A DNA stretch of 64,000 nucleotides, from the NCBI GenBank assembly GCA_963930775.1, contig OZ005697.1, forward strand, positions 7,958,292 to 8,022,291. Reading direction: 5' to 3'. Position 1 is the stretch's first letter; every line of letters begins with the position of its first letter. Shown one piece after another: positions 1-64,000 of this stretch. The notes under the pieces were generated by a model, which saw only the letters and a program-made list of their open reading frames with translations, made no database searches and was not told the origin of the DNA. The DNA is from Cliona cf. orientalis (Eukaryota; Porifera; Demospongiae; Clionaida; Clionaidae). The translations under genes and the position numbers were made by a program.

Positions 1-561
1 TAATCATTAAACATGCTCATGCATGAGTGGTAATTCTGGATGGCTTGAACTGAGGTGAAATTTTTACGGATACGTTGGCTAATTATCCCTTCTGTAATAA
101 CCAACATAGTGATACATCATTGACTTACTTATTTGTAACTGGGTATCAGGCCAGCTTCACTGGAAGGAAGCCGTATTGTATGAAATGAGGGTATTATGAT
201 AATAAAATCTTGAAATTAGCTAGGTCTTGAAGAGGACCAGCTATTCATGAGAGTGAGAAATGGTTCTATATTAATTTTAAATGAAGATAAGGCTGTTAAT
301 TGTAAAAATTTAATTAGAGTTGAATGCATAATGTCATATTAGTATGCAGCTGCTATAATAAACCCAATACACAAAACTTGAGCCTAGCTTTAACGTAAAT
401 AGTCAACACAGTTCACTGTTCAATGCCTGCTTTGTGAAACTTTGCCTATAATAATTATAGCATTGCACAATGAATGTACGTCATGACATTATAAGCATAT
501 AGTATCCCAAGTCTCATTAAATTTTATATGATCTATCATGCAATGCAAGGCATATACAGTC
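1..561. other. intergenic, nothing recognised
   Basis: AT-rich flank upstream of the first receptor gene. I see no open frame with receptor features, no inverted repeat and no recognisable RNA gene. Confidence 0.5.
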
Positions 562-1628
562 ATGCCCTCTCTGAGTCTCAGTATCTCTGCTGTTTTTGTA
601 CTCAGCTTGACATTCTATTCTGGGTTTCATTGTGGAGGAGGTATTATCATTCAAATAGAATACCCTAGCTATAGCACATTGCGGCATTTATTATGATCCC
701 ATCAACTGTAGGTGAATGCAACTATTTATATGACACAGTTCCAGGGTCATCAAATGACACTACTTGTACTGTTGCTGAACTAAACACTGTCTATTTCTCC
801 TGTGTAGTCTATGACAGATGCAATAGCATCAACATACTATGGTACAAAAGCAGAAATGTAGGAGAGAGCATCGACCGAATTATTGGAACTCCAGAGCCAG
901 GTGGTAAATTTCAAATATTCACTGTACACATACCGGCAAATAATATCAGCAGTTTGGCTGGTTACTGCTCTACTGCATCTTTTCTAGTTATTAACAATTT
1001 TAATAATGCTAATGATCGTGGCTACTACTGGTGTCAGATTTTGGCCAATGGAAGTCTTTTATTGTCATCTCCACGTGGATATGTAGCATTGAAATTGGAA
1101 GGTGATCGTCCGTGTGGTAATGGTGATTTTAACTACTACTTGAGCCCACGTCTGTGTGCTGAGTATCCAATATTAACGGAACCAATTACCACTACCTCTA
1201 CTACAATGGTGCTAACATCAAAATCTACACAGAATGAATACAATGAATCGTATTCATTGAGAACCACCAATACTTCAAGTGGTACCACAGAAATTCTTAA
1301 TCCGGGGATGAGTGAAAAAGTTTTGCTATATGGAATAGCTATTGGAGTACCCTTCTCTGCTATTGTATTTACTGTACTCGCCATACTATTATGCTTGGTA
1401 GTCACATGGTACAAGAGACAGCAAAGCCAAAGTAAGTTGCCATGTTACATTATGTTTAGATTGGTATTTTATAGCCATATTATTATTAAATTTTTTATTG
1501 CAGACAATGCAATTAAACCTCAAAAAGTAGTTGAGCTGGAGTCAAGCACAGCAAAAGAAACTGTATCAAATCCACATTATCGAAAGATCACTCGTTTGTA
1601 TACTGATAATGATCCATGCAAAGTCTGA
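562..1628 (+). CDS. R1: V-type Ig membrane receptor with shortened tail
   Basis: Predicted 307-aa type I membrane protein from exons 562-640, 712-1431 and 1504-1628; both introns are phase 1 with GT-AG ends. Exon 1 begins at an ATG that opens a hydrophobic signal peptide (about 26 residues). Exon 2 holds the Ig V-like domain: early Cys residues, a Cys in strand B, the LWYKS strand-C Trp, and NDRGYYWCQ near residue 127, which fits the V-set D-x-G-x-Y-x-C pattern. A Thr/Ser-rich stalk and one membrane helix (about residues 229-259) follow. The tail is short and keeps one Y-x-x-I site (HYRKI). The tail frame closes at 1626-1628, although receptor-like tail sequence continues beyond, so the tail is probably truncated. 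The second intron is 72 nt, a multiple of three, and has no stop, so its retention would keep the frame. Ligand unknown. Confidence 0.72.
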
Positions 1629-1990
1629 AAGCGAGAAGTCAAACAAATTTCTACTGCTTATCCAAACAGTCATTCAGAACAGTATGAAGATGAGCAAGGT
1701 TATGCTATAGACCTTCTATTGATACTATACCCATGGAAAATAAAGATAACAACTTAATGAACAAGATTTTATTAGGCAGTGCGATGTATGGAAGCTGCAT
1801 TCAGTTGAACCAGAATGTGGCATATTCTCCAAGTAGAATCTGGTCTCAAAAGCAAGACTGTTCGGTAGCAGATCAAGAGATCAATCCTTTGTTCCAACGA
1901 AATCAGAAGAAAGTTGATACTACAAGAAACCCATCACCAGAGTATGCTGAAGTTGTAAGCAAGGAGAGGTACCAGCGAATAGGAATGTAG
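1629..1990 (+). pseudogene. decayed distal tail of R1
   Basis: After the R1 stop, the same frame runs on for about 40 codons with tyrosine-rich, tail-like composition. A second frame (1733-1990) then carries PSPEYAEVV and RYQRI, which closely match the PSPTYAEL region of the R3 tail. This is best read as the former R1 cytoplasmic tail, cut off by a stop codon and disturbed by a frameshift. An unrecognised splice event or an assembly error could also explain it. Confidence 0.5.
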
Positions 1991-2836
1991 GAGCAGCATT
2001 ACTATCATATATAGTACAAGCGGATACTACTATAGTTATATCATTGATGAGCTAAATTCATACTTTTTGTAGTATAGGGCTTGTTGATTCAGAATAATAA
2101 CTCTGTTTGCTTAAAACAGTACATGCAGCATCAATAGCGGCCCAAAATTTTATGTGCAACATACAACATGACTATAATTATTGATTACTAATTGTCATCC
2201 GCTGAGTTATATGGTTTCACTTTGAAAGCTTGCACCACATCAACATTTCCATTTCTGGTCAAAGATATGCAATCTAAACTGTTTTGATCAATGATATTAC
2301 ATGTGTTTCCACAGTCTGTTAGTTCCTGGCACAATTTTCAACTTCAGTATTTCCGAGTCGGGTAAAAATAATGTTTAGTTTGTCTAAATTTTGAATAGAC
2401 CACCATGTCATAGTCTTTAGCTTGTGAGGTCAATCATAAACTTTAATGGTACCCAAACCAACCTATAAAGTTTATCTTGCATGCAGTGCCATAAATACAA
2501 TGTCATGCAAATTAGGATTATGAAATCGAGACTATAGTCAGGTTAAAATAACACAGTTAGCTATATTGACTTGCAGTATGCTAGCTATCAATAACATGGT
2601 TGAGCATTCACAGCAAATTTTGTCGGTTTAATATCAACTTTAATATCTATACCTGGTTCTGATATCTTACAAGTTTTGATTATGGAGACAAAAATGATTG
2701 TGTACATAAACAGCATGCAATGCCTGTATAATAATATTATTATTATTGTACAGCTCAATTTTCACTCAAATAATATGTAACTGTAATGCATAGAGTCTGC
2801 CGCTGATTGAAGATTATCAAGCTACAATAAAAATTA
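1991..2836. other. intergenic R1-R2
   Basis: AT-rich spacer of about 850 bp. I see no gene, tandem repeat or clear inverted repeat. It should contain the R2 promoter, but no motif can be named with confidence. Confidence 0.4.
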
Positions 2837-4120
2837 ATGGCCAAGTGTTTACGACAAAGATCTCTTGAAATTCTTCTAGTCATTACTTGTATCCTGTTAT
2901 GCTGTGGAGCTCAGGATGAGCGTAAGTACTAGTGCATAATCAGAATTGATTAATCATTAGTAGCAGTGATATATGCCACACTATAACGTTATTGTTTAAT
3001 GTTCATTACACATCAGGTGAGTGCCACTATTGGTACAGGACATTTCCAGCAACTCCATCAGATTGCTTCAAAACTAATCGAACAACAACAGTGGGTCTAA
3101 TCTGTGAAGTTGAATACAGGGCTCTAAATAGCAGTGATGATATTATTGAAGTGAGGTGGTATAGGAGCAGAGATGAAGAAGCTACTGGAATAGCAGGGGA
3201 ACTCTTGAATGACACAAATAAGTACCAACAGTTTAGAGGCGATTCAAGACTAACAAATCAAACATTCATCAGGCTGTATTACCTAGGAATACTAAGATTC
3301 AATAGCAGTGATAGGGGATACTACTGGTGCCAAATGGTGGTCAACAATGAGTCATTGTCTCCATCTCCATATGGACACCTCAATGCCGGCTATCTCTGCT
3401 CTCTTCAAGATACTATCTGCTCCATACATCCACCCATTTGTGCACAGAATACTCATACACAATACATGGCATATGGAAATGGCAGTTATTGCAGTCTCCA
3501 AGAATTTCCTGCAGCTGTCACCAGTAGGACAGCATATAGAAATACACTGGTTTATGATACCTCACAGACCACTGACAAAAGGACATTAGCTGCAATATCT
3601 CCAACAATAAGCAGGGAGAGAGTGGGCTGTGATCAATCTCGTAGTCATATCTGTGCTGCTGGAATAGCATCAGGATTGGTTGTATTCATACTATCATCAT
3701 TGATGGTGATGGTATTGTGCTTTTTCTTCCTCCGAAAGAATAGAAGACATCAAGGTACATGCTAACACAACTTTGAACCACCTATTACCTTAAAATTATT
3801 GTTATTAACTTCATTGCATAGGAAATGTGAATCTTGATACAAAAGATGTTCAGTATGACAGTATTGAAATGGAAGAAGCCCAAACTGAAGAGATATCGGA
3901 GCCATACTACTCCGAAATCACACATAACAATAACAGTGATTCTGGATATACGATGAAGCCCAATATAAGCTACAGTACTTCACAAATCGCTGGCATCACC
4001 ATCAATATCAGTGGTCATGATCAATCATTGGCAAGGGTGTGCACATGTAAATCTTCAGTTGAAGCATCGGGTAAAATTGTAAAACAAAATCAATCATCAG
4101 ACTATGAAGATATACATTGA
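2837..4120 (+). CDS. R2: V-type Ig receptor with two ITIM motifs
   Basis: Predicted 373-aa protein from exons 2837-2921, 3017-3754 and 3822-4120 (introns 95 and 67 bp, both phase 1). The signal peptide is encoded in exon 1. The Ig domain starts at ECHYWYR, has the strand-B Cys (LICEVEYR), strand-C Trp (VRWYRS) and DRGYYWCQ near residue 126. A Cys-rich then Ser/Thr-rich stalk leads to a membrane helix at about 238-267. The 100-residue tail contains two strict ITIMs, VQYDSI and SDYEDI, plus YYSEI. In vertebrate receptors such motifs recruit SH2 phosphatases; that role here is inference. Closest relative in the window is R3. The last two-thirds of exon 3 lie in an exact tandem duplication with the following 463 bp. 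Confidence 0.82.
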
Positions 4121-4846
4121 CTATGAGCAAATCACAATATTAAGTTAACAAACACAGATTGGGAGTACAGACTTAGAAGACGAATACTAAGTACAGCATG
4201 CATTGTACATTGTGCTATAAATAACATGTAGACTTAAGCTCAGTTAATAATTATTATGACGAAAGTGGTGGTTGGTTAAAATTTTATATTTTATTGTAGC
4301 TTGACAATCGTTGGCATAATATGCACTCAGATATGAATTACTTATTAAGTTACATTTGTAGGTTTACCTGTTATACCTTTCCTCACATAACAATAACAGT
4401 GATTCTGGATATACGATGAAGCCCAATATAAGCTACAGTACTTCACAAATCGCTGGCATCACCATCAATATCAGTGGTCATGATCAATCATTGGCAAGGG
4501 TGTGCACATGTAAATCTTCAGTTGAAGCATCGGGTAAAATTGTAAAACAAAATCAATCATCAGACTATGAAGATATACATTGACTATGAGCAAATCACAA
4601 TATTAAGTTAACAAACACAGATTGGGAGTACAGACTTAGAAGACGAATACTAAGTACAGCATGCATTGTACATTGTGCTATAAATAACATGTAGACTTAA
4701 GCTCAGTTAATAATTATTATGACGAAAGTGGTGGTTGGTTAAAATTTTATATTTTATTGTAGCTTGACAATCGTTGGCATAATATGCACTCAGATATGAA
4801 TTACTTATTAAGTTACATTTGTAGGTTTACCTGTTATACCTTTCCT
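3921..4846 (+). repeat. exact 463-bp tandem duplication
   Basis: Segment 3921-4383 (end of the R2 coding exon plus 3' flank) is followed directly by a second copy at 4384-4846. I found no difference when comparing the two by eye. The second copy repeats the C-terminal codons without a usable upstream splice partner of its own. It is either a very recent duplication or an assembly artefact. Confidence 0.88.
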
Positions 4847-5089
4847 ATTATGTAAACAAAAGTGATTGTATACAAAAATATGTTCATAATAGCAATAATG
4901 TGTAAGCTGTTTCAAATGAAACTTTACTGAACATGTATGTGATGTTGCACTGAATTTGCTTATTGTGACCATACAATTTATACTGATAATATACATTTCC
5001 TATTTACGCGTTTTTGTACACAATCTTTTTTAGTAGAGTAGATGCTCGTAACATTGTTTCTATTAATAGAGAGGAGAATTGATAGAGCT

Positions 5090-5390
5090 TTATTATTGAA
5101 TTCACTGCTCTCCGGTATTCTTTCAATCTGACATCTATAGGTGCACTGCAGCTGCGGCAACACCTACATAGGCGAAAGAAACGGGAAGAACTCTAGATGT
5201 CAGGTTGAACGAATACCAGAGAGCAGTGAAGGTCAATAACAGTAGCAATGGAATTGCAGCACATGTGAACAGCACGTGACATTGACTGAAGCAATACTGA
5301 GGTCATGCATGATCAAGAGCGGAAATGGAAGATCAAAGAAGCGCTACATATACGTTCCTTCAAAGACTCCATGAATAAATCACCTGATTG
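5090..5390. mobile_element. Penelope-like element fragments (GIY-YIG endonuclease part), broken
   Basis: On the + strand from about 5147, short stretches resemble the GIY-YIG endonuclease region of Penelope-like retroelements (C-x-C-G-x-x-YIGE, then RLNEYQRAVK, then WKIKEALHIR). Just upstream, about 5090-5146, the minus strand shows a matching RLKEYRRAV piece, so two fragments lie head to head. Old and broken, with no intact frame; no reverse transcriptase part is seen. Confidence 0.6.
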
Positions 5391-5712
5391 ATAATTATTC
5401 ATTAATTACATCATAATACATCATAATTTACATACTGTATCTGTTAACTATTCTTGATTTATGCTCAGTATAGTGTGTACAGCTAAAGAAGGATCTTGTG
5501 TCCAAAACGTACTGGATTGTTGTTGATTATAGAAGAACTATGTTAATAATTGAGCTCTATCAGTTATCCTTTCTACAATCGTTTATTGTTTACATAATAT
5601 TAGTTTTAACATCATAACAGGTAGGTAAACCTACAAATGTAGGTACACAGTTTGTATCTGAATGATACAATCTGATTGTACATGTGGCAAATGATTGTCA
5701 AGCTGCAATAAA

Positions 5713-7567
5713 ATGGTGGAGTGTTTGCAACAAAGATATTATTACGATGTTCTTCTAGTCATTACTTGTTGTATCCTATTCTGCTATGGAACTCAGGATC
5801 AACGTAAGTCACCAGATTAGATATTCATTAGTAGCAATGGCATCATTCTACTATTCATTTATTAAACATCAGGCGAGTGTCACTATTGGTACAGAAGATT
5901 TCCAGCAACTCCATCAGATTGCCTCAAAACTAATCAAACAACAACAGTGAGTCTAATCTGTGAAATTGAATACAGGGCTCTAAATAGCAGTGATGATAAT
6001 ATTGAAGTGAGATGGTATAGAAGCACTGATGAAGAAACTGCTGGAATAGCAGGAGAACGAGTCTTGAATGATGCAAATAAGTACCGGCAGTTTAGAGGTG
6101 ATCCAAGACTAACAAACCAAACAACCATCAGGCCATATACGCTAGGAATACTAAGATTCAATAGCAGTGATAGAGGGTACTACTGGTGCCAAATGGTGGT
6201 CAACAATGAACCATTATCTCCGTCTCCATATGGATATATTTCTAAACCATGTTCTTTTCTAGATTTTATGTGTGTCAAAGATCCGCCACTTTGTGCACAT
6301 AACAATATGAGTGTACAATATATTGTATACTCAAATGGAAGCAACTGTTCATTACATGTAGAAGATAGCATTCTTCTCCCTACAACAACCACCACTGTGA
6401 CATCCCAAATGGTCCCAGTGTCTAGCATTCTCCCTACTATGATAACCACCATGTCCCGAACGCTTTCAGTGCCTAGTATTCCCACTGCAGAGATCGCTTC
6501 CACCATAGTTGTTTTAATAATTCTAATATCGCTCGCAATATTACTCATATTGAGCATTGTTTACTTCAAGAAGTATAAGAGTCAGGGTAAGCCAATTACT
6601 TTGGTAAGTACCATAATAACTATGATACATTTTATTATTAGGTAAAAAACCTGATTTAATCATCCACCACTGTGCAAAGATAGAACTCGAAGAATGTAAT
6701 GAAGCCAATGATATCTCAAACCCTCATTATACTGAGGTTAGAATTGCTACTGATCAGAGCCACTTACCTCCCATGCATAAAGAAACTACAGTTGCAAATG
6801 ATTCATCAGAAATGGGTGACAGTGGCTTGTCAAAAACTGAACATGGTAGTAATACATCAACCCAAGAGCATCCACATTCTGAGGCAGATCAAATAGCACA
6901 GATAAACAACAACTCTAGTGATCAAACCGAGAGCCAAGACTCACATAAGATTCAAACAGAGACAGACGTATCATCTGAGTATGCTGTTGTTGATAAAAGT
7001 AAAAAAATTTCAAGGTTACAGAGTAATGGAAGTACTGCCACAAGAGCTGATTCAGCAATGGAGAATGATCATTATGATAAGTTGAAACAAGACAGGCCTG
7101 CTAAACCCTCAGTCGCTAGTGAAGAAGGTAAAGATCAAGTAAGAGAAAAGAGTCCTTCACCAACGTATGCAGAATTATCAGTAAGGGAGAAAATTCCGAA
7201 GGTCTCAAAATATCTAATAGAAGTGAAAGTACAACAGAAGAATTATGAATTAGAGTCACATGAGTATGCAAGTATGGATCAAGAGGTCACAAAAGAAGAG
7301 CCTGAAGAGGTAGAACAGCATTATTACTACACTTTAGAAAATCCTGAAGAGAGTTGTAGTGATAGCAACGGGAAGAAAGAAATTATTAATACTGGTGAAA
7401 ATAAATACGACATGCTGCAGCAGTTCCACCATCTTATTATACACGATAAATCCGTTGCCCCTAACACAGATGAAGAGGCTGAGCTTGCTGCCACAGTAAA
7501 GGAAATAAATGCAACCCCGCTTGATTCACACCCAGAAGAAGCATATACTGACAAAGCTAACTCTTAA
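5713..7567 (+). CDS. R3: V-type Ig receptor with long multi-tyrosine tail
   Basis: Predicted 576-aa protein from exons 5713-5803, 5873-6586 and 6642-7567 (introns 69 and 55 bp, phase 1). Signal peptide and Ig domain are closely related to R2 (ECHYWYR start, VRWYRS, DRGYYWCQ near residue 129). A Thr-rich stalk and a membrane helix at about 234-263 follow. The tail, about 310 residues, is acidic and hydrophilic and carries one strict ITIM (SEYAVV) plus HYTEV, HYDKL, TYAEL, YYTL and KYDML, so it could offer many SH2 docking sites. R2 and R3 thus have similar ectodomains but unrelated tail lengths, pointing to tail exon exchange or loss. Confidence 0.82.
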
Positions 7568-8751
7568 GGTGTGATTTCAGGAAGTACACATAATTACGTA
7601 GAATTGGTGCATTAATTTTTAGCGTATTGATCATAAGTTGTTGATGTGTTCCACAAGAGAGTGCATGTGTGTACAATTCCTTGAAATGTGTTTACTGCTA
7701 AAGCCAGTGCTGTGTTGAATAATAATTGTAAGCTTAGGTTCTTGTTTCCTGTGTTGTGAATTGAAGATTATTCACGTATTTATTCAGTTTGTATACGAAA
7801 AACTATGAAAGCTACACATAACTGATCAACTGTGAAAGTGTAATCAGCACCAGTATGTCGACGTAGGGAATAGACACTGTCAACAGTGTATATGCATTGT
7901 ATAAACTGTCCCATGCTTGTATAACAAACAGGTGGTACATAAATCTAGACAATATGCTCCAGCTATTATTGTGTAAAATCATGATGTTACTGTAACACTG
8001 CAGTTATGGTATGTGCTACTATTTAATTTGATGTTTCACAGGTATTGATACATCAACTATAATAATAATTCACACTGATGTTAAGGCTAGTGTGGCGGTG
8101 ATGATATTAGGATAAAATCTCTCACAAATTGATACCCTTATTACATTTTCGTATCTTTGTGCGGAATTGTACATATTAATGAGCTAAACTTGATGGCTGA
8201 AGCATCTATTTGAGCACCACAGGCAGCTTAAGTCATCATTGTATGCATGCCAAAATAGTATTGACTACCCAAATATGAACCAGTATTCCCAGGTTATAGC
8301 TATAGATATGATTGTGCTAGTAGGGCAGGATAATCATCAGATCTATAAATCTATGACTCATGCATGATCAATCAAGATACCTGTAGCCTGCTACCTTATG
8401 GGAGACATACAGTCAAATGACACAATTACGTCATGATACTGAAGTCACGTTCATATGGGAATAAGTGGGTGTTCATGCAGACAATGGAAGGCATATTCAT
8501 CAGTTGACATAGACTAATCTTACACCGTGATCAGTTTATTCATGGCATGAATATTCCAAAATGCATGATCTAGACCACACACTATTCGAATTATTCACCA
8601 ATCATGCCTGCACCAAAAGTCCCCGTTCACCTTTAAACTGATAGTCGACCAACACTGTGGACCAATCTAAGGGGGACGTTAGCCTGCTACATGTAGGTCC
8701 TGGATAGTAATATTATCAAAGTTACTGCTGTTGCTGATATCGTACTCATAA
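7568..8751. other. intergenic R3-R4
   Basis: Spacer of about 1.2 kb, AT-rich, without open frames of receptor type. No repeat with clear ends was seen. Confidence 0.4.
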
Positions 8752-10385
8752 ATGTGGTTCATCAGAGCCTTAGTATCAGCATTTTGCCTCGCTGTGGTGA
8801 CGGGATTCAATTGCTCAAGTGAGTTACCATTATTAGTATGCTTGGCATTACAATTATTCAAACAATCTATGTGATCAAGTTTAAATTTCTTCTACAGATC
8901 AGTGTTGTTATTACTATCATGGTGTACCAGCAAATGTCACCTCAATGCAATGCAATCCTGATGGCAATATCGTAAACTGGGAGTGCCAAGTCTACAGCCC
9001 CCATGATCCAGGCTCTAACCTTTCTGTGAAATGGTACAGGAGTGTGTCAGTGGTGTCAGTTAGAGAGGAAGGAGAATTGATAACTGAAAGGAAGGGAGGA
9101 AGGTACACTTTCTCAGTTACACGTGCTACATCACCTGTCAACGACAGCCAGATGATAGTCAATGGTCTGTTTTTGGACCTCTTTCAGCTTACAATCCACA
9201 ACTACAACAGCAGCATTGATGGTGGTTACTACTGGTGCCAAATGGTGATCAACGACACTATCTGCCTGCAGCCATCAGATATTGGACGCATACCACCAAG
9301 CTCTGATCCAACGAGGAGCTGCTCGTTCAATTCATTCGCTTTTGTTGACTTTGAGATGCCACGGGTGTGCGCTATAAGGTCATCATGCACAAGGGAAGTA
9401 ATGATCACTGATTCGGCAACAAGTACACCAAGCCAGGGACAAACAGCAAGCTCAAGTCTTGGCACAACTTTTACAGCTAGTAATGCAGATATTGAGTCAG
9501 AATCTGGGGCAATGGCTGTGGCACTCTATGCTGTCATTGGAGTACTAGTGTTCGTCATTGCTATCCTTTTGATAATTATTGTGGGCTTCGTTGTGCACAC
9601 TCTCCGAAATCACAGCCTGAGGGTGTATGAGGTGAAACAGCAACGTAAGTGATCTTTATCCATGCACTTGTAGCTAGTGTCTCACAGTACCTAGCAGCTG
9701 CATGTGTTTATTTTGCAATTAATTCTTATATAGGTGATCATGAGCTCAGAGCTGTAAAGGATCCAAGTCCTCGCCCAGTGTCTGAAGTACATAATCAGTT
9801 CACTCAAACTGGTGATGATGACACAGCATTAGAGGTCGCTCACAGATCAGGTAAGCAGGATCATACATGTGCCTAAATACAGTAGTAGGACCTGGGAAAC
9901 GCATGACATTGTTGATGCAATGTAGCTAATTATTTGAATTACCAACAGAGTGGACGGATACACTTCCAAGTGCACGCCCAGTCAAGGAAGGAGTACCTCC
10001 TCCAGATAGCAGTCCTCCCCTCCCCCCGGCAAGTACACACCACCCTGTCCATCCAGGAGTACCCCCTCCAGATAGCAGTCCTCCCCTTCCTCCTACAACT
10101 CCAGATCCCACAGATACCACTGATACTACTGATACCACTAAGCCTTCAGAACTGATGAATGAAAATGCAAAACAGCTTTCTCGCTTGTCTTCAAACAATG
10201 GATACGCTCATCCACAGCCACTCTCGAAGTCTCGAGGTGGTGCCAAATCATCTCCAGCCTTGGTGGGGAACACAAAGTATCAAGATATCCGACTTAGCCG
10301 GCTCAATTATGAACATATGTACAGTGTGGCTACTAACTCAAAGAGAAACCCAAATTATGTTAATGTACCTAATAGTAAAAGTTAA
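8752..10385 (+). CDS. R4: V-type Ig receptor with proline-rich, Grb2-like tail motifs
   Basis: Predicted 455-aa protein from exons 8752-8818, 8898-9644, 9734-9850 and 9949-10385, all junctions phase 1. Signal peptide in exon 1; exon 2 begins with the family's NQCCYYY and has the strand-C Trp (VKWYRS), GGYYWCQ and a membrane helix at about 225-256. It groups with type B by its start and WYRS/WYK region. The last exon contains two copies of PPPDSSPPLPP (SH3-ligand type), a short Asp/Thr repeat, KYQDI, NYEHMY and a terminal NYVNV whose Y-x-N form suits Grb2-type SH2 domains. It has no strict ITIM. The tail therefore looks more adaptor-recruiting than inhibitory (inference). A partial copy of the last exon lies at 42615-42845. 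Confidence 0.82.
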
Positions 10386-10488
10386 TAGTTATATATTACA
10401 TCAATAATGTAGTATGTTGAAACATCCAATTTTGGATTTTACTATGCTATCTCAAATAATTTTGTAAACTCATAATGATATTGTATAC

Positions 10489-10494
10489 AATAAA
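10489..10494 (+). terminator. candidate polyadenylation signal of R4
   Basis: AATAAA about 100 bp after the R4 stop codon, on the sense strand, in AT-rich sequence. Position is typical for a 3' UTR; cleavage is unproven. Confidence 0.45.
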
Positions 10495-10684
10495 CTAAAA
10501 AATTAGTACAAATTTACACTCCTGTTGTAGTTTATTATAATTCTGGTCGAGAGTATTAGTATAAATAGTTGTCTGATACACGTGACAGACATACATCCTG
10601 TCAATTAAATCTAGTTCTTATACCTATATTATAGTCATTTTCGTGTATTTTGTGTTGACATTCTATGTATATTCTGGCATTAAG

Positions 10685-12453
10685 ATGACACCTTTATGTC
10701 TTATTCTGCTGCTTTTTGCACTTAAGGTTTGGTCAAGAACAGAAAATAGTGGTATGTTAGTAGATCAAGTAGCTATTAAGAAATTCTGTATGTTTTTCTA
10801 TCATTACCTCCATCATCATTAATTTTAGATCAATGCTGCTATTTCTATGCATCAGCTCCACACAATGATAGCAATTGTATCCCAGAAGGTGATCAACTAC
10901 CGCTCAACTGTATCATTCACAATCCTCGTGATGCTTTCACTAACTTATCAGTACGATGGTTTAGAAGCAGAGATATGAATGTAGATGCTGAAGACATTGC
11001 TGACATCCAGAGCACATGTAGAATACATATTTAGTCGTTATAATCCAAGAATGACAAGCCTACAAACGAACTGTACTCTAGGCAAATTATATGGAGATAC
11101 ATTTTCCTTGATCATAGACAACTTCACCCCCGATAAGAATGGCTACTACTGGTGTCAAATTCTTGTTAATAATTCCTTCACATAGCCGTCACGACGTGCA
11201 TGGTTCTATGCAGTAGGTAACAATTCATGTGTACGACAAGACCCATACTTTAGATCTGCACATGATCAAGCTCAATGTGCATTTGTATCAGCAGGTAAGC
11301 CTCCTTCAACCATTTTTTGACTATTATTACTCCATCAGATGATACAATTACTGAAATAACTGGTGCATCACTAGCAACTACTACTTTATTGGATGACAAC
11401 ACAGCACCTTTAACAACTGCAATGTCAACAGCCCATGTAGTTGTGACTAACAACACACTTAATAATACAGAGATGCCAGATAATGCTGCAACAAGCCCAG
11501 AACCAATTTCATATGCTGTCGGGATTTTGGCTGTTCTTGTGTTAATAATGGGAGTTTTCATGATAGTGATGCTGATACTGTATGTACACAAAGAGAAGCA
11601 GAGGAATAGTGAGACCAATTATGAAATAATTTATTATAATTAACATGGATTTCTAATATCCATGGGTATGCATGGAAAGTACTTTACAACTTCAGGTTTA
11701 TTTAGCCTAAACAGCTAATAGTATTTGCAATTGCATTTTTGGCACCTAGCTATCTCTTGAAGTTTCATGCATTGCAATTACTTTGGTTGTTTTTTTATGC
11801 AAGATGAAGACCCTACAAGCAAACTTGTAACTTTCGATGACGGAAAATATTGTGGTGGTTCTGCAATAGTTCCTAAACGGGGAGAAAAAGTACAACCAGG
11901 AAAGCACAGAGTTGAATGTAAATCCAATGAGAAGTTGCAAACTATGCACGATGCTTTTAAATCATCACTAGAGGAAACATCACATGTTGATATGAATACT
12001 GATCTAGAGCTGTTAGATCATGAACAACATACTCAAGTCTACATCAGTGCAAAAAAAATATAGCAACCCAGAGTGCGAGTCAGAAGATAATAACACAGCC
12101 AAGGATCATAGAAAAACAAGAGACACTAAAACTTTAATCAATGAAAGAAAGATGGGAATAGTATCACAGTGTTGCAAAATTCTGAACCAGTTTATCATCA
12201 GCCCAACAACACACAGGGTGGCAAGCCCACTGGCAAACAACCTGTTTTCGATGATGAAGCTTATGAAATACATGCACAAGCTTCTAAACGTCCTAGAACA
12301 GTTGCACAAATAAGGATGGAATCTAAACCCCATTTTGTTACCTCCACAGTGAAGGAGGAAATATCAACAGTACCATATTATTGTATCAAAAATCATACTC
12401 AAAATGCAACTATAGATACACATTTCTACCACAGTCTTGAAAAAACAAACTAG
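10685..12453 (+). pseudogene. R5: broken type A Ig receptor
   Basis: Signal-peptide exon 10685-10751 and Ig exon 10829-11294, starting DQCCYFYASAPHND and ending in the family GYYWCQ. Stalk and membrane exon about 11339-11608, and tail sequence 11804-12453 matching the A1 tail (EPVY, FDDEAYE, HFYHSLE). The Ig frame shifts near 11020-11030, and a stop codon follows the NNSFT stretch at about 11185. The tail needs at least two further frame changes, one at a run of A near 12050. The stalk is joined by a possible 44-bp intron. Clearly a dead or dying member, with closest ectodomain A3. A piece of its 3' end recurs at 41764-42115. Confidence 0.78.
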
Positions 12454-12927
12454 CTTAAGATTACCACCATTCAGTAATTCACAGCACTCAACGCAATCCA
12501 ACAATTATTATTAAGTTAAACTGTTTTTCTCTGATAGCTTTGCGCCTATGCAGCCTATACACTCTCATAATTGGTCATGGTATATTTTTGACAGAAACCT
12601 ATTTCAAATTAACCTGTGCATGTACAAATGGCTACATCTTTCCTATCCGTACACATAATATTATTAACTCATCTAAACACTACTTTTCATATACTTGGGT
12701 GACACTTTGTAGTTGACTTGCATTATAATGAAATGAAAGAATTGTTATCATCATCATCATTGTGGTATAATTCATTCCTAGTGGTGGCAATTGCAAGGCT
12801 AGTAGTATTGGAATTCTGTGTCATGAGCAAAGTTAGTAGTGTATGCTAACGTTTACTTCCTGTCTGGAAGTGTAATGAGTTACATATCTGGGCTTATAGC
12901 AGTTACATGCATGTTTTTGAGATCTAG
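12454..12927. other. intergenic R5-A1
   Basis: AT-rich spacer with no recognised element; the 5' part retains R5 3' flank sequence shared with 42010-42115. Confidence 0.35.
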
Positions 12928-15268
12928 ATGATCAAGATGGCTCTGCTTATCTTTGTGTTTCTGGTGTTTGGTGACATTTGGGCCAGGATTGAGAGCTATG
13001 GTAGAATTGCTATGTATTGTAGCTAGATTATGAAATGATAATGGTTACTATCCATGTAGATCAGTGTTGCTACTCATATGGTTCAGTTCCACACAATGAG
13101 AGCAATAGTGTTCCAGGAGGGACTGTATTCAGTCTTAATGGCATAATCTACCATCCTCGCGACGTGTACACCAATTTGACAGTCAAATGGTTTAAATCCA
13201 ATGCTCCGCTCACAGGAGTGTCAGCAAGGCCTGAAATGATCCCTGACAATCATAGTGACTACAACTTCTCAAGGCAGGAATTTAATTCGACTAGAAACTG
13301 TATTCAAGGTCCATTATATCGCGATACCTTCTCTTTAAGGATTCAGAACTTTACCACGGACAAAAATGGCTACTATTGGTATCAACTTTTTATCAATGGT
13401 TCATCATATCAGCCATCACAGTATGCTTGGTTTTATGCAGATTATGACTTACATACACAAACTCAAGGTCATTTTAAACGTGCTGATGAAATTCAGTGTG
13501 CCAATGCCACCTATCTTATGACCAGTCCGCCAGCAATGACAACCACCTTACCGATTAATGTTACAGTGGGACTAACATCAAAAGCAGCACCAAAAATAAC
13601 CAAGACAGGCAGTAATCCAGATTACGCCAATGCTACCTACCCCATTACCAGTCCTCTAGCAACGATCGCCACTATTCCAATAAATGCTACAATGGATCCT
13701 GGACCAATGTCAACAGCAGCACCCAAAATGACTGAGGTGGACAATATTCCAGTTTACGACAATGCCACCTATCCTATTACCAGTTCTTTGGCAACGATAG
13801 TCACCTTTACAACAAATGCTACAATGGATCTAATGTCAACAGTAGCAGTAAAAGTGACTGAGACGGGCAGTATTCCAATTTATTACATCATTGGAGCATT
13901 AACCGTGTTTATCATTTTAGTTGCAACACTGGCAATCATAATGTTGGCAGTATTTATACATAAAAGACACAGAGAGCACAGACAGAAAACAGGTGAGTCC
14001 TTTGCATGTCAAAATATAATATTATGGATATTTTTTTTATAATTAGAACGATCTAGATCAGGTGCACCTGTACACAAAAACGTTGATCCTGTGTAAGTTT
14101 CATTATGGGTTTGTACTATCAATTTACTATGAATTTTATTCCATAATAATATTATTATAATAGTACATCCAACTTAGACTCAGCTGGTGTTCACTCCCAA
14201 GTACTAGTTCCACTATGCACTTCAGATTCAAGGGAGGATGACACATACAGTATTGTGAGTGATAAGAATACAGACCCTCAACAGGTTCATACATACGATG
14301 CTACTGAGTTTCACAATCAGACAAGCAGCACTGAACAATATTACAATACATTGCAACATGATAGTGCCACAAGTATTCCAAAGTGGTCAAACTGTAGTAC
14401 AATAAGTTTATTCGACACTTACAAGAAAATTGGTGCAAATAATACTCCAATCAATGATGCTCACAATCGTTCTAATGTTTGTAAATTAAGAGGCACTCAT
14501 AGGACGGATTCAGAAAGTGAATACGATGTTGTGGAAGACAGCCATACTGAGAATGTATTAAACCAGCCCTCTATTGGTGTAAGTGGGACTAATAAGATGA
14601 TACCACAAGATTATGAGCCAGTATATTGTTATGGATCCAGCAACACACAAACTATAGAGCTTACTGGAAAACAAATGCTTTTCGATGATGAAACATATGG
14701 AGCACATAGAGCAGCTATACAACTAAGAGTGGATGGGAGTGAAGACAAACCCAATTCTGAAGCAGTGAAAGAGGAAACACCAATAGCCAACAAGGAAGTG
14801 CAATATGCTGAGCCACTGACACCAAATGACAAAAATCAAGATGTGCAAGCTAAAGGTGAACATTTCTATCACAGTCTTGAGCAAAACAAATCAGCAAAAT
14901 TTAATATTGAGAAATGCATCAGCGGTTATACAATGGATGAAGCAGGTGTTACAAATGCTCCAATATCATTCAACTTGGACCATTGTGAATTTGATGACCC
15001 TATGTATGAAGGTATCCCTCATTCAGTACCACAACAGATAAGTATTAAAAATCCTTCATTGAACAAAATGCATCATGAGGCATCATGTATTGGGGATGTG
15101 AATGCTAATCCAGATATGCTTAGTGATGAGGAAGACATCAACACACCAGGATACAGTGATCCCACTATTCCAGTTTATCTGGATGACACTAAAAATGTGG
15201 CCAATGACCGAGAAGACACAAGGCTTAGAGTGAATATTTATGATATGTTTGATGATTCTACACTGTAG
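12928..15268 (+). CDS. A1: long-tailed Ig receptor that has lost the Ig disulfide cysteines
   Basis: Predicted 718-aa protein from exons 12928-13000, 13060-13992, 14047-14092 and 14164-15268 (last junction phase 2). A second in-frame ATG lies at 12937. The Ig exon starts DQCCYSYGSVPHN and keeps the strand-C Trp (VKWFKS). Where relatives have LNCII it reads LNGII, and where they have GYYWCQ it reads GYYWYQ, so both canonical Ig cysteines are gone. The stalk holds three Thr-rich repeats of about 43 residues, each starting NATY. Membrane helix at about 297-326. The roughly 390-residue tail has SEYDVV (strict ITIM), YNTL, YKKI, YEPV, YHSL and YEGI. Heads the first A-D-B-C block. Confidence 0.8.
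13498..13887 (+). repeat. three in-gene stalk repeats in A1
   Basis: Three consecutive repeats of about 130 bp encode similar Thr/Ser/Pro-rich segments, each beginning NATY and ending in a Pro-x-Tyr, with N-glycosylation sequons. A mucin-like spacer between Ig domain and membrane is likely. A2 has no such repeats, so the number varies within the family. Confidence 0.7.
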
Positions 15269-15284
15269 TATGCACAACATTACA

Positions 15285-15560
15285 ATATCTGAATTGAGAT
15301 TTCTTAGGCTGGTTTACATAGCATCATCCAGCATGGAGTAAACATTCACTTATTATAGCTATAATATTATTGATGCTCTAAGATTGCTACCAACAACAGT
15401 TTCAATTTCATGATGATTGGCAAACTCTGTGTACTATACAAAATTATTATAATACTAGTTGCATACATGACAAATAACATCTCTTTCACTGTGACAGTAA
15501 GTTTTCCTCATGAAAGTTACATTTATTCAATGATTACACAACAGAACCAGCAGGTGATTC
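15285..15560 (+). repeat. dispersed 3'-flank repeat, first of seven copies
   Basis: A segment of about 250 bp containing GGCTGGTTTACATAGCGTCA, then ACCAACAACAGTTTCAA, and ending near TTTCCTCATGAAAGTTACAT. Related copies lie at about 16517-16760, 20491-20700, 22785-23060, 24635-24870, 45942-46190 and 55975-56230. Three follow the stop codons of A genes directly and three follow the D pieces; one precedes A2. It is partly carried by the block duplication but also occurs twice within each block. Confidence 0.75.
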
Positions 15561-15956
15561 AAATCACTATCGTATCCATGCATGCATGCTGACAGCTATA
15601 GCTAATCCAGCCAGTTAGAGCCTCTGTTCCCCCTCCCCCAGCCAGATCATTATCAATCTACAGTCGAGAGGGAAGGATCTAGAAACTCTTGCATGCAGCA
15701 TTCCTTGCCATGTACAAGTGTGTGCAGTGACTACTGACAGTGAGCTAGGTTGAGTGATTGATGTATAGTTCACACAAACAGCATTATTATCCCTTCGAAT
15801 CTCTGTCTAGAATACTTTCTCATGCATGCACCACTGCTCCTATCACATGCATGCAGTTGGTATAGACTAAGTATAGGGATGGCCTGGATATGTCATATTG
15901 GTAAGCAAAAAATTACTCAGAGCAACTTGAATTTAAGATTTCAACTTTCATACTCG

Positions 15957-16020
15957 CAGTGGCGGATCCAGAGGGGAATCCAGGGGTGCACAGGAGCCCC
16001 CCTTTTGCCCAACCAAGAAT
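15957..16020 (+). mobile_element. short hAT-like terminal remnant
   Basis: About 60 bp starting CAGTGGCGGATCCAG followed by GGGTGCA-type and C-rich sequence, resembling ends seen on many hAT-family elements. Blocks 2 and 3 lack it and have about 330 bp of other sequence here, so it marks an insertion plus deletion. No transposase is present. Confidence 0.4.
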
Positions 16021-16430
16021 TGAGTCTGTGCATACTTCATTGGTAACAATGTAGAGAAGTGATCGTCTACTAATTTACGTTTTGGGAGTACACTTCTGCT
16101 CATTATATTAGTTGGAGTAGTGGTTCTATATACTTTTATTGGTACTATTATTTTATGCGCACAAGAAAACCAGTAAGTCATGTACAGCCAGTACAATTGT
16201 CTACATTGTCAAGTAATTACTATACTTTGCCATAGATGAGCTGTGCTCTAGGGAAGCCATGTCTAGTCATACAAAGAATGAGCAGAGTGTCACAGCTGAG
16301 TAAGTAATAATAATAATATCATTATTATTAATATTTGGCCACATTCTAGATGATCTGATCTAGTGTTATATTGAACACATATTGTGCAGATTTGAGCAAG
16401 AATACAATGAAATTTGTACTAAAATTTAAA
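16021..16430 (+). pseudogene. D1: decayed transmembrane and tail exons without Ig domain
   Basis: Matches D2 and D3: a membrane-helix exon ending in KKTS, a small exon (about 16233-16300) and the first codons of the tail exon. The membrane part has lost several codons. The tail exon is cut off soon after its start by a deletion joining it to sequence that lies about 230 bp further on in D2. Not functional. Confidence 0.65.
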
Positions 16431-17607
16431 TATTAAAAAAGATCCGAGAAAATTGTCGGTGATGCTCCTATAATTCAAAAGTATATAATATAGCAGACTG
16501 AGTGTAAATTAGTTTTCATCTGAATTGAGATCCGAGATGCAGTCAAGCAAGTTTACATAGCATCCTCCAGCATGGAGTAAACAGTCACCTAACATTATTG
16601 TGCGCTAGCTATAAGATTGCCACTAACAACCGTTTCAAATTATATGATGACTGGGAACTCTCTGTACTACATAACTATTGGTTGCATATGTGACAAACAA
16701 CATCTTTATCCACACCTTCATTGTACATACATGACATTGTGTTAGATAAATATTTCCAAGTCTGCAGGTGCATCACCAGCAGTCTGTCTGCTATAATAGT
16801 AGCAGTGTAGTTAGTTACCTAATATGACATAACTAATAAAATCAGTTCATGCAGTACATGAGCTATCTTTTGTTATGTCCAGTATTTTGGGTGGGGATTA
16901 ATTAGGGGGTGAGAATAGCATTTCTTATGTTATTTTAGATTTAGCTGTATACAAGTATAGTGTCAAAGTTTTCTCTGAGACCCACATAATGGATTAAGGT
17001 GATAGGTGGTAGCAATAATAATTTATAACTGGCAATATTAATTTTGATAGACTGTTGTGTGTATGTGTGGTAATGCATAAACATCCAATTGCAAGTATAG
17101 TAATAATTTATGAGTTTCTCCATTAATTTTGTATCTGAATTGTGTAGTTGTGTGAATGAGAACATAAATCATCATGACTCGAGTTTCTAGTTTAGCTCGG
17201 TTTTGCACACACACAAGCAACTCAGGAATGATAATTACAGTAATCATTGTTTGTGGACGTCTAAGTGGACTCCAATAGTACTGGGAGTGTATTTGTAGTG
17301 TTTATCACTTAACAGCTATATTTTATATTAATACAGTTGTTAATTCTTTCAGTGTGGTATCTGCTAATTATTTTGTTTTGTCCCATTTTAATTGTTGTAC
17401 TGTAACATTAGAATTTTTTAATTATGCATGATAAAAATACTACAAAGGTCTTAATTTTAAGATCGTATGTACAAAAAATAATTATTATAGCTGCTTTAGT
17501 GCTTTCAATAAGTAGATAGCTATAGTTATTATCAAGGGCTTATAGACCCCAAAGGCCCTTGTTATTATAGATTAGATTGTTTGAATAGTGCACATCATAT
17601 TAAGCTT
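16431..17607. other. spacer D1-B1 shared with blocks 2 and 3
   Basis: Noncoding and AT-rich. It aligns by eye with 24,430-25,640 and 55,765-57,359. It contains one copy of the dispersed 3'-flank repeat and sequence conserved upstream of all three B genes. Confidence 0.6.
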
Positions 17608-18986
17608 AGGATGCAAATATCAACTCAGTAGGCTTGATATTTGTATTCTGCTATCTTGCATTTGCTACTGGACATGACTGCACAAGTAATTAGTAATGTG
17701 CATGATAATGATATCATTTATTATGATGCCTTTTCATCATAGATCGTTGCTGCTACTACTACAGTATTGTACCAAAAAATATCACCACGATTTCATGCAA
17801 TCCTCAAGGCCTGAGTATCAACTAGCTATGTTATATTAACAGACCACCTAATGACACTAACGTTTCTGTCCAGTGGTATAAAGCTGGACCAGGGACTGCG
17901 GAATCTGATGTTATGGCAAAGGGAGAACTACTCTTGGACTTAAGCAGCAAGTACAGTTTTACCATCACTCGACAGTCATTAGTGACTAATAATCAAAGTG
18001 AATTAAATGGGCTTTTTTGGGATGAGTTTGTGCTTACAATTCACAATTTTAACAGCAGCACTGACAATGGCTATTACTGGTGCCAAATCGTAGCCAATGG
18101 CACTTGTCCACTTGAGCCATCACCCACTGGGTACCTGGCTCTCGACCAATTCCCAGTGGAGAAGTGTCCATACAACCTATTCGATTTCATTGATTCTGTA
18201 GTGCCACCTATATGTGCAGAAGGGATGTTGTGCCATGCAGAAGAGCAGACTACTCTAGCAAGAGTCGATACTCATACTAGTTCTGAGTCAATATTAATCA
18301 CTGACACATCAATGACTGTGACACCATACGGTGTCATTGGAGGGTTACTTTTAATCATTAGCTATCTTCCTCCTACTGATCATTGCGGCTTGCATTGTGT
18401 GCAATGTTAGAAGTTGTAAAATGAACAAAGCAATCAAAGGTAAACAATTACAGAAATCCAATTTTACTTGGACACAATTAATACTAAAATTGCTATAATT
18501 TTTCAGCAAATAAAGATAAGCACTACACTGGACCCTCACTCAATGATTATAACGATCAGCCAACTAAATCTGACAATGATACAATAGAAATGGATGCATC
18601 TGGAGGAACAAAAGGTATAGCCTAACCTTAGCAATAGGTTAGAATGTATCATTCATTTTTAATTGACTTTCCAATAGATACTTCAGGTCGGAAACAATCA
18701 CTTCTTCCTCCCAGCAATTATAATGCCACTCAAGCAATACAAGAACCAGCAACACCAACCGTGAATGTGTTGACTTCAAGCGATGATGAAGTCAAGTACG
18801 CTCATGTGTCAGCCTCTTTTGAATCCACTAGAGGTTTCAACACATTCTAAGCCAACCCATTATCAAGGTCTCAGAGCAAGTGGAGTGAATGTAATATCAG
18901 CCTACCATGTACCTCAAACAGGGAAGCATAAATATGGTGGTGGAAAAATCAAGACAGACCCAATATACGCCAATCTACCAAATTGA
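17608..18986 (+). pseudogene. B1: broken type B Ig receptor
   Basis: Counterpart of B2 with exons about 17608-17686, 17745-18445, 18507-18614 and 18678-18986. The start is damaged: a small deletion puts the ATG out of frame with the signal peptide. A Trp codon near 17823 (INW in B2) is a stop. The membrane helix is frameshifted near 18360, and the last exon is frameshifted near 18805. Ig features survive, including GYYWCQ and the PIYANL end of the tail. Dead copy. Confidence 0.8.
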
Positions 18987-19316
18987 AGTGAAGATTGAGT
19001 ACTGAATTCTGAAAAATATAAACAGTATTTAAATACTTCTGAATCAAGGAAAATATAGCAAGTACATCTATAGAGTAGGAGCAGCTGCAGCAGTGTATTG
19101 CCAATGAAATCACTGCCAAATTACTGTGTCAAAGAATTAATACATAAATACTTAGGAAAGAGACTTTATTACTATGCATCTGCTACCAAGGAGAAAAAAA
19201 AAAACATGACATTGCGTATCAGGCATGCAGGCTATTCAGATATTACATGGCTTTTCTCCTTGATATCTCATGATAATAATTATTATACCCAATAAATTAA
19301 TTCTATTTTAACACAG

Positions 19317-19554
19317 AACATCAGTATGGAGTCACTGCTGATCGAGTAAGTTTGTTACCTATAGTATTTTGGCACACTTATCAATCTTACACATTATAAA
19401 ACAATCATGAAAAATTATTAGACTTGAAAACCAGGAATAACATCAGTACAGACAGAACTCAGTCTACAGCTATGGAGGGGGAAAGCCATGAATATCAGAC
19501 AATGAAATGAATTATGAAAGTATGTATGCCAAGATTTTGCCAACAAAGAAGTAG
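19317..19554 (+). pseudogene. C1 remnant: type C tail exons
   Basis: Sequence of the small type C exon (HQYGVTA) and of the last exon ending NYESMYAK, with deletions that remove the YDDI and YQTL parts. No Ig exon precedes it; the DNA before it belongs to the B1-C spacer. It is the 3' remnant of the first block's C gene. Confidence 0.65.
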
Positions 19555-19828
19555 AAAAATTGTTGATTTATGCTGTAATACTAAGTATTAACAATTGAGT
19601 ATTGAATAGATTCAGTTTCAAATGCATTCCATGGAGAGTAGCGATAAAACTATTCACAGTTTGTGAGTTGAATGATAAATTTTTCTACTAAAACTAGCTA
19701 AAATATTACAAACGTTATGCTAGCATGACATAGTCACATGCTACCTACCTTACTAAGGAAGAATTGTGTATGAGGGTATAATAATAGATGAGTCTACAAG
19801 CATCTGGTAGCCATCATTAGAATCGAAA

Positions 19829-20030
19829 ATGGATCTAGTGAAGAAATTGTCACTGATGTTCACACCTGCATGACAGCAATTTTTAACAAGAGCTCTGAGT
19901 CAGTGCAATGGTATAGTATTGCTTAGAAACAATTGTGGTAATAATTATGGTATATTGCTTGTATTTAGAACTAGATGAGTGCTGTTCCAGCTATGCATTC
20001 CCTGAAATGAAACTTTCTGTGTTCCAAATA
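19829..20030 (+). pseudogene. C1 remnant: type C signal and start of Ig exon
   Basis: An exon beginning MDLVKKLSLMF (19829-19910) is interrupted by a stop, then an intron and the start of an Ig exon (LDECCSSYA). After about 60 bp it jumps into 3'-flank sequence of the same gene type (GAGTAGTGATAAAGC), so most of the gene is deleted. Apparently produced by recombination between neighbouring C units. Confidence 0.65.
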
Positions 20031-20748
20031 GAGAGTAGTGATAAAGCTATTCACATTTTGTGAGTTGAATGATAAATTTTGCTAACTAGCTGAATTACAA
20101 ACATTGTGCTAGCATGGCTCAGTCATGTGCACCTGAAGAGGGTTCTGGTACTGTTCTCTTTAGGAGTAGGAGGAGGGCACCTGGCTATGTCGCTTTATAA
20201 ACTGAAAGTCTCTGTGTTATACCTAAATTGAATTGCCGTATGCACTTGAGAGCCACTGCCTGTTTATACACTATCACTGCATTGATAACTGACCAGCAAA
20301 GCACAGAATGGCAATCAATCAGTCATGTAGCTGAAGTAGGTGTCGTGTAAATGCAGACTGGCAACAGCTGCACACTACTACACCACTGGGCACCTTTATG
20401 CCGAGTATACCTCAAATGTGTACTTTCTCCCAGATAATCCTTACCATTTAGCACAGGAGGGTCCAGACGGACGGACAGAAGGCACAAATACTCATCTGAA
20501 TTGAGGATTTATATAGGCTGGTTTACATAGTGTCATCCAGCATCGAGTAAACATTCACCTTTAAGTGTTTTTGATTACCACTAACAATTATTTCAAAGTT
20601 CATATTGACTGGCACTCTGCATGTATACTCTTTCATTGTAGGTTTTCCTCATGAAAGTTACATTCAATGATTGCATATTAGAATCAGCAGGTACATGTAT
20701 CTCAAAACATCATAGCCATGCACGAACTCAACAAATCAAGCGAACAAG
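20031..20748. other. spacer before A2
   Basis: Holds type C 3'-flank sequence, about 350 bp of unrecognised sequence, and one copy of the dispersed 3'-flank repeat (20491-20700). No gene seen. Confidence 0.45.
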
Positions 20749-22743
20749 ATGCAACTGATGCTGATAATAATATTATTCTTCTGGACAGTGGAAATATCGA
20801 TACAGTCTCACCAAAATGGTAATATCTTTGTACAGTATAGTAATTATTGTGAAATTAAGAATAATAGGTTATTACTTTATGTTTATAGAATCAGATGAGT
20901 GCTGTTACATTTATGGCTCTGTTCCAAAGAATGACAGCTTTTGCGTTACTGAGGGAGATCTAGTTATTCTTAACTATATCGTTTATAACCCCCACGATAA
21001 CTTTACAAATCTGACGGTGACTTGGTTTAAAAGTGCTATAGAAGATATGTCAAATTTTGAAGCAATACCTACCACTTCTGAAGAATATAATAAATTTCAG
21101 TACAGCATTAACAGAGCTAAATCATATACAATATCATTATCATTAATGGAAATTTGTAGTCGTGATTTATTTAGAGACACGTACTCATTAATGATTACAA
21201 ATTTCACTGAACATGAAAATGGATACTATTGGTGTGAACTTGTTGTTGATAACATCTTTGCAAATCCGTCTCAACATGTTAAGCTTTACGCTGGAGAACA
21301 GAACTCGATATCTTGTCCTGCTATTCATCCAAATCAGTACTTTCGATCAGCAGCTTCATCCAGTGAATATCAATGTGCTAATTATAGCGCCTTGAGCACA
21401 CTTGCTCCTTCAACTATGTCGTCTGTCACCTCTGTCACAACACAGCCACCAGATAATATCTACATAGCTGGTAGCCTCAGTGCTCTTGCAGTAGTAGTGC
21501 TTGGAGCATTGTTTATTGCACTTTCTATGCTTTATCTCTGTAAACATCGAAAAAGACACACAAGTAAGCCTTAGATATCTATTATTGTTGCTAATTGAAC
21601 TATAACTATAATATACCTCCTATCATAATTACAGCCACTGTGACATCAAAAAATTGTCAAAGGGTTGCCCCTAGGTAAGATCATATCTAAGATTATTGCA
21701 CTGCTATGCATAAAGTGAATGTATGTAGATCTAGTCATTATTTTCTCTACAGTGCATCAAATCAATTGCAAGAGACTCCGGCTACACCTATAGATAATTC
21801 TAATACAATCACATCTATGGAAAGAGTAAATTATGAGGATGTGTACAGCGCTATTTCGGAAAATGCAAAAAAAATTGAAACAGATGATCAACTGGATCAT
21901 ACGTATGACACAGCTAAATTTGACAACCACATTGACATGCTACGTGAACAACCACAGTACAACACACTACAGCATGGGAATAATGGAGGTATTACTGAGT
22001 GTGGTCTGAGGTTGGATGATGCATATGACAAAATAAAGGTTTATACAAGCAAAGACGCTAATAACTGTTCAAATTTCATCAAGCAGATTCCAAGGATCTC
22101 TCACAGAGCGTATGATTATGTAGAAGCTAAGAGAGACAGAGTATCCCAAGTGGTGCCAAAAAGTTATGAGCAAGTCTATGATGCACCCAACTGCATGGAA
22201 GTTCACAAATCCACTGGTAAAAAACTAGGTTTTGAAGCAGCTGTACAATACGGAGTGAACAGGATTAAACCTACATCCCATTCTGAAACAGTGAAGGATG
22301 AAACACCAGAAACCAGCAAGGAAGGACAATATGCTGAGCCAATGGTGCCAAATGACAAGAGTGCCATTCAAGATGTGAAAGCTGAAGGTGAACATTTCTA
22401 TCACAGTCTTGAGCAAACAAATGCTAAAAAAGGATTCAGTGGTCATACAACGGATGAAGAAGGTGCTACAAATGCCCCAACACCATTCAATTTTGACCAC
22501 CGTGAATTTGATGACCCTATGTATAAAGGCATCCCTCATATGGTGCCAGAGCAGATAAATAGTACATTGAACAAAATGCATCATGATAATGCATTTCCAG
22601 AGGAGGTATCATGTATTGGGGATGTGAACGTTCATCCAGACATGCTTAATCTCGAGGAAGACACCAGTACACCAGGATACAGTGATCCAGATTGTTTGGA
22701 TGACACTAACATCTCCAATGGCCAAAAAAGATACAACATTTAG
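20749..22743 (+). CDS. A2: long-tailed V-type Ig receptor
   Basis: Predicted 591-aa protein from exons 20749-20818, 20889-21563, 21635-21674 and 21753-22743. Signal peptide in exon 1. The Ig domain starts SDECCYIYGSVPKND, has the strand-C Trp (VTWFKS) and both canonical cysteines (GYYWCE). Membrane helix at about 213-242. The tail has a strict ITIM (VNYEDV) overlapping YSAI, plus YNTL, YDKI, YEQV, YHSL and YKGI. Its last residues differ from A1 because of one extra A in a run near 22728, which shifts the frame a few codons before the old stop. Ectodomain close to type C, tail close to A1. Heads the second block; best intact A gene. Confidence 0.83.
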
Positions 22744-23921
22744 AGTGGATATGTTTGATGATTCTACACTGTAGTATGCACAACATTACATATCTCAATT
22801 GAGGTTTCTTAGGTTGGTTTACATAGCGTCATCCTGCATGGAGTAAATATTCACCTATAGATATATTATTGTGTGCTCTAAGATTGTCACCAACAACAGT
22901 TTCAATTTTTATGATGATTGGCAAACTCTGCATGTGTACTATACACAATTATATAATTTAAAAACTAGCTAGTTGCATAATATGTGACAAACAACATCTT
23001 CATTCACACTTTCATTTTGACAGTAGGTTTTCCTCATGAAAGTTACATTTATACAAGAATTCACATTGTCAACAGAACCTGTCCAGCAGGTGATTCAAAC
23101 CACTATCACATCCATACATGTTGATAGCTATATAGCTAACCTGGCTAGTTAGAGCCTCTGTTCCCCCTCCCCCGGCCAGATCATTATTTAATCTACAGTC
23201 AAGGGGGAAGGATCTAGTAACTCTTGCAGCATTCCTTGCCATGTACAATTGTGTGACTACTGACAGTGGGGTTGAGTGGTTGATGTATAGTTCACACAAA
23301 TAGCAATATCATCCCTTCTCTGTCTAGAATACGTACTTCCTCAATCCTGCATGCACCACTGCTCCTATTGTAGAGTCCATGGGTGTAGATAATTTTTTCG
23401 TAGTGGGGGGGGGGGGGGGGGGGCTTCAGCCCCCCCAGTCCCCCCATTATCTACACCCTTGTCTAAGAGTCGGTAGATTAAGTATAGGGATGGCCTGGAT
23501 ATGTCATATTGGTATTAATAATAACTCAGAGCAATTTGAATTTTTAACTTTCATATTCGTGATCTATCAAGCCCCAAAACATCCATGGAAACAGTGTTGC
23601 CAGATTGATACATTGTGTACTTCTTGGTATTGTCATCCCTATTTCATTCTTCAATTTTGTTTTTCTGTAAGCATTACAATCATTATTATGATACAATAAA
23701 AGATGGTCTGTATGATACTGAAAGATCCGAGAATATTTGTCATGAGCCTTAAATTTGTAAATTCAGTGAAGAATAACATAATTACTTGGTAATTGGTGAA
23801 TGGATTTTGCTACTCGCCATTTTTACCTGGTGTAAAAAGCTAAGGGAATAGCCAGGCCATTGACTGCGTAGCCGCACACAACCAAGATTGAATTGAGTCT
23901 GTGCATACTTCATCAGTGATA
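22744..23921. other. spacer A2-D2
   Basis: Noncoding spacer shared with 15,270-16,020 and with 45,910-47,056 joined to 54,933-55,262. It contains the dispersed 3'-flank repeat and a short poly-G hairpin element. Confidence 0.6.
23381..23458. mobile_element. short inverted-repeat element with poly-G core
   Basis: Ends GGGTGTAGATAAT and its reverse complement ATTATCTACACCC enclose a run of 19 G followed by two C tracts. It is absent from the equivalent place in blocks 1 and 3, so it is a real insertion. MITE-like, family unknown. Confidence 0.6.
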
Positions 23922-24427
23922 ATGCAGAGAAGTGATCGTCTACTTATTTATATTTTGGGAGCCTTTAGTGCACTTCTGCTCATTATATTAGTTGGAGTAG
24001 TGGTTCTACTTTTATTGATACTATATTATGCGCACAAGAAAACCAGTAAGTCATGCACAGCCAGTATAATTGTCTACATTGTCAAGTATAATAGTAGTTG
24101 CTATACTTCGCCATGCATAGATAAGTTGTACTCTAGGGATTCCGAAGTCGTGTCTAGTCATACAAAGAAAGAGCAGAGTGTCACAGCTGAGTAAGTAATA
24201 ATAAAAAAATATTATCATTACTATTAATAATATTATTTGGCCACACTCTAGATAATCTGATCTAGTATTATATTGAACACTTATTATACAGATTTGAGCG
24301 AGAATATGATGAAATTTGTACCATCCAAGATAGAGTGGGTGAGAGAGAACATTCCGAATATCAGGCATTGAATCTTGGTGAAATGAATGATGAAAGCATT
24401 TACATGAGAGTTATGGCCATAAAGTAA
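23922..24427 (+). CDS. D2: candidate 109-aa membrane protein with ITIM tail and no Ig domain
   Basis: Exons 23922-24045, 24121-24190 and 24292-24427 splice in frame to 109 residues. They comprise a short start (MQRSDR), a long uncharged membrane helix, KKTS, and a tail with YDEI and two strict ITIMs, SEYQAL and SIYMRV. Exon sizes and junction phases equal the last three exons of type C genes. No signal peptide or Ig exon is found upstream. It may be an orphan 3' half of a receptor, an alternative tail spliced to another ectodomain, or a small signalling protein. D3 has the same length and stays open, which argues against simple decay, but both copies are young duplicates. Expression unknown. 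Confidence 0.4.
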
Positions 24428-25640
24428 TAGATCAACTGTCATCATCATAACATACTCATTGAGCTAATTATATGCATGTAGTGCACATCTCATCTCCATA
24501 TTAAGTCTACATATTATTGTTGCTTGCATAGTTACTGATTATTGCACTAAAATTTAATAATAAATTTTTAAGATCCAAGAAACTGATTGTCGGTGATGCT
24601 CCTATAGTTCAAAAGTATAACAGACTGAGTGTATCATCTGAATTGAGGTCATGCAGTCAAGCAAGTTTACATAGCATCCTCCAGCATGGAGTAAACAGTC
24701 ACCTAACTATAATATTATTATTCGTTATAAGATTCCCACTAATAACTGTTTCAAAATTTAATTATACGATGACTGGGAAAGTCTGTGTACTACATAACTA
24801 TTGGTTGCATAATATTATGTGACAAACAACATCTTTATATTCACACTTTCATTGTACATACATGACATTGTGTTAGGTAAACATTTCAAAGTCTGCAGGT
24901 GCATCACCAGCAGTCTGTCTGCCGCAGTGTAGTTAGCTACATATGATGTAACTATAATAAAATCTGTTCATGCAGTGATCGAGCTCTCTTCTATTATGTC
25001 CAGTATTTTGGGTAGGGATTAGGGATGAGAATACTCTTTACTATTTCCCTATCGTTAGATTTAGCTGTGTATATATAATTATTATGTATTGTCAAAATCT
25101 TCTCAGAGACCCACGCAATGGATTAACAGTACTAGTAGTATAAAATATCTCAGATTAACTGTGCATGTGTGAGCAATATTTGATTGATTGTTGTGAGTAT
25201 GCGTGGAAATTCTAAATGCATAATCATCTAATTGTAAGTATAGCAATGATTTGTGAGAGATTCTCCATTTGTATCTGAATTGTACAGTCATGAACGAAAA
25301 CATTCCTTTCACACTGAGTTTTATGTAGTAGTATAAAATATCTAGTCACAAGTACTTTTGTATTAATTTGTTTCTCACTCAACAGCTATGCTTTATATTA
25401 ACACAGTTGTTAATTCTTTCAGTGTGATATCCGCTAATTTGTTTTGGTTTGTCTCATTATTGTACACAACTTGAACTATACAATGTCATGACAGTAATAC
25501 CACGAAGATCTTAATTATGATTGTAAAATCTTACGTACAAAACATTAAGGCAACACTCAATTATAGGTGCTTAGTGCTTTAACTACTAACAATAGCTATT
25601 AGTAAGTAGAGGGATCGTTTGAACGGTACACATCATAAGG
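24428..25640. other. spacer D2-B2
   Basis: Noncoding; near-identical by eye to 55,762-57,359. Includes a dispersed 3'-flank repeat copy. The last 200 bp upstream of the B2 start are conserved in all three B genes and likely include the promoter. Confidence 0.55.
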
Positions 25641-27025
25641 ATGGCAGGATTAATCAACTCAGTAGCTTTGATACTTGTATTCTGTTCTCTGGCATTCGCT
25701 AATGGACTTAATTGCACAAGTAAGTAATATACGTGCATGATAAGATTTGATTTACTTATTTTGTTACAGATCGTTGTTGTTACTACTACAGTAATGTACC
25801 AAAAAATGTCCCCACGATTTCATGTAACCCTCAAGGCATGAATATCAACTGGCTGTGTCAGATTCATGCACCACCTAATGATACTAACGTTTCTGTCCAA
25901 TGGTACAAAGCTGGACCAGGGACTGCAGAATCTGATATTATGGCAGGTGGAGAACTACTCTCAGAGTTAAGCGGCAAGTATAGCTTTACTATCGATCGAC
26001 AGGTATTAGCCGTTAATAACCACAGTGAATTAAATGGGCTTTTTTGGGATCGGTTTGTGCTTACAATTCACAATTTCAACAGCAGCACTGATGATGGCTA
26101 TTACTGGTGTCAAATAGTAGCCAATGGGACTTGTCCACTTGAGCCATCACCCACTGGGTACCTGGCTCTCAACCAATTCCCAGTGGAGAAGTGTCCATAC
26201 AACCTATTAGATTTCACTGATTCTGTAGTGCCACCAATATGTGCAGAAGGGACGTTCCATGCAGAAGAGCAGACTACTCCTACTCGAGCAAGCGATGAAA
26301 GAGTCAATAACCATACTAGTTCTGAGTCAATATTAATCACATCAATGACTGTGATACTGTACAGCATCATTGGAGGGCTGTTTTTAATCATTATTTTCCT
26401 GCTACTGATCATTGTGGTTTGTACTGTGTGCAATGTTAGAAATCGAAAGATGAACAAAGCTGTCAAAGGTAAAAAATTACAGAAATCCACTTTTACTTTG
26501 ACAAGATTAATACTAAAATTGCTATAATTTTCAGCAAATAAAGATAAGCAGTCCACTGGACCCTCACTCAATGATTACAACGATCAGCTAACTAAATCTG
26601 ATAATGATGCAATAGAAATGGATGCACCCGGGGGAACAAAGTTTAAAGGTAGCCTATAAGCTTAGCAATAGGTTAGAATGTATCATTCATTTTTAATTGA
26701 TTTTCCAATAGATACACTGGGTCGGAAGCAACCACTTCTTCCTCCCAGCAATAATGCCACTCAAGCAATACAAGAACCAACCGTGCATATGTTGACTTCA
26801 AGCGATGATGAAGTCAAGTACGCTCAACCAGGGGCTGTGTGTCAGCCTCGTTTGAACCCACTACTAGTAGAGGTTTCGACACATTCTGAGCCAACCCAGT
26901 ATCAAGGCCTCAGAGCAAGTGGAGTGAATGTAATATCAGCCTACCATATACCCCAAGTAGGGAAGCATGAATATGGTAGTGGAGGAGTCAAGGCTGATCC
27001 AATGTACGCCAATCTACCAATTTGA
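25641..27025 (+). CDS. B2: type B V-type Ig receptor, the intact copy
   Basis: Predicted 401-aa protein from exons 25641-25719, 25770-26468, 26535-26648 and 26712-27025, all phase 1. Signal peptide MAGLINSVALILVFCSLAFA. The Ig domain begins NRCCYYYSNVPKN, with strand-C Trp (VQWYKA) and DDGYYWCQ, which fits the V-set D-x-G-x-Y-x-C. A Cys-containing post-Ig segment and a membrane helix at about 216-245 follow. The tail has PLLPP (SH3-ligand type), NDYND, QYQGL and a terminal MYANL with Y-x-N form, but no strict ITIM. Only this B copy is open in all exons. Confidence 0.84.
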
Positions 27026-27563
27026 AAGTGAAGATTGAGCCCCCTATAGTACAGTACTCTGACAATATTATTAAATTTTATACCCAGTAGATACACACAC
27101 TCATAATCACAGTAGGCACCATAACATGTAGTTCTATAATAGAATAGAACCAGTGTGTTGCCAACAAAATTACTGCATATCAAAACAACCTGACTCACAA
27201 AGTTGTTTTCTGAAATGGCAATGTACCATAAAATCAAGGAAAGATATGTTTATTACACATTCAGACTCTAAGATTTAAGATGGCTACATGTTTTTTTTTC
27301 TCTTTGATACACATAGCTGTAGCTCTCCCAGTACAGATATCATCATATTATTCCTTAGTGAATTTCGGTCAAAGATTTTGACCTAAAATAATAATTAATG
27401 AGTTGAATGATAACCAAAACTTGCTAAGTTACAAATACTGTGCACTCACGGGATATGCCAAATCTCCAGTTTTTACAAACACCCTACCTAATCATGTGCC
27501 AGGTGAAGGCGAAGGCGTACACTTTAGTCATGCAAGCATCTGCAGCTGTTGCCATCAATAAAA
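27026..27563. other. spacer B2-C2
   Basis: Noncoding, shared with the B3-C3 spacer (58,734-59,735). It ends in the 5' flank conserved upstream of type C genes. Confidence 0.5.
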
Positions 27564-29611
27564 ATGGATCTAGTGAAGATGTCAATGATGTTCATAATTA
27601 TAGTCATCTGGATAATAGAGTATTTGACAAGAGCTCAGTGCAATGGTATAATAAAATTTAATAATAGTATTGGACTGTTACAGTAATATTGAACATAATT
27701 ATGTTATTCTTGTATTTAGAATTGGATGAGTGCTGTTACAGCTATGCCTCTATTCCTCGCAATGATACTTTCTGTGTTCCAGAGGGAGAACAAGTGGATC
27801 TCCACTGTGTGATCATCAATCCCCATGCCGATGATAATTTCACAAATCTAACAGTGATTTGGTCGAGAAGTACCACAGAGGACATGTCAGTATTTGATAA
27901 AATACCTGCCACTCCTGAAGAGTACAGATTTAGTACTTTCGTTTCAGGCAGTGTAGATAATTCATTATCACTGATTAATTGCAGTCATGGGGTATATAGA
28001 GATAGCTTTTTACTAACAATCCTTCGCTTCACCCGACAAAAAAATGGTTACTATTGGTGCCAACTTTCCATCAATAATTCACTAGGACAGCCTTCTCATC
28101 GAGCTCATTTTTCTGTTGGAGACTGTAACATTACAAATCAAGGTTACCATATTATAAGTTAGCAAATTTAAGACTCAGTGAGAACAGATGTGCAAAATAT
28201 GTGGCCACTGAATCAGGTACTGGTTTGACAACAAAATTTAACTACGAATCAGATGCTGAATTATCCCGGCACAAGATTATCTTCAGTAACTCAGCGGGAT
28301 AAAGAAAATCACAGGCTAATTACTTACATAGCTGGAACCTTTAGTGCACTTCTGCTTATAGCTCTATTGGGAGTATTGGCGATAGCACTTTCATTTGCAT
28401 CTTATGTACACCAGCAAAGGAAAAAGACCAGTAAGTTGCATGAAAGTATTCATAATTATTATACCCAATAAATTAAACCTATTTTAACACAGAATATCAG
28501 TGTGGAGTCACTGCTGAGTAAGTTTGCTCGTATTTTTGGCACACTTATCAATCCTACACATTACAAACCAATAACTAGAGCTCTGTAGAGCACATACCCC
28601 GCGCGCCCTGTAGCCACTATAGCGTAGTATTGCAACAACATGAGGCACACATGTAGCGGTTTCATGACGTGACGACCCTTTCCAACACAGTGCTTGAGCA
28701 TGCGCAGTCGCATCCGCATACTAAAAGAGTGGGTGTGGTCGATAAACCACAGGCATGCTAAACAGAAAATGCACGATTTGTAGCACTAGTAAGCCTTTGT
28801 GAGAAATTCGAAGCGCGTACAAACCATTTTTTCACCGATATCTACTGATTGGTTGTGCTTATAGCACGCACAGACGCCTAGAACTCGAGATCTGGCGATT
28901 TTCGTGCCGACGACAACGACAACAACAGACGATTGCTTTACCCCTTGCGCATGCGCGCGGGGTAATTACATTACATCCCCAGTATAAATTTACTTTTTTG
29001 CGGTTATAAGGTAATTATGATGTAATTATGATGTAACCTATGTCGTCATAGCGCTAAAATTCAGAGCCTTTATAGAACACTTCTGAGACCTGAAAATCGA
29101 TAGAATCATATATTAACTTACATACATACCCAGCGAATACATTAAAAGCTGAGTGCTACTTTCTCCGACAAGTAATGCTGGCCGAACTTCACGCGTTCTC
29201 TTGGCTGACGTAATCCTGTGGATAAATAAAGCTAGCCTTGCACTATTTATAGCACGCGTCATGCTACGACCGATCTGAAGTTCGGAAGCTGTACCGTGCA
29301 GTCGAGTTCATCTCCTTTGATTGAAGCATCGAAACTCGAAGTCGAGAGTCGGTCTTAGACTCCATCTCTGCGATTGAGGCCCCGGCATCGATCTGTATAT
29401 TGACGACCTTTTACCACATGCACCATTAGTAGCTACTGGGGATGTGGTCAAGTTTTTCATTAGACTTGAAATCCAGGAATACGATGACATCAGTACAGGC
29501 AGAACTCAGTCTACAGCTACAGAGGGGGAAAGCCATGTATATCAGACATTAAAGCTGAATGAAATGAATTATGAAAGTATGTATGCCAAGATTATGCCAA
29601 CAAAGAAGTAG
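27564..29611 (+). pseudogene. C2: broken type C Ig receptor with element in last intron
   Basis: Exons 27564-27645 (MDLVKMSMMFIIIVIW signal), 27720-28430, 28493-28517 and 29464-29611. The Ig part is intact (LDECCYSYASIP, GYYWCQ). A 5-bp insertion near 28147 shifts the frame after the Ig domain, and a second shift occurs in the stalk near 28260. Membrane helix and tail exons are well preserved, the tail ending YDDI, YQTL, YESM, YAKI. The intron before the last exon has grown to about 950 bp through an inserted GC-rich element. A protein ending after the Ig domain could still be secreted. Confidence 0.72.
28595..28964. mobile_element. MITE-like element in C2 intron
   Basis: Ends TACCCCGCGCGC and the inverted GCGCGCGGGGTA, about 370 bp apart, GC-rich against an AT-rich background, no coding capacity. 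It is followed up to about 29,455 by further foreign sequence. The last part of that sequence (about 29,393-29,455, TATATTGACGACCTT) recurs at 59,277-59,340. Confidence 0.6.
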
Positions 29612-29699
29612 AAATTGATCACACATTTATGATTTAAATAATTGAGTATTGAATAGAATCTGATTCAGATTCAAATGCATTCCACAGAGTAGTGATAAA

Positions 29700-29874
29700 A
29701 CTATTCACATTTTGTGAGTTGAATGATAAGTTTTGCTACCAAAACTAGCTAAATTACAAACATTGTGCTAGCATGACATAGTCACAATACCTACCTTATA
29801 AGGAAGAATTGTGTATGAGGATATAATAAATAGATGAGTCTACAAGCATCTGGTAGCCATCATTAGAATCGAAA
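29700..29874 (+). promoter_or_regulatory. conserved 5' flank of type C genes
   Basis: The 150-190 bp before the start codon are strongly alike in the C-type units (ending at 19828, 27563, 29874, 33040, 59735, 62361 and 63968). Shared blocks include ACAAACATTGTGC, CCTACCTTATAAGGAAGAAT, AAGCATCTGGTAGCCATCA and GAAAATGGAT at the start. A TATAAGG box sits about 75-80 bp upstream of the ATG. This is probably the core promoter and 5' UTR; similarity may also reflect recent duplication only. Confidence 0.4.
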
Positions 29875-32747
29875 ATGGATCTAGCAAAGCAGATGTTCAC
29901 AGTACTCACCTGCATGACGGCAAAGTTTTTAACAAGAGCTCAGTGCAATGGTATAGTATTGCTTAGAAATAATTGTGGTAATGACTATGGTATTACTTGT
30001 ATTTAGAACTGGATGAGTGCTGTTACAGCTATGCCTCTGTTCCCCGCAATGAAACTTTCTGTATTCCAAATGGAGAACAAGCACAGCTCAACTGCGTCAT
30101 TATCAATCCCCATGATAATTTCACAAATCTAACGGTGACGTGGTTTAGAAGTACCACAGAGGATATGTCAGTATTTGATGAAATACCTGCCACTTCTGAA
30201 GAGTACACATTTGGTAACTTTGTTGCAGGCAGAGCAGATAATTCATTATCAGTGATTAATTGCAGTCATGAGCTTTATAGAGATAGCTTTATACTAGCAA
30301 TCCATCGCTTCACCCAACATAAAAATGGTTACTATTGGTGTCAGCTTACTATCAATAATACATTAGTACAGCCTTCATATCGCGCTCATTTTTCCGCTGG
30401 TAAATGCAACATTACAAGTTATTATAGGATAGCAAACTTTAACTTAAATGAACACCAGTGTGCCCAACATGTAACCACTGAATCAGAAGCTGGTTTGACA
30501 ACTTACGAATTGTCTGGGGTTGCTTCATCAACAAAACCAACAAGTTCATCCTCAGTAACACAGCAGGAAAGAAAAAATAACACAACAGTTATTAATGTAG
30601 CCACTGAATCAAAAATAAGAACGTCCTCCATAATCCAGCTGGAGAAAGAAAGTGACGAACAAATAATTTATGCAGTGGGAGGCCTCAGTGCACTTTTGCT
30701 AATAACACTATTGGGAGTATTGGTGTTAGCATTTTCATTCACATTTTATGTGCACCATCTAAGAAAAAAGATCAGTAAGTTGCATAGAAGTACTAAATTA
30801 TGATAATATTATACCCAATCTAATTTAACATAGAACATCAGCATAAAGTCACCTCTGAGTAAGTTTATTTCTATACCTTTGAACTAGTTATAATGAAGCA
30901 CTATAGTGCAAAACCCTCGGCGCGCAAGCACTGAGCAGTTACTGCATTAGTGCAGATGCTCTTATAGGCCTATGGGCTTCCTAGGACAATGTCAGAGTAA
31001 CCACAAGAATTCACATTGCATGTGATTGCGTAATATCCAGCAGTATCACGTGTGTAATGCTGTGTCAGCATTTTGTAGCATGCAGAGATAGCCAAGAAGC
31101 TTCTCTACCAGTGTAGTACGATCAGTGATGAATCAGTCGTGTTGTTGGATCTATAACTAACCATATATACTTTTCGAGCTGAAAAGAAGCCATCGCTGTC
31201 TCGTTTGGCCGTCGAAAGTTCGCCAGGGAGCGAGGACTCGAAGGAAGCGGTGACCAGCAAATGACGCCATAACTCTTGAACGAAGCGTTTTCAGGGAAAG
31301 CCAAACGGTAAAAACGTTGAAAACGCCACAAAGAACCCTATAAACCTTTGTTTGCGACGTAAAAACGAGGTAGGCAGCTGATTTCGTGGTAACAGACAGA
31401 CAGACACACAGAACGACTACCGTAACCTGCGGCGCATGCGCCGAGGGTTAATAATAATAACTAGTGATATGCAGGGCATAACGTGGGGCGAGCCTGAGCG
31501 ACAGTGAGCGTATTTATGTTGCACCACACCCAACTATAGGCTGCAGGATGCATGTTCGTAGGCTGGCCTCTCTCTCTTCTGCCAAATCTATGGCTTGTCT
31601 CTCACTGTTGACACGCACTCTTTCCAGTAGCCTAGACTCTACTGAATCAGCGATGAGCATCATGCCTTCGTTACAAGGATCTGTTCCTGAACGCTCAGAG
31701 CAGCACGGCTGTTGAGCTGAGGCTGCGATTGACAACGAATTCTGTCTCGATCTCACCATAGATAATTTAGACTACGTTCAGCGTTCCAGCGTTCATAGCC
31801 ACGATTGAGTGTAAATTTACAAGTTGCTGAATTAGAACAGCATACATACGGAATCCGGAATGACCGGCATTGGGCGGGGCGTAACTATTAAAGGAAGGAC
31901 CGACGTACCATATATATATATCATGCAGGGCCTGTTTGGGGCGAGCCTGAGCTGAGCCTCTGAAAGTCTCTGTCAGTAGCTGAGACTCGAAAACTTTAAC
32001 AAAGCCATAGCACAATAGATCATGCAGACCACCGATACATATCCATGCAAGCAGACAATGACAGACAGTATCATAGTGCTATGTAGGCCTATACATCTGC
32101 ACGATAGCTAGTTCCCTCGACATAGTGTCTGCTAACAATCAAGAGAAAGTTCATTTAAATTTAGCCTGCCTCTATTGTCAGAGTCAGTTAGCAGCACGTC
32201 TATCTTTATCGCATTCTTAGCTGGTCCTTGCGCTGTTGAGCTGACGACGAGCTCTGTCTCGCTCTCTCCTCCTTTGGAGTCCGGCGCGGTACAGCTTGAT
32301 ACCAACGGTACGCGGTAGCTCCTAGCTAGCTTACTACATGCAGGCACGAGTGTAAATTTGCAATTCACTAAATTAGAAAGGCGTATATACGGCGCGTATG
32401 CTGACGCAAATGTTTTCATGCGGCCTTTTGAAATATACCGCGCAGCGCTGTACAATGTCTATGGCGGTTCGCGCGTGACGGACGTACCATACATATATAA
32501 ACATAATATATGGATTGCGAGCGTTCATCTCGTCTATGTGGGGCTCGCTCAGGCTCGCCCCAATTATGGGCACACTCATAGTCTATTATCAACCCTACTT
32601 CAATTTAGATCTGAAACCCAGGACTACGATGACATCAGTACAGGGAGAGCTACAGCTACTGAGGAGGAAAACCATGAATATCAGACATTAAAGCTGAATG
32701 AAATGAACTACGAAAGCATGTACTCCAAAGTTATGCCAACAAAGTAG
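29875..32747 (+). CDS. C2b: intact type C Ig receptor
   Basis: Predicted 335-aa protein from exons 29875-29950, 30007-30774, 30834-30858 and 32609-32747. Signal peptide starts MDLAKQMFTVLTC. The Ig domain begins LDECCYSYASVPRN, with strand-C Trp (VTWFRS), a strand-B Cys (LNCVII) and NGYYWCQ. After it comes a Cys pair segment, a Ser/Thr stalk with ATES repeats and a membrane helix at about 244-273. The 55-residue tail has YDDI, YQTL, YESM and the strict ITIM SMYSKV. YQTL and YESM are six residues apart, close to ITAM spacing. The 1.75-kb last intron holds two inverted-repeat elements. The only C gene in the window with every exon undamaged. Confidence 0.84.
30912..31449. mobile_element. MITE-like element with AACCCTCGGCGC ends
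   Basis: Starts AACCCTCGGCGC and ends with the inverted GCGCCGAGGGTT, 538 bp, lying in the last intron of C2b. The 3' portion has an ACAGACAGACAGAC tract just before the end. A related end fragment is at 41697-41768. No transposase. Confidence 0.65.
31478..32567. mobile_element. inverted-repeat element with GGGGCGAGCCTGAGC ends
   Basis: Left end ATAACGTGGGGCGAGCCTGA and right end its near-perfect inverted match, 1.09 kb apart. A third copy of the end motif at about 31,933, and a repeated internal segment (GAGTGTAAATTT at about 31,808 and 32,348), indicate two related elements in tandem or one inside the other. Lies in the last intron of C2b. No coding capacity recognised. Confidence 0.6.
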
Positions 32748-33040
32748 TAGAAATTAATCATTGACAAAGTGATAGCATAAACTTTTCTTATTTGCTGCAT
32801 ATGATATTTAATTTAATCTAATGGCTTCTACACAAAGTTGATTGAGAGTGATCTATGTGCTGAATGATAAAAATTCAGTCACAAAACAGCTAAATTACTA
32901 ACATTGTGCATGCATGGGACATTTTCACATTCAAATCTTTAATTTATATCCTACCTAATAAGGAAAAATTGTGTATGAAGGCATAACAGTTACTATAGAA
33001 AGGTCATGCAAACATCTGGTGGCCATCAATAGAATTGAAA

Positions 33041-35219
33041 ATGGATCTAGTGAAGAGGTTTTCACTGATTTTCATAGTACTCACCTGGATAGCAGAAGTT
33101 ATGACAAGAGCTCACTGCAATGGTACATTGTAAATACTATTACTAAGATTGGGATAAAAAGTATGATGCTATTTGTATTTAGGAGTGGATGAGTGCTGTT
33201 ACAGCTATGCCTCTGTTCCCCGCAATGATACCTTCTGTGTTCCAGACGGAGAACAAGTGAATTTTGATTGTACCATCATCAATCCCCATGATAATTTCAC
33301 AGATATAACAGTGACTTGGTTTAGAAGTACCACAGAGGACATGTCAGTATTTGATGAAATACCTGCCAATTCTAGCGAGTACACATCTGGAAACTTTGTT
33401 GCAGACAGAGCAGGTGAAGCACTATCAGTCATTAATTGCAGTCATGAGCTATATAGAGATACCTTTTCACTAATGATTGAACAGTTCACACAACTTAAAG
33501 ACGGTTATTATTGGTGCCAGCTTTCCATCAATAATACATTAACACAGCCTTCCTATCGTGCTCAATTTTTAGCTGGTGACTGTAACATTGCAAATTATTA
33601 TAGATTAGCAAATTTAAGACTAAGTGTGCCAAAAATGTAGCCACTGAATCAGATGTTGGCTTGACAACAACTTATGAATCATCTAAGACATCTGTTATTT
33701 CATCAGCAGAATCAACAATAAGATCTTTCTCAGTAACTTACCATGAAGAGAGAGAAAATAACAGGCCAATCATTTATGTAGCAAGTAGCCTCAGCGCACT
33801 TGTATTGGTACTTGGAGTATTGATAATAACATTATCCATACTTTATCTATGCAAATTTCGGAACAGAGACACGAGTAAGTCTCATACAATTAATTGTCTA
33901 GATCTGCGCTTCTATTACTACTTTTGTTCACCTATAGCCACATCAAAATCTTATCAAATGAATTATTCTTCAAAGTAAGTTCATAGCTATGGTCAGATTA
34001 CCACATTAATGTATTATACATGTTGTAGCACTAGAAATCAGAGTGATGCAACGGTGATAATTGCTCCTTCAACTGAGGTTCAAGGTTCAGCACAAGTTGT
34101 TAGATCACATACAAGGGATGATATTTACAGCGTTGTGAGTGACGATTCCTTTGGAATACAAAATTCATGCCCAGATAATCAATCATCACATGCTCTACCG
34201 TATGAAGTTGTTATATTTCAAGGACAGAGTCTATCTGATGGCACCCAAACACTACAACCCATGACTGATTCCAAAGCAGCTGCTGCTCTTCAACCCTACG
34301 ATGAAGTGGATTACAGCAATCACAATCAGCCATATAGCGACAGTCAAAATTGCACCCAAGTAAGTGACGAACACCACATGTATGATGAGGTAAACTATGA
34401 AGCAAAAGGACAAAGCAAATCAATAGTGAGTGAGATAAAAGATAAAAAAGCAACTACTGCCTCTGAACTCTTTGATGATATAGTGTACAATGTAACACTT
34501 CATGCTAAGTCCACTAAAAATGTCGATGAAGACCATGACACTGAACTAAATGTACCAAAAATCAACCTACATGTAAATTTGATGATGAGCATGTGTATGA
34601 GAGCGCTGATCAATTCAGCAAAGGCCAAACAGCTACAGTAACACCACCAACAACCTATGGGGATAAAGGTAACAAAAGTGAAGAAGCGGGTGGAACAAAT
34701 TTTTATTATTCCCTAGAGCCATCAGAAAACGGGAAATTCTCCAACCCTGACAGGCACAGTATGCCCATAGATCATGAAAAAATCATCGCACAGGATAGTC
34801 AGTCAGGTCCAACCCAATATAAGTGCCAGTTTGATGACCCTATGTATGATAGCACTCCTCACCCTGGAGCGGATCTGACAGTCATTGCTAATCCAAAGGC
34901 TGGGTTGGAAAACGATGAATTAGTTGTGCAGGGCAACCCAGGTCATCAAAGAACCATCATGCAGGATGATACTAATAGTTTGTCAGGGGATTGTGATCCA
35001 AATCTGTACAATTGTCAGTTTGATGACCCTATGTATGATAGCAATCCCCACCCTGGAGTAGACCAGACAGTCATTGCTAATCCAAAAGTTGAATTGAAAA
35101 ACGATGAACTAGTTGTGCAGAAAAATCTACCACATTACAGGGGAGATGCTGAAACTTTACCAAGCATGTTCGATGACCCTACCTATGGTGAATGTCATGT
35201 TGGACCCAATAAACAGTAA
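33041..35219 (+). pseudogene. CA: type C ectodomain joined to a type A-like long tail, frameshifted
   Basis: Exons 33041-33122, 33183-33874, 33938-33974 and about 34029-35219. Signal and Ig domain are type C (VDECCYSYASVP, DGYYWCQ), whereas exon 3 and the long tail follow the type A plan (phase-2 last junction, DDPMYDS). The frame shifts after the Ig domain near 33620, closing at 33640, and again near 34560. The tail contains LPYEVV (strict ITIM), YDEV twice and an internal duplication. Without the shifts it would resemble A2. As it stands, a 179-aa secreted Ig protein is the likely product; sequencing errors should be excluded. Confidence 0.65.
34825..35150 (+). repeat. duplicated tail segment in CA
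   Basis: Two copies of a segment of about 35 codons (CQFDDPMYDS...ANPK...NDELVVQ) lie at about 34825-34930 and 35011-35118, followed by a shorter third FDDPTY motif. Repetition of the DDPMY phosphosite module has lengthened this tail. Confidence 0.7.
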
Positions 35220-37051
35220 AATTAAGGTACCATTAAATTGCGTGGGCGTGAGGTGGGGGATATGACACCTAAACCACATCAAAGTCATTAGTGAGGTGCA
35301 TGTTGTGTAACCACGCCCTTTTAATTGCACAGGTCTCAGGGGTGTGGCTGCTAGAGCCGGAAGTGTTCATTTAATATCCTCCATGGACCGGAAGCCGAGC
35401 CGGAAGGGAGGGGCCAGGCCACGCCCAAAACAGCCCCACCCTGTTCCCCAAGGACCACCATTCTCAATCAAGTGCCTACTAACCACCGGATGTCCACCGG
35501 AAGCCCACAATCAATCCCAATTAAAACACACAGCTTCCTCAAGGCCAAAACACACACAAACACTTGGAGGCCGTTCTGCCACACCGCCCACGCAAGAGCT
35601 CACCTCATTTCCTGTGTGGGCGGAGTAACAACACGTCATCGCAACCACATCCGCTTCAAACCGTCGTCAGCTTCCGTCCAGCCGTACAGGCCCCTCGATC
35701 GCACCGCCGTACAGTGCCTCATTAACCTGGTATCACCTGGTATTACTTCATCAACAAGACTCTCCCTAGCAACACATGCTGAATCATCCAGCGCCTAAGT
35801 GGAAAGAAGCTTGCTGTATCTGTGGTGAGTTTGTCTCACTCTCTATTTGAAGATTGTTAACCCCCTGAGCATAATAGATTGGGTTCTTCCATTTAATAGG
35901 CATACACCCCCCCCCCCCCCCCATCGAGAAGTGATAATTATATCCCGAGGGGGCTTTTTTGCATGTGAGTTTCTTGAGGGTCCTTTTAGCAATTTAATTG
36001 GTTCTTATGGGCCTCTTTTGACAATCTTGTAGGGTATTTTCTACCAAAAAGCAGATTCCGAGGGGTCAAACCACCACTTATTAATGTCCAGAGGGTATTT
36101 CAGATAAATTTAATTGATCCTAGGGGGTTCAACTGTCCAAATTAATTATTTTTGGGGGGCAAAACGAGTTAATTTGTAATTTGTAATTGTAATTGAACAC
36201 TCCAACAAGAGGAGCAGGTGACAGACTACAGAATAGCACAAGTAATAATTATAGCATAGTTTAGATTGAGGAATAAAAATATGAGAGAAAATTATTGAGT
36301 AGCAATACAGTAAATATCGTCTTGAAGATGTTGATTCACGGTCGGATTACGTACATTATGCCTAAGCTAACAAAAGTGTGTCCTGAGTGTTCTGTTAGTG
36401 TGAATGTGAAGAAGTCTGTGGTCATGCTTTTGTACTAAAGCGTAAAGTCTCCATTGATGCAATTAGAAAAAGCAAAAGAATAGCTATGAGATGTAAGAGA
36501 GCATCTCTGTATTATATCTAATAGTCTAAGATGCATGTGCATTCTAAGTTAAATTGTTCAAAAGATAGTGCACTAGAGCAGACAGTTTTACATACCTGCT
36601 TGTACTGTGCCTATATTACTTTCTAACACTAAGTATAATCATTAGAGTAACGTTTGATCTCCATTATATATGTATACATCCACTGAAGTAACCACTCGCC
36701 ACAATACCTACACCCACTAAGAATAAACTAAGAATAGTCGACTATTTGTACAATAATATAATTATAGTCTCACCCTTCTGGTGAGACTATATATAATACA
36801 TGTTGATCTGTCAAATCAAATCCTTAGCTACATTACAGTATGTGCCTAACTATTGTCATCCTCACAAATTTGTACCCATGTGGTACTCTGCTGAGCGTTT
36901 TGCACCATGGTGCCTAGTGCTGTATGTATATAGGTATGTTCAATTGCATACTTATTAATAGCAACTTTTTATTGTGTAGTATGTACCAGCTACACCAGTA
37001 CACAAGTGCACTATGTATTTCTTCATTCATTGTCAATGGCCAATGCAGTGT

Positions 37052-37082
<31 letters not shown>

Positions 37083-37148
37083 TAGGGGGAGCTACCATTT
37101 AGCTATTTTCTTTTGTTCCTCATAGTACATGATAGCAATTCAATTCCC

Positions 37149-37188
<40 letters not shown>

Positions 37189-37263
37189 AAAAGAAAGAAT
37201 GTAACCTGGGTTATATAAGTAATAGTCATAATCTTCTGTCAAATTATAAATGATGGTATACTG
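35220..37263. other. intergenic CA to GABA-B-like gene
   Basis: About 2 kb without a convincing gene. 35,340-35,830 is GC-rich with several CCGGAAG sites and a GTGAGT after 35,822. 35,907-35,922 is poly-C. 36,764-36,790 is a perfect 11-bp hairpin (ATAGTCTCACC, five-base loop). 37,066-37,082 is poly-G and 37,150-37,186 is poly-C. Confidence 0.5.
35340..35830 (+). promoter_or_regulatory. candidate GC-rich promoter with Ets-type sites
   Basis: Within 35,357-35,505 there are five CCGGAAG or CCGGATG cores, the recognition sequence of Ets-family factors. A possible splice donor (GTG then GTGAGT) lies at 35,823. It could be the promoter and 5' UTR exon of the GABA-B-like gene 1.4 kb downstream. No transcript evidence; an unrelated repeat is possible. 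Confidence 0.25.
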
Positions 37264-39369
37264 ATGGAAAGAAAGATGACTCAGTGTGTAACCTTGGCAC
37301 CGGTATTCTTTCTACTTTACTTTACCACAATGGTGCTGGGAGTGAATATGAAAGAAGATATCTCTGTCCTTGTTTTGGTTCCACATAAAAGATTGCTAGA
37401 TAAAAGCATGAGACTTGAGATGCTAGGTGGTATCTCTGTCGCATTCTATGAAATAAATACTGACTCCAATATCCTACCTGAACACAATTTACAGATGATA
37501 GTACTTGATGATGTTGAAGACGAAAATGACGTTCTGCAGAAATTTATCAACCTCACTTTTTACCAGTCAACCAAAAAGGTTGTTGCTATCAGTGGATATA
37601 TGAGTACCAAAATCGTTCCAATACTTTTACCTTTTGCCAGACATAAAGGGGTGCTCATCACAACACCTGCTCAAACTTTTGTATCGGAATCATTTGTGGC
37701 TCTCTACTCCCCTCACACAATGGCTACTGCTCTGATCCATTTTGTACATAGAATGGACTGGAATAGAGTTGGACTCATGAGTCAAAATACTGACACATAC
37801 ATTTTCAGAGTTGCAGAAATACTGCTTCAAATGGCCGAGTCAAGTGGTGTAGTCATTTCACCATATGTGCAGGTATTTAACCTTGAATCTGCAATTAAAG
37901 AAATTGTCATACAAAGCTCAAGGGTCATTATTGTAAGTCTAACTGCGGAAAATGCTGCTCATTTGCTGTGCATGTTACACATGAAAGGGTTATTATGGCC
38001 TGATTTTGCATGGGTGTTTCATGGTCACAAAATTGAAGACATACTGATGTGTACAGTAGCTTGTAATTTGGAGGAAGCAATTGAAGGAATATTCCTGATA
38101 GAAAATCAACTTCAGCCTGAGCTCCCAGTATCAACAGAATTGATTTTAGGTGGGATACAACTCAATTTTAGTTCACAGCAATATATTTCATCCATTGTAG
38201 AAGACTACAATCGCACTTTCAGTCCTAACCCATTAGCCATTATAATATATGAGCTCATTTGGTGGACAGCAATGATATTAAACAATACTTGTCATCACAG
38301 CTCAGACTGCCATACGCATCAAATAGATCCTCTTGTACCTTTCATGAGAGATGAGTCCTGGAGTATGAGTGTATTTCATGTTAGACGACAGAGTTGGTTA
38401 TTGATTGGTACAGTGTATGGCAACTCTACAGCAACTTCAGTATCACTGAATGAATCAGTAGTGGACACTATCTCTATAAATGAACTGACAGTTGTAAGTG
38501 TTGACGATCCTCCACTGGGATATACAATAGCTGTTGCTTTGCTAATAGCACTTTTAACCACATATGTCACAATAATGCTAATCCTTTACATTTTGGTTTG
38601 CAAGCAGCCAGAAGTTAAGGCTACAAGTATTTCGTTAAGTTTGCTCATATTTGCTGGATGCTACTTGATTTTGTTGTATTTATCTCTCTTAAATTTCATG
38701 AACACTACTGCTTTTAACTCACTTAGTTCATCAAACCAAAATTTCATATGCGTGGCCCTTCAATGGACCTCTTCGGTAGGTATATCCACTCCGCTGATGT
38801 TAGCGGTACTTCTTATTAAAATAGCCAGAATTTATTACCTCTTCAATAAGACCATGAAGAGGGTTGGTCGATCCTGTTCTGATTTGGTACTTGTGAGTTA
38901 CGTGCTCTTAATTCTTTCACCAAGCATTGTGATAAACCTCCTTTCGAATATCGTCGATCCTTATCACACAGTGCTCAAAGACAGAGTACAGAATGGCCAT
39001 GTGTACATTGAAAAAATTTGCGATAGCAAGTATATTGTTTACGTTTTTGGAGTGCTGATTATATATTTGTTGACGTTACTCATAGCATTGACGGTTGTTG
39101 CCATAATAACTAGGAAGGTGAGATTACAAAACTTCAAAGATACAAAAAAGGTCAACATTCTTGTCTTTATTCTTTGTGTTGATACCTTCTTAACATACTC
39201 CTACTGGTTAATGCTAAAGGCATTGAACTCTCCACAGTACCTTGTTTCTACTCTTGTGTACGTTTCTTACTCAGTTGTGATTATCTCTTTTCAAAGTCTT
39301 CTATTCCTGCCTAAAGTTTATCCGTCATTAATGCGACTTTGCCAAAATAAGTTTCAGTGTGAACAGTAA
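37264..39369 (+). CDS. GABA-B-like class C G-protein-coupled receptor, intronless
   Basis: Open frame of 701 codons in one exon. Residues 1-26 form a signal peptide. About 30-400 resemble the bilobed periplasmic-binding-like ligand domain of class C receptors, with no Cys-rich domain behind it, as in GABA-B receptors. Seven helices follow at about 419-445, 457-480, 495-528, 540-564, 590-620, 630-655 and 660-690. The FLPK motif at the end of helix 7 (about residue 681) and GC in helix 2 are typical of the class. The cytoplasmic tail is only about 15 residues, without the coiled coil used by vertebrate GABA-B subunits to dimerise. Ligand unknown. Lack of introns may indicate retroposition or simple intron loss. 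Unrelated to the Ig receptors around it. Confidence 0.88.
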   Translation: MERKMTQCVTLAPVFFLLYFTTMVLGVNMKEDISVLVLVPHKRLLDKSMRLEMLGGISVAFYEINTDSNILPEHNLQMIVLDDVEDENDVLQKFINLTFYQSTKKVVAISGYMSTKIVPILLPFARHKGVLITTPAQTFVSESFVALYSPHTMATALIHFVHRMDWNRVGLMSQNTDTYIFRVAEILLQMAESSGVVISPYVQVFNLESAIKEIVIQSSRVIIVSLTAENAAHLLCMLHMKGLLWPDFAWVFHGHKIEDILMCTVACNLEEAIEGIFLIENQLQPELPVSTELILGGIQLNFSSQQYISSIVEDYNRTFSPNPLAIIIYELIWWTAMILNNTCHHSSDCHTHQIDPLVPFMRDESWSMSVFHVRRQSWLLIGTVYGNSTATSVSLNESVVDTISINELTVVSVDDPPLGYTIAVALLIALLTTYVTIMLILYILVCKQPEVKATSISLSLLIFAGCYLILLYLSLLNFMNTTAFNSLSSSNQNFICVALQWTSSVGISTPLMLAVLLIKIARIYYLFNKTMKRVGRSCSDLVLVSYVLLILSPSIVINLLSNIVDPYHTVLKDRVQNGHVYIEKICDSKYIVYVFGVLIIYLLTLLIALTVVAIITRKVRLQNFKDTKKVNILVFILCVDTFLTYSYWLMLKALNSPQYLVSTLVYVSYSVVIISFQSLLFLPKVYPSLMRLCQNKFQCEQ

Positions 39370-40303
39370 CTGATCCTAAGAAATATTCTGAACTTGAAGC
39401 ATAAATTTAATATTGACAAAAACACAGTAACATGACATAATAATTATCATTATGTGTTTGTACGTAACTAACTTGTGGATTAAAGATGAAACTAATCAAA
39501 GTTCATCTAATAATTTTTTTCTTAAATTACTACTATCCATATGTCATTGATTGATCTATATTAAACTCTATAAAATTAATTTGTAGCATAATATGTACTT
39601 ACAATGTTGAGACAGACTCTGTATAGATGGTATGGATCAAATAAATTATATCTGCACATGTCATGAAATGCTCTACAGTGGACCAGTGGAATAAAGGTAC
39701 AACCTTAATGAGGACATTGGCTATACTGAGAAATACACTGTATAACGTCTGATTTTTAAGAAGACCTCTTTATTTCATATGTATATGGTGTCAATTCATG
39801 GTATCCATATAGCTACTGTAGATTGTGAAATTTTAGCTACTGTAGATTGTGAATTTTCGTCGTTAAAACCTTTTATTGAACACCTTTTCGAAAATTAAAA
39901 ATGTGAAATATTTTGCATTACATAATATGTCAACCTATACCAATTTTCGTCCCTAAAGTCTGGTGACAATAATAAGATTACACGAAAAATTTACAAGTGA
40001 AAATTAATGTTTTACTGGCAAAAATATCCCGATCTGTGGTGGTAGAGAACTTCACTGTGGCCCACATGCATTGGTTAGTGTGTAGTACATATACCGGTAT
40101 AATAATATAGTGCTTCACATGCATAGAGTATGACATTGTGTTATGGTTGATTCAAAATTATGATCATTTTAATCAGTGCTCGTAAATTACCAATGCAAAA
40201 ATTAATAGTTAAGAGCATAATATAACAGTATCCATTTATTAATAAGATCCGGAATATTTTTTTCAGGATTCTGTAAAAAGTTGTACTTTAATAAACCAAG
40301 GGT
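39370..40303. other. intergenic, nothing firm
   Basis: AT-rich. A short direct repeat (AGCTACTGTAGATTGTGAA twice, about 39,811-39,860) is the only structure seen. No gene. Confidence 0.4.
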
Positions 40304-40346
40304 GGCTTAGGATCTAAGCCACCCTCCGCTTAGGATATAAGCCACT

Positions 40347-41215
40347 CAGTGGCATCTCTAGGAAGTTGTTTAACTGGGTGCAAGCTATATTGAAAATACA
40401 ATGTCATGTATATACTATAGTACACTTCTGCTGTACCTTTATTTATCCATGCACCTGTGCAGTTATACTTTCAATAGCTTGCTTTACATTTAATAGTACT
40501 ATACAATGTCATGTATACTATAGTACACTTTGGCTATAGCTTTATTTATCCATGCACCTGTGCTGTTACTTTCAATAGGTGGACAAATAAAGCTAGCAGA
40601 AGTGTACTATAGTATACATGACATTGTAGTACTATTAATAAATGTAAAGCAAGCTTTAAAGCTATTGAAAGTAACTGCACATGTGCGTGAATAAATAAAG
40701 CTATAGCCAAAGTGTACTATAGACTATAATACACTTTGGCTATAGCTTTATATTATTAGACTAAGTATAAATGTAATAACCTAGCTACTATAGGTACTAT
40801 TCCATGTGGACAGTCTATGTACTATAGACTATAGTGACACGTTATACTATACAGAGCTTTGCAGGGTTACTTGTCAGAGGCTAGAAGCATGATTGAGTTG
40901 TTGTGGTGAGTGTCAACATGGAGATTCATTCCTAAATCTAGTTATATACCTGCTCCAAATCTAATAAAGACACCACATTGTCCATTTATGAGGCCAAAAC
41001 TACAAGCCAAATCTTTTCCTATTCCCTGTTTCCGAATTGATAAGAAACCTGCCAAGCTTTGTATATGTAACTGGCTGTGACAGTGTAGTGAAATATGCAT
41101 ACTTTGACGGGCTATAGGTAAACAACAAAATTATACATGCATATAGGATGGGTGCACAGATGCATGGATTGGGTGCAAATGAACCCACATGCACCCCCTG
41201 GCGACACCATGCACT
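40347..41215. mobile_element. hAT-like non-autonomous element inside the minisatellite
   Basis: Left end CAGTGGCATCTCTAGG with GGGTGCA about 25 bp inside. Right end reads CAGTGCATGGTGTCGCCAGG with GGGTGCA on the opposite strand. Flanks AAGCCACT and TAGTCACT could be a decayed 8-bp target duplication, but they also lie in repeat units. No transposase. The interior carries a complex foldback. Confidence 0.5.
40399..40790. repeat. compound direct and inverted repeat (foldback)
   Basis: A module (ATGTCATGTATACTATAGTA and following TTTATTTATCCATGCACCTG) occurs twice forward, at about 40,399-40,502 and 40,503-40,580. It then occurs once as the full inverted copy at about 40,585-40,735, with part of it again forward afterwards. 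Arms over 100 bp could form a long hairpin. Confidence 0.7.
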
Positions 41216-41696
41216 GCTTAGTCACTAGTATCTAAGACACCCTCCACTTGGGATCTAAGCCGCTAGTATCTAAGACACCCTCTGCTTGGAATCTAAGCCA
41301 ATAGTATCTAAGACACCCTCCGCTTGGGATCTAAGCCAATAGTATCTAAGCCATCCTCCGCTTGGGATCTAAGCCACACTCTGCCTATAGGATCTAAGCC
41401 ACTAGTATTTAAGCCATCCTACGTGTAGGATCTAAGCCACCCTACGCTTGGGATCTAAGTCACTCTATAGTATCTAAGATATCCTTCGCTTGGGATTTAA
41501 GCCAAGACACCCTCCGCCTGGGATCTAAGCCTAGGATCTAAGCCACCAATGATATTGATTATCTAACCCATAAACTACTTGAGCAAAACCACTAGCCTAC
41601 TTGAGATACAAGCCACAGTGATAATCATCACCATCAATACCATGCATTGAGGTATGTACCTCAGTATAATACATCTATAGATACTATATTATTATT

Positions 41697-41768
41697 AACC
41701 CTCGCCGCAAAGCGTAGGTGGAGGGGTTACTGTAATTGTTTGGCGATTTTTGTCCATCTGTCTGCCCA
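41697..41768 (+). mobile_element. end fragment related to the AACCCTCGGCGC element
   Basis: AACCCTCGCCGCAAAGCG, then a short spacer and GTCCATCTGTCTGCCC, match the end structure of the element at 30912-31449 in inverted sense. The rest is missing where the R5-like fragment begins. Confidence 0.45.
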
Positions 41769-42115
41769 CTGGCACACAACCTATTTTTGATGATGAAGCA
41801 TATGAAATACATGCATAAGCTTCTAAAGGAGCAGGATGTAATATTATAATCATATTGAATTTAAATCCCGTTTCAATGTTACCTGAATAGTGAAGGAGGA
41901 AATATCAATGGTACCATAATATTATTGTAGCAAAAATCTCACTCAAAATGCAAATACAGACATACATTTCTATCATAATCTTGAAAAAACAAACTAGCTC
42001 AAGATTACCACCATGTAGCTAGCTAGTAATTCATAACACTTAAGTCTTAACACAACCCAACAGTTAGCTGTTACAGTACGTGTTTTTTTTGTGTTATAAA
42101 TTATGTGCCCATGCA
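41764..42115 (+). pseudogene. R5-like 3' fragment
   Basis: Aligns by eye with 12,226-12,560, the end of the R5 tail and its 3' flank (shared GATGATGAAGC, ATGAAATACATGCA and AAAAAACAAACTAGCT). Several stops and indels; no coding potential. It precedes an R4-like fragment and A3, as R5 and R4 precede A1. Confidence 0.75.
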
Positions 42116-42379
42116 GGTGACTCAGTAGTATTATAATATTATAAAGAAATCTAGATTGAATTAATATAACCTGTGATGTACAAATACAATTATCTGTACA
42201 TATACCGTAGTCAATCTAGTGCTACGTATTTTGAAAAACACGCGCTCTTCTGGTAAAGGTCGTCAATCGCTACATAGCACTATAGGAGGATTCCACTCAA
42301 AGGTGTCAAGGAATTTTTATGAGATGCAAATGATATTCAGCGCCCTTTCAGGAAGTTCCAGCCAGGTTCCTGTCACACG

Positions 42380-42634
42380 CCCATTGGTGGGAATCGAATG
42401 TTACAGTAGTGTATTACGCTCCATGGGAATAGAATGCATTTAGCTATCACACTAGCCAAGCGAATGGTTGCTCTCTCAAAAGGCGCCTCAGCTAGCTACA
42501 TAGTGTACGGCACCCTAGAGTGTCGTAGCTAGCACCATTTTTCGTCACCTACCCTGAAGCTCTGTGCAGCCTCCAAAACGCACGGTATTCCCATAGAGCG
42601 TAATACATTTGATTACCACCAATGGGAACACAAA
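42380..42634. repeat. inverted repeat of about 45 bp
   Basis: CCCATTGGTGGGAATC and GTATTACGCTCCATGGGAAT (42,380-42,436) are matched in inverted order at 42,593-42,634 (ATTCCCATAGAGCGTAATAC, ACCACCAATGGG). MITE-like, about 255 bp, inserted between the R5-like and R4-like fragments. Confidence 0.6.
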
Positions 42635-42845
42635 GCATCAAGACATCCGACTTATAATTAGCCAGCTGAATTATGAATATAATTATATACAGTGTGGCTA
42701 CTAACTCAAAGAGAAACCCAAATTATGTTAATGTACCCAATAATAAAAGTTAATTATAATGCAGTAGTTTTAACTGATATATTATATGCAATTCTGAATT
42801 TTAATATGCTATCACAAATTAATGATAATGTATGCAATAAACTTG
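42615..42845 (+). pseudogene. R4-like last-exon fragment
   Basis: Matches the end of R4 (10,258-10,500) including the codons for the KYQDI, NYEHMYSV and NYVNV regions, with small insertions breaking the frame, and continues into the 3' UTR to the AATAAAC. A leftover of a larger duplication containing R4, R5 and an A gene. Confidence 0.75.
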
Positions 42846-43512
42846 CTTACCTATAGCTAGAGCTGTTAGATCACAAAGAACTACTCATGCATGCACGTCC
42901 ATGTCAATACACCAGAGTACTGCAACCCTACAATTTCCGAATTTATAACAGTATAATAATGGCTATCTATGGGGTGTTTGCATAATGCATGACCTTTGTA
43001 ATCAGAGTAGCTGCTAATAATTCTCAAGTTGATTTACAAAGCATAATTCATTGCACCATAAATATAATTGTCCTTACGATTACTATTTGCTTCATAGTCA
43101 TTATTTCTATTATTATAGCTTTCTGCATGATAATTGCATTAATTTTCTTCATAGTTTGAAAATTTGCCATGTCATGGGAGAGGTTCCAGTATGTATGGCC
43201 ATTTTCAATAAATAAATATTAAGAATATAAAAACTGCCATATTTATAATCTTGCTAAATAGATCTATTAAGAATATGTGCAGTACTAATACTGGGACCAT
43301 CATGGACTTATGTTCTCAAGTCTTGGTGTGCTATAACAACAATCATCAATCAAGTCTTACAGATTCCAAACTTCGGCAATATATAGCTGGTATGATCATA
43401 ATTTTACAGGATATGGATATGACAGGATTTCCTGTCTGAAAGTAAAACCTGACTTGTGGCGTCTATTAGACATGAAGGTATTATGCATGTTATAGTACTA
43501 GTATCGAACATC
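42846..43512. other. spacer before A3
   Basis: AT-rich; no gene or clear repeat recognised. Confidence 0.4.
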
Positions 43513-45909
43513 ATGATGACTCTATTAACTGTTCTGCTGCTTTTAGCTACTGAGTGGCCTATATCTGAGAGCAATGGTATGGAAAGTTTTATCATTTATA
43601 GGGCCACGTATAATTTGCTTATCATGGGCTCATAATTATTATAGATCAATGCTGCTATTCCTATGGATCAGCTCCACACAATGATAGCAACTGTGTTCCC
43701 AAGGGCACACAACTCTATCTTCGATGCATCATTCACAATCCTCATGATGCTTTCACCCACTTATCAGTACAGTGGTATAGAGGTGATGATAATGCACAAG
43801 AAGAGATTGCTAATATCCAAAACTATACGGACTCTGGATACGCCTTTATACGATACAATCAGGCAATGTCAAGCCTACGAAGGAACTGTACTCCTCTTGT
43901 ATGCAGATACATTTGGCTTGGTCATAGATAACTTTACCATGGACAAAAATGGCTACTACTGGTGTCAAATTCTTATTAATGACTCCTTCCTAAATATTAA
44001 CCCCTCACAGCGTGCTTGGTTCTATGCAGAAGAAAGCAATTCATGTGTACAAGGAGTTTTATATTATAACACATCTGGAGCACAATGTGCATTAGGTAAG
44101 CCGGTAAGAAATTCTAATAATAAATATTACTTCAATAACTACCATTCTGATCATCAGCTCAACCACAATACCAATAGACAATCATACTAACGCAGTTACA
44201 ACCAAAATGTCATTGACAACCACTTCACTGAACCATCCTACTGCTGCAATGTCTACAACCTCACTAGATGATCATAGTAATGCAGTAACCAAAATGTTTA
44301 CCTGGACTTCACCGAATTATCCTACTAATGTAGTAATAACTGCTACTGAAACAATGTCTATCACCTCACTAGGTGATCATACTAATGCAGCAATGTCTAC
44401 TACTTTACCAAATGACACAGTAAGCGTTACAATGGATTTAATGTCAACAGTAGCATCAAAAACGACCAAGACGGGCATTATTCCAGTTTATTATATCATT
44501 GGAACATTCACAGTGCTTATAGTTTTATTTGTAATGCTAGCAATCATAATATTGCTGAAGTTTATACATAAAAGGTATAAAGAGATTGGGCAGAAAACTG
44601 GTGAGTCCTTAGCATGTCAAAAATTAATGTATAATTGCTTGACGGCCATTTTTTTATATTATTTAGAGCAATCTAGATCAGGTCCACCTATACATGAGAA
44701 CATTGATCCTGTGTAAGTCACATTAAGGGCTTATAGGTTCATATGCTAATTTATCATGAGTTAATTATTACATAATAATTATTATAGCAATACGTCCAAC
44801 TTAGATTTAGTTGGTGTTCACTCCCAAGTACTAGTTCCACTACGCACTTCAGATTCAAGGGAGGATGACACATACAGTATTGTAAGTGACAAGAATACAG
44901 ACCCTCAACAGGACCATACATATGATGCAGTTCAGTTCAACAATCAGAATAGTAGTGATGAACAATCACAGTATAATACTTTGCAACGTGAGAATGCTGT
45001 AAACATTCCAACTAGGTCAAAATTTAATAACAGCACAATAGAGTTATTTGACACTTACGAGAAAATTGGTGCAAATGATACTACAATCAATGATGCTCAC
45101 AATCGTTCTAACGGATGTCAATTAAGAGGTACTTATAGGATGGATTCAGAAAGTGAATATGACATTGTGGAAGACAGCCATACTCAGAATGCATTAAAAC
45201 AGCCCTCTGCTGGTGTGAATGGGACAAAATTTAATAAGATGATACCACAAGATTATGAGCCAATATATTTCTATGGATCCAGTACCACACAAATAAAAGA
45301 GCTCACTGGAAAACAAATACTTTTCGATGATGAAAGATATTATGGAGCACATAGACCAGTGCCTAGGAGAGCAGCTGTACGTCTAAGAGTGGATGGGGTT
45401 GAAGACAAACCCAGTTCTGAAACAGTGAAGGAGGAAACACCAATAGCCAAAAGGAAGTGCAGTATGCTGAGCCACTGACACCAAATGACAAAGGTCACAC
45501 TCAAGATGTGCAAGCTGAAGATGAACATTTCTATCACTGTCTTGAGCTAAACAAACAAACAAATGCTGAAAAATACATCAGTGGTCACGCAACGGATAAA
45601 GGAGGTGCTACAAATGCCCCAACACCATTCAATTTTGATCACTGTGAGTTTGATGACCCTATGTATAAAGGCATCCCTCGTATGGTACTAAAGCAGACAA
45701 ACAGTACATTGAACAAAATGTATCATGATAATAATATTGCATTTCCAGAGGAGGTATCATGTATTGGGGATGTGAATGTTCATCCAGACATGCTTAGTCT
45801 CGAGGAAGACAACAATACACCAGGATACAGTGATCCAGATTGGTTGGATGACACTAACATCTCCAATGGCCAAAAAGACACAAGATTTAGAGTGGATCGA
45901 CACGTTTGA
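43513..45909 (+). pseudogene. A3: type A receptor, R5-like ectodomain and A1-like tail, frameshifted
   Basis: Exons 43513-43576 (signal, two ATGs), 43645-44095 (Ig, DQCCYSYGSAPHND to GYYWCQ), 44178-44600 (stalk and membrane helix), 44667-44712 and 44788-45909 (tail). The Ig exon loses frame near 43,900, between the NCTP and YADTF parts. The tail loses frame near 45,450, where one base is missing relative to A1 (PIANKEVQYAEP). The tail has SEYDIV (strict ITIM), YNTL, YEKI, YEPI and YKGI. Apart from two one-base shifts it is complete, so either a young pseudogene or sequencing error. Ectodomain nearest R5, stalk to tail nearest A1. Confidence 0.7.
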
Positions 45910-46530
45910 TGATTCTACACTGTAGTATGCATAACATTACATATCTCAATTGAGGTTTCTTAGGCTGGTTTACATAGCGTCATCCATCATGGAGTAAATA
46001 TTCACCTATAGCTATTATTGTGTGCTTTAAGATTGTCACCAACAACAGTTTCAATTTTTATGATGATTGACAAACTCTGTGTACTATACACGATTATATA
46101 AAACTAGCTAGTTGCATAATATGTGACAAACAACATATTCATTCACACTTTCATTGTGACAGTAGGTTTTCCTCATGAAAGTTACATTTATACAAGAATT
46201 GCATAACCTGAGAACCAGCACAGGTGATTTTAAAACCACTATTACATCCATACATGCTGACAGCTATAGCTATATAACCTGGCCAGTTAGAGCCTCCCCC
46301 GGCCAGATCACTATTAATCTACAGTCAAGGGGGAAGGATCTAGTAACTCTTGCAGCATTCCTTGCCATGTAACTATTGACAGTGGGATTCAGTGGTTGAT
46401 GTACAGTTCACACAAATAGCAATAATATCATCCCTTCTCTGTCTAAAATACTTCCTCATGCATGCACCACTGTTCCTATCACAGTCGGTATAGACAAGTA
46501 TAGGGATGGCCTGGATATGTCATATTGGTA

Positions 46531-46975
46531 ACAAGTATGTTTGATGTCACAATCATGGCTGAACAACTATACGTTAATATAGCGCGCATGCGCAGATGAA
46601 GACCACACCCCTCACTGGAGGCCAAGAGTAGCTGATCAAACTCACCGTGTAATGGCGAAGTTCTCACTCCGCTCGAACGTCGAATCTACCACCAGACCAT
46701 GACAAAGAGCAGACATCGCTTCTCGCTTCGCTCGAGGCTCGGTGGCCTGCCGAGCAGGCCTGTCGAAACGCGCGGCGCTTGCGCCGCTCGCTCGAGCTTG
46801 AGAATGCATCTCTATGGCCCCTAGGCCTTGGCAACCTCGTTTGTGCACACGGCACAACAATTCTGACCAATCGTGAGTCTTCTGAACTTGTAGGAGAGCG
46901 CATCTTTTATGCCCTCCAGGTTAGGACACGGACTATATAAGAAAATTGATCGTCTGAAAAATATTTTTCGTTGTA
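46531..46975. mobile_element. GC-rich insertion of unknown type
   Basis: In blocks 1 and 2 GATATGTCATATTGGTA runs directly into the AACTCAGA region; here about 445 bp of GC-rich sequence intervenes, with GCGCATGCGCAG and several TCGCTTCGCTCGAG-like stretches. No inverted ends or coding content recognised. Confidence 0.55.
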
Positions 46976-47060
46976 TATATATAATAATTAATAACTCAGA
47001 ATTTTAAGATTTTTAACACTCATACTCATGATCTATCAGCCCCAAAACATCCATGGAAAT

Positions 47061-47320
47061 ACCCATACATTAGGTTCTTGCAAGAACCTTGCATATCAGG
47101 CTTGCAGCAAAATCTTACACATCTTGCCTGAAAATCTTGTATGCTTGCTCAAAAATCTTGCAAATTGCAAGAGAAATGGCCACAATCTTACAATAACTTG
47201 CAAGAATCTTACAAGCACTGGCTTGCAAGACTTCTTGCAAGCCTTGCAGCCATGCAAGACATTAATCTTGCATGCAAGAATCTTACAAGAGTCAGGATAA
47301 TCTTGCATGACTACTATACT
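47061..47320. repeat. CTTGCAAG-rich end, left
   Basis: About 260 bp with four full CTTGCAAG palindromes and over ten half sites (CTTGCA or TGCAAG) in both orientations, often as AATCTTGCAAGA or AATCTTACAAG. Resembles subterminal repeats to which a transposase might bind. Confidence 0.65.
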
Positions 47321-47840
47321 GCATGCACATGGATTGTTGCTATGGAAACCAGTTGCTCCACCCACATCCTTTCAGTATATGGTTATTCTACACAATAATA
47401 AGATCACATACACACTACAATAATAATAATTATTATAGTACAAATAATTGTGCATTTATGGTCACTGATATGTTTATATTATTATAGTAGAAAATCAGGT
47501 AGCCAGTGTTTATCAGAAAATTCTTGTGGGGTTCAAGGTGCTTGTTCTCCAGATCAGCTACCTGAATAATAACATAAATATTACAATAATAATATTATCT
47601 GATGATTATGATAACAATATTATTTAATTTATTATTATGACATTGTGTTTCATTGAGGTATGCTTATGTAAGGTGCATGCGTGCAGGGATGAATGCTGGG
47701 ATACATAACACAACACTTCAAGAAAAGTAGAAATATCACCTATTGTATATTGTGCTATGAAAATATTAATTCCTATAATTTAACAGCTGAATTGAATAGA
47801 AATTCTGTGTCGTATCCTATACCTCTTCTGTTAGGTTTAT

Positions 47841-48164
47841 GACTAGCGTTGAACCCAGGCCCTTTGAGGGGGAGGAGAAAGGACCTGGTACCTATTGCAC
47901 ACCCATGCGCCAACTACCCCAAGAAAACTTGGGGTACTATGAATGATTGTACGCTTTATTGCCCTCTTGCTGCGGCCTATAGGGTACAAAGCTACACCAA
48001 TGTGACATCGCTTCGTACCCTACGCACGGGAGGCCCGAGGAGAGCGAAAAAGCATACAGTCGTTTGCGGCACCCCAACTTTTCTTGGGGTAGTTGGCACA
48101 TGCGCATGCAATAAGTACCAGGCCCTCTTTCTTCCTCCTGCCAGGCCTGGGTACAAGGCTAGTC
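47841..48164. mobile_element. MITE with long terminal inverted repeats
   Basis: Ends GACTAGC...ACCCAGGCC and the inverse GGCCTGGGTACAAGGCTAGTC. The inverted arms are about 85 bp and include GGCCTGGTACTTATTGCA and CCAACTACCCCAAGAAAA. The 150-bp centre is non-coding. Confidence 0.8.
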
Positions 48165-48849
48165 TACGACATAATTTGCATGCTGATTGCTAGAGATGGT
48201 CACTGTAGCTACTCAGACTTCAGGTCACACATCAATGAAAAATATTAAACACTGTCAAGCTATTCTGTTAGGAGTTAACGATCAGTTGATATAAATCATA
48301 AATTATTCTGTTTGCATGCATGCACAATGGGTAATGTACATATCATGTAATCTATTAATTTTGTCTATCTGTCGTCATCATTATCCAGACGTACAACATC
48401 ATTGTATAACCTGAGACTGAAATTCAATCTCATGCCAACACGAAAAGATACTGTGTAATGCCCAAGAGGTATAAGAGGTATAACATGCATAATCTGAAAT
48501 TGATGAGACCCATGGCCAGAGGTTAACTAAAGCAGCAATAGTCCAGGTACATACATGTACATACTACTCAAAGTGTACACCTACTCAAAGTGAACCGTCA
48601 AGGAATGTTGCTCGAAGCTGAGCATCCAACAGTTACTAATAATAGCATGATTTCACCAGATAAGGGATATCACACGGTATTATGCATTATCGGGGAAATG
48701 TCACTGAATGCATTGAGACTATAGTAATGATAGGTCCATAGGTCTTGGAGAATGGTTGAGGCATGTAACGACGCAAATGTGATCCCGATCCGTTCGCGAT
48801 ACGCCGGTACGTGTAATATACGCCGCCGCGATCGCTGGACGATATGGAT

Positions 48850-48975
48850 GGGAGGGGCTGGGAGGTCAGGGGATGGATTGCAAATGGTTAGCAGAGTAAG
48901 AGTGTGGGAGGTCTGGGAATGGGTGCGAATGGTTAACAGGGTTAGTGTGGGAGGGCTAGGGGCTGGGTGGTGTAG
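48850..48975. repeat. G-rich minisatellite, about 2.5 units
   Basis: Units of about 45 bp of the form GTGGGAGGTCTGGGAATGG, GTGCGAATGGTTAACAGGG, TTAGT. Short and diverged. Confidence 0.55.
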
Positions 48976-49020
48976 GGTTTGTCTATAAAATAGTTGAAAT
49001 AACGGCTGCCAGCAGCAACA

Positions 49021-49107
49021 ACGGTGGTGGCCGAGTGGTTGGACTCTTAATGTATGGGACGGAATAGAGCGGGTTCAAATCTTGCTGTACACTTTGATTT
49101 TTTTTTT
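49021..49107 (+). ncRNA. tRNA-like sequence (SINE head or tRNA pseudogene)
   Basis: A good A box (TGGCCGAGTGG, 49,028-49,038) and B box (GGTTCAAATCT, 49,072-49,082) are 44 bases apart, as in tRNA genes, with a T run of about ten just downstream that could end Pol III transcription. Acceptor and anticodon stems do not pair properly, so it is not a working tRNA. Confidence 0.45.
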
Positions 49108-49339
49108 CCCTGTCGAATTTTTCTAAGTGTTGATAGATCGCATTTGCGTTAGATCGCATTTGCATCGTAACAAGGCATCCAAAGCTATTATAAGGGTAAA
49201 GCTAGCTGTGCGTATAATTATCTAATATGCTACAATGGATATGTAGGCCCCTACTAGTAGCTGAGTTGTAATGGCAACCAAACCATCAAACATGGCAAAA
49301 TTGAGCTTGAAATACTCATGATTTTATCTAGTCTGAAAT

Positions 49340-49341
<2 letters not shown>

Positions 49342-49370
<29 letters not shown>
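49342..49370. repeat. poly-G tract (29 G)
   Basis: Uninterrupted G run. A second, 41 G, is at 50,578-50,618. Capable of G-quadruplex formation; length is probably unreliable in the assembly. Confidence 0.7.
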
Positions 49371-49483
49371 AACGGGACAATGGGCTGCCCGAGGGGGTGG
49401 GTGTGGGAGGGGGTGTGACGTGCATGCACAAAGTTAAAGCATTAATTGATTAGTGGTCCTATAAGCAACACAATAATATATAC

Positions 49484-49617
49484 TTATTGCCATAGTAGAA
49501 CGACGATACCGGGAAATATCACGAGTTCATTGTTACGAGTGCGAAGCACGAGTAATAGTGCAAAAGGCAATGAACGAGTGGTATTTCCGAGGTATCGTCG
49601 TTCTACTATGGCAATAA
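49484..49617. mobile_element. foldback element, 134 bp
   Basis: TTATTGCCATAGTAGAACGA with CGATACC at the left is matched exactly in inverted order at the right. Arms continue with few mismatches to about 45 bp, leaving a short centre with GAGTGCGAAGCACGAGT. MITE-like. Confidence 0.75.
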
Positions 49618-50135
49618 GGTATTTATCGTATATTTAAGAAGCCTATTCTGTACTCGAGCTTTAGTAGCTCGAGCGGCAAAGCTAAGAAGGGACTGCTACG
49701 TTTCGGCGATGGCCGCTGTCATTTCAGGCACCGAAGACTAAGGCGTATAGCTAAGTAAGGTAAGGGCAGCGGCACCGTGGCTCATTTATCTAACTCGGGC
49801 AACAAAAATGACTGATAGCAGCAACTTACTTTCTTCTCTGGCGCTCAACGTTCAACCATTGTTCAACGTTTCAATATGGCGATCATGTGACGAACACGAC
49901 TGATACGGATTTTGCACGTGACGAACACGACTGATATGGGAAATTATCATACGTGTTTCTGCCCACGCGTTTCCCATATGTTTGTATTACGGGTCAAAGT
50001 TCAATATACAATAATAGTAATTGAATTTACATTGAATCTAGAGGGGGAGGAGAAGCTGAGGGTTGACTGGCCACTAAGGCATTTAGCATTGGTCATGCAC
50101 ACCTGTAACTATCAACCACAGCTCTAGCCGATCAC

Positions 50136-50337
50136 GTACCATATAGCGGGAAATTTTTGAGGGAAAAAACTTTCGCGGATCGGTAGAAAGGAGCTTTTCA
50201 CAGAGAAAACTTTTGTGGAATGGTAGCATAATGGGTGTGGCATGCCTAGAATTTCGTGGAGAAAACTTTCGCGGATGGCTGAAAAATCGCGAAATTCGTG
50301 AAAGTTTCTCCCTCGAAAGTTTCCCGCTATACGGTAC
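50136..50337. mobile_element. MITE with TATAGCGGGAAA ends
   Basis: GTACCATATAGCGGGAAAT at the left and its inverse ATTTCCCGCTATACGGTAC-like end at the right, 202 bp. Several inner copies of AAAACTTTCGCGGA in both directions. No coding content. Confidence 0.75.
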
Positions 50338-50561
50338 TTTCTGCTCATGCACACAAGTGAGAGTCATTGTCACCATTCACTGCAGTGATCTATTGTTCAA
50401 AGAGTGTTCACTTGCACTTTGCAAGCAACAGCAGGATGCACATGAAATACATACCAGGTATAGACTGCAAATAAGACTGCAGGAAAACATTGGGCAAGTG
50501 AAGGAATTTGCTCCGGAAGCAAAATAATAAATAAAGTGGGATGCCCCTCACCACCTAATCT

Positions 50562-50577
50562 CCTCCCCAGGCCTTCT

Positions 50578-50619
<42 letters not shown>

Positions 50620-50834
50620 AAGGCCTGAACAGCACCACAATCGCTAGTACAAAGGTCAGGAGGTCATTCTGTATTCTTTAGACAAATGGACCGTTTCACT
50701 TGTTAGCACGTGGTAGGAATTAGTTTACGGACACTTTAATTTTACAGTAAATTAGCTATATGGAAAATGTAGTGCATGCACATGCAGTGGATATTACCAG
50801 GTCTTCCTTTCCTCAGAAGGCCTGGGGACGAGGC
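50562..50834. mobile_element. MITE-like element with TCCCCAGGCCTTCTG ends
   Basis: A 15-bp inverted repeat flanks about 270 bp; the left end runs straight into a 41-bp poly-G tract. The ends resemble those of the element at 47,841 (ACCCAGGCC), perhaps the same superfamily. Confidence 0.5.
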
Positions 50835-50841
50835 TACTCAC

Positions 50842-51751
50842 CACCTGGCCCCTCCAAATATGATAAATACTAGAAATTTTTATATTATTCAAAATTACCT
50901 TAAAATGCAGCAGAAAAGTCCAACTGTCATGACATTGTATTTGTCCAGAATTGCATAGCTAGCTCTTATAGTGTCCTCAGTCTGGTGGCTACCCTCTCTT
51001 TCAGAATTGAATTATAAAGGAAAGAGGTATTTACCGTCAATGTAGAATAGGTACAGCGAAAGTTGACAATTTAAAGTGGATTGCCCCTGCTATTAGATAG
51101 CGGCTAGCACCTTTAGCTATGCTCTCCCATAAATATCAAATATCATACCAATTAAGTTCAAAACTCTGCCAGACCTTCTGACTCGAACTGTAACTCTTCA
51201 ATAAAGCTTTTGTAGAAATTTTCTTTGGTTCATACCCAATGAAAGTTCGCTCTTCTGTGCAGCTGCAGGCAACTGAAACTCAGCTGCGATACGGCGGCCC
51301 GCGCATCATGTGACTTGAAACGACCAATCAAATGCAAGCAGAGCGCGGTCGTGGCGGGATACTAGTGCGAGCATTCGATCGAGCAGAGCTGACTTCGTGT
51401 TCATTCTTGTCTTTGATGCTCACCAGGAGAAGAGCCTGCAAACTGAACGATGACAAACGACCCGTGTCCTCTTAGAGATACGCTCCTTCGAGCTAGATCG
51501 AGTTGACCACACCTCCTTTCGGTAAATACAGGCACTAATAATAATAATACACGTACATATAAATATTTAATATAGATCTATATCTCTCTCTCCTTCTCTG
51601 TCAGGTGTCTGAACTAGATGCTATAGAAAGTTTATTATATCTTCAGAATGGAAATCTTTTTAAGACAGATAAGTTGTGAATGCAGGGAGTAAATACAATG
51701 AACAATCACTCTGGCTAAACTTCGTAGCAGTCTGGGACCAGCGTTTAATAT
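50842..51751. other. non-repeat spacer with GC-rich part
   Basis: No gene found. 51,270-51,530 is GC-rich with a CCAAT-type GACCAATCAAA and a possible splice donor (TTTCG then GTAAAT, 51,521). It could be a promoter of a non-coding transcript, but nothing supports this directly. Confidence 0.3.
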
Positions 51752-53808
51752 ACTGGTCAGTTACGTACATACAGAGACACACTGGTCAGTCGACTTAGCT
51801 GTTTATCAGCAGTTACACTGTTCAATTACGGACATGACACACTGATCAGTCGACTTAGCTGTTTATCAGCAGTTACACTGTTCAGTTACGGACATACAGA
51901 GACACACTGGTCAGTCGACTTAGCTGTTCATCAGCAGTTACACTGTTCAGTTACGTACATACAGAGACACACTGGTCAGTCGACTTAGCTCAGTTACGTA
52001 CATACAGAGACACACTGGTCAGTCGACTTAGCTGTTTATCAGTAGTTACACTGTTCAGTTACGGACATGACACACTGGTCAGTCGACTTAGCTGTTTATC
52101 AGCAGTTACACTGTTCAGTTACGTACATACAGAGACACACTGGTCAGTCGACTTAGCTGTTCATCAGCAGTTACACTGTTCAGTTACGTACATACAGAGA
52201 CACACTGGTCAGTCGACTTAGCTGTTCATCAGCAGTTACACTGTTCAGTTACGTACATACAGAGACACACTGGTCAGTCGACTTAGCTGTTTATCAGCAG
52301 TTACACTGTTCAGTTACGGACATGACACACTGGTCAGTCGACTTAGCTGTTTATCAGCAGTTACACTGTTCAGTTACGTACATACAGAGACACACTGGTC
52401 AGTCGACTTAGCTGTTCATCAGCAGTTACACTGTTCAGTTACGGACATGACACACTGGTCAGTCGACTTAGCTGTTTATCAGCAGTTACACTGTTCAGTT
52501 ACGTACATACAGAGACACACTGGTCAGTCGACTTAGCTGTTTATCAGCAGTTACACTGTTCAGTTACGGACATACAGAGACACACTGGTCAGTCGACTTA
52601 GCTGTTTATCAGCAGTTACACTGTTCAGTTACGGACATGACACACTGGTCAGTCGACTTAGCTGTTTATCAGCAGTTACACTGTTCAGTTACGGACATAC
52701 AGAGACACACTGGTCAGTCGACTTAGCTGTTTATCAGCAGTTACACTGTTCAGTTACGTACATACAGAGACACACTGGTCAGTCGACTTAGCTGTTCATC
52801 AGCAGTTACACTGTTCAGTTACGGACATACAGAGACACACTGGTCAGTCGACTTAGCTGTTTATCAGCAGTTACACTGTTCAGTTACGGACATGACACAC
52901 TGGTCAGTCGACTTAGCTGTTTATCAGCAGTTACACTGTTCAGTTACGTACATACAGAGACACACTGGTCAGTCGACTTAGCTGTTTATCAGCAGTTACA
53001 CTGTTCAGTTACGGACATGACACACTGGTCAGTCGACTTAGCTGTTTATCAGCAGTTACACTGTTCAGTTACGGACATGCAGAGACACACTGGTCAGTCG
53101 ACTTAGCTGTTCATCAGCAGTTACACTGGTCAGCTACGTACATACAGAGACACACTGGTCAGTCGACTCAGCTGTTCATCAGCAGTTACACTGTTCAGTT
53201 ACGTACATACAGAGACACACTGGTCAGTCGACTTAGCTGTTTATCAGCAGTTACACTGTTCAGTTACGGACATGACACACTGGTCAGTCGACTTAGCTGT
53301 TTATCAGCAGTTACACTGTTCAGTTACATACATACAGAGACACACTGGTCAGTCGACTTAGCTGTTCATCAGCAGTTACACTGGTCGGCTACGTACATAC
53401 AGAGACACACTGGTCAGTCGACTTAGCTGTTTATCAGCAGTTACACTGTTCAGTTACGTACATACAGAGACACACTGGTCAGTCGACTTAGCTGTTCATC
53501 AGCAGTTACACTGGTCAGCTACGTACATACAGAGACACACTGGTCAGTCGACTTAGCTGTTCATCAGCAGTTACACTGTTCAGTTACGGACATGACACAC
53601 TGGTCAGTCGACTTAGCTGTTTATCAGCAGTTACACTGTTCAGTTACGGACATGACACACTGGTCAGTCGACTTAGCTGTTTATCAGCAGTTACACTGTT
53701 CAGTTACGTACATACAGAGACACACTGGTCAGTCGACTTAGCTGTTCATCAGCAGTTACACTGGTCAGCTACGTACATACAGAGACACACTGGTCGGTCG
53801 ACTTAGCA
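51752..53808. repeat. satellite of alternating 65-bp and 60-bp units
   Basis: About 33 head-to-tail units built on ACTGGTCAGTCGACTTAGCT, GTTTATCAGCAGTTACACTG, TTCAGTTACG. Long units end GTACATACAGAG and short units end GACATG; T or C in GTTYATC is a second variable site. One unit near 51,980 lacks its middle. Each unit contains the palindrome AGTCGACT. Long and short forms are interspersed, often alternating. Confidence 0.92.
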
Positions 53809-54339
53809 GTATGCTAATTGTATCACAACTTAAGATAAGATTTATTTATTTTGATCTAATGTTGTTACTTGTAGGTACCACGAGATTGAGAGAACAGTAT
53901 TACGCATTACGCTTGTGAGGATCATGGTATTGGTGTCCTGAGACAAGATTGATTAAGGCTCAGCCACTTGATTTCTCAATTTGTTATGGTAAGGGATGTG
54001 ACTGTTGTGTGTGTGTAGGGGGGGGGAGGACTTGGTGCAGTTGTTAAGTTGCTTATAAGCCCGAACCCAACTGTAAATTCGGGGGCCTGGCCTTGTGCTG
54101 GGGTGGACATGACCATTGTCGGTGGGAATGTGGCTGTGGCCTGTGTGGAGTCACGGCCTTTCCTCAGTCGGCTAGTGCCATGCCCCTGCAGTCACTGTCT
54201 CTGCTGTAGTGGGATTGTTCTCGTGCTAGGCCCGAGGCTAGAAGTAGCACCCTGGAGCAATGGTCCACGCCAAAGTAAAGGACCAGGGTATCATAATTAT
54301 TAAGAATTAGGATGGCCCATCCATAATCCATGACATGTG

Positions 54340-54348
<9 letters not shown>
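53809..54348. other. unassigned interior of the 7.9-kb insertion
   Basis: No supported gene. Open frames here lack any recognisable domain and overlap low-complexity G-rich sequence. Confidence 0.4.

Positions 54349-54405
<57 letters not shown>
54349..54405. repeat. (TG)n microsatellite
   Basis: About 28 perfect TG dinucleotides. Confidence 0.9.
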
Positions 54406-54410
<5 letters not shown>

Positions 54411-54710
54411 AGCGAGAGAGACATAGCCAATTTCATTTACGTCTACTACATGCACTGTAGGATTCTATGATGTCAAAAGTTTGGTGTGGACTTCACCAAG
54501 AGTATACTCTTTACTTCACTTACTACAAGAATGTTAATTATTACTATAATATTATTATTATGATGATGATGATGAAATGATGTGTTGCTATACGCTACTA
54601 TACAACGTTAATGGGTAAGGGTCGCCCATACTAATGAGCCCCTGGATACGATCTTTTGGTAAAGATCGTCATCATGCTACTACGTCAAAATTTGTGAGAT
54701 GCCCAACACA

Positions 54711-54929
54711 TCTTGCAAGACGCCAAGCACTTTCTTGCAAGAAATCTTGCATCTTTATTTTTGAAGTCATCTAACTGCAAGATTTTGCTGTAGAATGCAA
54801 GATTCTTGATGCCCATACATAAATCCTGCAAAATCTTGCAAGATTTCTGAGGGTAAGTAGGTGCAAGATACCACTTGCATGAATTGTGTAAGATTCTTAC
54901 AAGATCTTGCTAGAAGCTTCTGTATGGGT
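54711..54929. repeat. CTTGCAAG-rich end, right
   Basis: About 220 bp with three CTTGCAAG palindromes and many half sites, ending CTTCTGTATGGGTAG, the inverse of the start of the left end at 47,061. Directly followed by block sequence GTGTTGCCAGGTTGATAC. Confidence 0.65.
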
Positions 54930-55262
54930 AGTGTTGCCAGGTTGATACATTGTGTACTTCTTGGTATTGTTATCCCTATTTCATCCTTCAAATGTGTTTT
55001 TCTGTAACCATTACATTATTATGATACAATACAAGATGGTCTATATATGATACTGAAAGATCCGAGAATATTTGTCATGAGCCTTAAATTTGTAAATTCA
55101 GTGAAGAATAACATAATTACTTGGTAATTGGTGAATGGATTTTGCTACTTGCCATTTTTACCTAGTGTAAAAAGCTAAGGGAATAGCCAGGCCATTGACT
55201 GCGTAGCCGCACACAACCAAGATTGAATTGAGTCTGTGCATACTTCTGAATCATCAGTAACA

Positions 55263-55761
55263 ATGCAGAGAAGTGATCGTCTACTTATTTATGTTTTGGG
55301 AGCCTTTAGTACTCTTCTGCTCATTATATTAGTTGGAGTAGTGGTTCTACTTTTATTGATACTATATTATGCGCACAAGAAAACCAGTAAGTCATGTACG
55401 GCCAGTATAATTGTCTACATTGTCAAGTATAATAGTAACTATATTTCGCCATAGATGAGCTGTACTCTAGGGATTCCGAAGTCGTGTCTAGTCATACAAA
55501 GAATGAGCAGAGTGTCACAGCTGAGTAAGTAATAATAAATATTATCATTATTACTAATAATATTATTTGGCCACACTCACTCTAGATGATCTGATCTAGT
55601 ATTATATTGAACACTTATTATACAGATTTGAGCGAGAATATGATGAAATTTGTACCATCCAAGAGAGAGTGGGTGAAAGAGAACATTCCGAATATCAGGC
55701 ATTGAATCTTGGTGAGATGAATGATGAAAGCATTTACATGAGAGTTATGGCCATAAAGTAA
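55263..55761 (+). CDS. D3: candidate 109-aa membrane protein with ITIM tail
   Basis: Exons 55263-55386, 55455-55524 and 55626-55761 give the same length and layout as D2. The tail again has YDEI, SEYQAL and SIYMRV. Only a few codons differ (for example NELY against NKLY in the small exon). The upstream 200 bp are near-identical to those of D2 and include no Ig exon. Same alternatives as for D2. Confidence 0.4.
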
Positions 55762-57359
55762 TAGATCAACTGTCATCATCATAACATACTCATTGAGCTA
55801 ATTATATGCATGTAGTGCACATCTTATCTCCATATTAAGTCTATATATTATTGTTGCTTGCATAGTTACTGTATAATTATTATTGCACTAAAATTTAATA
55901 ATAAATTTTTAAGATCCAAGAAACTGATTATCGGTGATGCTCCTATAGTTCAAAAGTACAACAGACTGAGTGTATCATCTGAATTGAGGTCATGCAGTCA
56001 AGCAAGTTTACATAGCATCATCCAGCATGGAGTAAACATTCACCTAACTATATTATTATTGTGCGCTATAAGATTTCCACTAACAACAGACTAATGTTTC
56101 AAAATTTAATTATACAATGACTGGGAAAGTCTGTGTACTACATAACTATTGGTTGCATAATATTATGTGACAAACAACATCTTTATTCACACTTTCATTG
56201 TACATACATGACATTGTGTTAGGTAAACATTTCAAAGTCTGCAGATGCATCACCAGCAGTCTGTCTGCCGCAGTGTAGTTAGCCACATTAATATTTATAT
56301 GATGTAACTATAATAAAGTCTGTTCATGCAGTGAGCTAGCTCTCTTCTGTTATGTCCAGTATTTTGGGTAGGGATAAGGGATGAGAATACTCTTTACTAT
56401 TTCCCTATCGTTAATTTTCTTAGATTTAGCTGTGTATAATTATTATGTATTCAATTTGTCAAAATCTTCTCAGAGACCCACGCAATGGATTAAGGTGATA
56501 CTATATGTGGTAGCAATGGTAATAATATTATTACTACAGCAACAATATTAATTTTGATAGACCGTTGTGTGTATGTGTGGTAATGCAAGTATAGTAACAA
56601 TTCATGAGTTTCTCCATTAAAATTTTGTATCTGAATTGTACAGTCATGTGAACGAGAACAAAACTATTATTTTTGCACTTGAGTTTCTAGTGTAGCTTGG
56701 TTTTGCACACATACACTCAACTCAGGAATAGTAATCATTATTTGTAGACATCTAAGAGGACTCCAAATAGTACTAGTAGTATGAAATATCTTAGATTAAC
56801 TGTGCATGTGTAAGCAATATTTGATTGACTGTTGTGTGTATGCGTGGAACTTCTAAATACATAATCATCCGCAATTGCAAGTATTGCTGCAATGATTTGT
56901 GAGAGATTCTCCATTAATTTTGTATCTGAATTGTACAGTCATGAACGAAAACATTCCTGTTTAATCATAGCTCAGTTTTGCACACATACTGTAACAATCA
57001 ACACAGAAAAGCAGTAATCACTGTTTGTGGACGTCAAAGTAGACTCCAAGTAGTACTGCATGGTAGTATAAAATATCTAGTCACGAGTACTTTTGTATTG
57101 ATCTGTTTCTCACTTAACAGCTATGCTTTATATTAACACAGTTGTTAATTCTTTCAGTGTGATATCCGCTAATTGGGTTTGATTTATTGTACACTTCTTG
57201 AGCTATACATGACAATAATACTACAAAGATCTTATGATTGTAAGATCTTACGTACAAAAAACATTAAGGCAACACTCAATTATAGCTGCTTAGTGCTTTA
57301 ACTACTAACAATAGCTATTAGTAAGTAGAGGGATCGTTTGAACGGTGCACATCATACGG
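55762..57359. other. spacer D3-B3
   Basis: Noncoding, parallel to the D2-B2 spacer but with an extra partial duplication around 56,510-56,960 (two versions of the GTTGTGTGTATG to GAGTTTCTCCATTAA stretch). Contains a dispersed 3'-flank repeat copy. Confidence 0.5.
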
Positions 57360-58733
57360 ATGGCAGGATTAATCAACTCAGTAGCCTTGATACTGGTATT
57401 CTGCTCTCTTGCATTCGCTAATGGACTTGATTGCACAAGTAAGAAATGTGCATAGTAATAATTACATCATATTTATGGAAAATTTTTTATCACAGATCGT
57501 TGCTGTTACTACTATAGCATTGTACCAAAAAATGTCACCACGATTTCATGCAATCCTCAAGGCATGAATATCAGCTGGCTGTGTTATATTAACACACCAC
57601 CTAATGACATGAGTGTTTCTGTCCAATGGTATAAAGCTGGACCAGGGACTGCAGAATGATATTATGGCAGAGGGAGAACTACTCTCAGAGTTAAGTGGCA
57701 AGTATAGCTTTACCGTCACTCGACAATTATTAGCGGTTAATAACCAAAGTGATCTATATGGGCTTTTTTGGGATGAGTCTGTGCTTACAATTCACAATTT
57801 CAACAGCAGTATTGATGATGGCTATTACTGATGTCAAATAGTAGCCAATGGGATTTGTCCACTTGAGCCATCACCCACTGGGTACCTGGCTCTCGACCAA
57901 TTCCCAGTGGAGAAGTGTTCAGTCCACCGATTCCATTTCACTGATGCTGTAATGCCACCTATATGCGCAGAAGGGACGTTGTGCCATGCAGAAGAACAGA
58001 CTACTCTAGCAAGTGATGAAAGAGTCAATAACCATACTAGTTCTGAGTCAATATTAATCACATCAATGACTGTGATATTGTACGGCATCATTGGAGGGCT
58101 ATTATTAATCATTATCTTCCTCCTGCTGATCATTGTGGCTTGTACCGTGTGCAATGTTAGAAGTCGTAAGATGAACAAAGCCATCAAAGGTAAACAATTA
58201 CAGAAATCCACTTCTACTTGGACAAAATTAATACTAAAATTGCTATAATTTTTCAGCAAATAAATATAAGCACTACATTGGACCCTCACTCAATGTTTAT
58301 AACGATCAGCCAACTAAATCTGACAATGACGCAATAGAAATGGATCCACCCGGAGGAACAAAAGGTAGCCTAAGCTTAGCAATAGGTTAGAACGTATCAT
58401 TCATTTGTAATTCACTTCCCAATAGATACACCGGGTCGGAAGCAACCACTTCTTCCTCCCAGCAACAATGCCACTCAAGCAATACAAGAACCAACCATGC
58501 ATATGTTGACTTCAAGCGATGATGAAGTCAAGTATGCTAAACCAGGGGCTGTGTGTCAGCCTCATTTGAATCCACTGGAGGTTTCGACACATTCTGAGCC
58601 AACCCAGTATCAAGGCCTCAGAGCAAGTGGAGTGAATGTAATATCAGCCTACCATATACCCCAAGTAGGGAAGCGTGAATATGGTAGTGGAGGAGTCAAG
58701 GCTGATCCAATGTACGCCAATCTACCAAAGTGA
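57360..58733 (+). pseudogene. B3: broken type B Ig receptor
   Basis: Exons 57360-57438, 57496-58189, 58257-58364 and 58426-58733 match B2 throughout. The Ig exon has a 2-bp deletion near 57,656 (AGAATGAT against AGAATCTGAT in B2), and the Trp of GYYWCQ is a stop codon (57,828-57,830). Signal, membrane and tail exons, ending MYANLPK, are otherwise open. A recent pseudogene. Confidence 0.82.
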
Positions 58734-59735
58734 AGATTGAGCCCCTAGTACAGTACTCTGACAATATAATTATTAAATTTTATACCCTGTAGATACACAC
58801 ACTCATAATCACAGTAAGTACCATAACATGTACTAGTTTTATAATAGATTAATGCATTCTCAACTTCCTTGTACTGCTGCAATGCTGTTTAGTTGTTATT
58901 CTTGCTATACCCCATGCAATATTATTGCCTGTTCACGTAATATTAGTATCAATATTAATATTTATTTGGCCATGAGCAGAGGCTGAGGCGGTGGTAATGC
59001 ATAGTGCCGACGCTGGTTGGTACTAAACCTCCCATCCTATATGTTGGACCTGATGAGTAGGATCCCGCTGGGGACCGCCCCTGCCAATTATTGATGAATG
59101 ATTATAGCTTTGAAATAACTTGATATGAGGTGGGTTGCCAGTGGTGGGTGACTTTGATAATGAGGCTAGCTGTAGCACTCTTAGATAAACATTTACACAA
59201 GTTATATGACATGATGTAAATGATCTAATAGAATCAGTGTGTATGTTGCCAACAAAGTTACTGTCAAAACCACTATATTGACGACCTTTACCACATACAC
59301 CATTTCAACTATGCAACTATTGAGTGCATGGTCAAATTTTCATAATAGAATAGAATCAGTGTGCATGTTGCCAACAAAGTTACTGTCAAAATAACCTGAC
59401 TCACAAAATCGTTTTTGAAATAGCAATGCACCATAAAATAACAGCAATCAAGGAAAAGTACGTACTCAGACTCTAAGATATATATGAGCTACATGTTTTC
59501 CCCTTTGATACACATAGCTGTAGCTCTCCCAGTACAGATATTCCTATATTGACCTGAAATAATGGATGCATTATGTGCTGAATGATAACCAAAACCTGCT
59601 AAGTTACAAACACTGTGCACACATGGGACATGCCAAATCTCCAGTTTTTACAAACATCCTACCTAGTCATGTGCCAGGAGGCGTATAGATGAATCATGCA
59701 AGCATCTGCAGCTGGTTGCCATCAATAAATTGAAA
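58734..59735. other. spacer B3-C3 with inserted GC-rich piece
   Basis: Parallel to 27,026-27,563 but about 460 bp longer. An unrecognised insert with a GC-rich part (58,975-59,090) lies at about 58,855-59,220, and a local duplication repeats GTTGCCAACAAAGTTACTGT. The segment 59,277-59,340 matches part of the foreign sequence in the C2 intron. Confidence 0.45.
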
Positions 59736-60950
59736 ATGGGTCTAGTGAAGAAGTTGTCAATGATGTTTATAATAGTCATCTGGATAACAGAGTATTTGAC
59801 AAGAGCTCAGTGCAATGGTACAATATTATAGTATTGGACTGGTAATATTGAACATAATTACGTTATTACTTGTATTTAGAATTGGATGAGTGCTGTTACA
59901 GCTATGCCTCTGTTCCTCGCAATGATACTTTCTGTGTTCCAGAGGGAGAACAAGTGGACCTCCACTGTGTGATCAACAATCCCCATGATAATTTCACAAA
60001 TCTAACAGTGACGTGGTTTAGAAGTACAACAGAGGACATGTCAGAATTTGATGAAATACCTGCCACATCTGAAGAGTACAGATTTAGTAATTTTATTTCA
60101 GGCAGTTCATTATCACTGATTAATTGCAGTCATGAGATATACAGAGATACCTATTCACTACTAATCCTTCACTTCACCCAACATAATAATGGTTACTATT
60201 GGTGCCAGCTTTCCATCAATAATACACTAGTACAGTCTTCTCGTCGAGCTCATTTCTCTGTTGGAGACTGTAACATTACAAATCAAGGTTATTATAGGTT
60301 GGCAAATTTAAGACTCGGTGAGAACAGATGTGCAAAATATGTGGCCACTGAATCAGATACTGGTTTGACAACAAAACTTAATTACGAATCACCTAGGATA
60401 TTTTCTGTTACTTCATCATTAACACAATTATCCTCAGTAACAGTGCAGAATGTAGCCACTGAATCAGATTCTGAATCATCCACAAGATTGTCTTCAGTAA
60501 CTCAGCAGGAAAAAGAAAGTGACAGGTTAATTACTTACATAGCTGGAATCTTTAGTGCACTTCTGCTTATAGCTCTATTGGGAGTATTGGCGCTAGCACT
60601 TTCGTTTGCATCTTATGTACACTATCAAAGGAAAAAGACCAGTAAGCTGCATGAATGGAAGTAATCATAATCATTATACCCAATAAATTAAATCTATTTT
60701 AACACAGAACATCAGTGTGAAGTCACTGCTGAGTAAGTTTGTTACCTACAGTATTTTTGACACACTTATCAACCCTACACATTATAAACCAATAATTAGA
60801 CTTGAAAACCAAGAATATAATGACATCAGTACAGGCAGAACTCAGTCTACAGCTACGGAGGGGGAAAACCATGTATATCAGACATTAAAGCTGAATGAAA
60901 TGAATTATGAAAGTATGTATTTTTTTTTTTTTTTTTTCAAGGCGACCTGA
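59736..60950 (+). CDS. C3: type C Ig receptor with C-terminus replaced by an insertion
   Basis: Predicted 339-aa protein from exons 59736-59817, 59880-60641, 60708-60732 and 60800-60950. Signal MGLVKKLSMMFIIVIW. The Ig domain (LDECCYSYASVP, LHCVIN, VTWFRS, NGYYWCQ), Cys-pair segment, stalk with ATESD repeats and membrane helix (about 244-272) are intact. The tail keeps YNDI, YQTL and YESM. Right after NYESMY an element inserted, adding FFFFFFKAT and a stop in place of the AKIMPTKK end, so the strict ITIM (SMYAKI) is lost. The remaining codons lie at 62,011-62,030. Confidence 0.8.
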
Positions 60951-62010
60951 ACACTAAGCAGAAAAAAAAATTGTCGAAAAACCACCATATAATCGAGCTG
61001 GGTGCATGCAGCCTAAAATTTAATATCAATTTTGTCAAAAAGTTGGTAAAGGTCGTCACGTTTATGTGCGCGCGTGGCCCCGCCCCTCACGTAGCGCGTG
61101 GGCGGAAACATTGCAAACGCATGGCTTCCCTGTACAAACATATGGGGAAACTTCAAAGGGCCGTAACTTTGATTCTAAGGCGTGAATCAAAATTCCTGAA
61201 GGTCAAATCTCTGCATTCGATCCATTCTGCGCGCCGGTGCAAAAATTGTGTCCCCAAGTGCTCCCAGTTCCCCCCTGAATTAATTAATTAAAAATCTTTT
61301 TTTTTTTTCAAGCAAGCCAATACACTAAGCAGAAAAAAATAAAACACCACAAAGTACAGGTGGAATGCCATAATTGAGGTTCAGTACCAGTGGCCCCTGC
61401 AACATGTTACATCCTACTAGTACTCAAAATCACCATAGCACACACACAAGGCTAGGGGAAAAGCACAAAACAATTTTAGTTGTTTCTCAACTCCATGTAC
61501 TTTCCCACACATCTACGCATGCATAATGTAAAACTATAGCTGTATTACGCCACTTACCTCTCAGCAAAATGGGAGAGCTACTGCTGTGGCTGATTCTTCA
61601 TCCATTCAACAAGCCTCTGGATACAATACCAGCTGCATGGTAGCCTATGCATGTACTAGCCTAGCGATTTTCTAATTAACGCACACCGGGACTCAAAACA
61701 TTGCAACTGCGTGGCTTCTTATACAAACATATGGGGATACTTAAAAGGGCTGTAACTTTAATTCTAAGGCGTGAATCAAAATTCCCCAAGGTCAAATCTC
61801 TAGTTTCGACCCATTCTGCGTGCCCGTATAAAAATTACAGCCCCAGATGCTCCCAATCCTCCTGTGAATTATTTTTCTATATTTTTTTCTACTTAGTGTA
61901 TAACTACTTAGTGTTTAATGTCTATAATACTTCTTGCATAGCAAAGGATGCACAATAGCTGACACAAAAAATAGCTAATCGTGTGTACACCCCATCGGGT
62001 TTGGGTTTGG
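60921..62010. mobile_element. 1.09-kb composite insertion in the last exon of C3
   Basis: Flanked by GTAT on both sides (60,917-60,920 and 62,011-62,014), a likely target duplication. Contains CACTAAGCAGAAAAAAA near the start and inverted TTTTTTTCTACTTAGTG at about 61,890. Two related segments (61,080-61,290 and 61,685-61,880) share ACAAACATATGGGGA, CTAAGGCGTGAATCAAAATT and CATTCTGCG. Probably one element inside another. Not autonomous. Confidence 0.6.
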
Positions 62011-62361
62011 GTATACCAAGATTATGTCAACAAAAACGTATTGAGAAATTATTGACCACAAATTTGTGCTAATAATGATCTATGCTGTAATACTTATCAA
62101 ACAATAGTATTGAACAGATTCAGATTCAAATGCATTCCACAGAGGGTATAGTGATAAAACTATTCACAGTTTGTGAGTTGAATGATAAATTTTGCTACTA
62201 AAATTAGCTATAATATTAATATTGTGCTAGCATGGCATGGCACAGTCACACTACCTACCTTATAAGGAAGAATTGTGTATGAGGGTGAAATCATATTGTA
62301 TAGAAGATGAGTCTACAAGCATCTGGTAGCCACCATTAATTTAATTTATATAGAATCGAAA

Positions 62362-63695
62362 ATGGATCGAGTGAAGAAGTTGTCACTGATGTTCACAGTG
62401 CTCACCTGCATGATGGCAGAATTTTTAACAAGAGCTCAGTGCAATGGTATTATAATATTGCTTAGAAAAATTGTGGCATTGTAGTTACTTGTATTTAGAA
62501 CTGGATGAGTGCTGTTACAGCTATGCCTCTGTTCCCCGCAATGAAACTTTTTGTGTTCCAAATGGAGAACAAGCCCTGCTCAACTGTGTGATTATCAACC
62601 CCCATGATAATTTCAAAAATCTGACGGTGACGTGGTTTAGAAGTACCACAGAGGACATGTCAGTATGTGATGAAGTATCTGCCACTTCTGAAGAGTATGA
62701 TTTTTGGTACTTCGTTTCAGGCTGTGTAGATAATTCATTATCAGTGATTAATTGCAGTCATGAGCTATATCGAGATACCTTTTTTCTAACAATCCTTAAC
62801 TTCACCCAATATAAAAATGATTACTATTGGTGCCAGCTTTCCATCAATAATACACTAGTACAGCCTTCTCATCGAGCTCATTTTTCTGCTGGCAATTGTA
62901 GCATTACGAATCAACCTTATTATAGATTAGCAAATTTAAGACTTAGTGAGAACAGATGTACAAAATATTTAGCTACTGAATCAGATACTGGTTTGGTAAC
63001 AACTTGTGAATTGTCTGGGACATCATCAACAAGATTGTCCACAGGAACACAGTAGGAGAGAGAAAGAATTACTTTTGCAGCCACTGAATCAGATGCTGGT
63101 GTGACAACAGCTTACAAATCACCTAGTATTACAAGATTCTCCCTAGCAACACAGCAGGAGACAGAAAGTAACAAGCATATTACTTATTACGTAGCCACTG
63201 AATCAGATGCTGAATCATCAACAAGATCGTCTTCAGTAACTCAACAGGAGAAAGAAAGTGACAGGCTAATTATTTACATAGCTGGAACCTTTAGTGCACT
63301 TCTGCTTATAGCTCTATTGGGAGTATTGGTGCTAGCACTTTCGTTTGCATCTTATGTACACCATCAAAGGAAAAAGACCAGTAAGCTGCATGGAAGTATT
63401 TATAATTATTATACTCAACAAATTAAACCTATATAATATTATTTTAACACAGAGCATCAGACTGAGTGTGGAGTCACTGCTGAGTAAGTTTGTTATCTAT
63501 AGTTATTTTGGCACACTTATCAATCCTACATAATATTATAACTATAGACTTGAAAACCAGGAATATGATGACATCAGTACAGGCAGAACTCAGTCTACAG
63601 CTACGGAGGGGGAAAACCATGTATATCAGACATTAAAGCTGAATGAAATGAATTATGAAAGTATGTATGCCAAGATTATGCCAACAAAGAAGTAG
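62362..63695 (+). pseudogene. C3b: type C receptor with one stop codon in the stalk
   Basis: Exons 62362-62446, 62499-63380, 63453-63483 and 63548-63695 are in register throughout. One TAG at 63,053-63,055 replaces a Gln codon present in relatives (TQQE). Signal, Ig domain (LDECCYSYASVP, NDYYWCQ with D for the usual G), membrane helix and tail (YDDI, YQTL, YESM, SMYAKI) are otherwise undamaged. The predicted product is a 213-aa secreted Ig protein; the full frame would give about 381 residues. May be a null allele, a soluble form, or a sequencing error. Confidence 0.6.
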
Positions 63696-63968
63696 AAATT
63701 ATTGATCACAAATTTGTGCTGATAATGATTTATGCTGTAATACTTATCAAACAATAGTATTGAATAGATACAGATTCAAATGCATTCCACAGAGAGTAGT
63801 GATAAAATTATTCACAGTTTGTGAGTTGAATAAATTTTGCTACTAAAATTAGCTACACTGTGCTAGCATGGCACAGTCACACTACCTACCTTATAAGGAA
63901 GAATTGTGTAATAATATTGTATAAAAGATAAGTCTACAAGCACCTGATAGTCATCACTAGAATCTAAA

Positions 63969-64000
63969 ATGGATCTAGTGAAGAAGTTGTCACAGATGTT
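63969..64000 (+). CDS. next type C gene, first codons only
   Basis: ATGGATCTAGTGAAGAAG starts the signal exon of another C gene, preceded by the conserved 5' flank. The window ends within it, so the cluster continues. Confidence 0.6.
   Translation, partial: MDLVKKLSQM

Follow-up and report, generated by a model that had tools for sequence, protein, structure and literature searches.

The question raised by this locus is whether a tandem array of V-type immunoglobulin (Ig) receptor genes could serve as a germline set of recognition receptors. Vertebrate paired Ig receptors (the SIRP, PIR/LILR, CD300/pIgR-like and PD-1-like class) have in common with these genes a V-type Ig domain, one helix and YxxI/L/V tails and, like them, lie in tandem clusters in which some copies are broken and similar ectodomains occur on different tails. 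We analysed the window, the whole 64,000-nt stretch of DNA containing the array, for gene layout, domain fold, tail motifs and selection between copies.

Organization of the receptor gene cluster

A V-domain profile seeded with eight exons of the window was used to screen all 1970 stop-free segments of at least 20 residues on both strands; the eight seed exons match their own profile by construction. Every one of the 16 V exons identified in this way lies on the + strand; they start at approximately 711, 3016, 5872, 8897, 10828, 13059, 17742, 20894, 25769, 27725, 30012, 33188, 43644, 57494, 59885 and 62504. On the − strand of the whole window, there were only three profile matches (E = 0.14, 0.22 and 0.74). 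A weak match at 63706 (E = 0.095) was rejected as a V exon, being part of repeated intergenic sequence. Self-comparison detected a truncated V start within 19784–20034 that was missed by the profile, together with three D-type V-less helix/tail remnants at about 16010–16430 (unit I), 23879–24424 (unit II) and 55214–55758 (unit III), and multi-gene blocks were found to be duplicated within the cluster. The truncated V start belongs to a D remnant (19273–20034) composed of the tail exon of one D gene and the leader exon of the next, and two further pieces are a B-like (P1-like) tail fragment (41764–42014) and an A1-like tail fragment (42624–42843). All of these pieces lie on the + strand. The claim of the sequence-only reading that at least 17 related units share one strand therefore holds if fragments are counted. 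The first codons of the next D-type signal (leader) exon run from 63969 to the window edge at 64000 (+), indicating that the cluster extends past the end of the window. A GPCR gene neighbours the receptor cluster.

Six genes (all +) splice into complete open proteins with the proposed layout of signal exon, V domain, stalk, one helix and tail; in the genes modelled, GT-AG introns separate the leader exon from the exon for V, stalk and helix, and this in turn from the tail exons, and leaders and helices were called by hydropathy and visual inspection rather than by a dedicated predictor. R2 (2837–4120) and R3 (5713–7567) have three exons, with the tail motifs VQYDSI, PYYSEI and SDYEDI in R2 and a tail of 307 aa with six YxxI/L/V motifs in R3. 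A1 (8752–10385), A2 (25641–27025) and D2 (29875–32747) have four exons: the A1 tail is proline-rich and carries TKYQDI..NYEHMYSV..PNYVNV, the A2 tail carries TQYQGL..DPMYANLPI, and D2 has a mini-exon of 25 nt, a last intron of 1750 nt and the tail QDYDDI..HEYQTLKLNEMNYESMYSKV. B2 (20749–22743) has two candidate tail acceptors and a long tail with eight YxxI/L/V motifs. By visual reading, none of the helices of these six models contains a charged residue (D, E, K or R), and thus they give no sign of an activating partner that uses an adaptor.

Three more genes on the same strand are open in part. In B (12937–15268), the V-to-helix exon and the long tail exon (seven YxxI/L/V motifs), read as separate exons, are each open, and the stalk contains a repeat. 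R1 (562–1628) comprises leader exon, V, stalk and helix, but its tail, with the motif PHYRKI, meets a stop about 41 residues past its apparent start; additional motif-bearing sequence continues out of frame as far as 1990. D4 (59736–60950) is open from V to helix, and its final tail residues are replaced after a poly-T run, with loss of the SMYxK motif.

The remaining seven of the 16 copies (all +) are broken, five through insertions or deletions 2–10 bases long, the other two through an in-frame stop. P1 (10685–12453) has a V frameshifted by a small deletion and a B-like tail piece. P2 (17610–18999, start approximate) and P4 (57360–58733) are A-type copies, the former with an in-frame stop in V and small insertions downstream, the latter with V split into three pieces and an open tail. 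D1 (27588–29611) has a stalk frameshift and D5 (62362–63695) an in-frame stop in the stalk, while the tail exon of each carries YQTLKLNEMNYESMYAKI. B3 (43513–45909) contains one frameshift in V and one in the tail, and D3 (33041–35219), with a D-type leader, V and stalk, a B-type helix and a long tail, has frameshifts in stalk and tail. Single-base sequencing error was rejected as the source of these lesions, which are 2–10-base indels or stops lying, by eye, outside homopolymers. Null alleles or assembly faults may lie behind some broken copies.

The V-type Ig domain

Of 13 V domains, 12 were hit by Pfam V-set with E-values of 0.01 or lower (1.2e-8 for the best); among nine exons scanned whole, two passed Pfam's own cut-off, and the R1 exon had no V-set match at E ≤ 1. 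The core Trp was invariant in all 13 domains, and the B- and F-strand cysteines were both kept in 10 of 12. The exceptions were B, in which both core cysteines and one N-terminal cysteine are replaced, and B2, in which the B-strand cysteine is replaced. The cysteines follow a pattern peculiar to the family, with CC or EC close to the N-terminal end, one further (third) Cys and GYYWCQ, and the V domains carry N-glycosylation motifs.

Prediction of the Ig fold, which had been proposed as a check, was borne out by AlphaFold models of two members that match solved Ig domains. The D4 model (pLDDT 77.4, pTM 0.76) gave 388 PDB structure matches at E ≤ 0.001, the best being a shark IgNAR V domain (5.8e-6); its matches take in I-set domains, with Lrig3 at rank 2. 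The R3 model (pLDDT 79.6, pTM 0.76) gave 18 PDB matches at E ≤ 0.001, and PD-1 was among the fold matches. When the V profile was compared with the PDB, BTN2A1 was matched across the domain (4.3e-5), CD8 alpha across its second half (1e-4), and pIgR solely as a sum across its repeated domains (3e-5). On these profiles and predicted models, the V domains are assigned to the V-set of the Ig superfamily. Pfam detected one V-set stretch per main exon of the six complete genes, and no space for a further domain was apparent in the models; neither a sushi domain nor a second Ig stretch was found in the nine main exons scanned against Pfam.

Tyrosine motifs of the tails

The tails range up to about 370 aa and contain many tyrosines. 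Among 21 tail segments, we counted 17 strict ITIMs against 6.9 expected, a number reached in one of 2000 shuffles with T allowed at −2. As this set includes broken and paralogous copies, and possibly some intron readings, the count was repeated on six representative tails, each taken as the longest open segment, leaving out the middle tail exons of A1 and A2. These tails contain 23 YxxI/L/V motifs against 7.5 ± 2.5 expected (reached in 0 of 5000 shuffles). Strict ITIMs, counted with T permitted at −2, numbered seven against 2.5 expected (61 of 5000 shuffles); the six ectodomains hold seven as well, and per tyrosine the values were 7/49 in tails and 7/61 in ectodomains. The ITIM string alone therefore proves little. 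Under the narrow definition, an ITIM has S, I, V or L at −2, and the A1 and A2 matches, with T at this position, fall outside it. Thus, for the earlier claim that particular tails carry strict ITIMs, the count is above that of shuffled sequence, but ectodomains match tails in number and A1 and A2 qualify only in the wider sense.

The case for signalling tails rests instead on the broad YxxI/L/V enrichment and on conservation. Motif tyrosines are kept at 7/7 positions from B to B2, 7/7 from B to B3 and 7/8 from B2 to B3. Between B and B2, 5/9 non-motif tyrosines and 139/287 remaining residues are kept (motif tyrosine versus non-tyrosine, Fisher p = 0.007). Of the 21 segments, just two contain a canonical ITAM (YxxL/I-x6-12-YxxL/I), those of the broken genes D1 and D5, a count equalled or exceeded in 131 of 2000 shuffles. 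The motif of the D tails, YQTL-x6-YESMY(S/A)K(V/I), appears closer to a hybrid of ITAM and ITIM.

A mosaic gene and selection between copies

Similar ectodomains on different tails are a mark of paired receptors, and one such mosaic was observed in the cluster, in the broken gene D3. Its DNA resembles that of D2 up to about 33782 and breaks at the start of the helix; the ectodomains are 77 % identical over 145 residues. The D3 helix groups with that of B2 (bootstrap 100), and the second part of its tail matches the B tail at 3.7e-7, while the first part (33979–34638) has no convincing B-tail match. By these sequence comparisons, D3 combines a D-type ectodomain with a helix of the B type and a tail that is B-type in part, an arrangement first recognized in this analysis. 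No mosaic history is claimed for D5, as the trees give support of just 46–83 outside the D3–B2 helix node.

dN/dS was calculated from chosen open stretches, leaving out P4, P1 and the V of B3; sequence from broken genes (D1, D3 and D5) went into the D sets. The values were 0.31 for the V domains of R2 and R3, 0.35 for those of A2 and P2, 0.44 for the B–B2 tail and 0.35 for part of the B–B3 tail. The V domains of D genes gave 0.34–1.01 over ten pairs, a single pair exceeding 1 (at 1.01), so that whole-domain averages of these pairs show no positive selection between paralogues. The D tails, at 0.11–0.23 over six pairs, are better conserved than the D ectodomains, although they differ by just 1–7 synonymous and 1–5 other changes; between D4 and D5, changes are too few for a comparison of V with tail to be informative (p = 0.53). 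Three D helix pairs above 1, each on one to two synonymous changes, were not used, and the V comparisons A1–A2 (dS 2.1) and B–B2 are near or past saturation.

Possible function of the receptor family

From the predicted fold, the gene architecture, the conserved tail motifs and the turnover of copies, we infer a germline cluster of paired-receptor-like recognition genes that signal via SH2 proteins, a reading to which we give a probability of about 0.6. An intact gene would encode a type I membrane protein with one V-type Ig domain, the ligand of which would sit on another cell or on a microbe. Upon engagement, Src-family kinases would phosphorylate the tyrosines of the YxxI/L/V motifs, on which SH2 proteins could dock. 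The long multi-tyrosine tails of R3, B and B2 would form docking platforms, probably inhibitory (via SHP-type phosphatases) or mixed, and the short D tails may form an ITAM-like or hybrid ITIM/ITAM module. The cluster would expand by duplication of multi-gene blocks, shed copies and be able to swap ectodomains between tails, whereby a single binding specificity could be linked to different outputs. A more specific form of this proposal, a sponge paired-receptor complex of V-type Ig genes whose neighbouring members trade ectodomains and signalling tails, is put forward only tentatively and is on balance doubtful.

As for what such receptors might recognize, the sequence-only reading had suggested an immune or allorecognition locus. 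The architecture does resemble such loci in its tandem, pseudogene-rich set of single-V type I receptors with phosphotyrosine-motif tails; the role itself would have to be one of several. Innate receptors for microbes or symbionts, with V domains binding microbial or particle ligands and tails tuning phagocytosis, are a serious possibility at somewhat less than even odds. Expansion and broken copies would suit pathogen-driven receptor families as well. Expression of Ig-domain genes in two sponges shifts upon exposure to microbial products, as described in PMC6208332. Against this reading, averages over the V domain show no positive selection. The same dN/dS values, together with the single Ig domain per protein, argue against an allorecognition complex in which polymorphic V domains read self on adjacent cells. 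This reading is rather unlikely, even with the D3 mosaic in its favour and with known loci of the same kind, Hydractinia Alr and Botryllus FcoR, being clustered Ig receptors with ITIM/hemITAM-type tails (in the account of PMC12065747).

An adhesion or developmental family without an immune role appears unlikely. Adhesion molecules too can be single-pass Ig proteins with tyrosine tails. The sponge Ig superfamily is portrayed mainly as adhesive in passages of PMC11999971; in our judgement, however, the copy turnover, with 7/16 broken, and tail swapping would be unusual for such a family. The broken copies, the short tails of D4 and R1 and the missing V disulphide of B would also fit a decaying array with little function left, its open frames being recent survivors with inherited tail motifs. 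Against such decay, which we regard as improbable, stand the six complete spliced genes and dN/dS below 1 in the R2–R3 and A2–P2 V domains, the B–B2 and B–B3 tails and the D tails.

Comparison with known receptor systems

Unlike the vertebrate paired receptors, this cluster has uncharged helices in its six models, its own cysteine pattern and tails of up to some 370 aa; any homology shown is confined to the V fold. The Ig receptors of the sponge Geodia cydonium (RTK, adhesion molecule) are tied to adhesion or recognition, and we know of no tandem cluster with YxxI/L/V tails among them. One adhesion molecule of this species is mentioned in PMC11999971. Hydractinia Alr has in common with the cluster its clustered Ig receptors, V-set domains and ITIM/ITAM-type tails (portions of PMC11999971 and PMC12065747), but, compared by description, combines V-set with I-set domains where the cluster has one V only. 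Botryllus FcoR shares the V-type Ig domain, the helix and a long tail in which ITIM, hemITAM or core YxxI/L/V motifs occur (PMC12065747), and additionally has one sushi and two C2 Ig domains; neither a sushi nor a second Ig stretch was found in the nine main exons scanned.

According to a 2025 review (PMC12065747), sponges, cnidarians and ascidians share no conserved candidate allorecognition proteins, yet signalling of one ITIM/ITAM type has been reached convergently in systems ranging from cnidarians to mammals. If the present locus is poriferan, this convergence, or its origin, would extend to sponges, and the genes could be tested against graft outcomes. If the sponge paired-receptor proposal is true, germline recognition of the ITIM/ITAM type would go back to the base of animals, and sponge allorecognition would gain candidate Ig receptors. 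A mosaic of the D3 type would show the paired-receptor mode of evolution outside vertebrates.

Searches with the V alignment gave three pattern stretches in the genome contigs searched and 31 in viral contigs, none of which was confirmed in either set. The neighbouring GPCR gave 20 stretches in the genome contigs, again with none confirmed, and no pattern match in viral contigs. Given the spliced gene cluster, we see no reason for a viral origin of the window. The viral structure library yielded 24 matches at E ≤ 0.001, including Ig-like proteins of pox- and herpesviruses.

Organization of the receptor array

A profile built from eight V exons of the window was searched against every stop-free segment of 20 or more residues on either strand (1970 in all). 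The search returned 16 V exons, spread from 711 to about 62900 and every one on the + strand, which confirms the sequence-only reading of related units on one strand. Twelve of the 16 were each recovered in a single segment (E 1.4e-54 to 1.1e-36), eight of them being the profile seeds; frame breaks split the matches to P1, P2, P4 and B3 into two or three pieces. Otherwise the array is made up of fragments: a truncated D gene at 19273-20034, three remnants with helix and tail but no V domain, and, near 42 kb, two pieces of tail. The leader exon of a further D gene is entered at 63969, at the window end, indicating that the cluster extends beyond it.

Leader and helix calls were made by hydropathy and inspection by eye. 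In the preferred models, the leader exon and the V/stalk/helix exon flank a phase-1 intron that is 50 to 95 bases long and has GT-AG boundaries. A donor of the allowed list was found in 13 of the 15 copies tried (all except P2), B and P4 being without one, and alternative choices were possible in five of the 13 (P1, B2, D1, D2 and D3). Six genes could be spliced into proteins open to the stop codon: R2, R3, A1, A2, B2 (with two possible acceptors) and D2, whose tail lies near 32.6 kb owing to a 25-base mini-exon and a last intron of 1750 bases. At 3921-4846, a 463-base sequence occurs twice, exact and head-to-tail, and the R2 tail exon ends within the first copy; the sequence was either duplicated very recently or doubled by an assembly artefact. 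A 126-base unit, present approximately three times at 74 % identity, lengthens the B stalk (13500-13882).

Duplication, decay and exchange

The unit order B, V-less D remnant, A, D was found three times, at 12.9-20.0, 20.7-29.6 and 43.5-63.7 kb, the third interrupted by 46.5-54.9 kb. The main aligned stretches of these blocks share about 75 to 92 % identity, and together with the recurring order this indicates duplication of multi-gene blocks. Seven of the 16 V genes are broken ahead of the helix: indels of 2 to 10 bases disrupt P1, D1, D3, B3 and P4, and an in-frame stop interrupts P2 and D5. R1 has a short tail, and the D4 tail has lost its end (60918-60950), where, starting at a poly-T run, other sequence stands in place of the final motif, perhaps by insertion.

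D3 is a mosaic. From 32960 to 33782 (leader exon, V, stalk and up to the helix start), it shares 77 % DNA identity with D2. Its stalk end and helix match B2 (46 % identity, 3.7e-12), and the helix clusters with B2 at bootstrap 100 in a tree from a short alignment. The second part of its tail matches the B tail (3.7e-7), and the first part (33979-34638) showed no convincing match to the B, B2 or D2 tails. Thus, one kind of ectodomain occurs on two tails without detectable similarity; since D3 is now broken, this mosaic represents history rather than a working pair.

Selection was compared among the D copies, in sets that take in the broken D1, D3 and D5 and with small change counts in the tails: dN/dS was 0.11-0.23 for tails (six pairs) and 0.34-1.01 for V domains (ten pairs). 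For D2-D4, the sole pair with both V exons open, the values were 0.12 (tail) and 0.42 (V).

Predicted fold of the V domain

Of 13 V domains, 12 matched Pfam V-set with an E value no higher than 0.01, the best being 1.2e-8. Only two of nine whole Ig exons exceeded Pfam's own cut-off and R1 had no V-set match, so the single-sequence evidence for V-set is moderate. A 13-domain profile matched 98 distinct PDB sequences at E <= 1; among the best 60 of these 98 were BTN2A1 (4.3e-5, across the domain), CD8 alpha (1e-4, covering the second half) and pIgR (3e-5, but only when its repeated domains are summed, no single one passing).

Structure prediction, suggested as a check in the sequence-only reading, yielded a predicted Ig fold for D4 (AlphaFold2 with a 13-paralogue alignment; pLDDT 77.4, pTM 0.76) and R3 (pLDDT 79.6). 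The D4 model had 388 PDB matches at E <= 0.001, headed by shark IgNAR V (5.8e-6; TM 0.51 by query, 0.74 by target); as an I-set domain, that of Lrig3, ranked second, the V type does not follow from these fold matches by themselves. The R3 model had 18 matches at E <= 0.001, mostly antibody-complex entries, the others including PD-1, Axl, PTP delta and LRIG1.

The family-specific V pattern comprises CCY in the N-terminal region, a third cysteine, the core W and GYYWCQ, with ECHY or ECNY in place of CCY in the R genes. The V exon of B (13059-13450) is open, yet both core disulphide cysteines are gone, as is one N-terminal cysteine, the third cysteine; B2 has lost only the B-strand cysteine. These changes reflect either stepwise loss or relaxed constraint.

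Tyrosine motifs of the tails and proposed function

For the motif counts, six tails were taken as representatives; together they comprise 1069 residues, 49 of them tyrosines. YxxI/L/V occurred 23 times, against 7.5 +- 2.5 in shuffles (0/5000 as high), and the strict ITIM, counted with T at -2 accepted, seven times against 2.5 (61/5000 shuffles reached 7). The matched ectodomains (61 tyrosines) hold 14 YxxI/L/V and seven strict matches; therefore, the broad motif is commoner in tails (Fisher p 0.014), but the strict string is hardly so (7 among 49 versus 7 among 61 tyrosines). Motif tyrosines were conserved at 7/7 from B to B2 (other tyrosines 5/9, other residues 139/287), 7/7 from B to B3 (6/10 and 245/329) and 7/8 from B2 to B3 (5/8 and 159/297). 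The D tails share, small changes aside, QEYDDI, HVYQTL, NYESM and SMY(S/A)K(V/I). A canonical ITAM string was found in D1 and D5 only, a count reached by 131/2000 shuffles and thus not beyond chance. The 'ITIM tails' proposed initially are better described as tails rich in putative YxxI/L/V docking motifs, some ITIM-like, with ITAM-like spacing in D.

The best-supported working model is that of recognition receptors, in which the V domain would bind a ligand that, on the evidence of a single haplotype, may be microbial or self. Tail tyrosines would then be phosphorylated in a presumptive receptor-bearing cell type and would dock candidate SH2 partners, thereby reporting binding. What the analysis itself demonstrates of this model is the predicted fold and the topology, tails in which the motifs are enriched and conserved, and one swap. 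No sponge cluster of such Ig receptors appeared in titles or abstract openings of the literature surveyed; as subscription papers lay mostly outside this survey, the novelty of the cluster is provisional. An Amphimedon grafting study (PMC5450542) contains, as far as its main text goes, no mention of immunoglobulin, Ig domain, Ig-like, allorecognition gene or tyrosine.

Other elements within the cluster

A single-exon class C GPCR lies inside the cluster at 37219-39369 (Pfam 7tm_3 1.5e-19, ANF_receptor 5.4e-17), its nearest solved protein in the PDB being GABA-B1 (5e-12). This gene fits an animal host, for which a sponge is a plausible candidate. At 51752-53807, a minisatellite with a 65-base unit, and also a 190-base period, contains open frames on the + strand. 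Each of two stretches of roughly 320 bases, 40409-40728 (78 % identity) and 47841-48164 (72 %), is an imperfect self-inverted repeat and possibly a palindromic transposon-like element.
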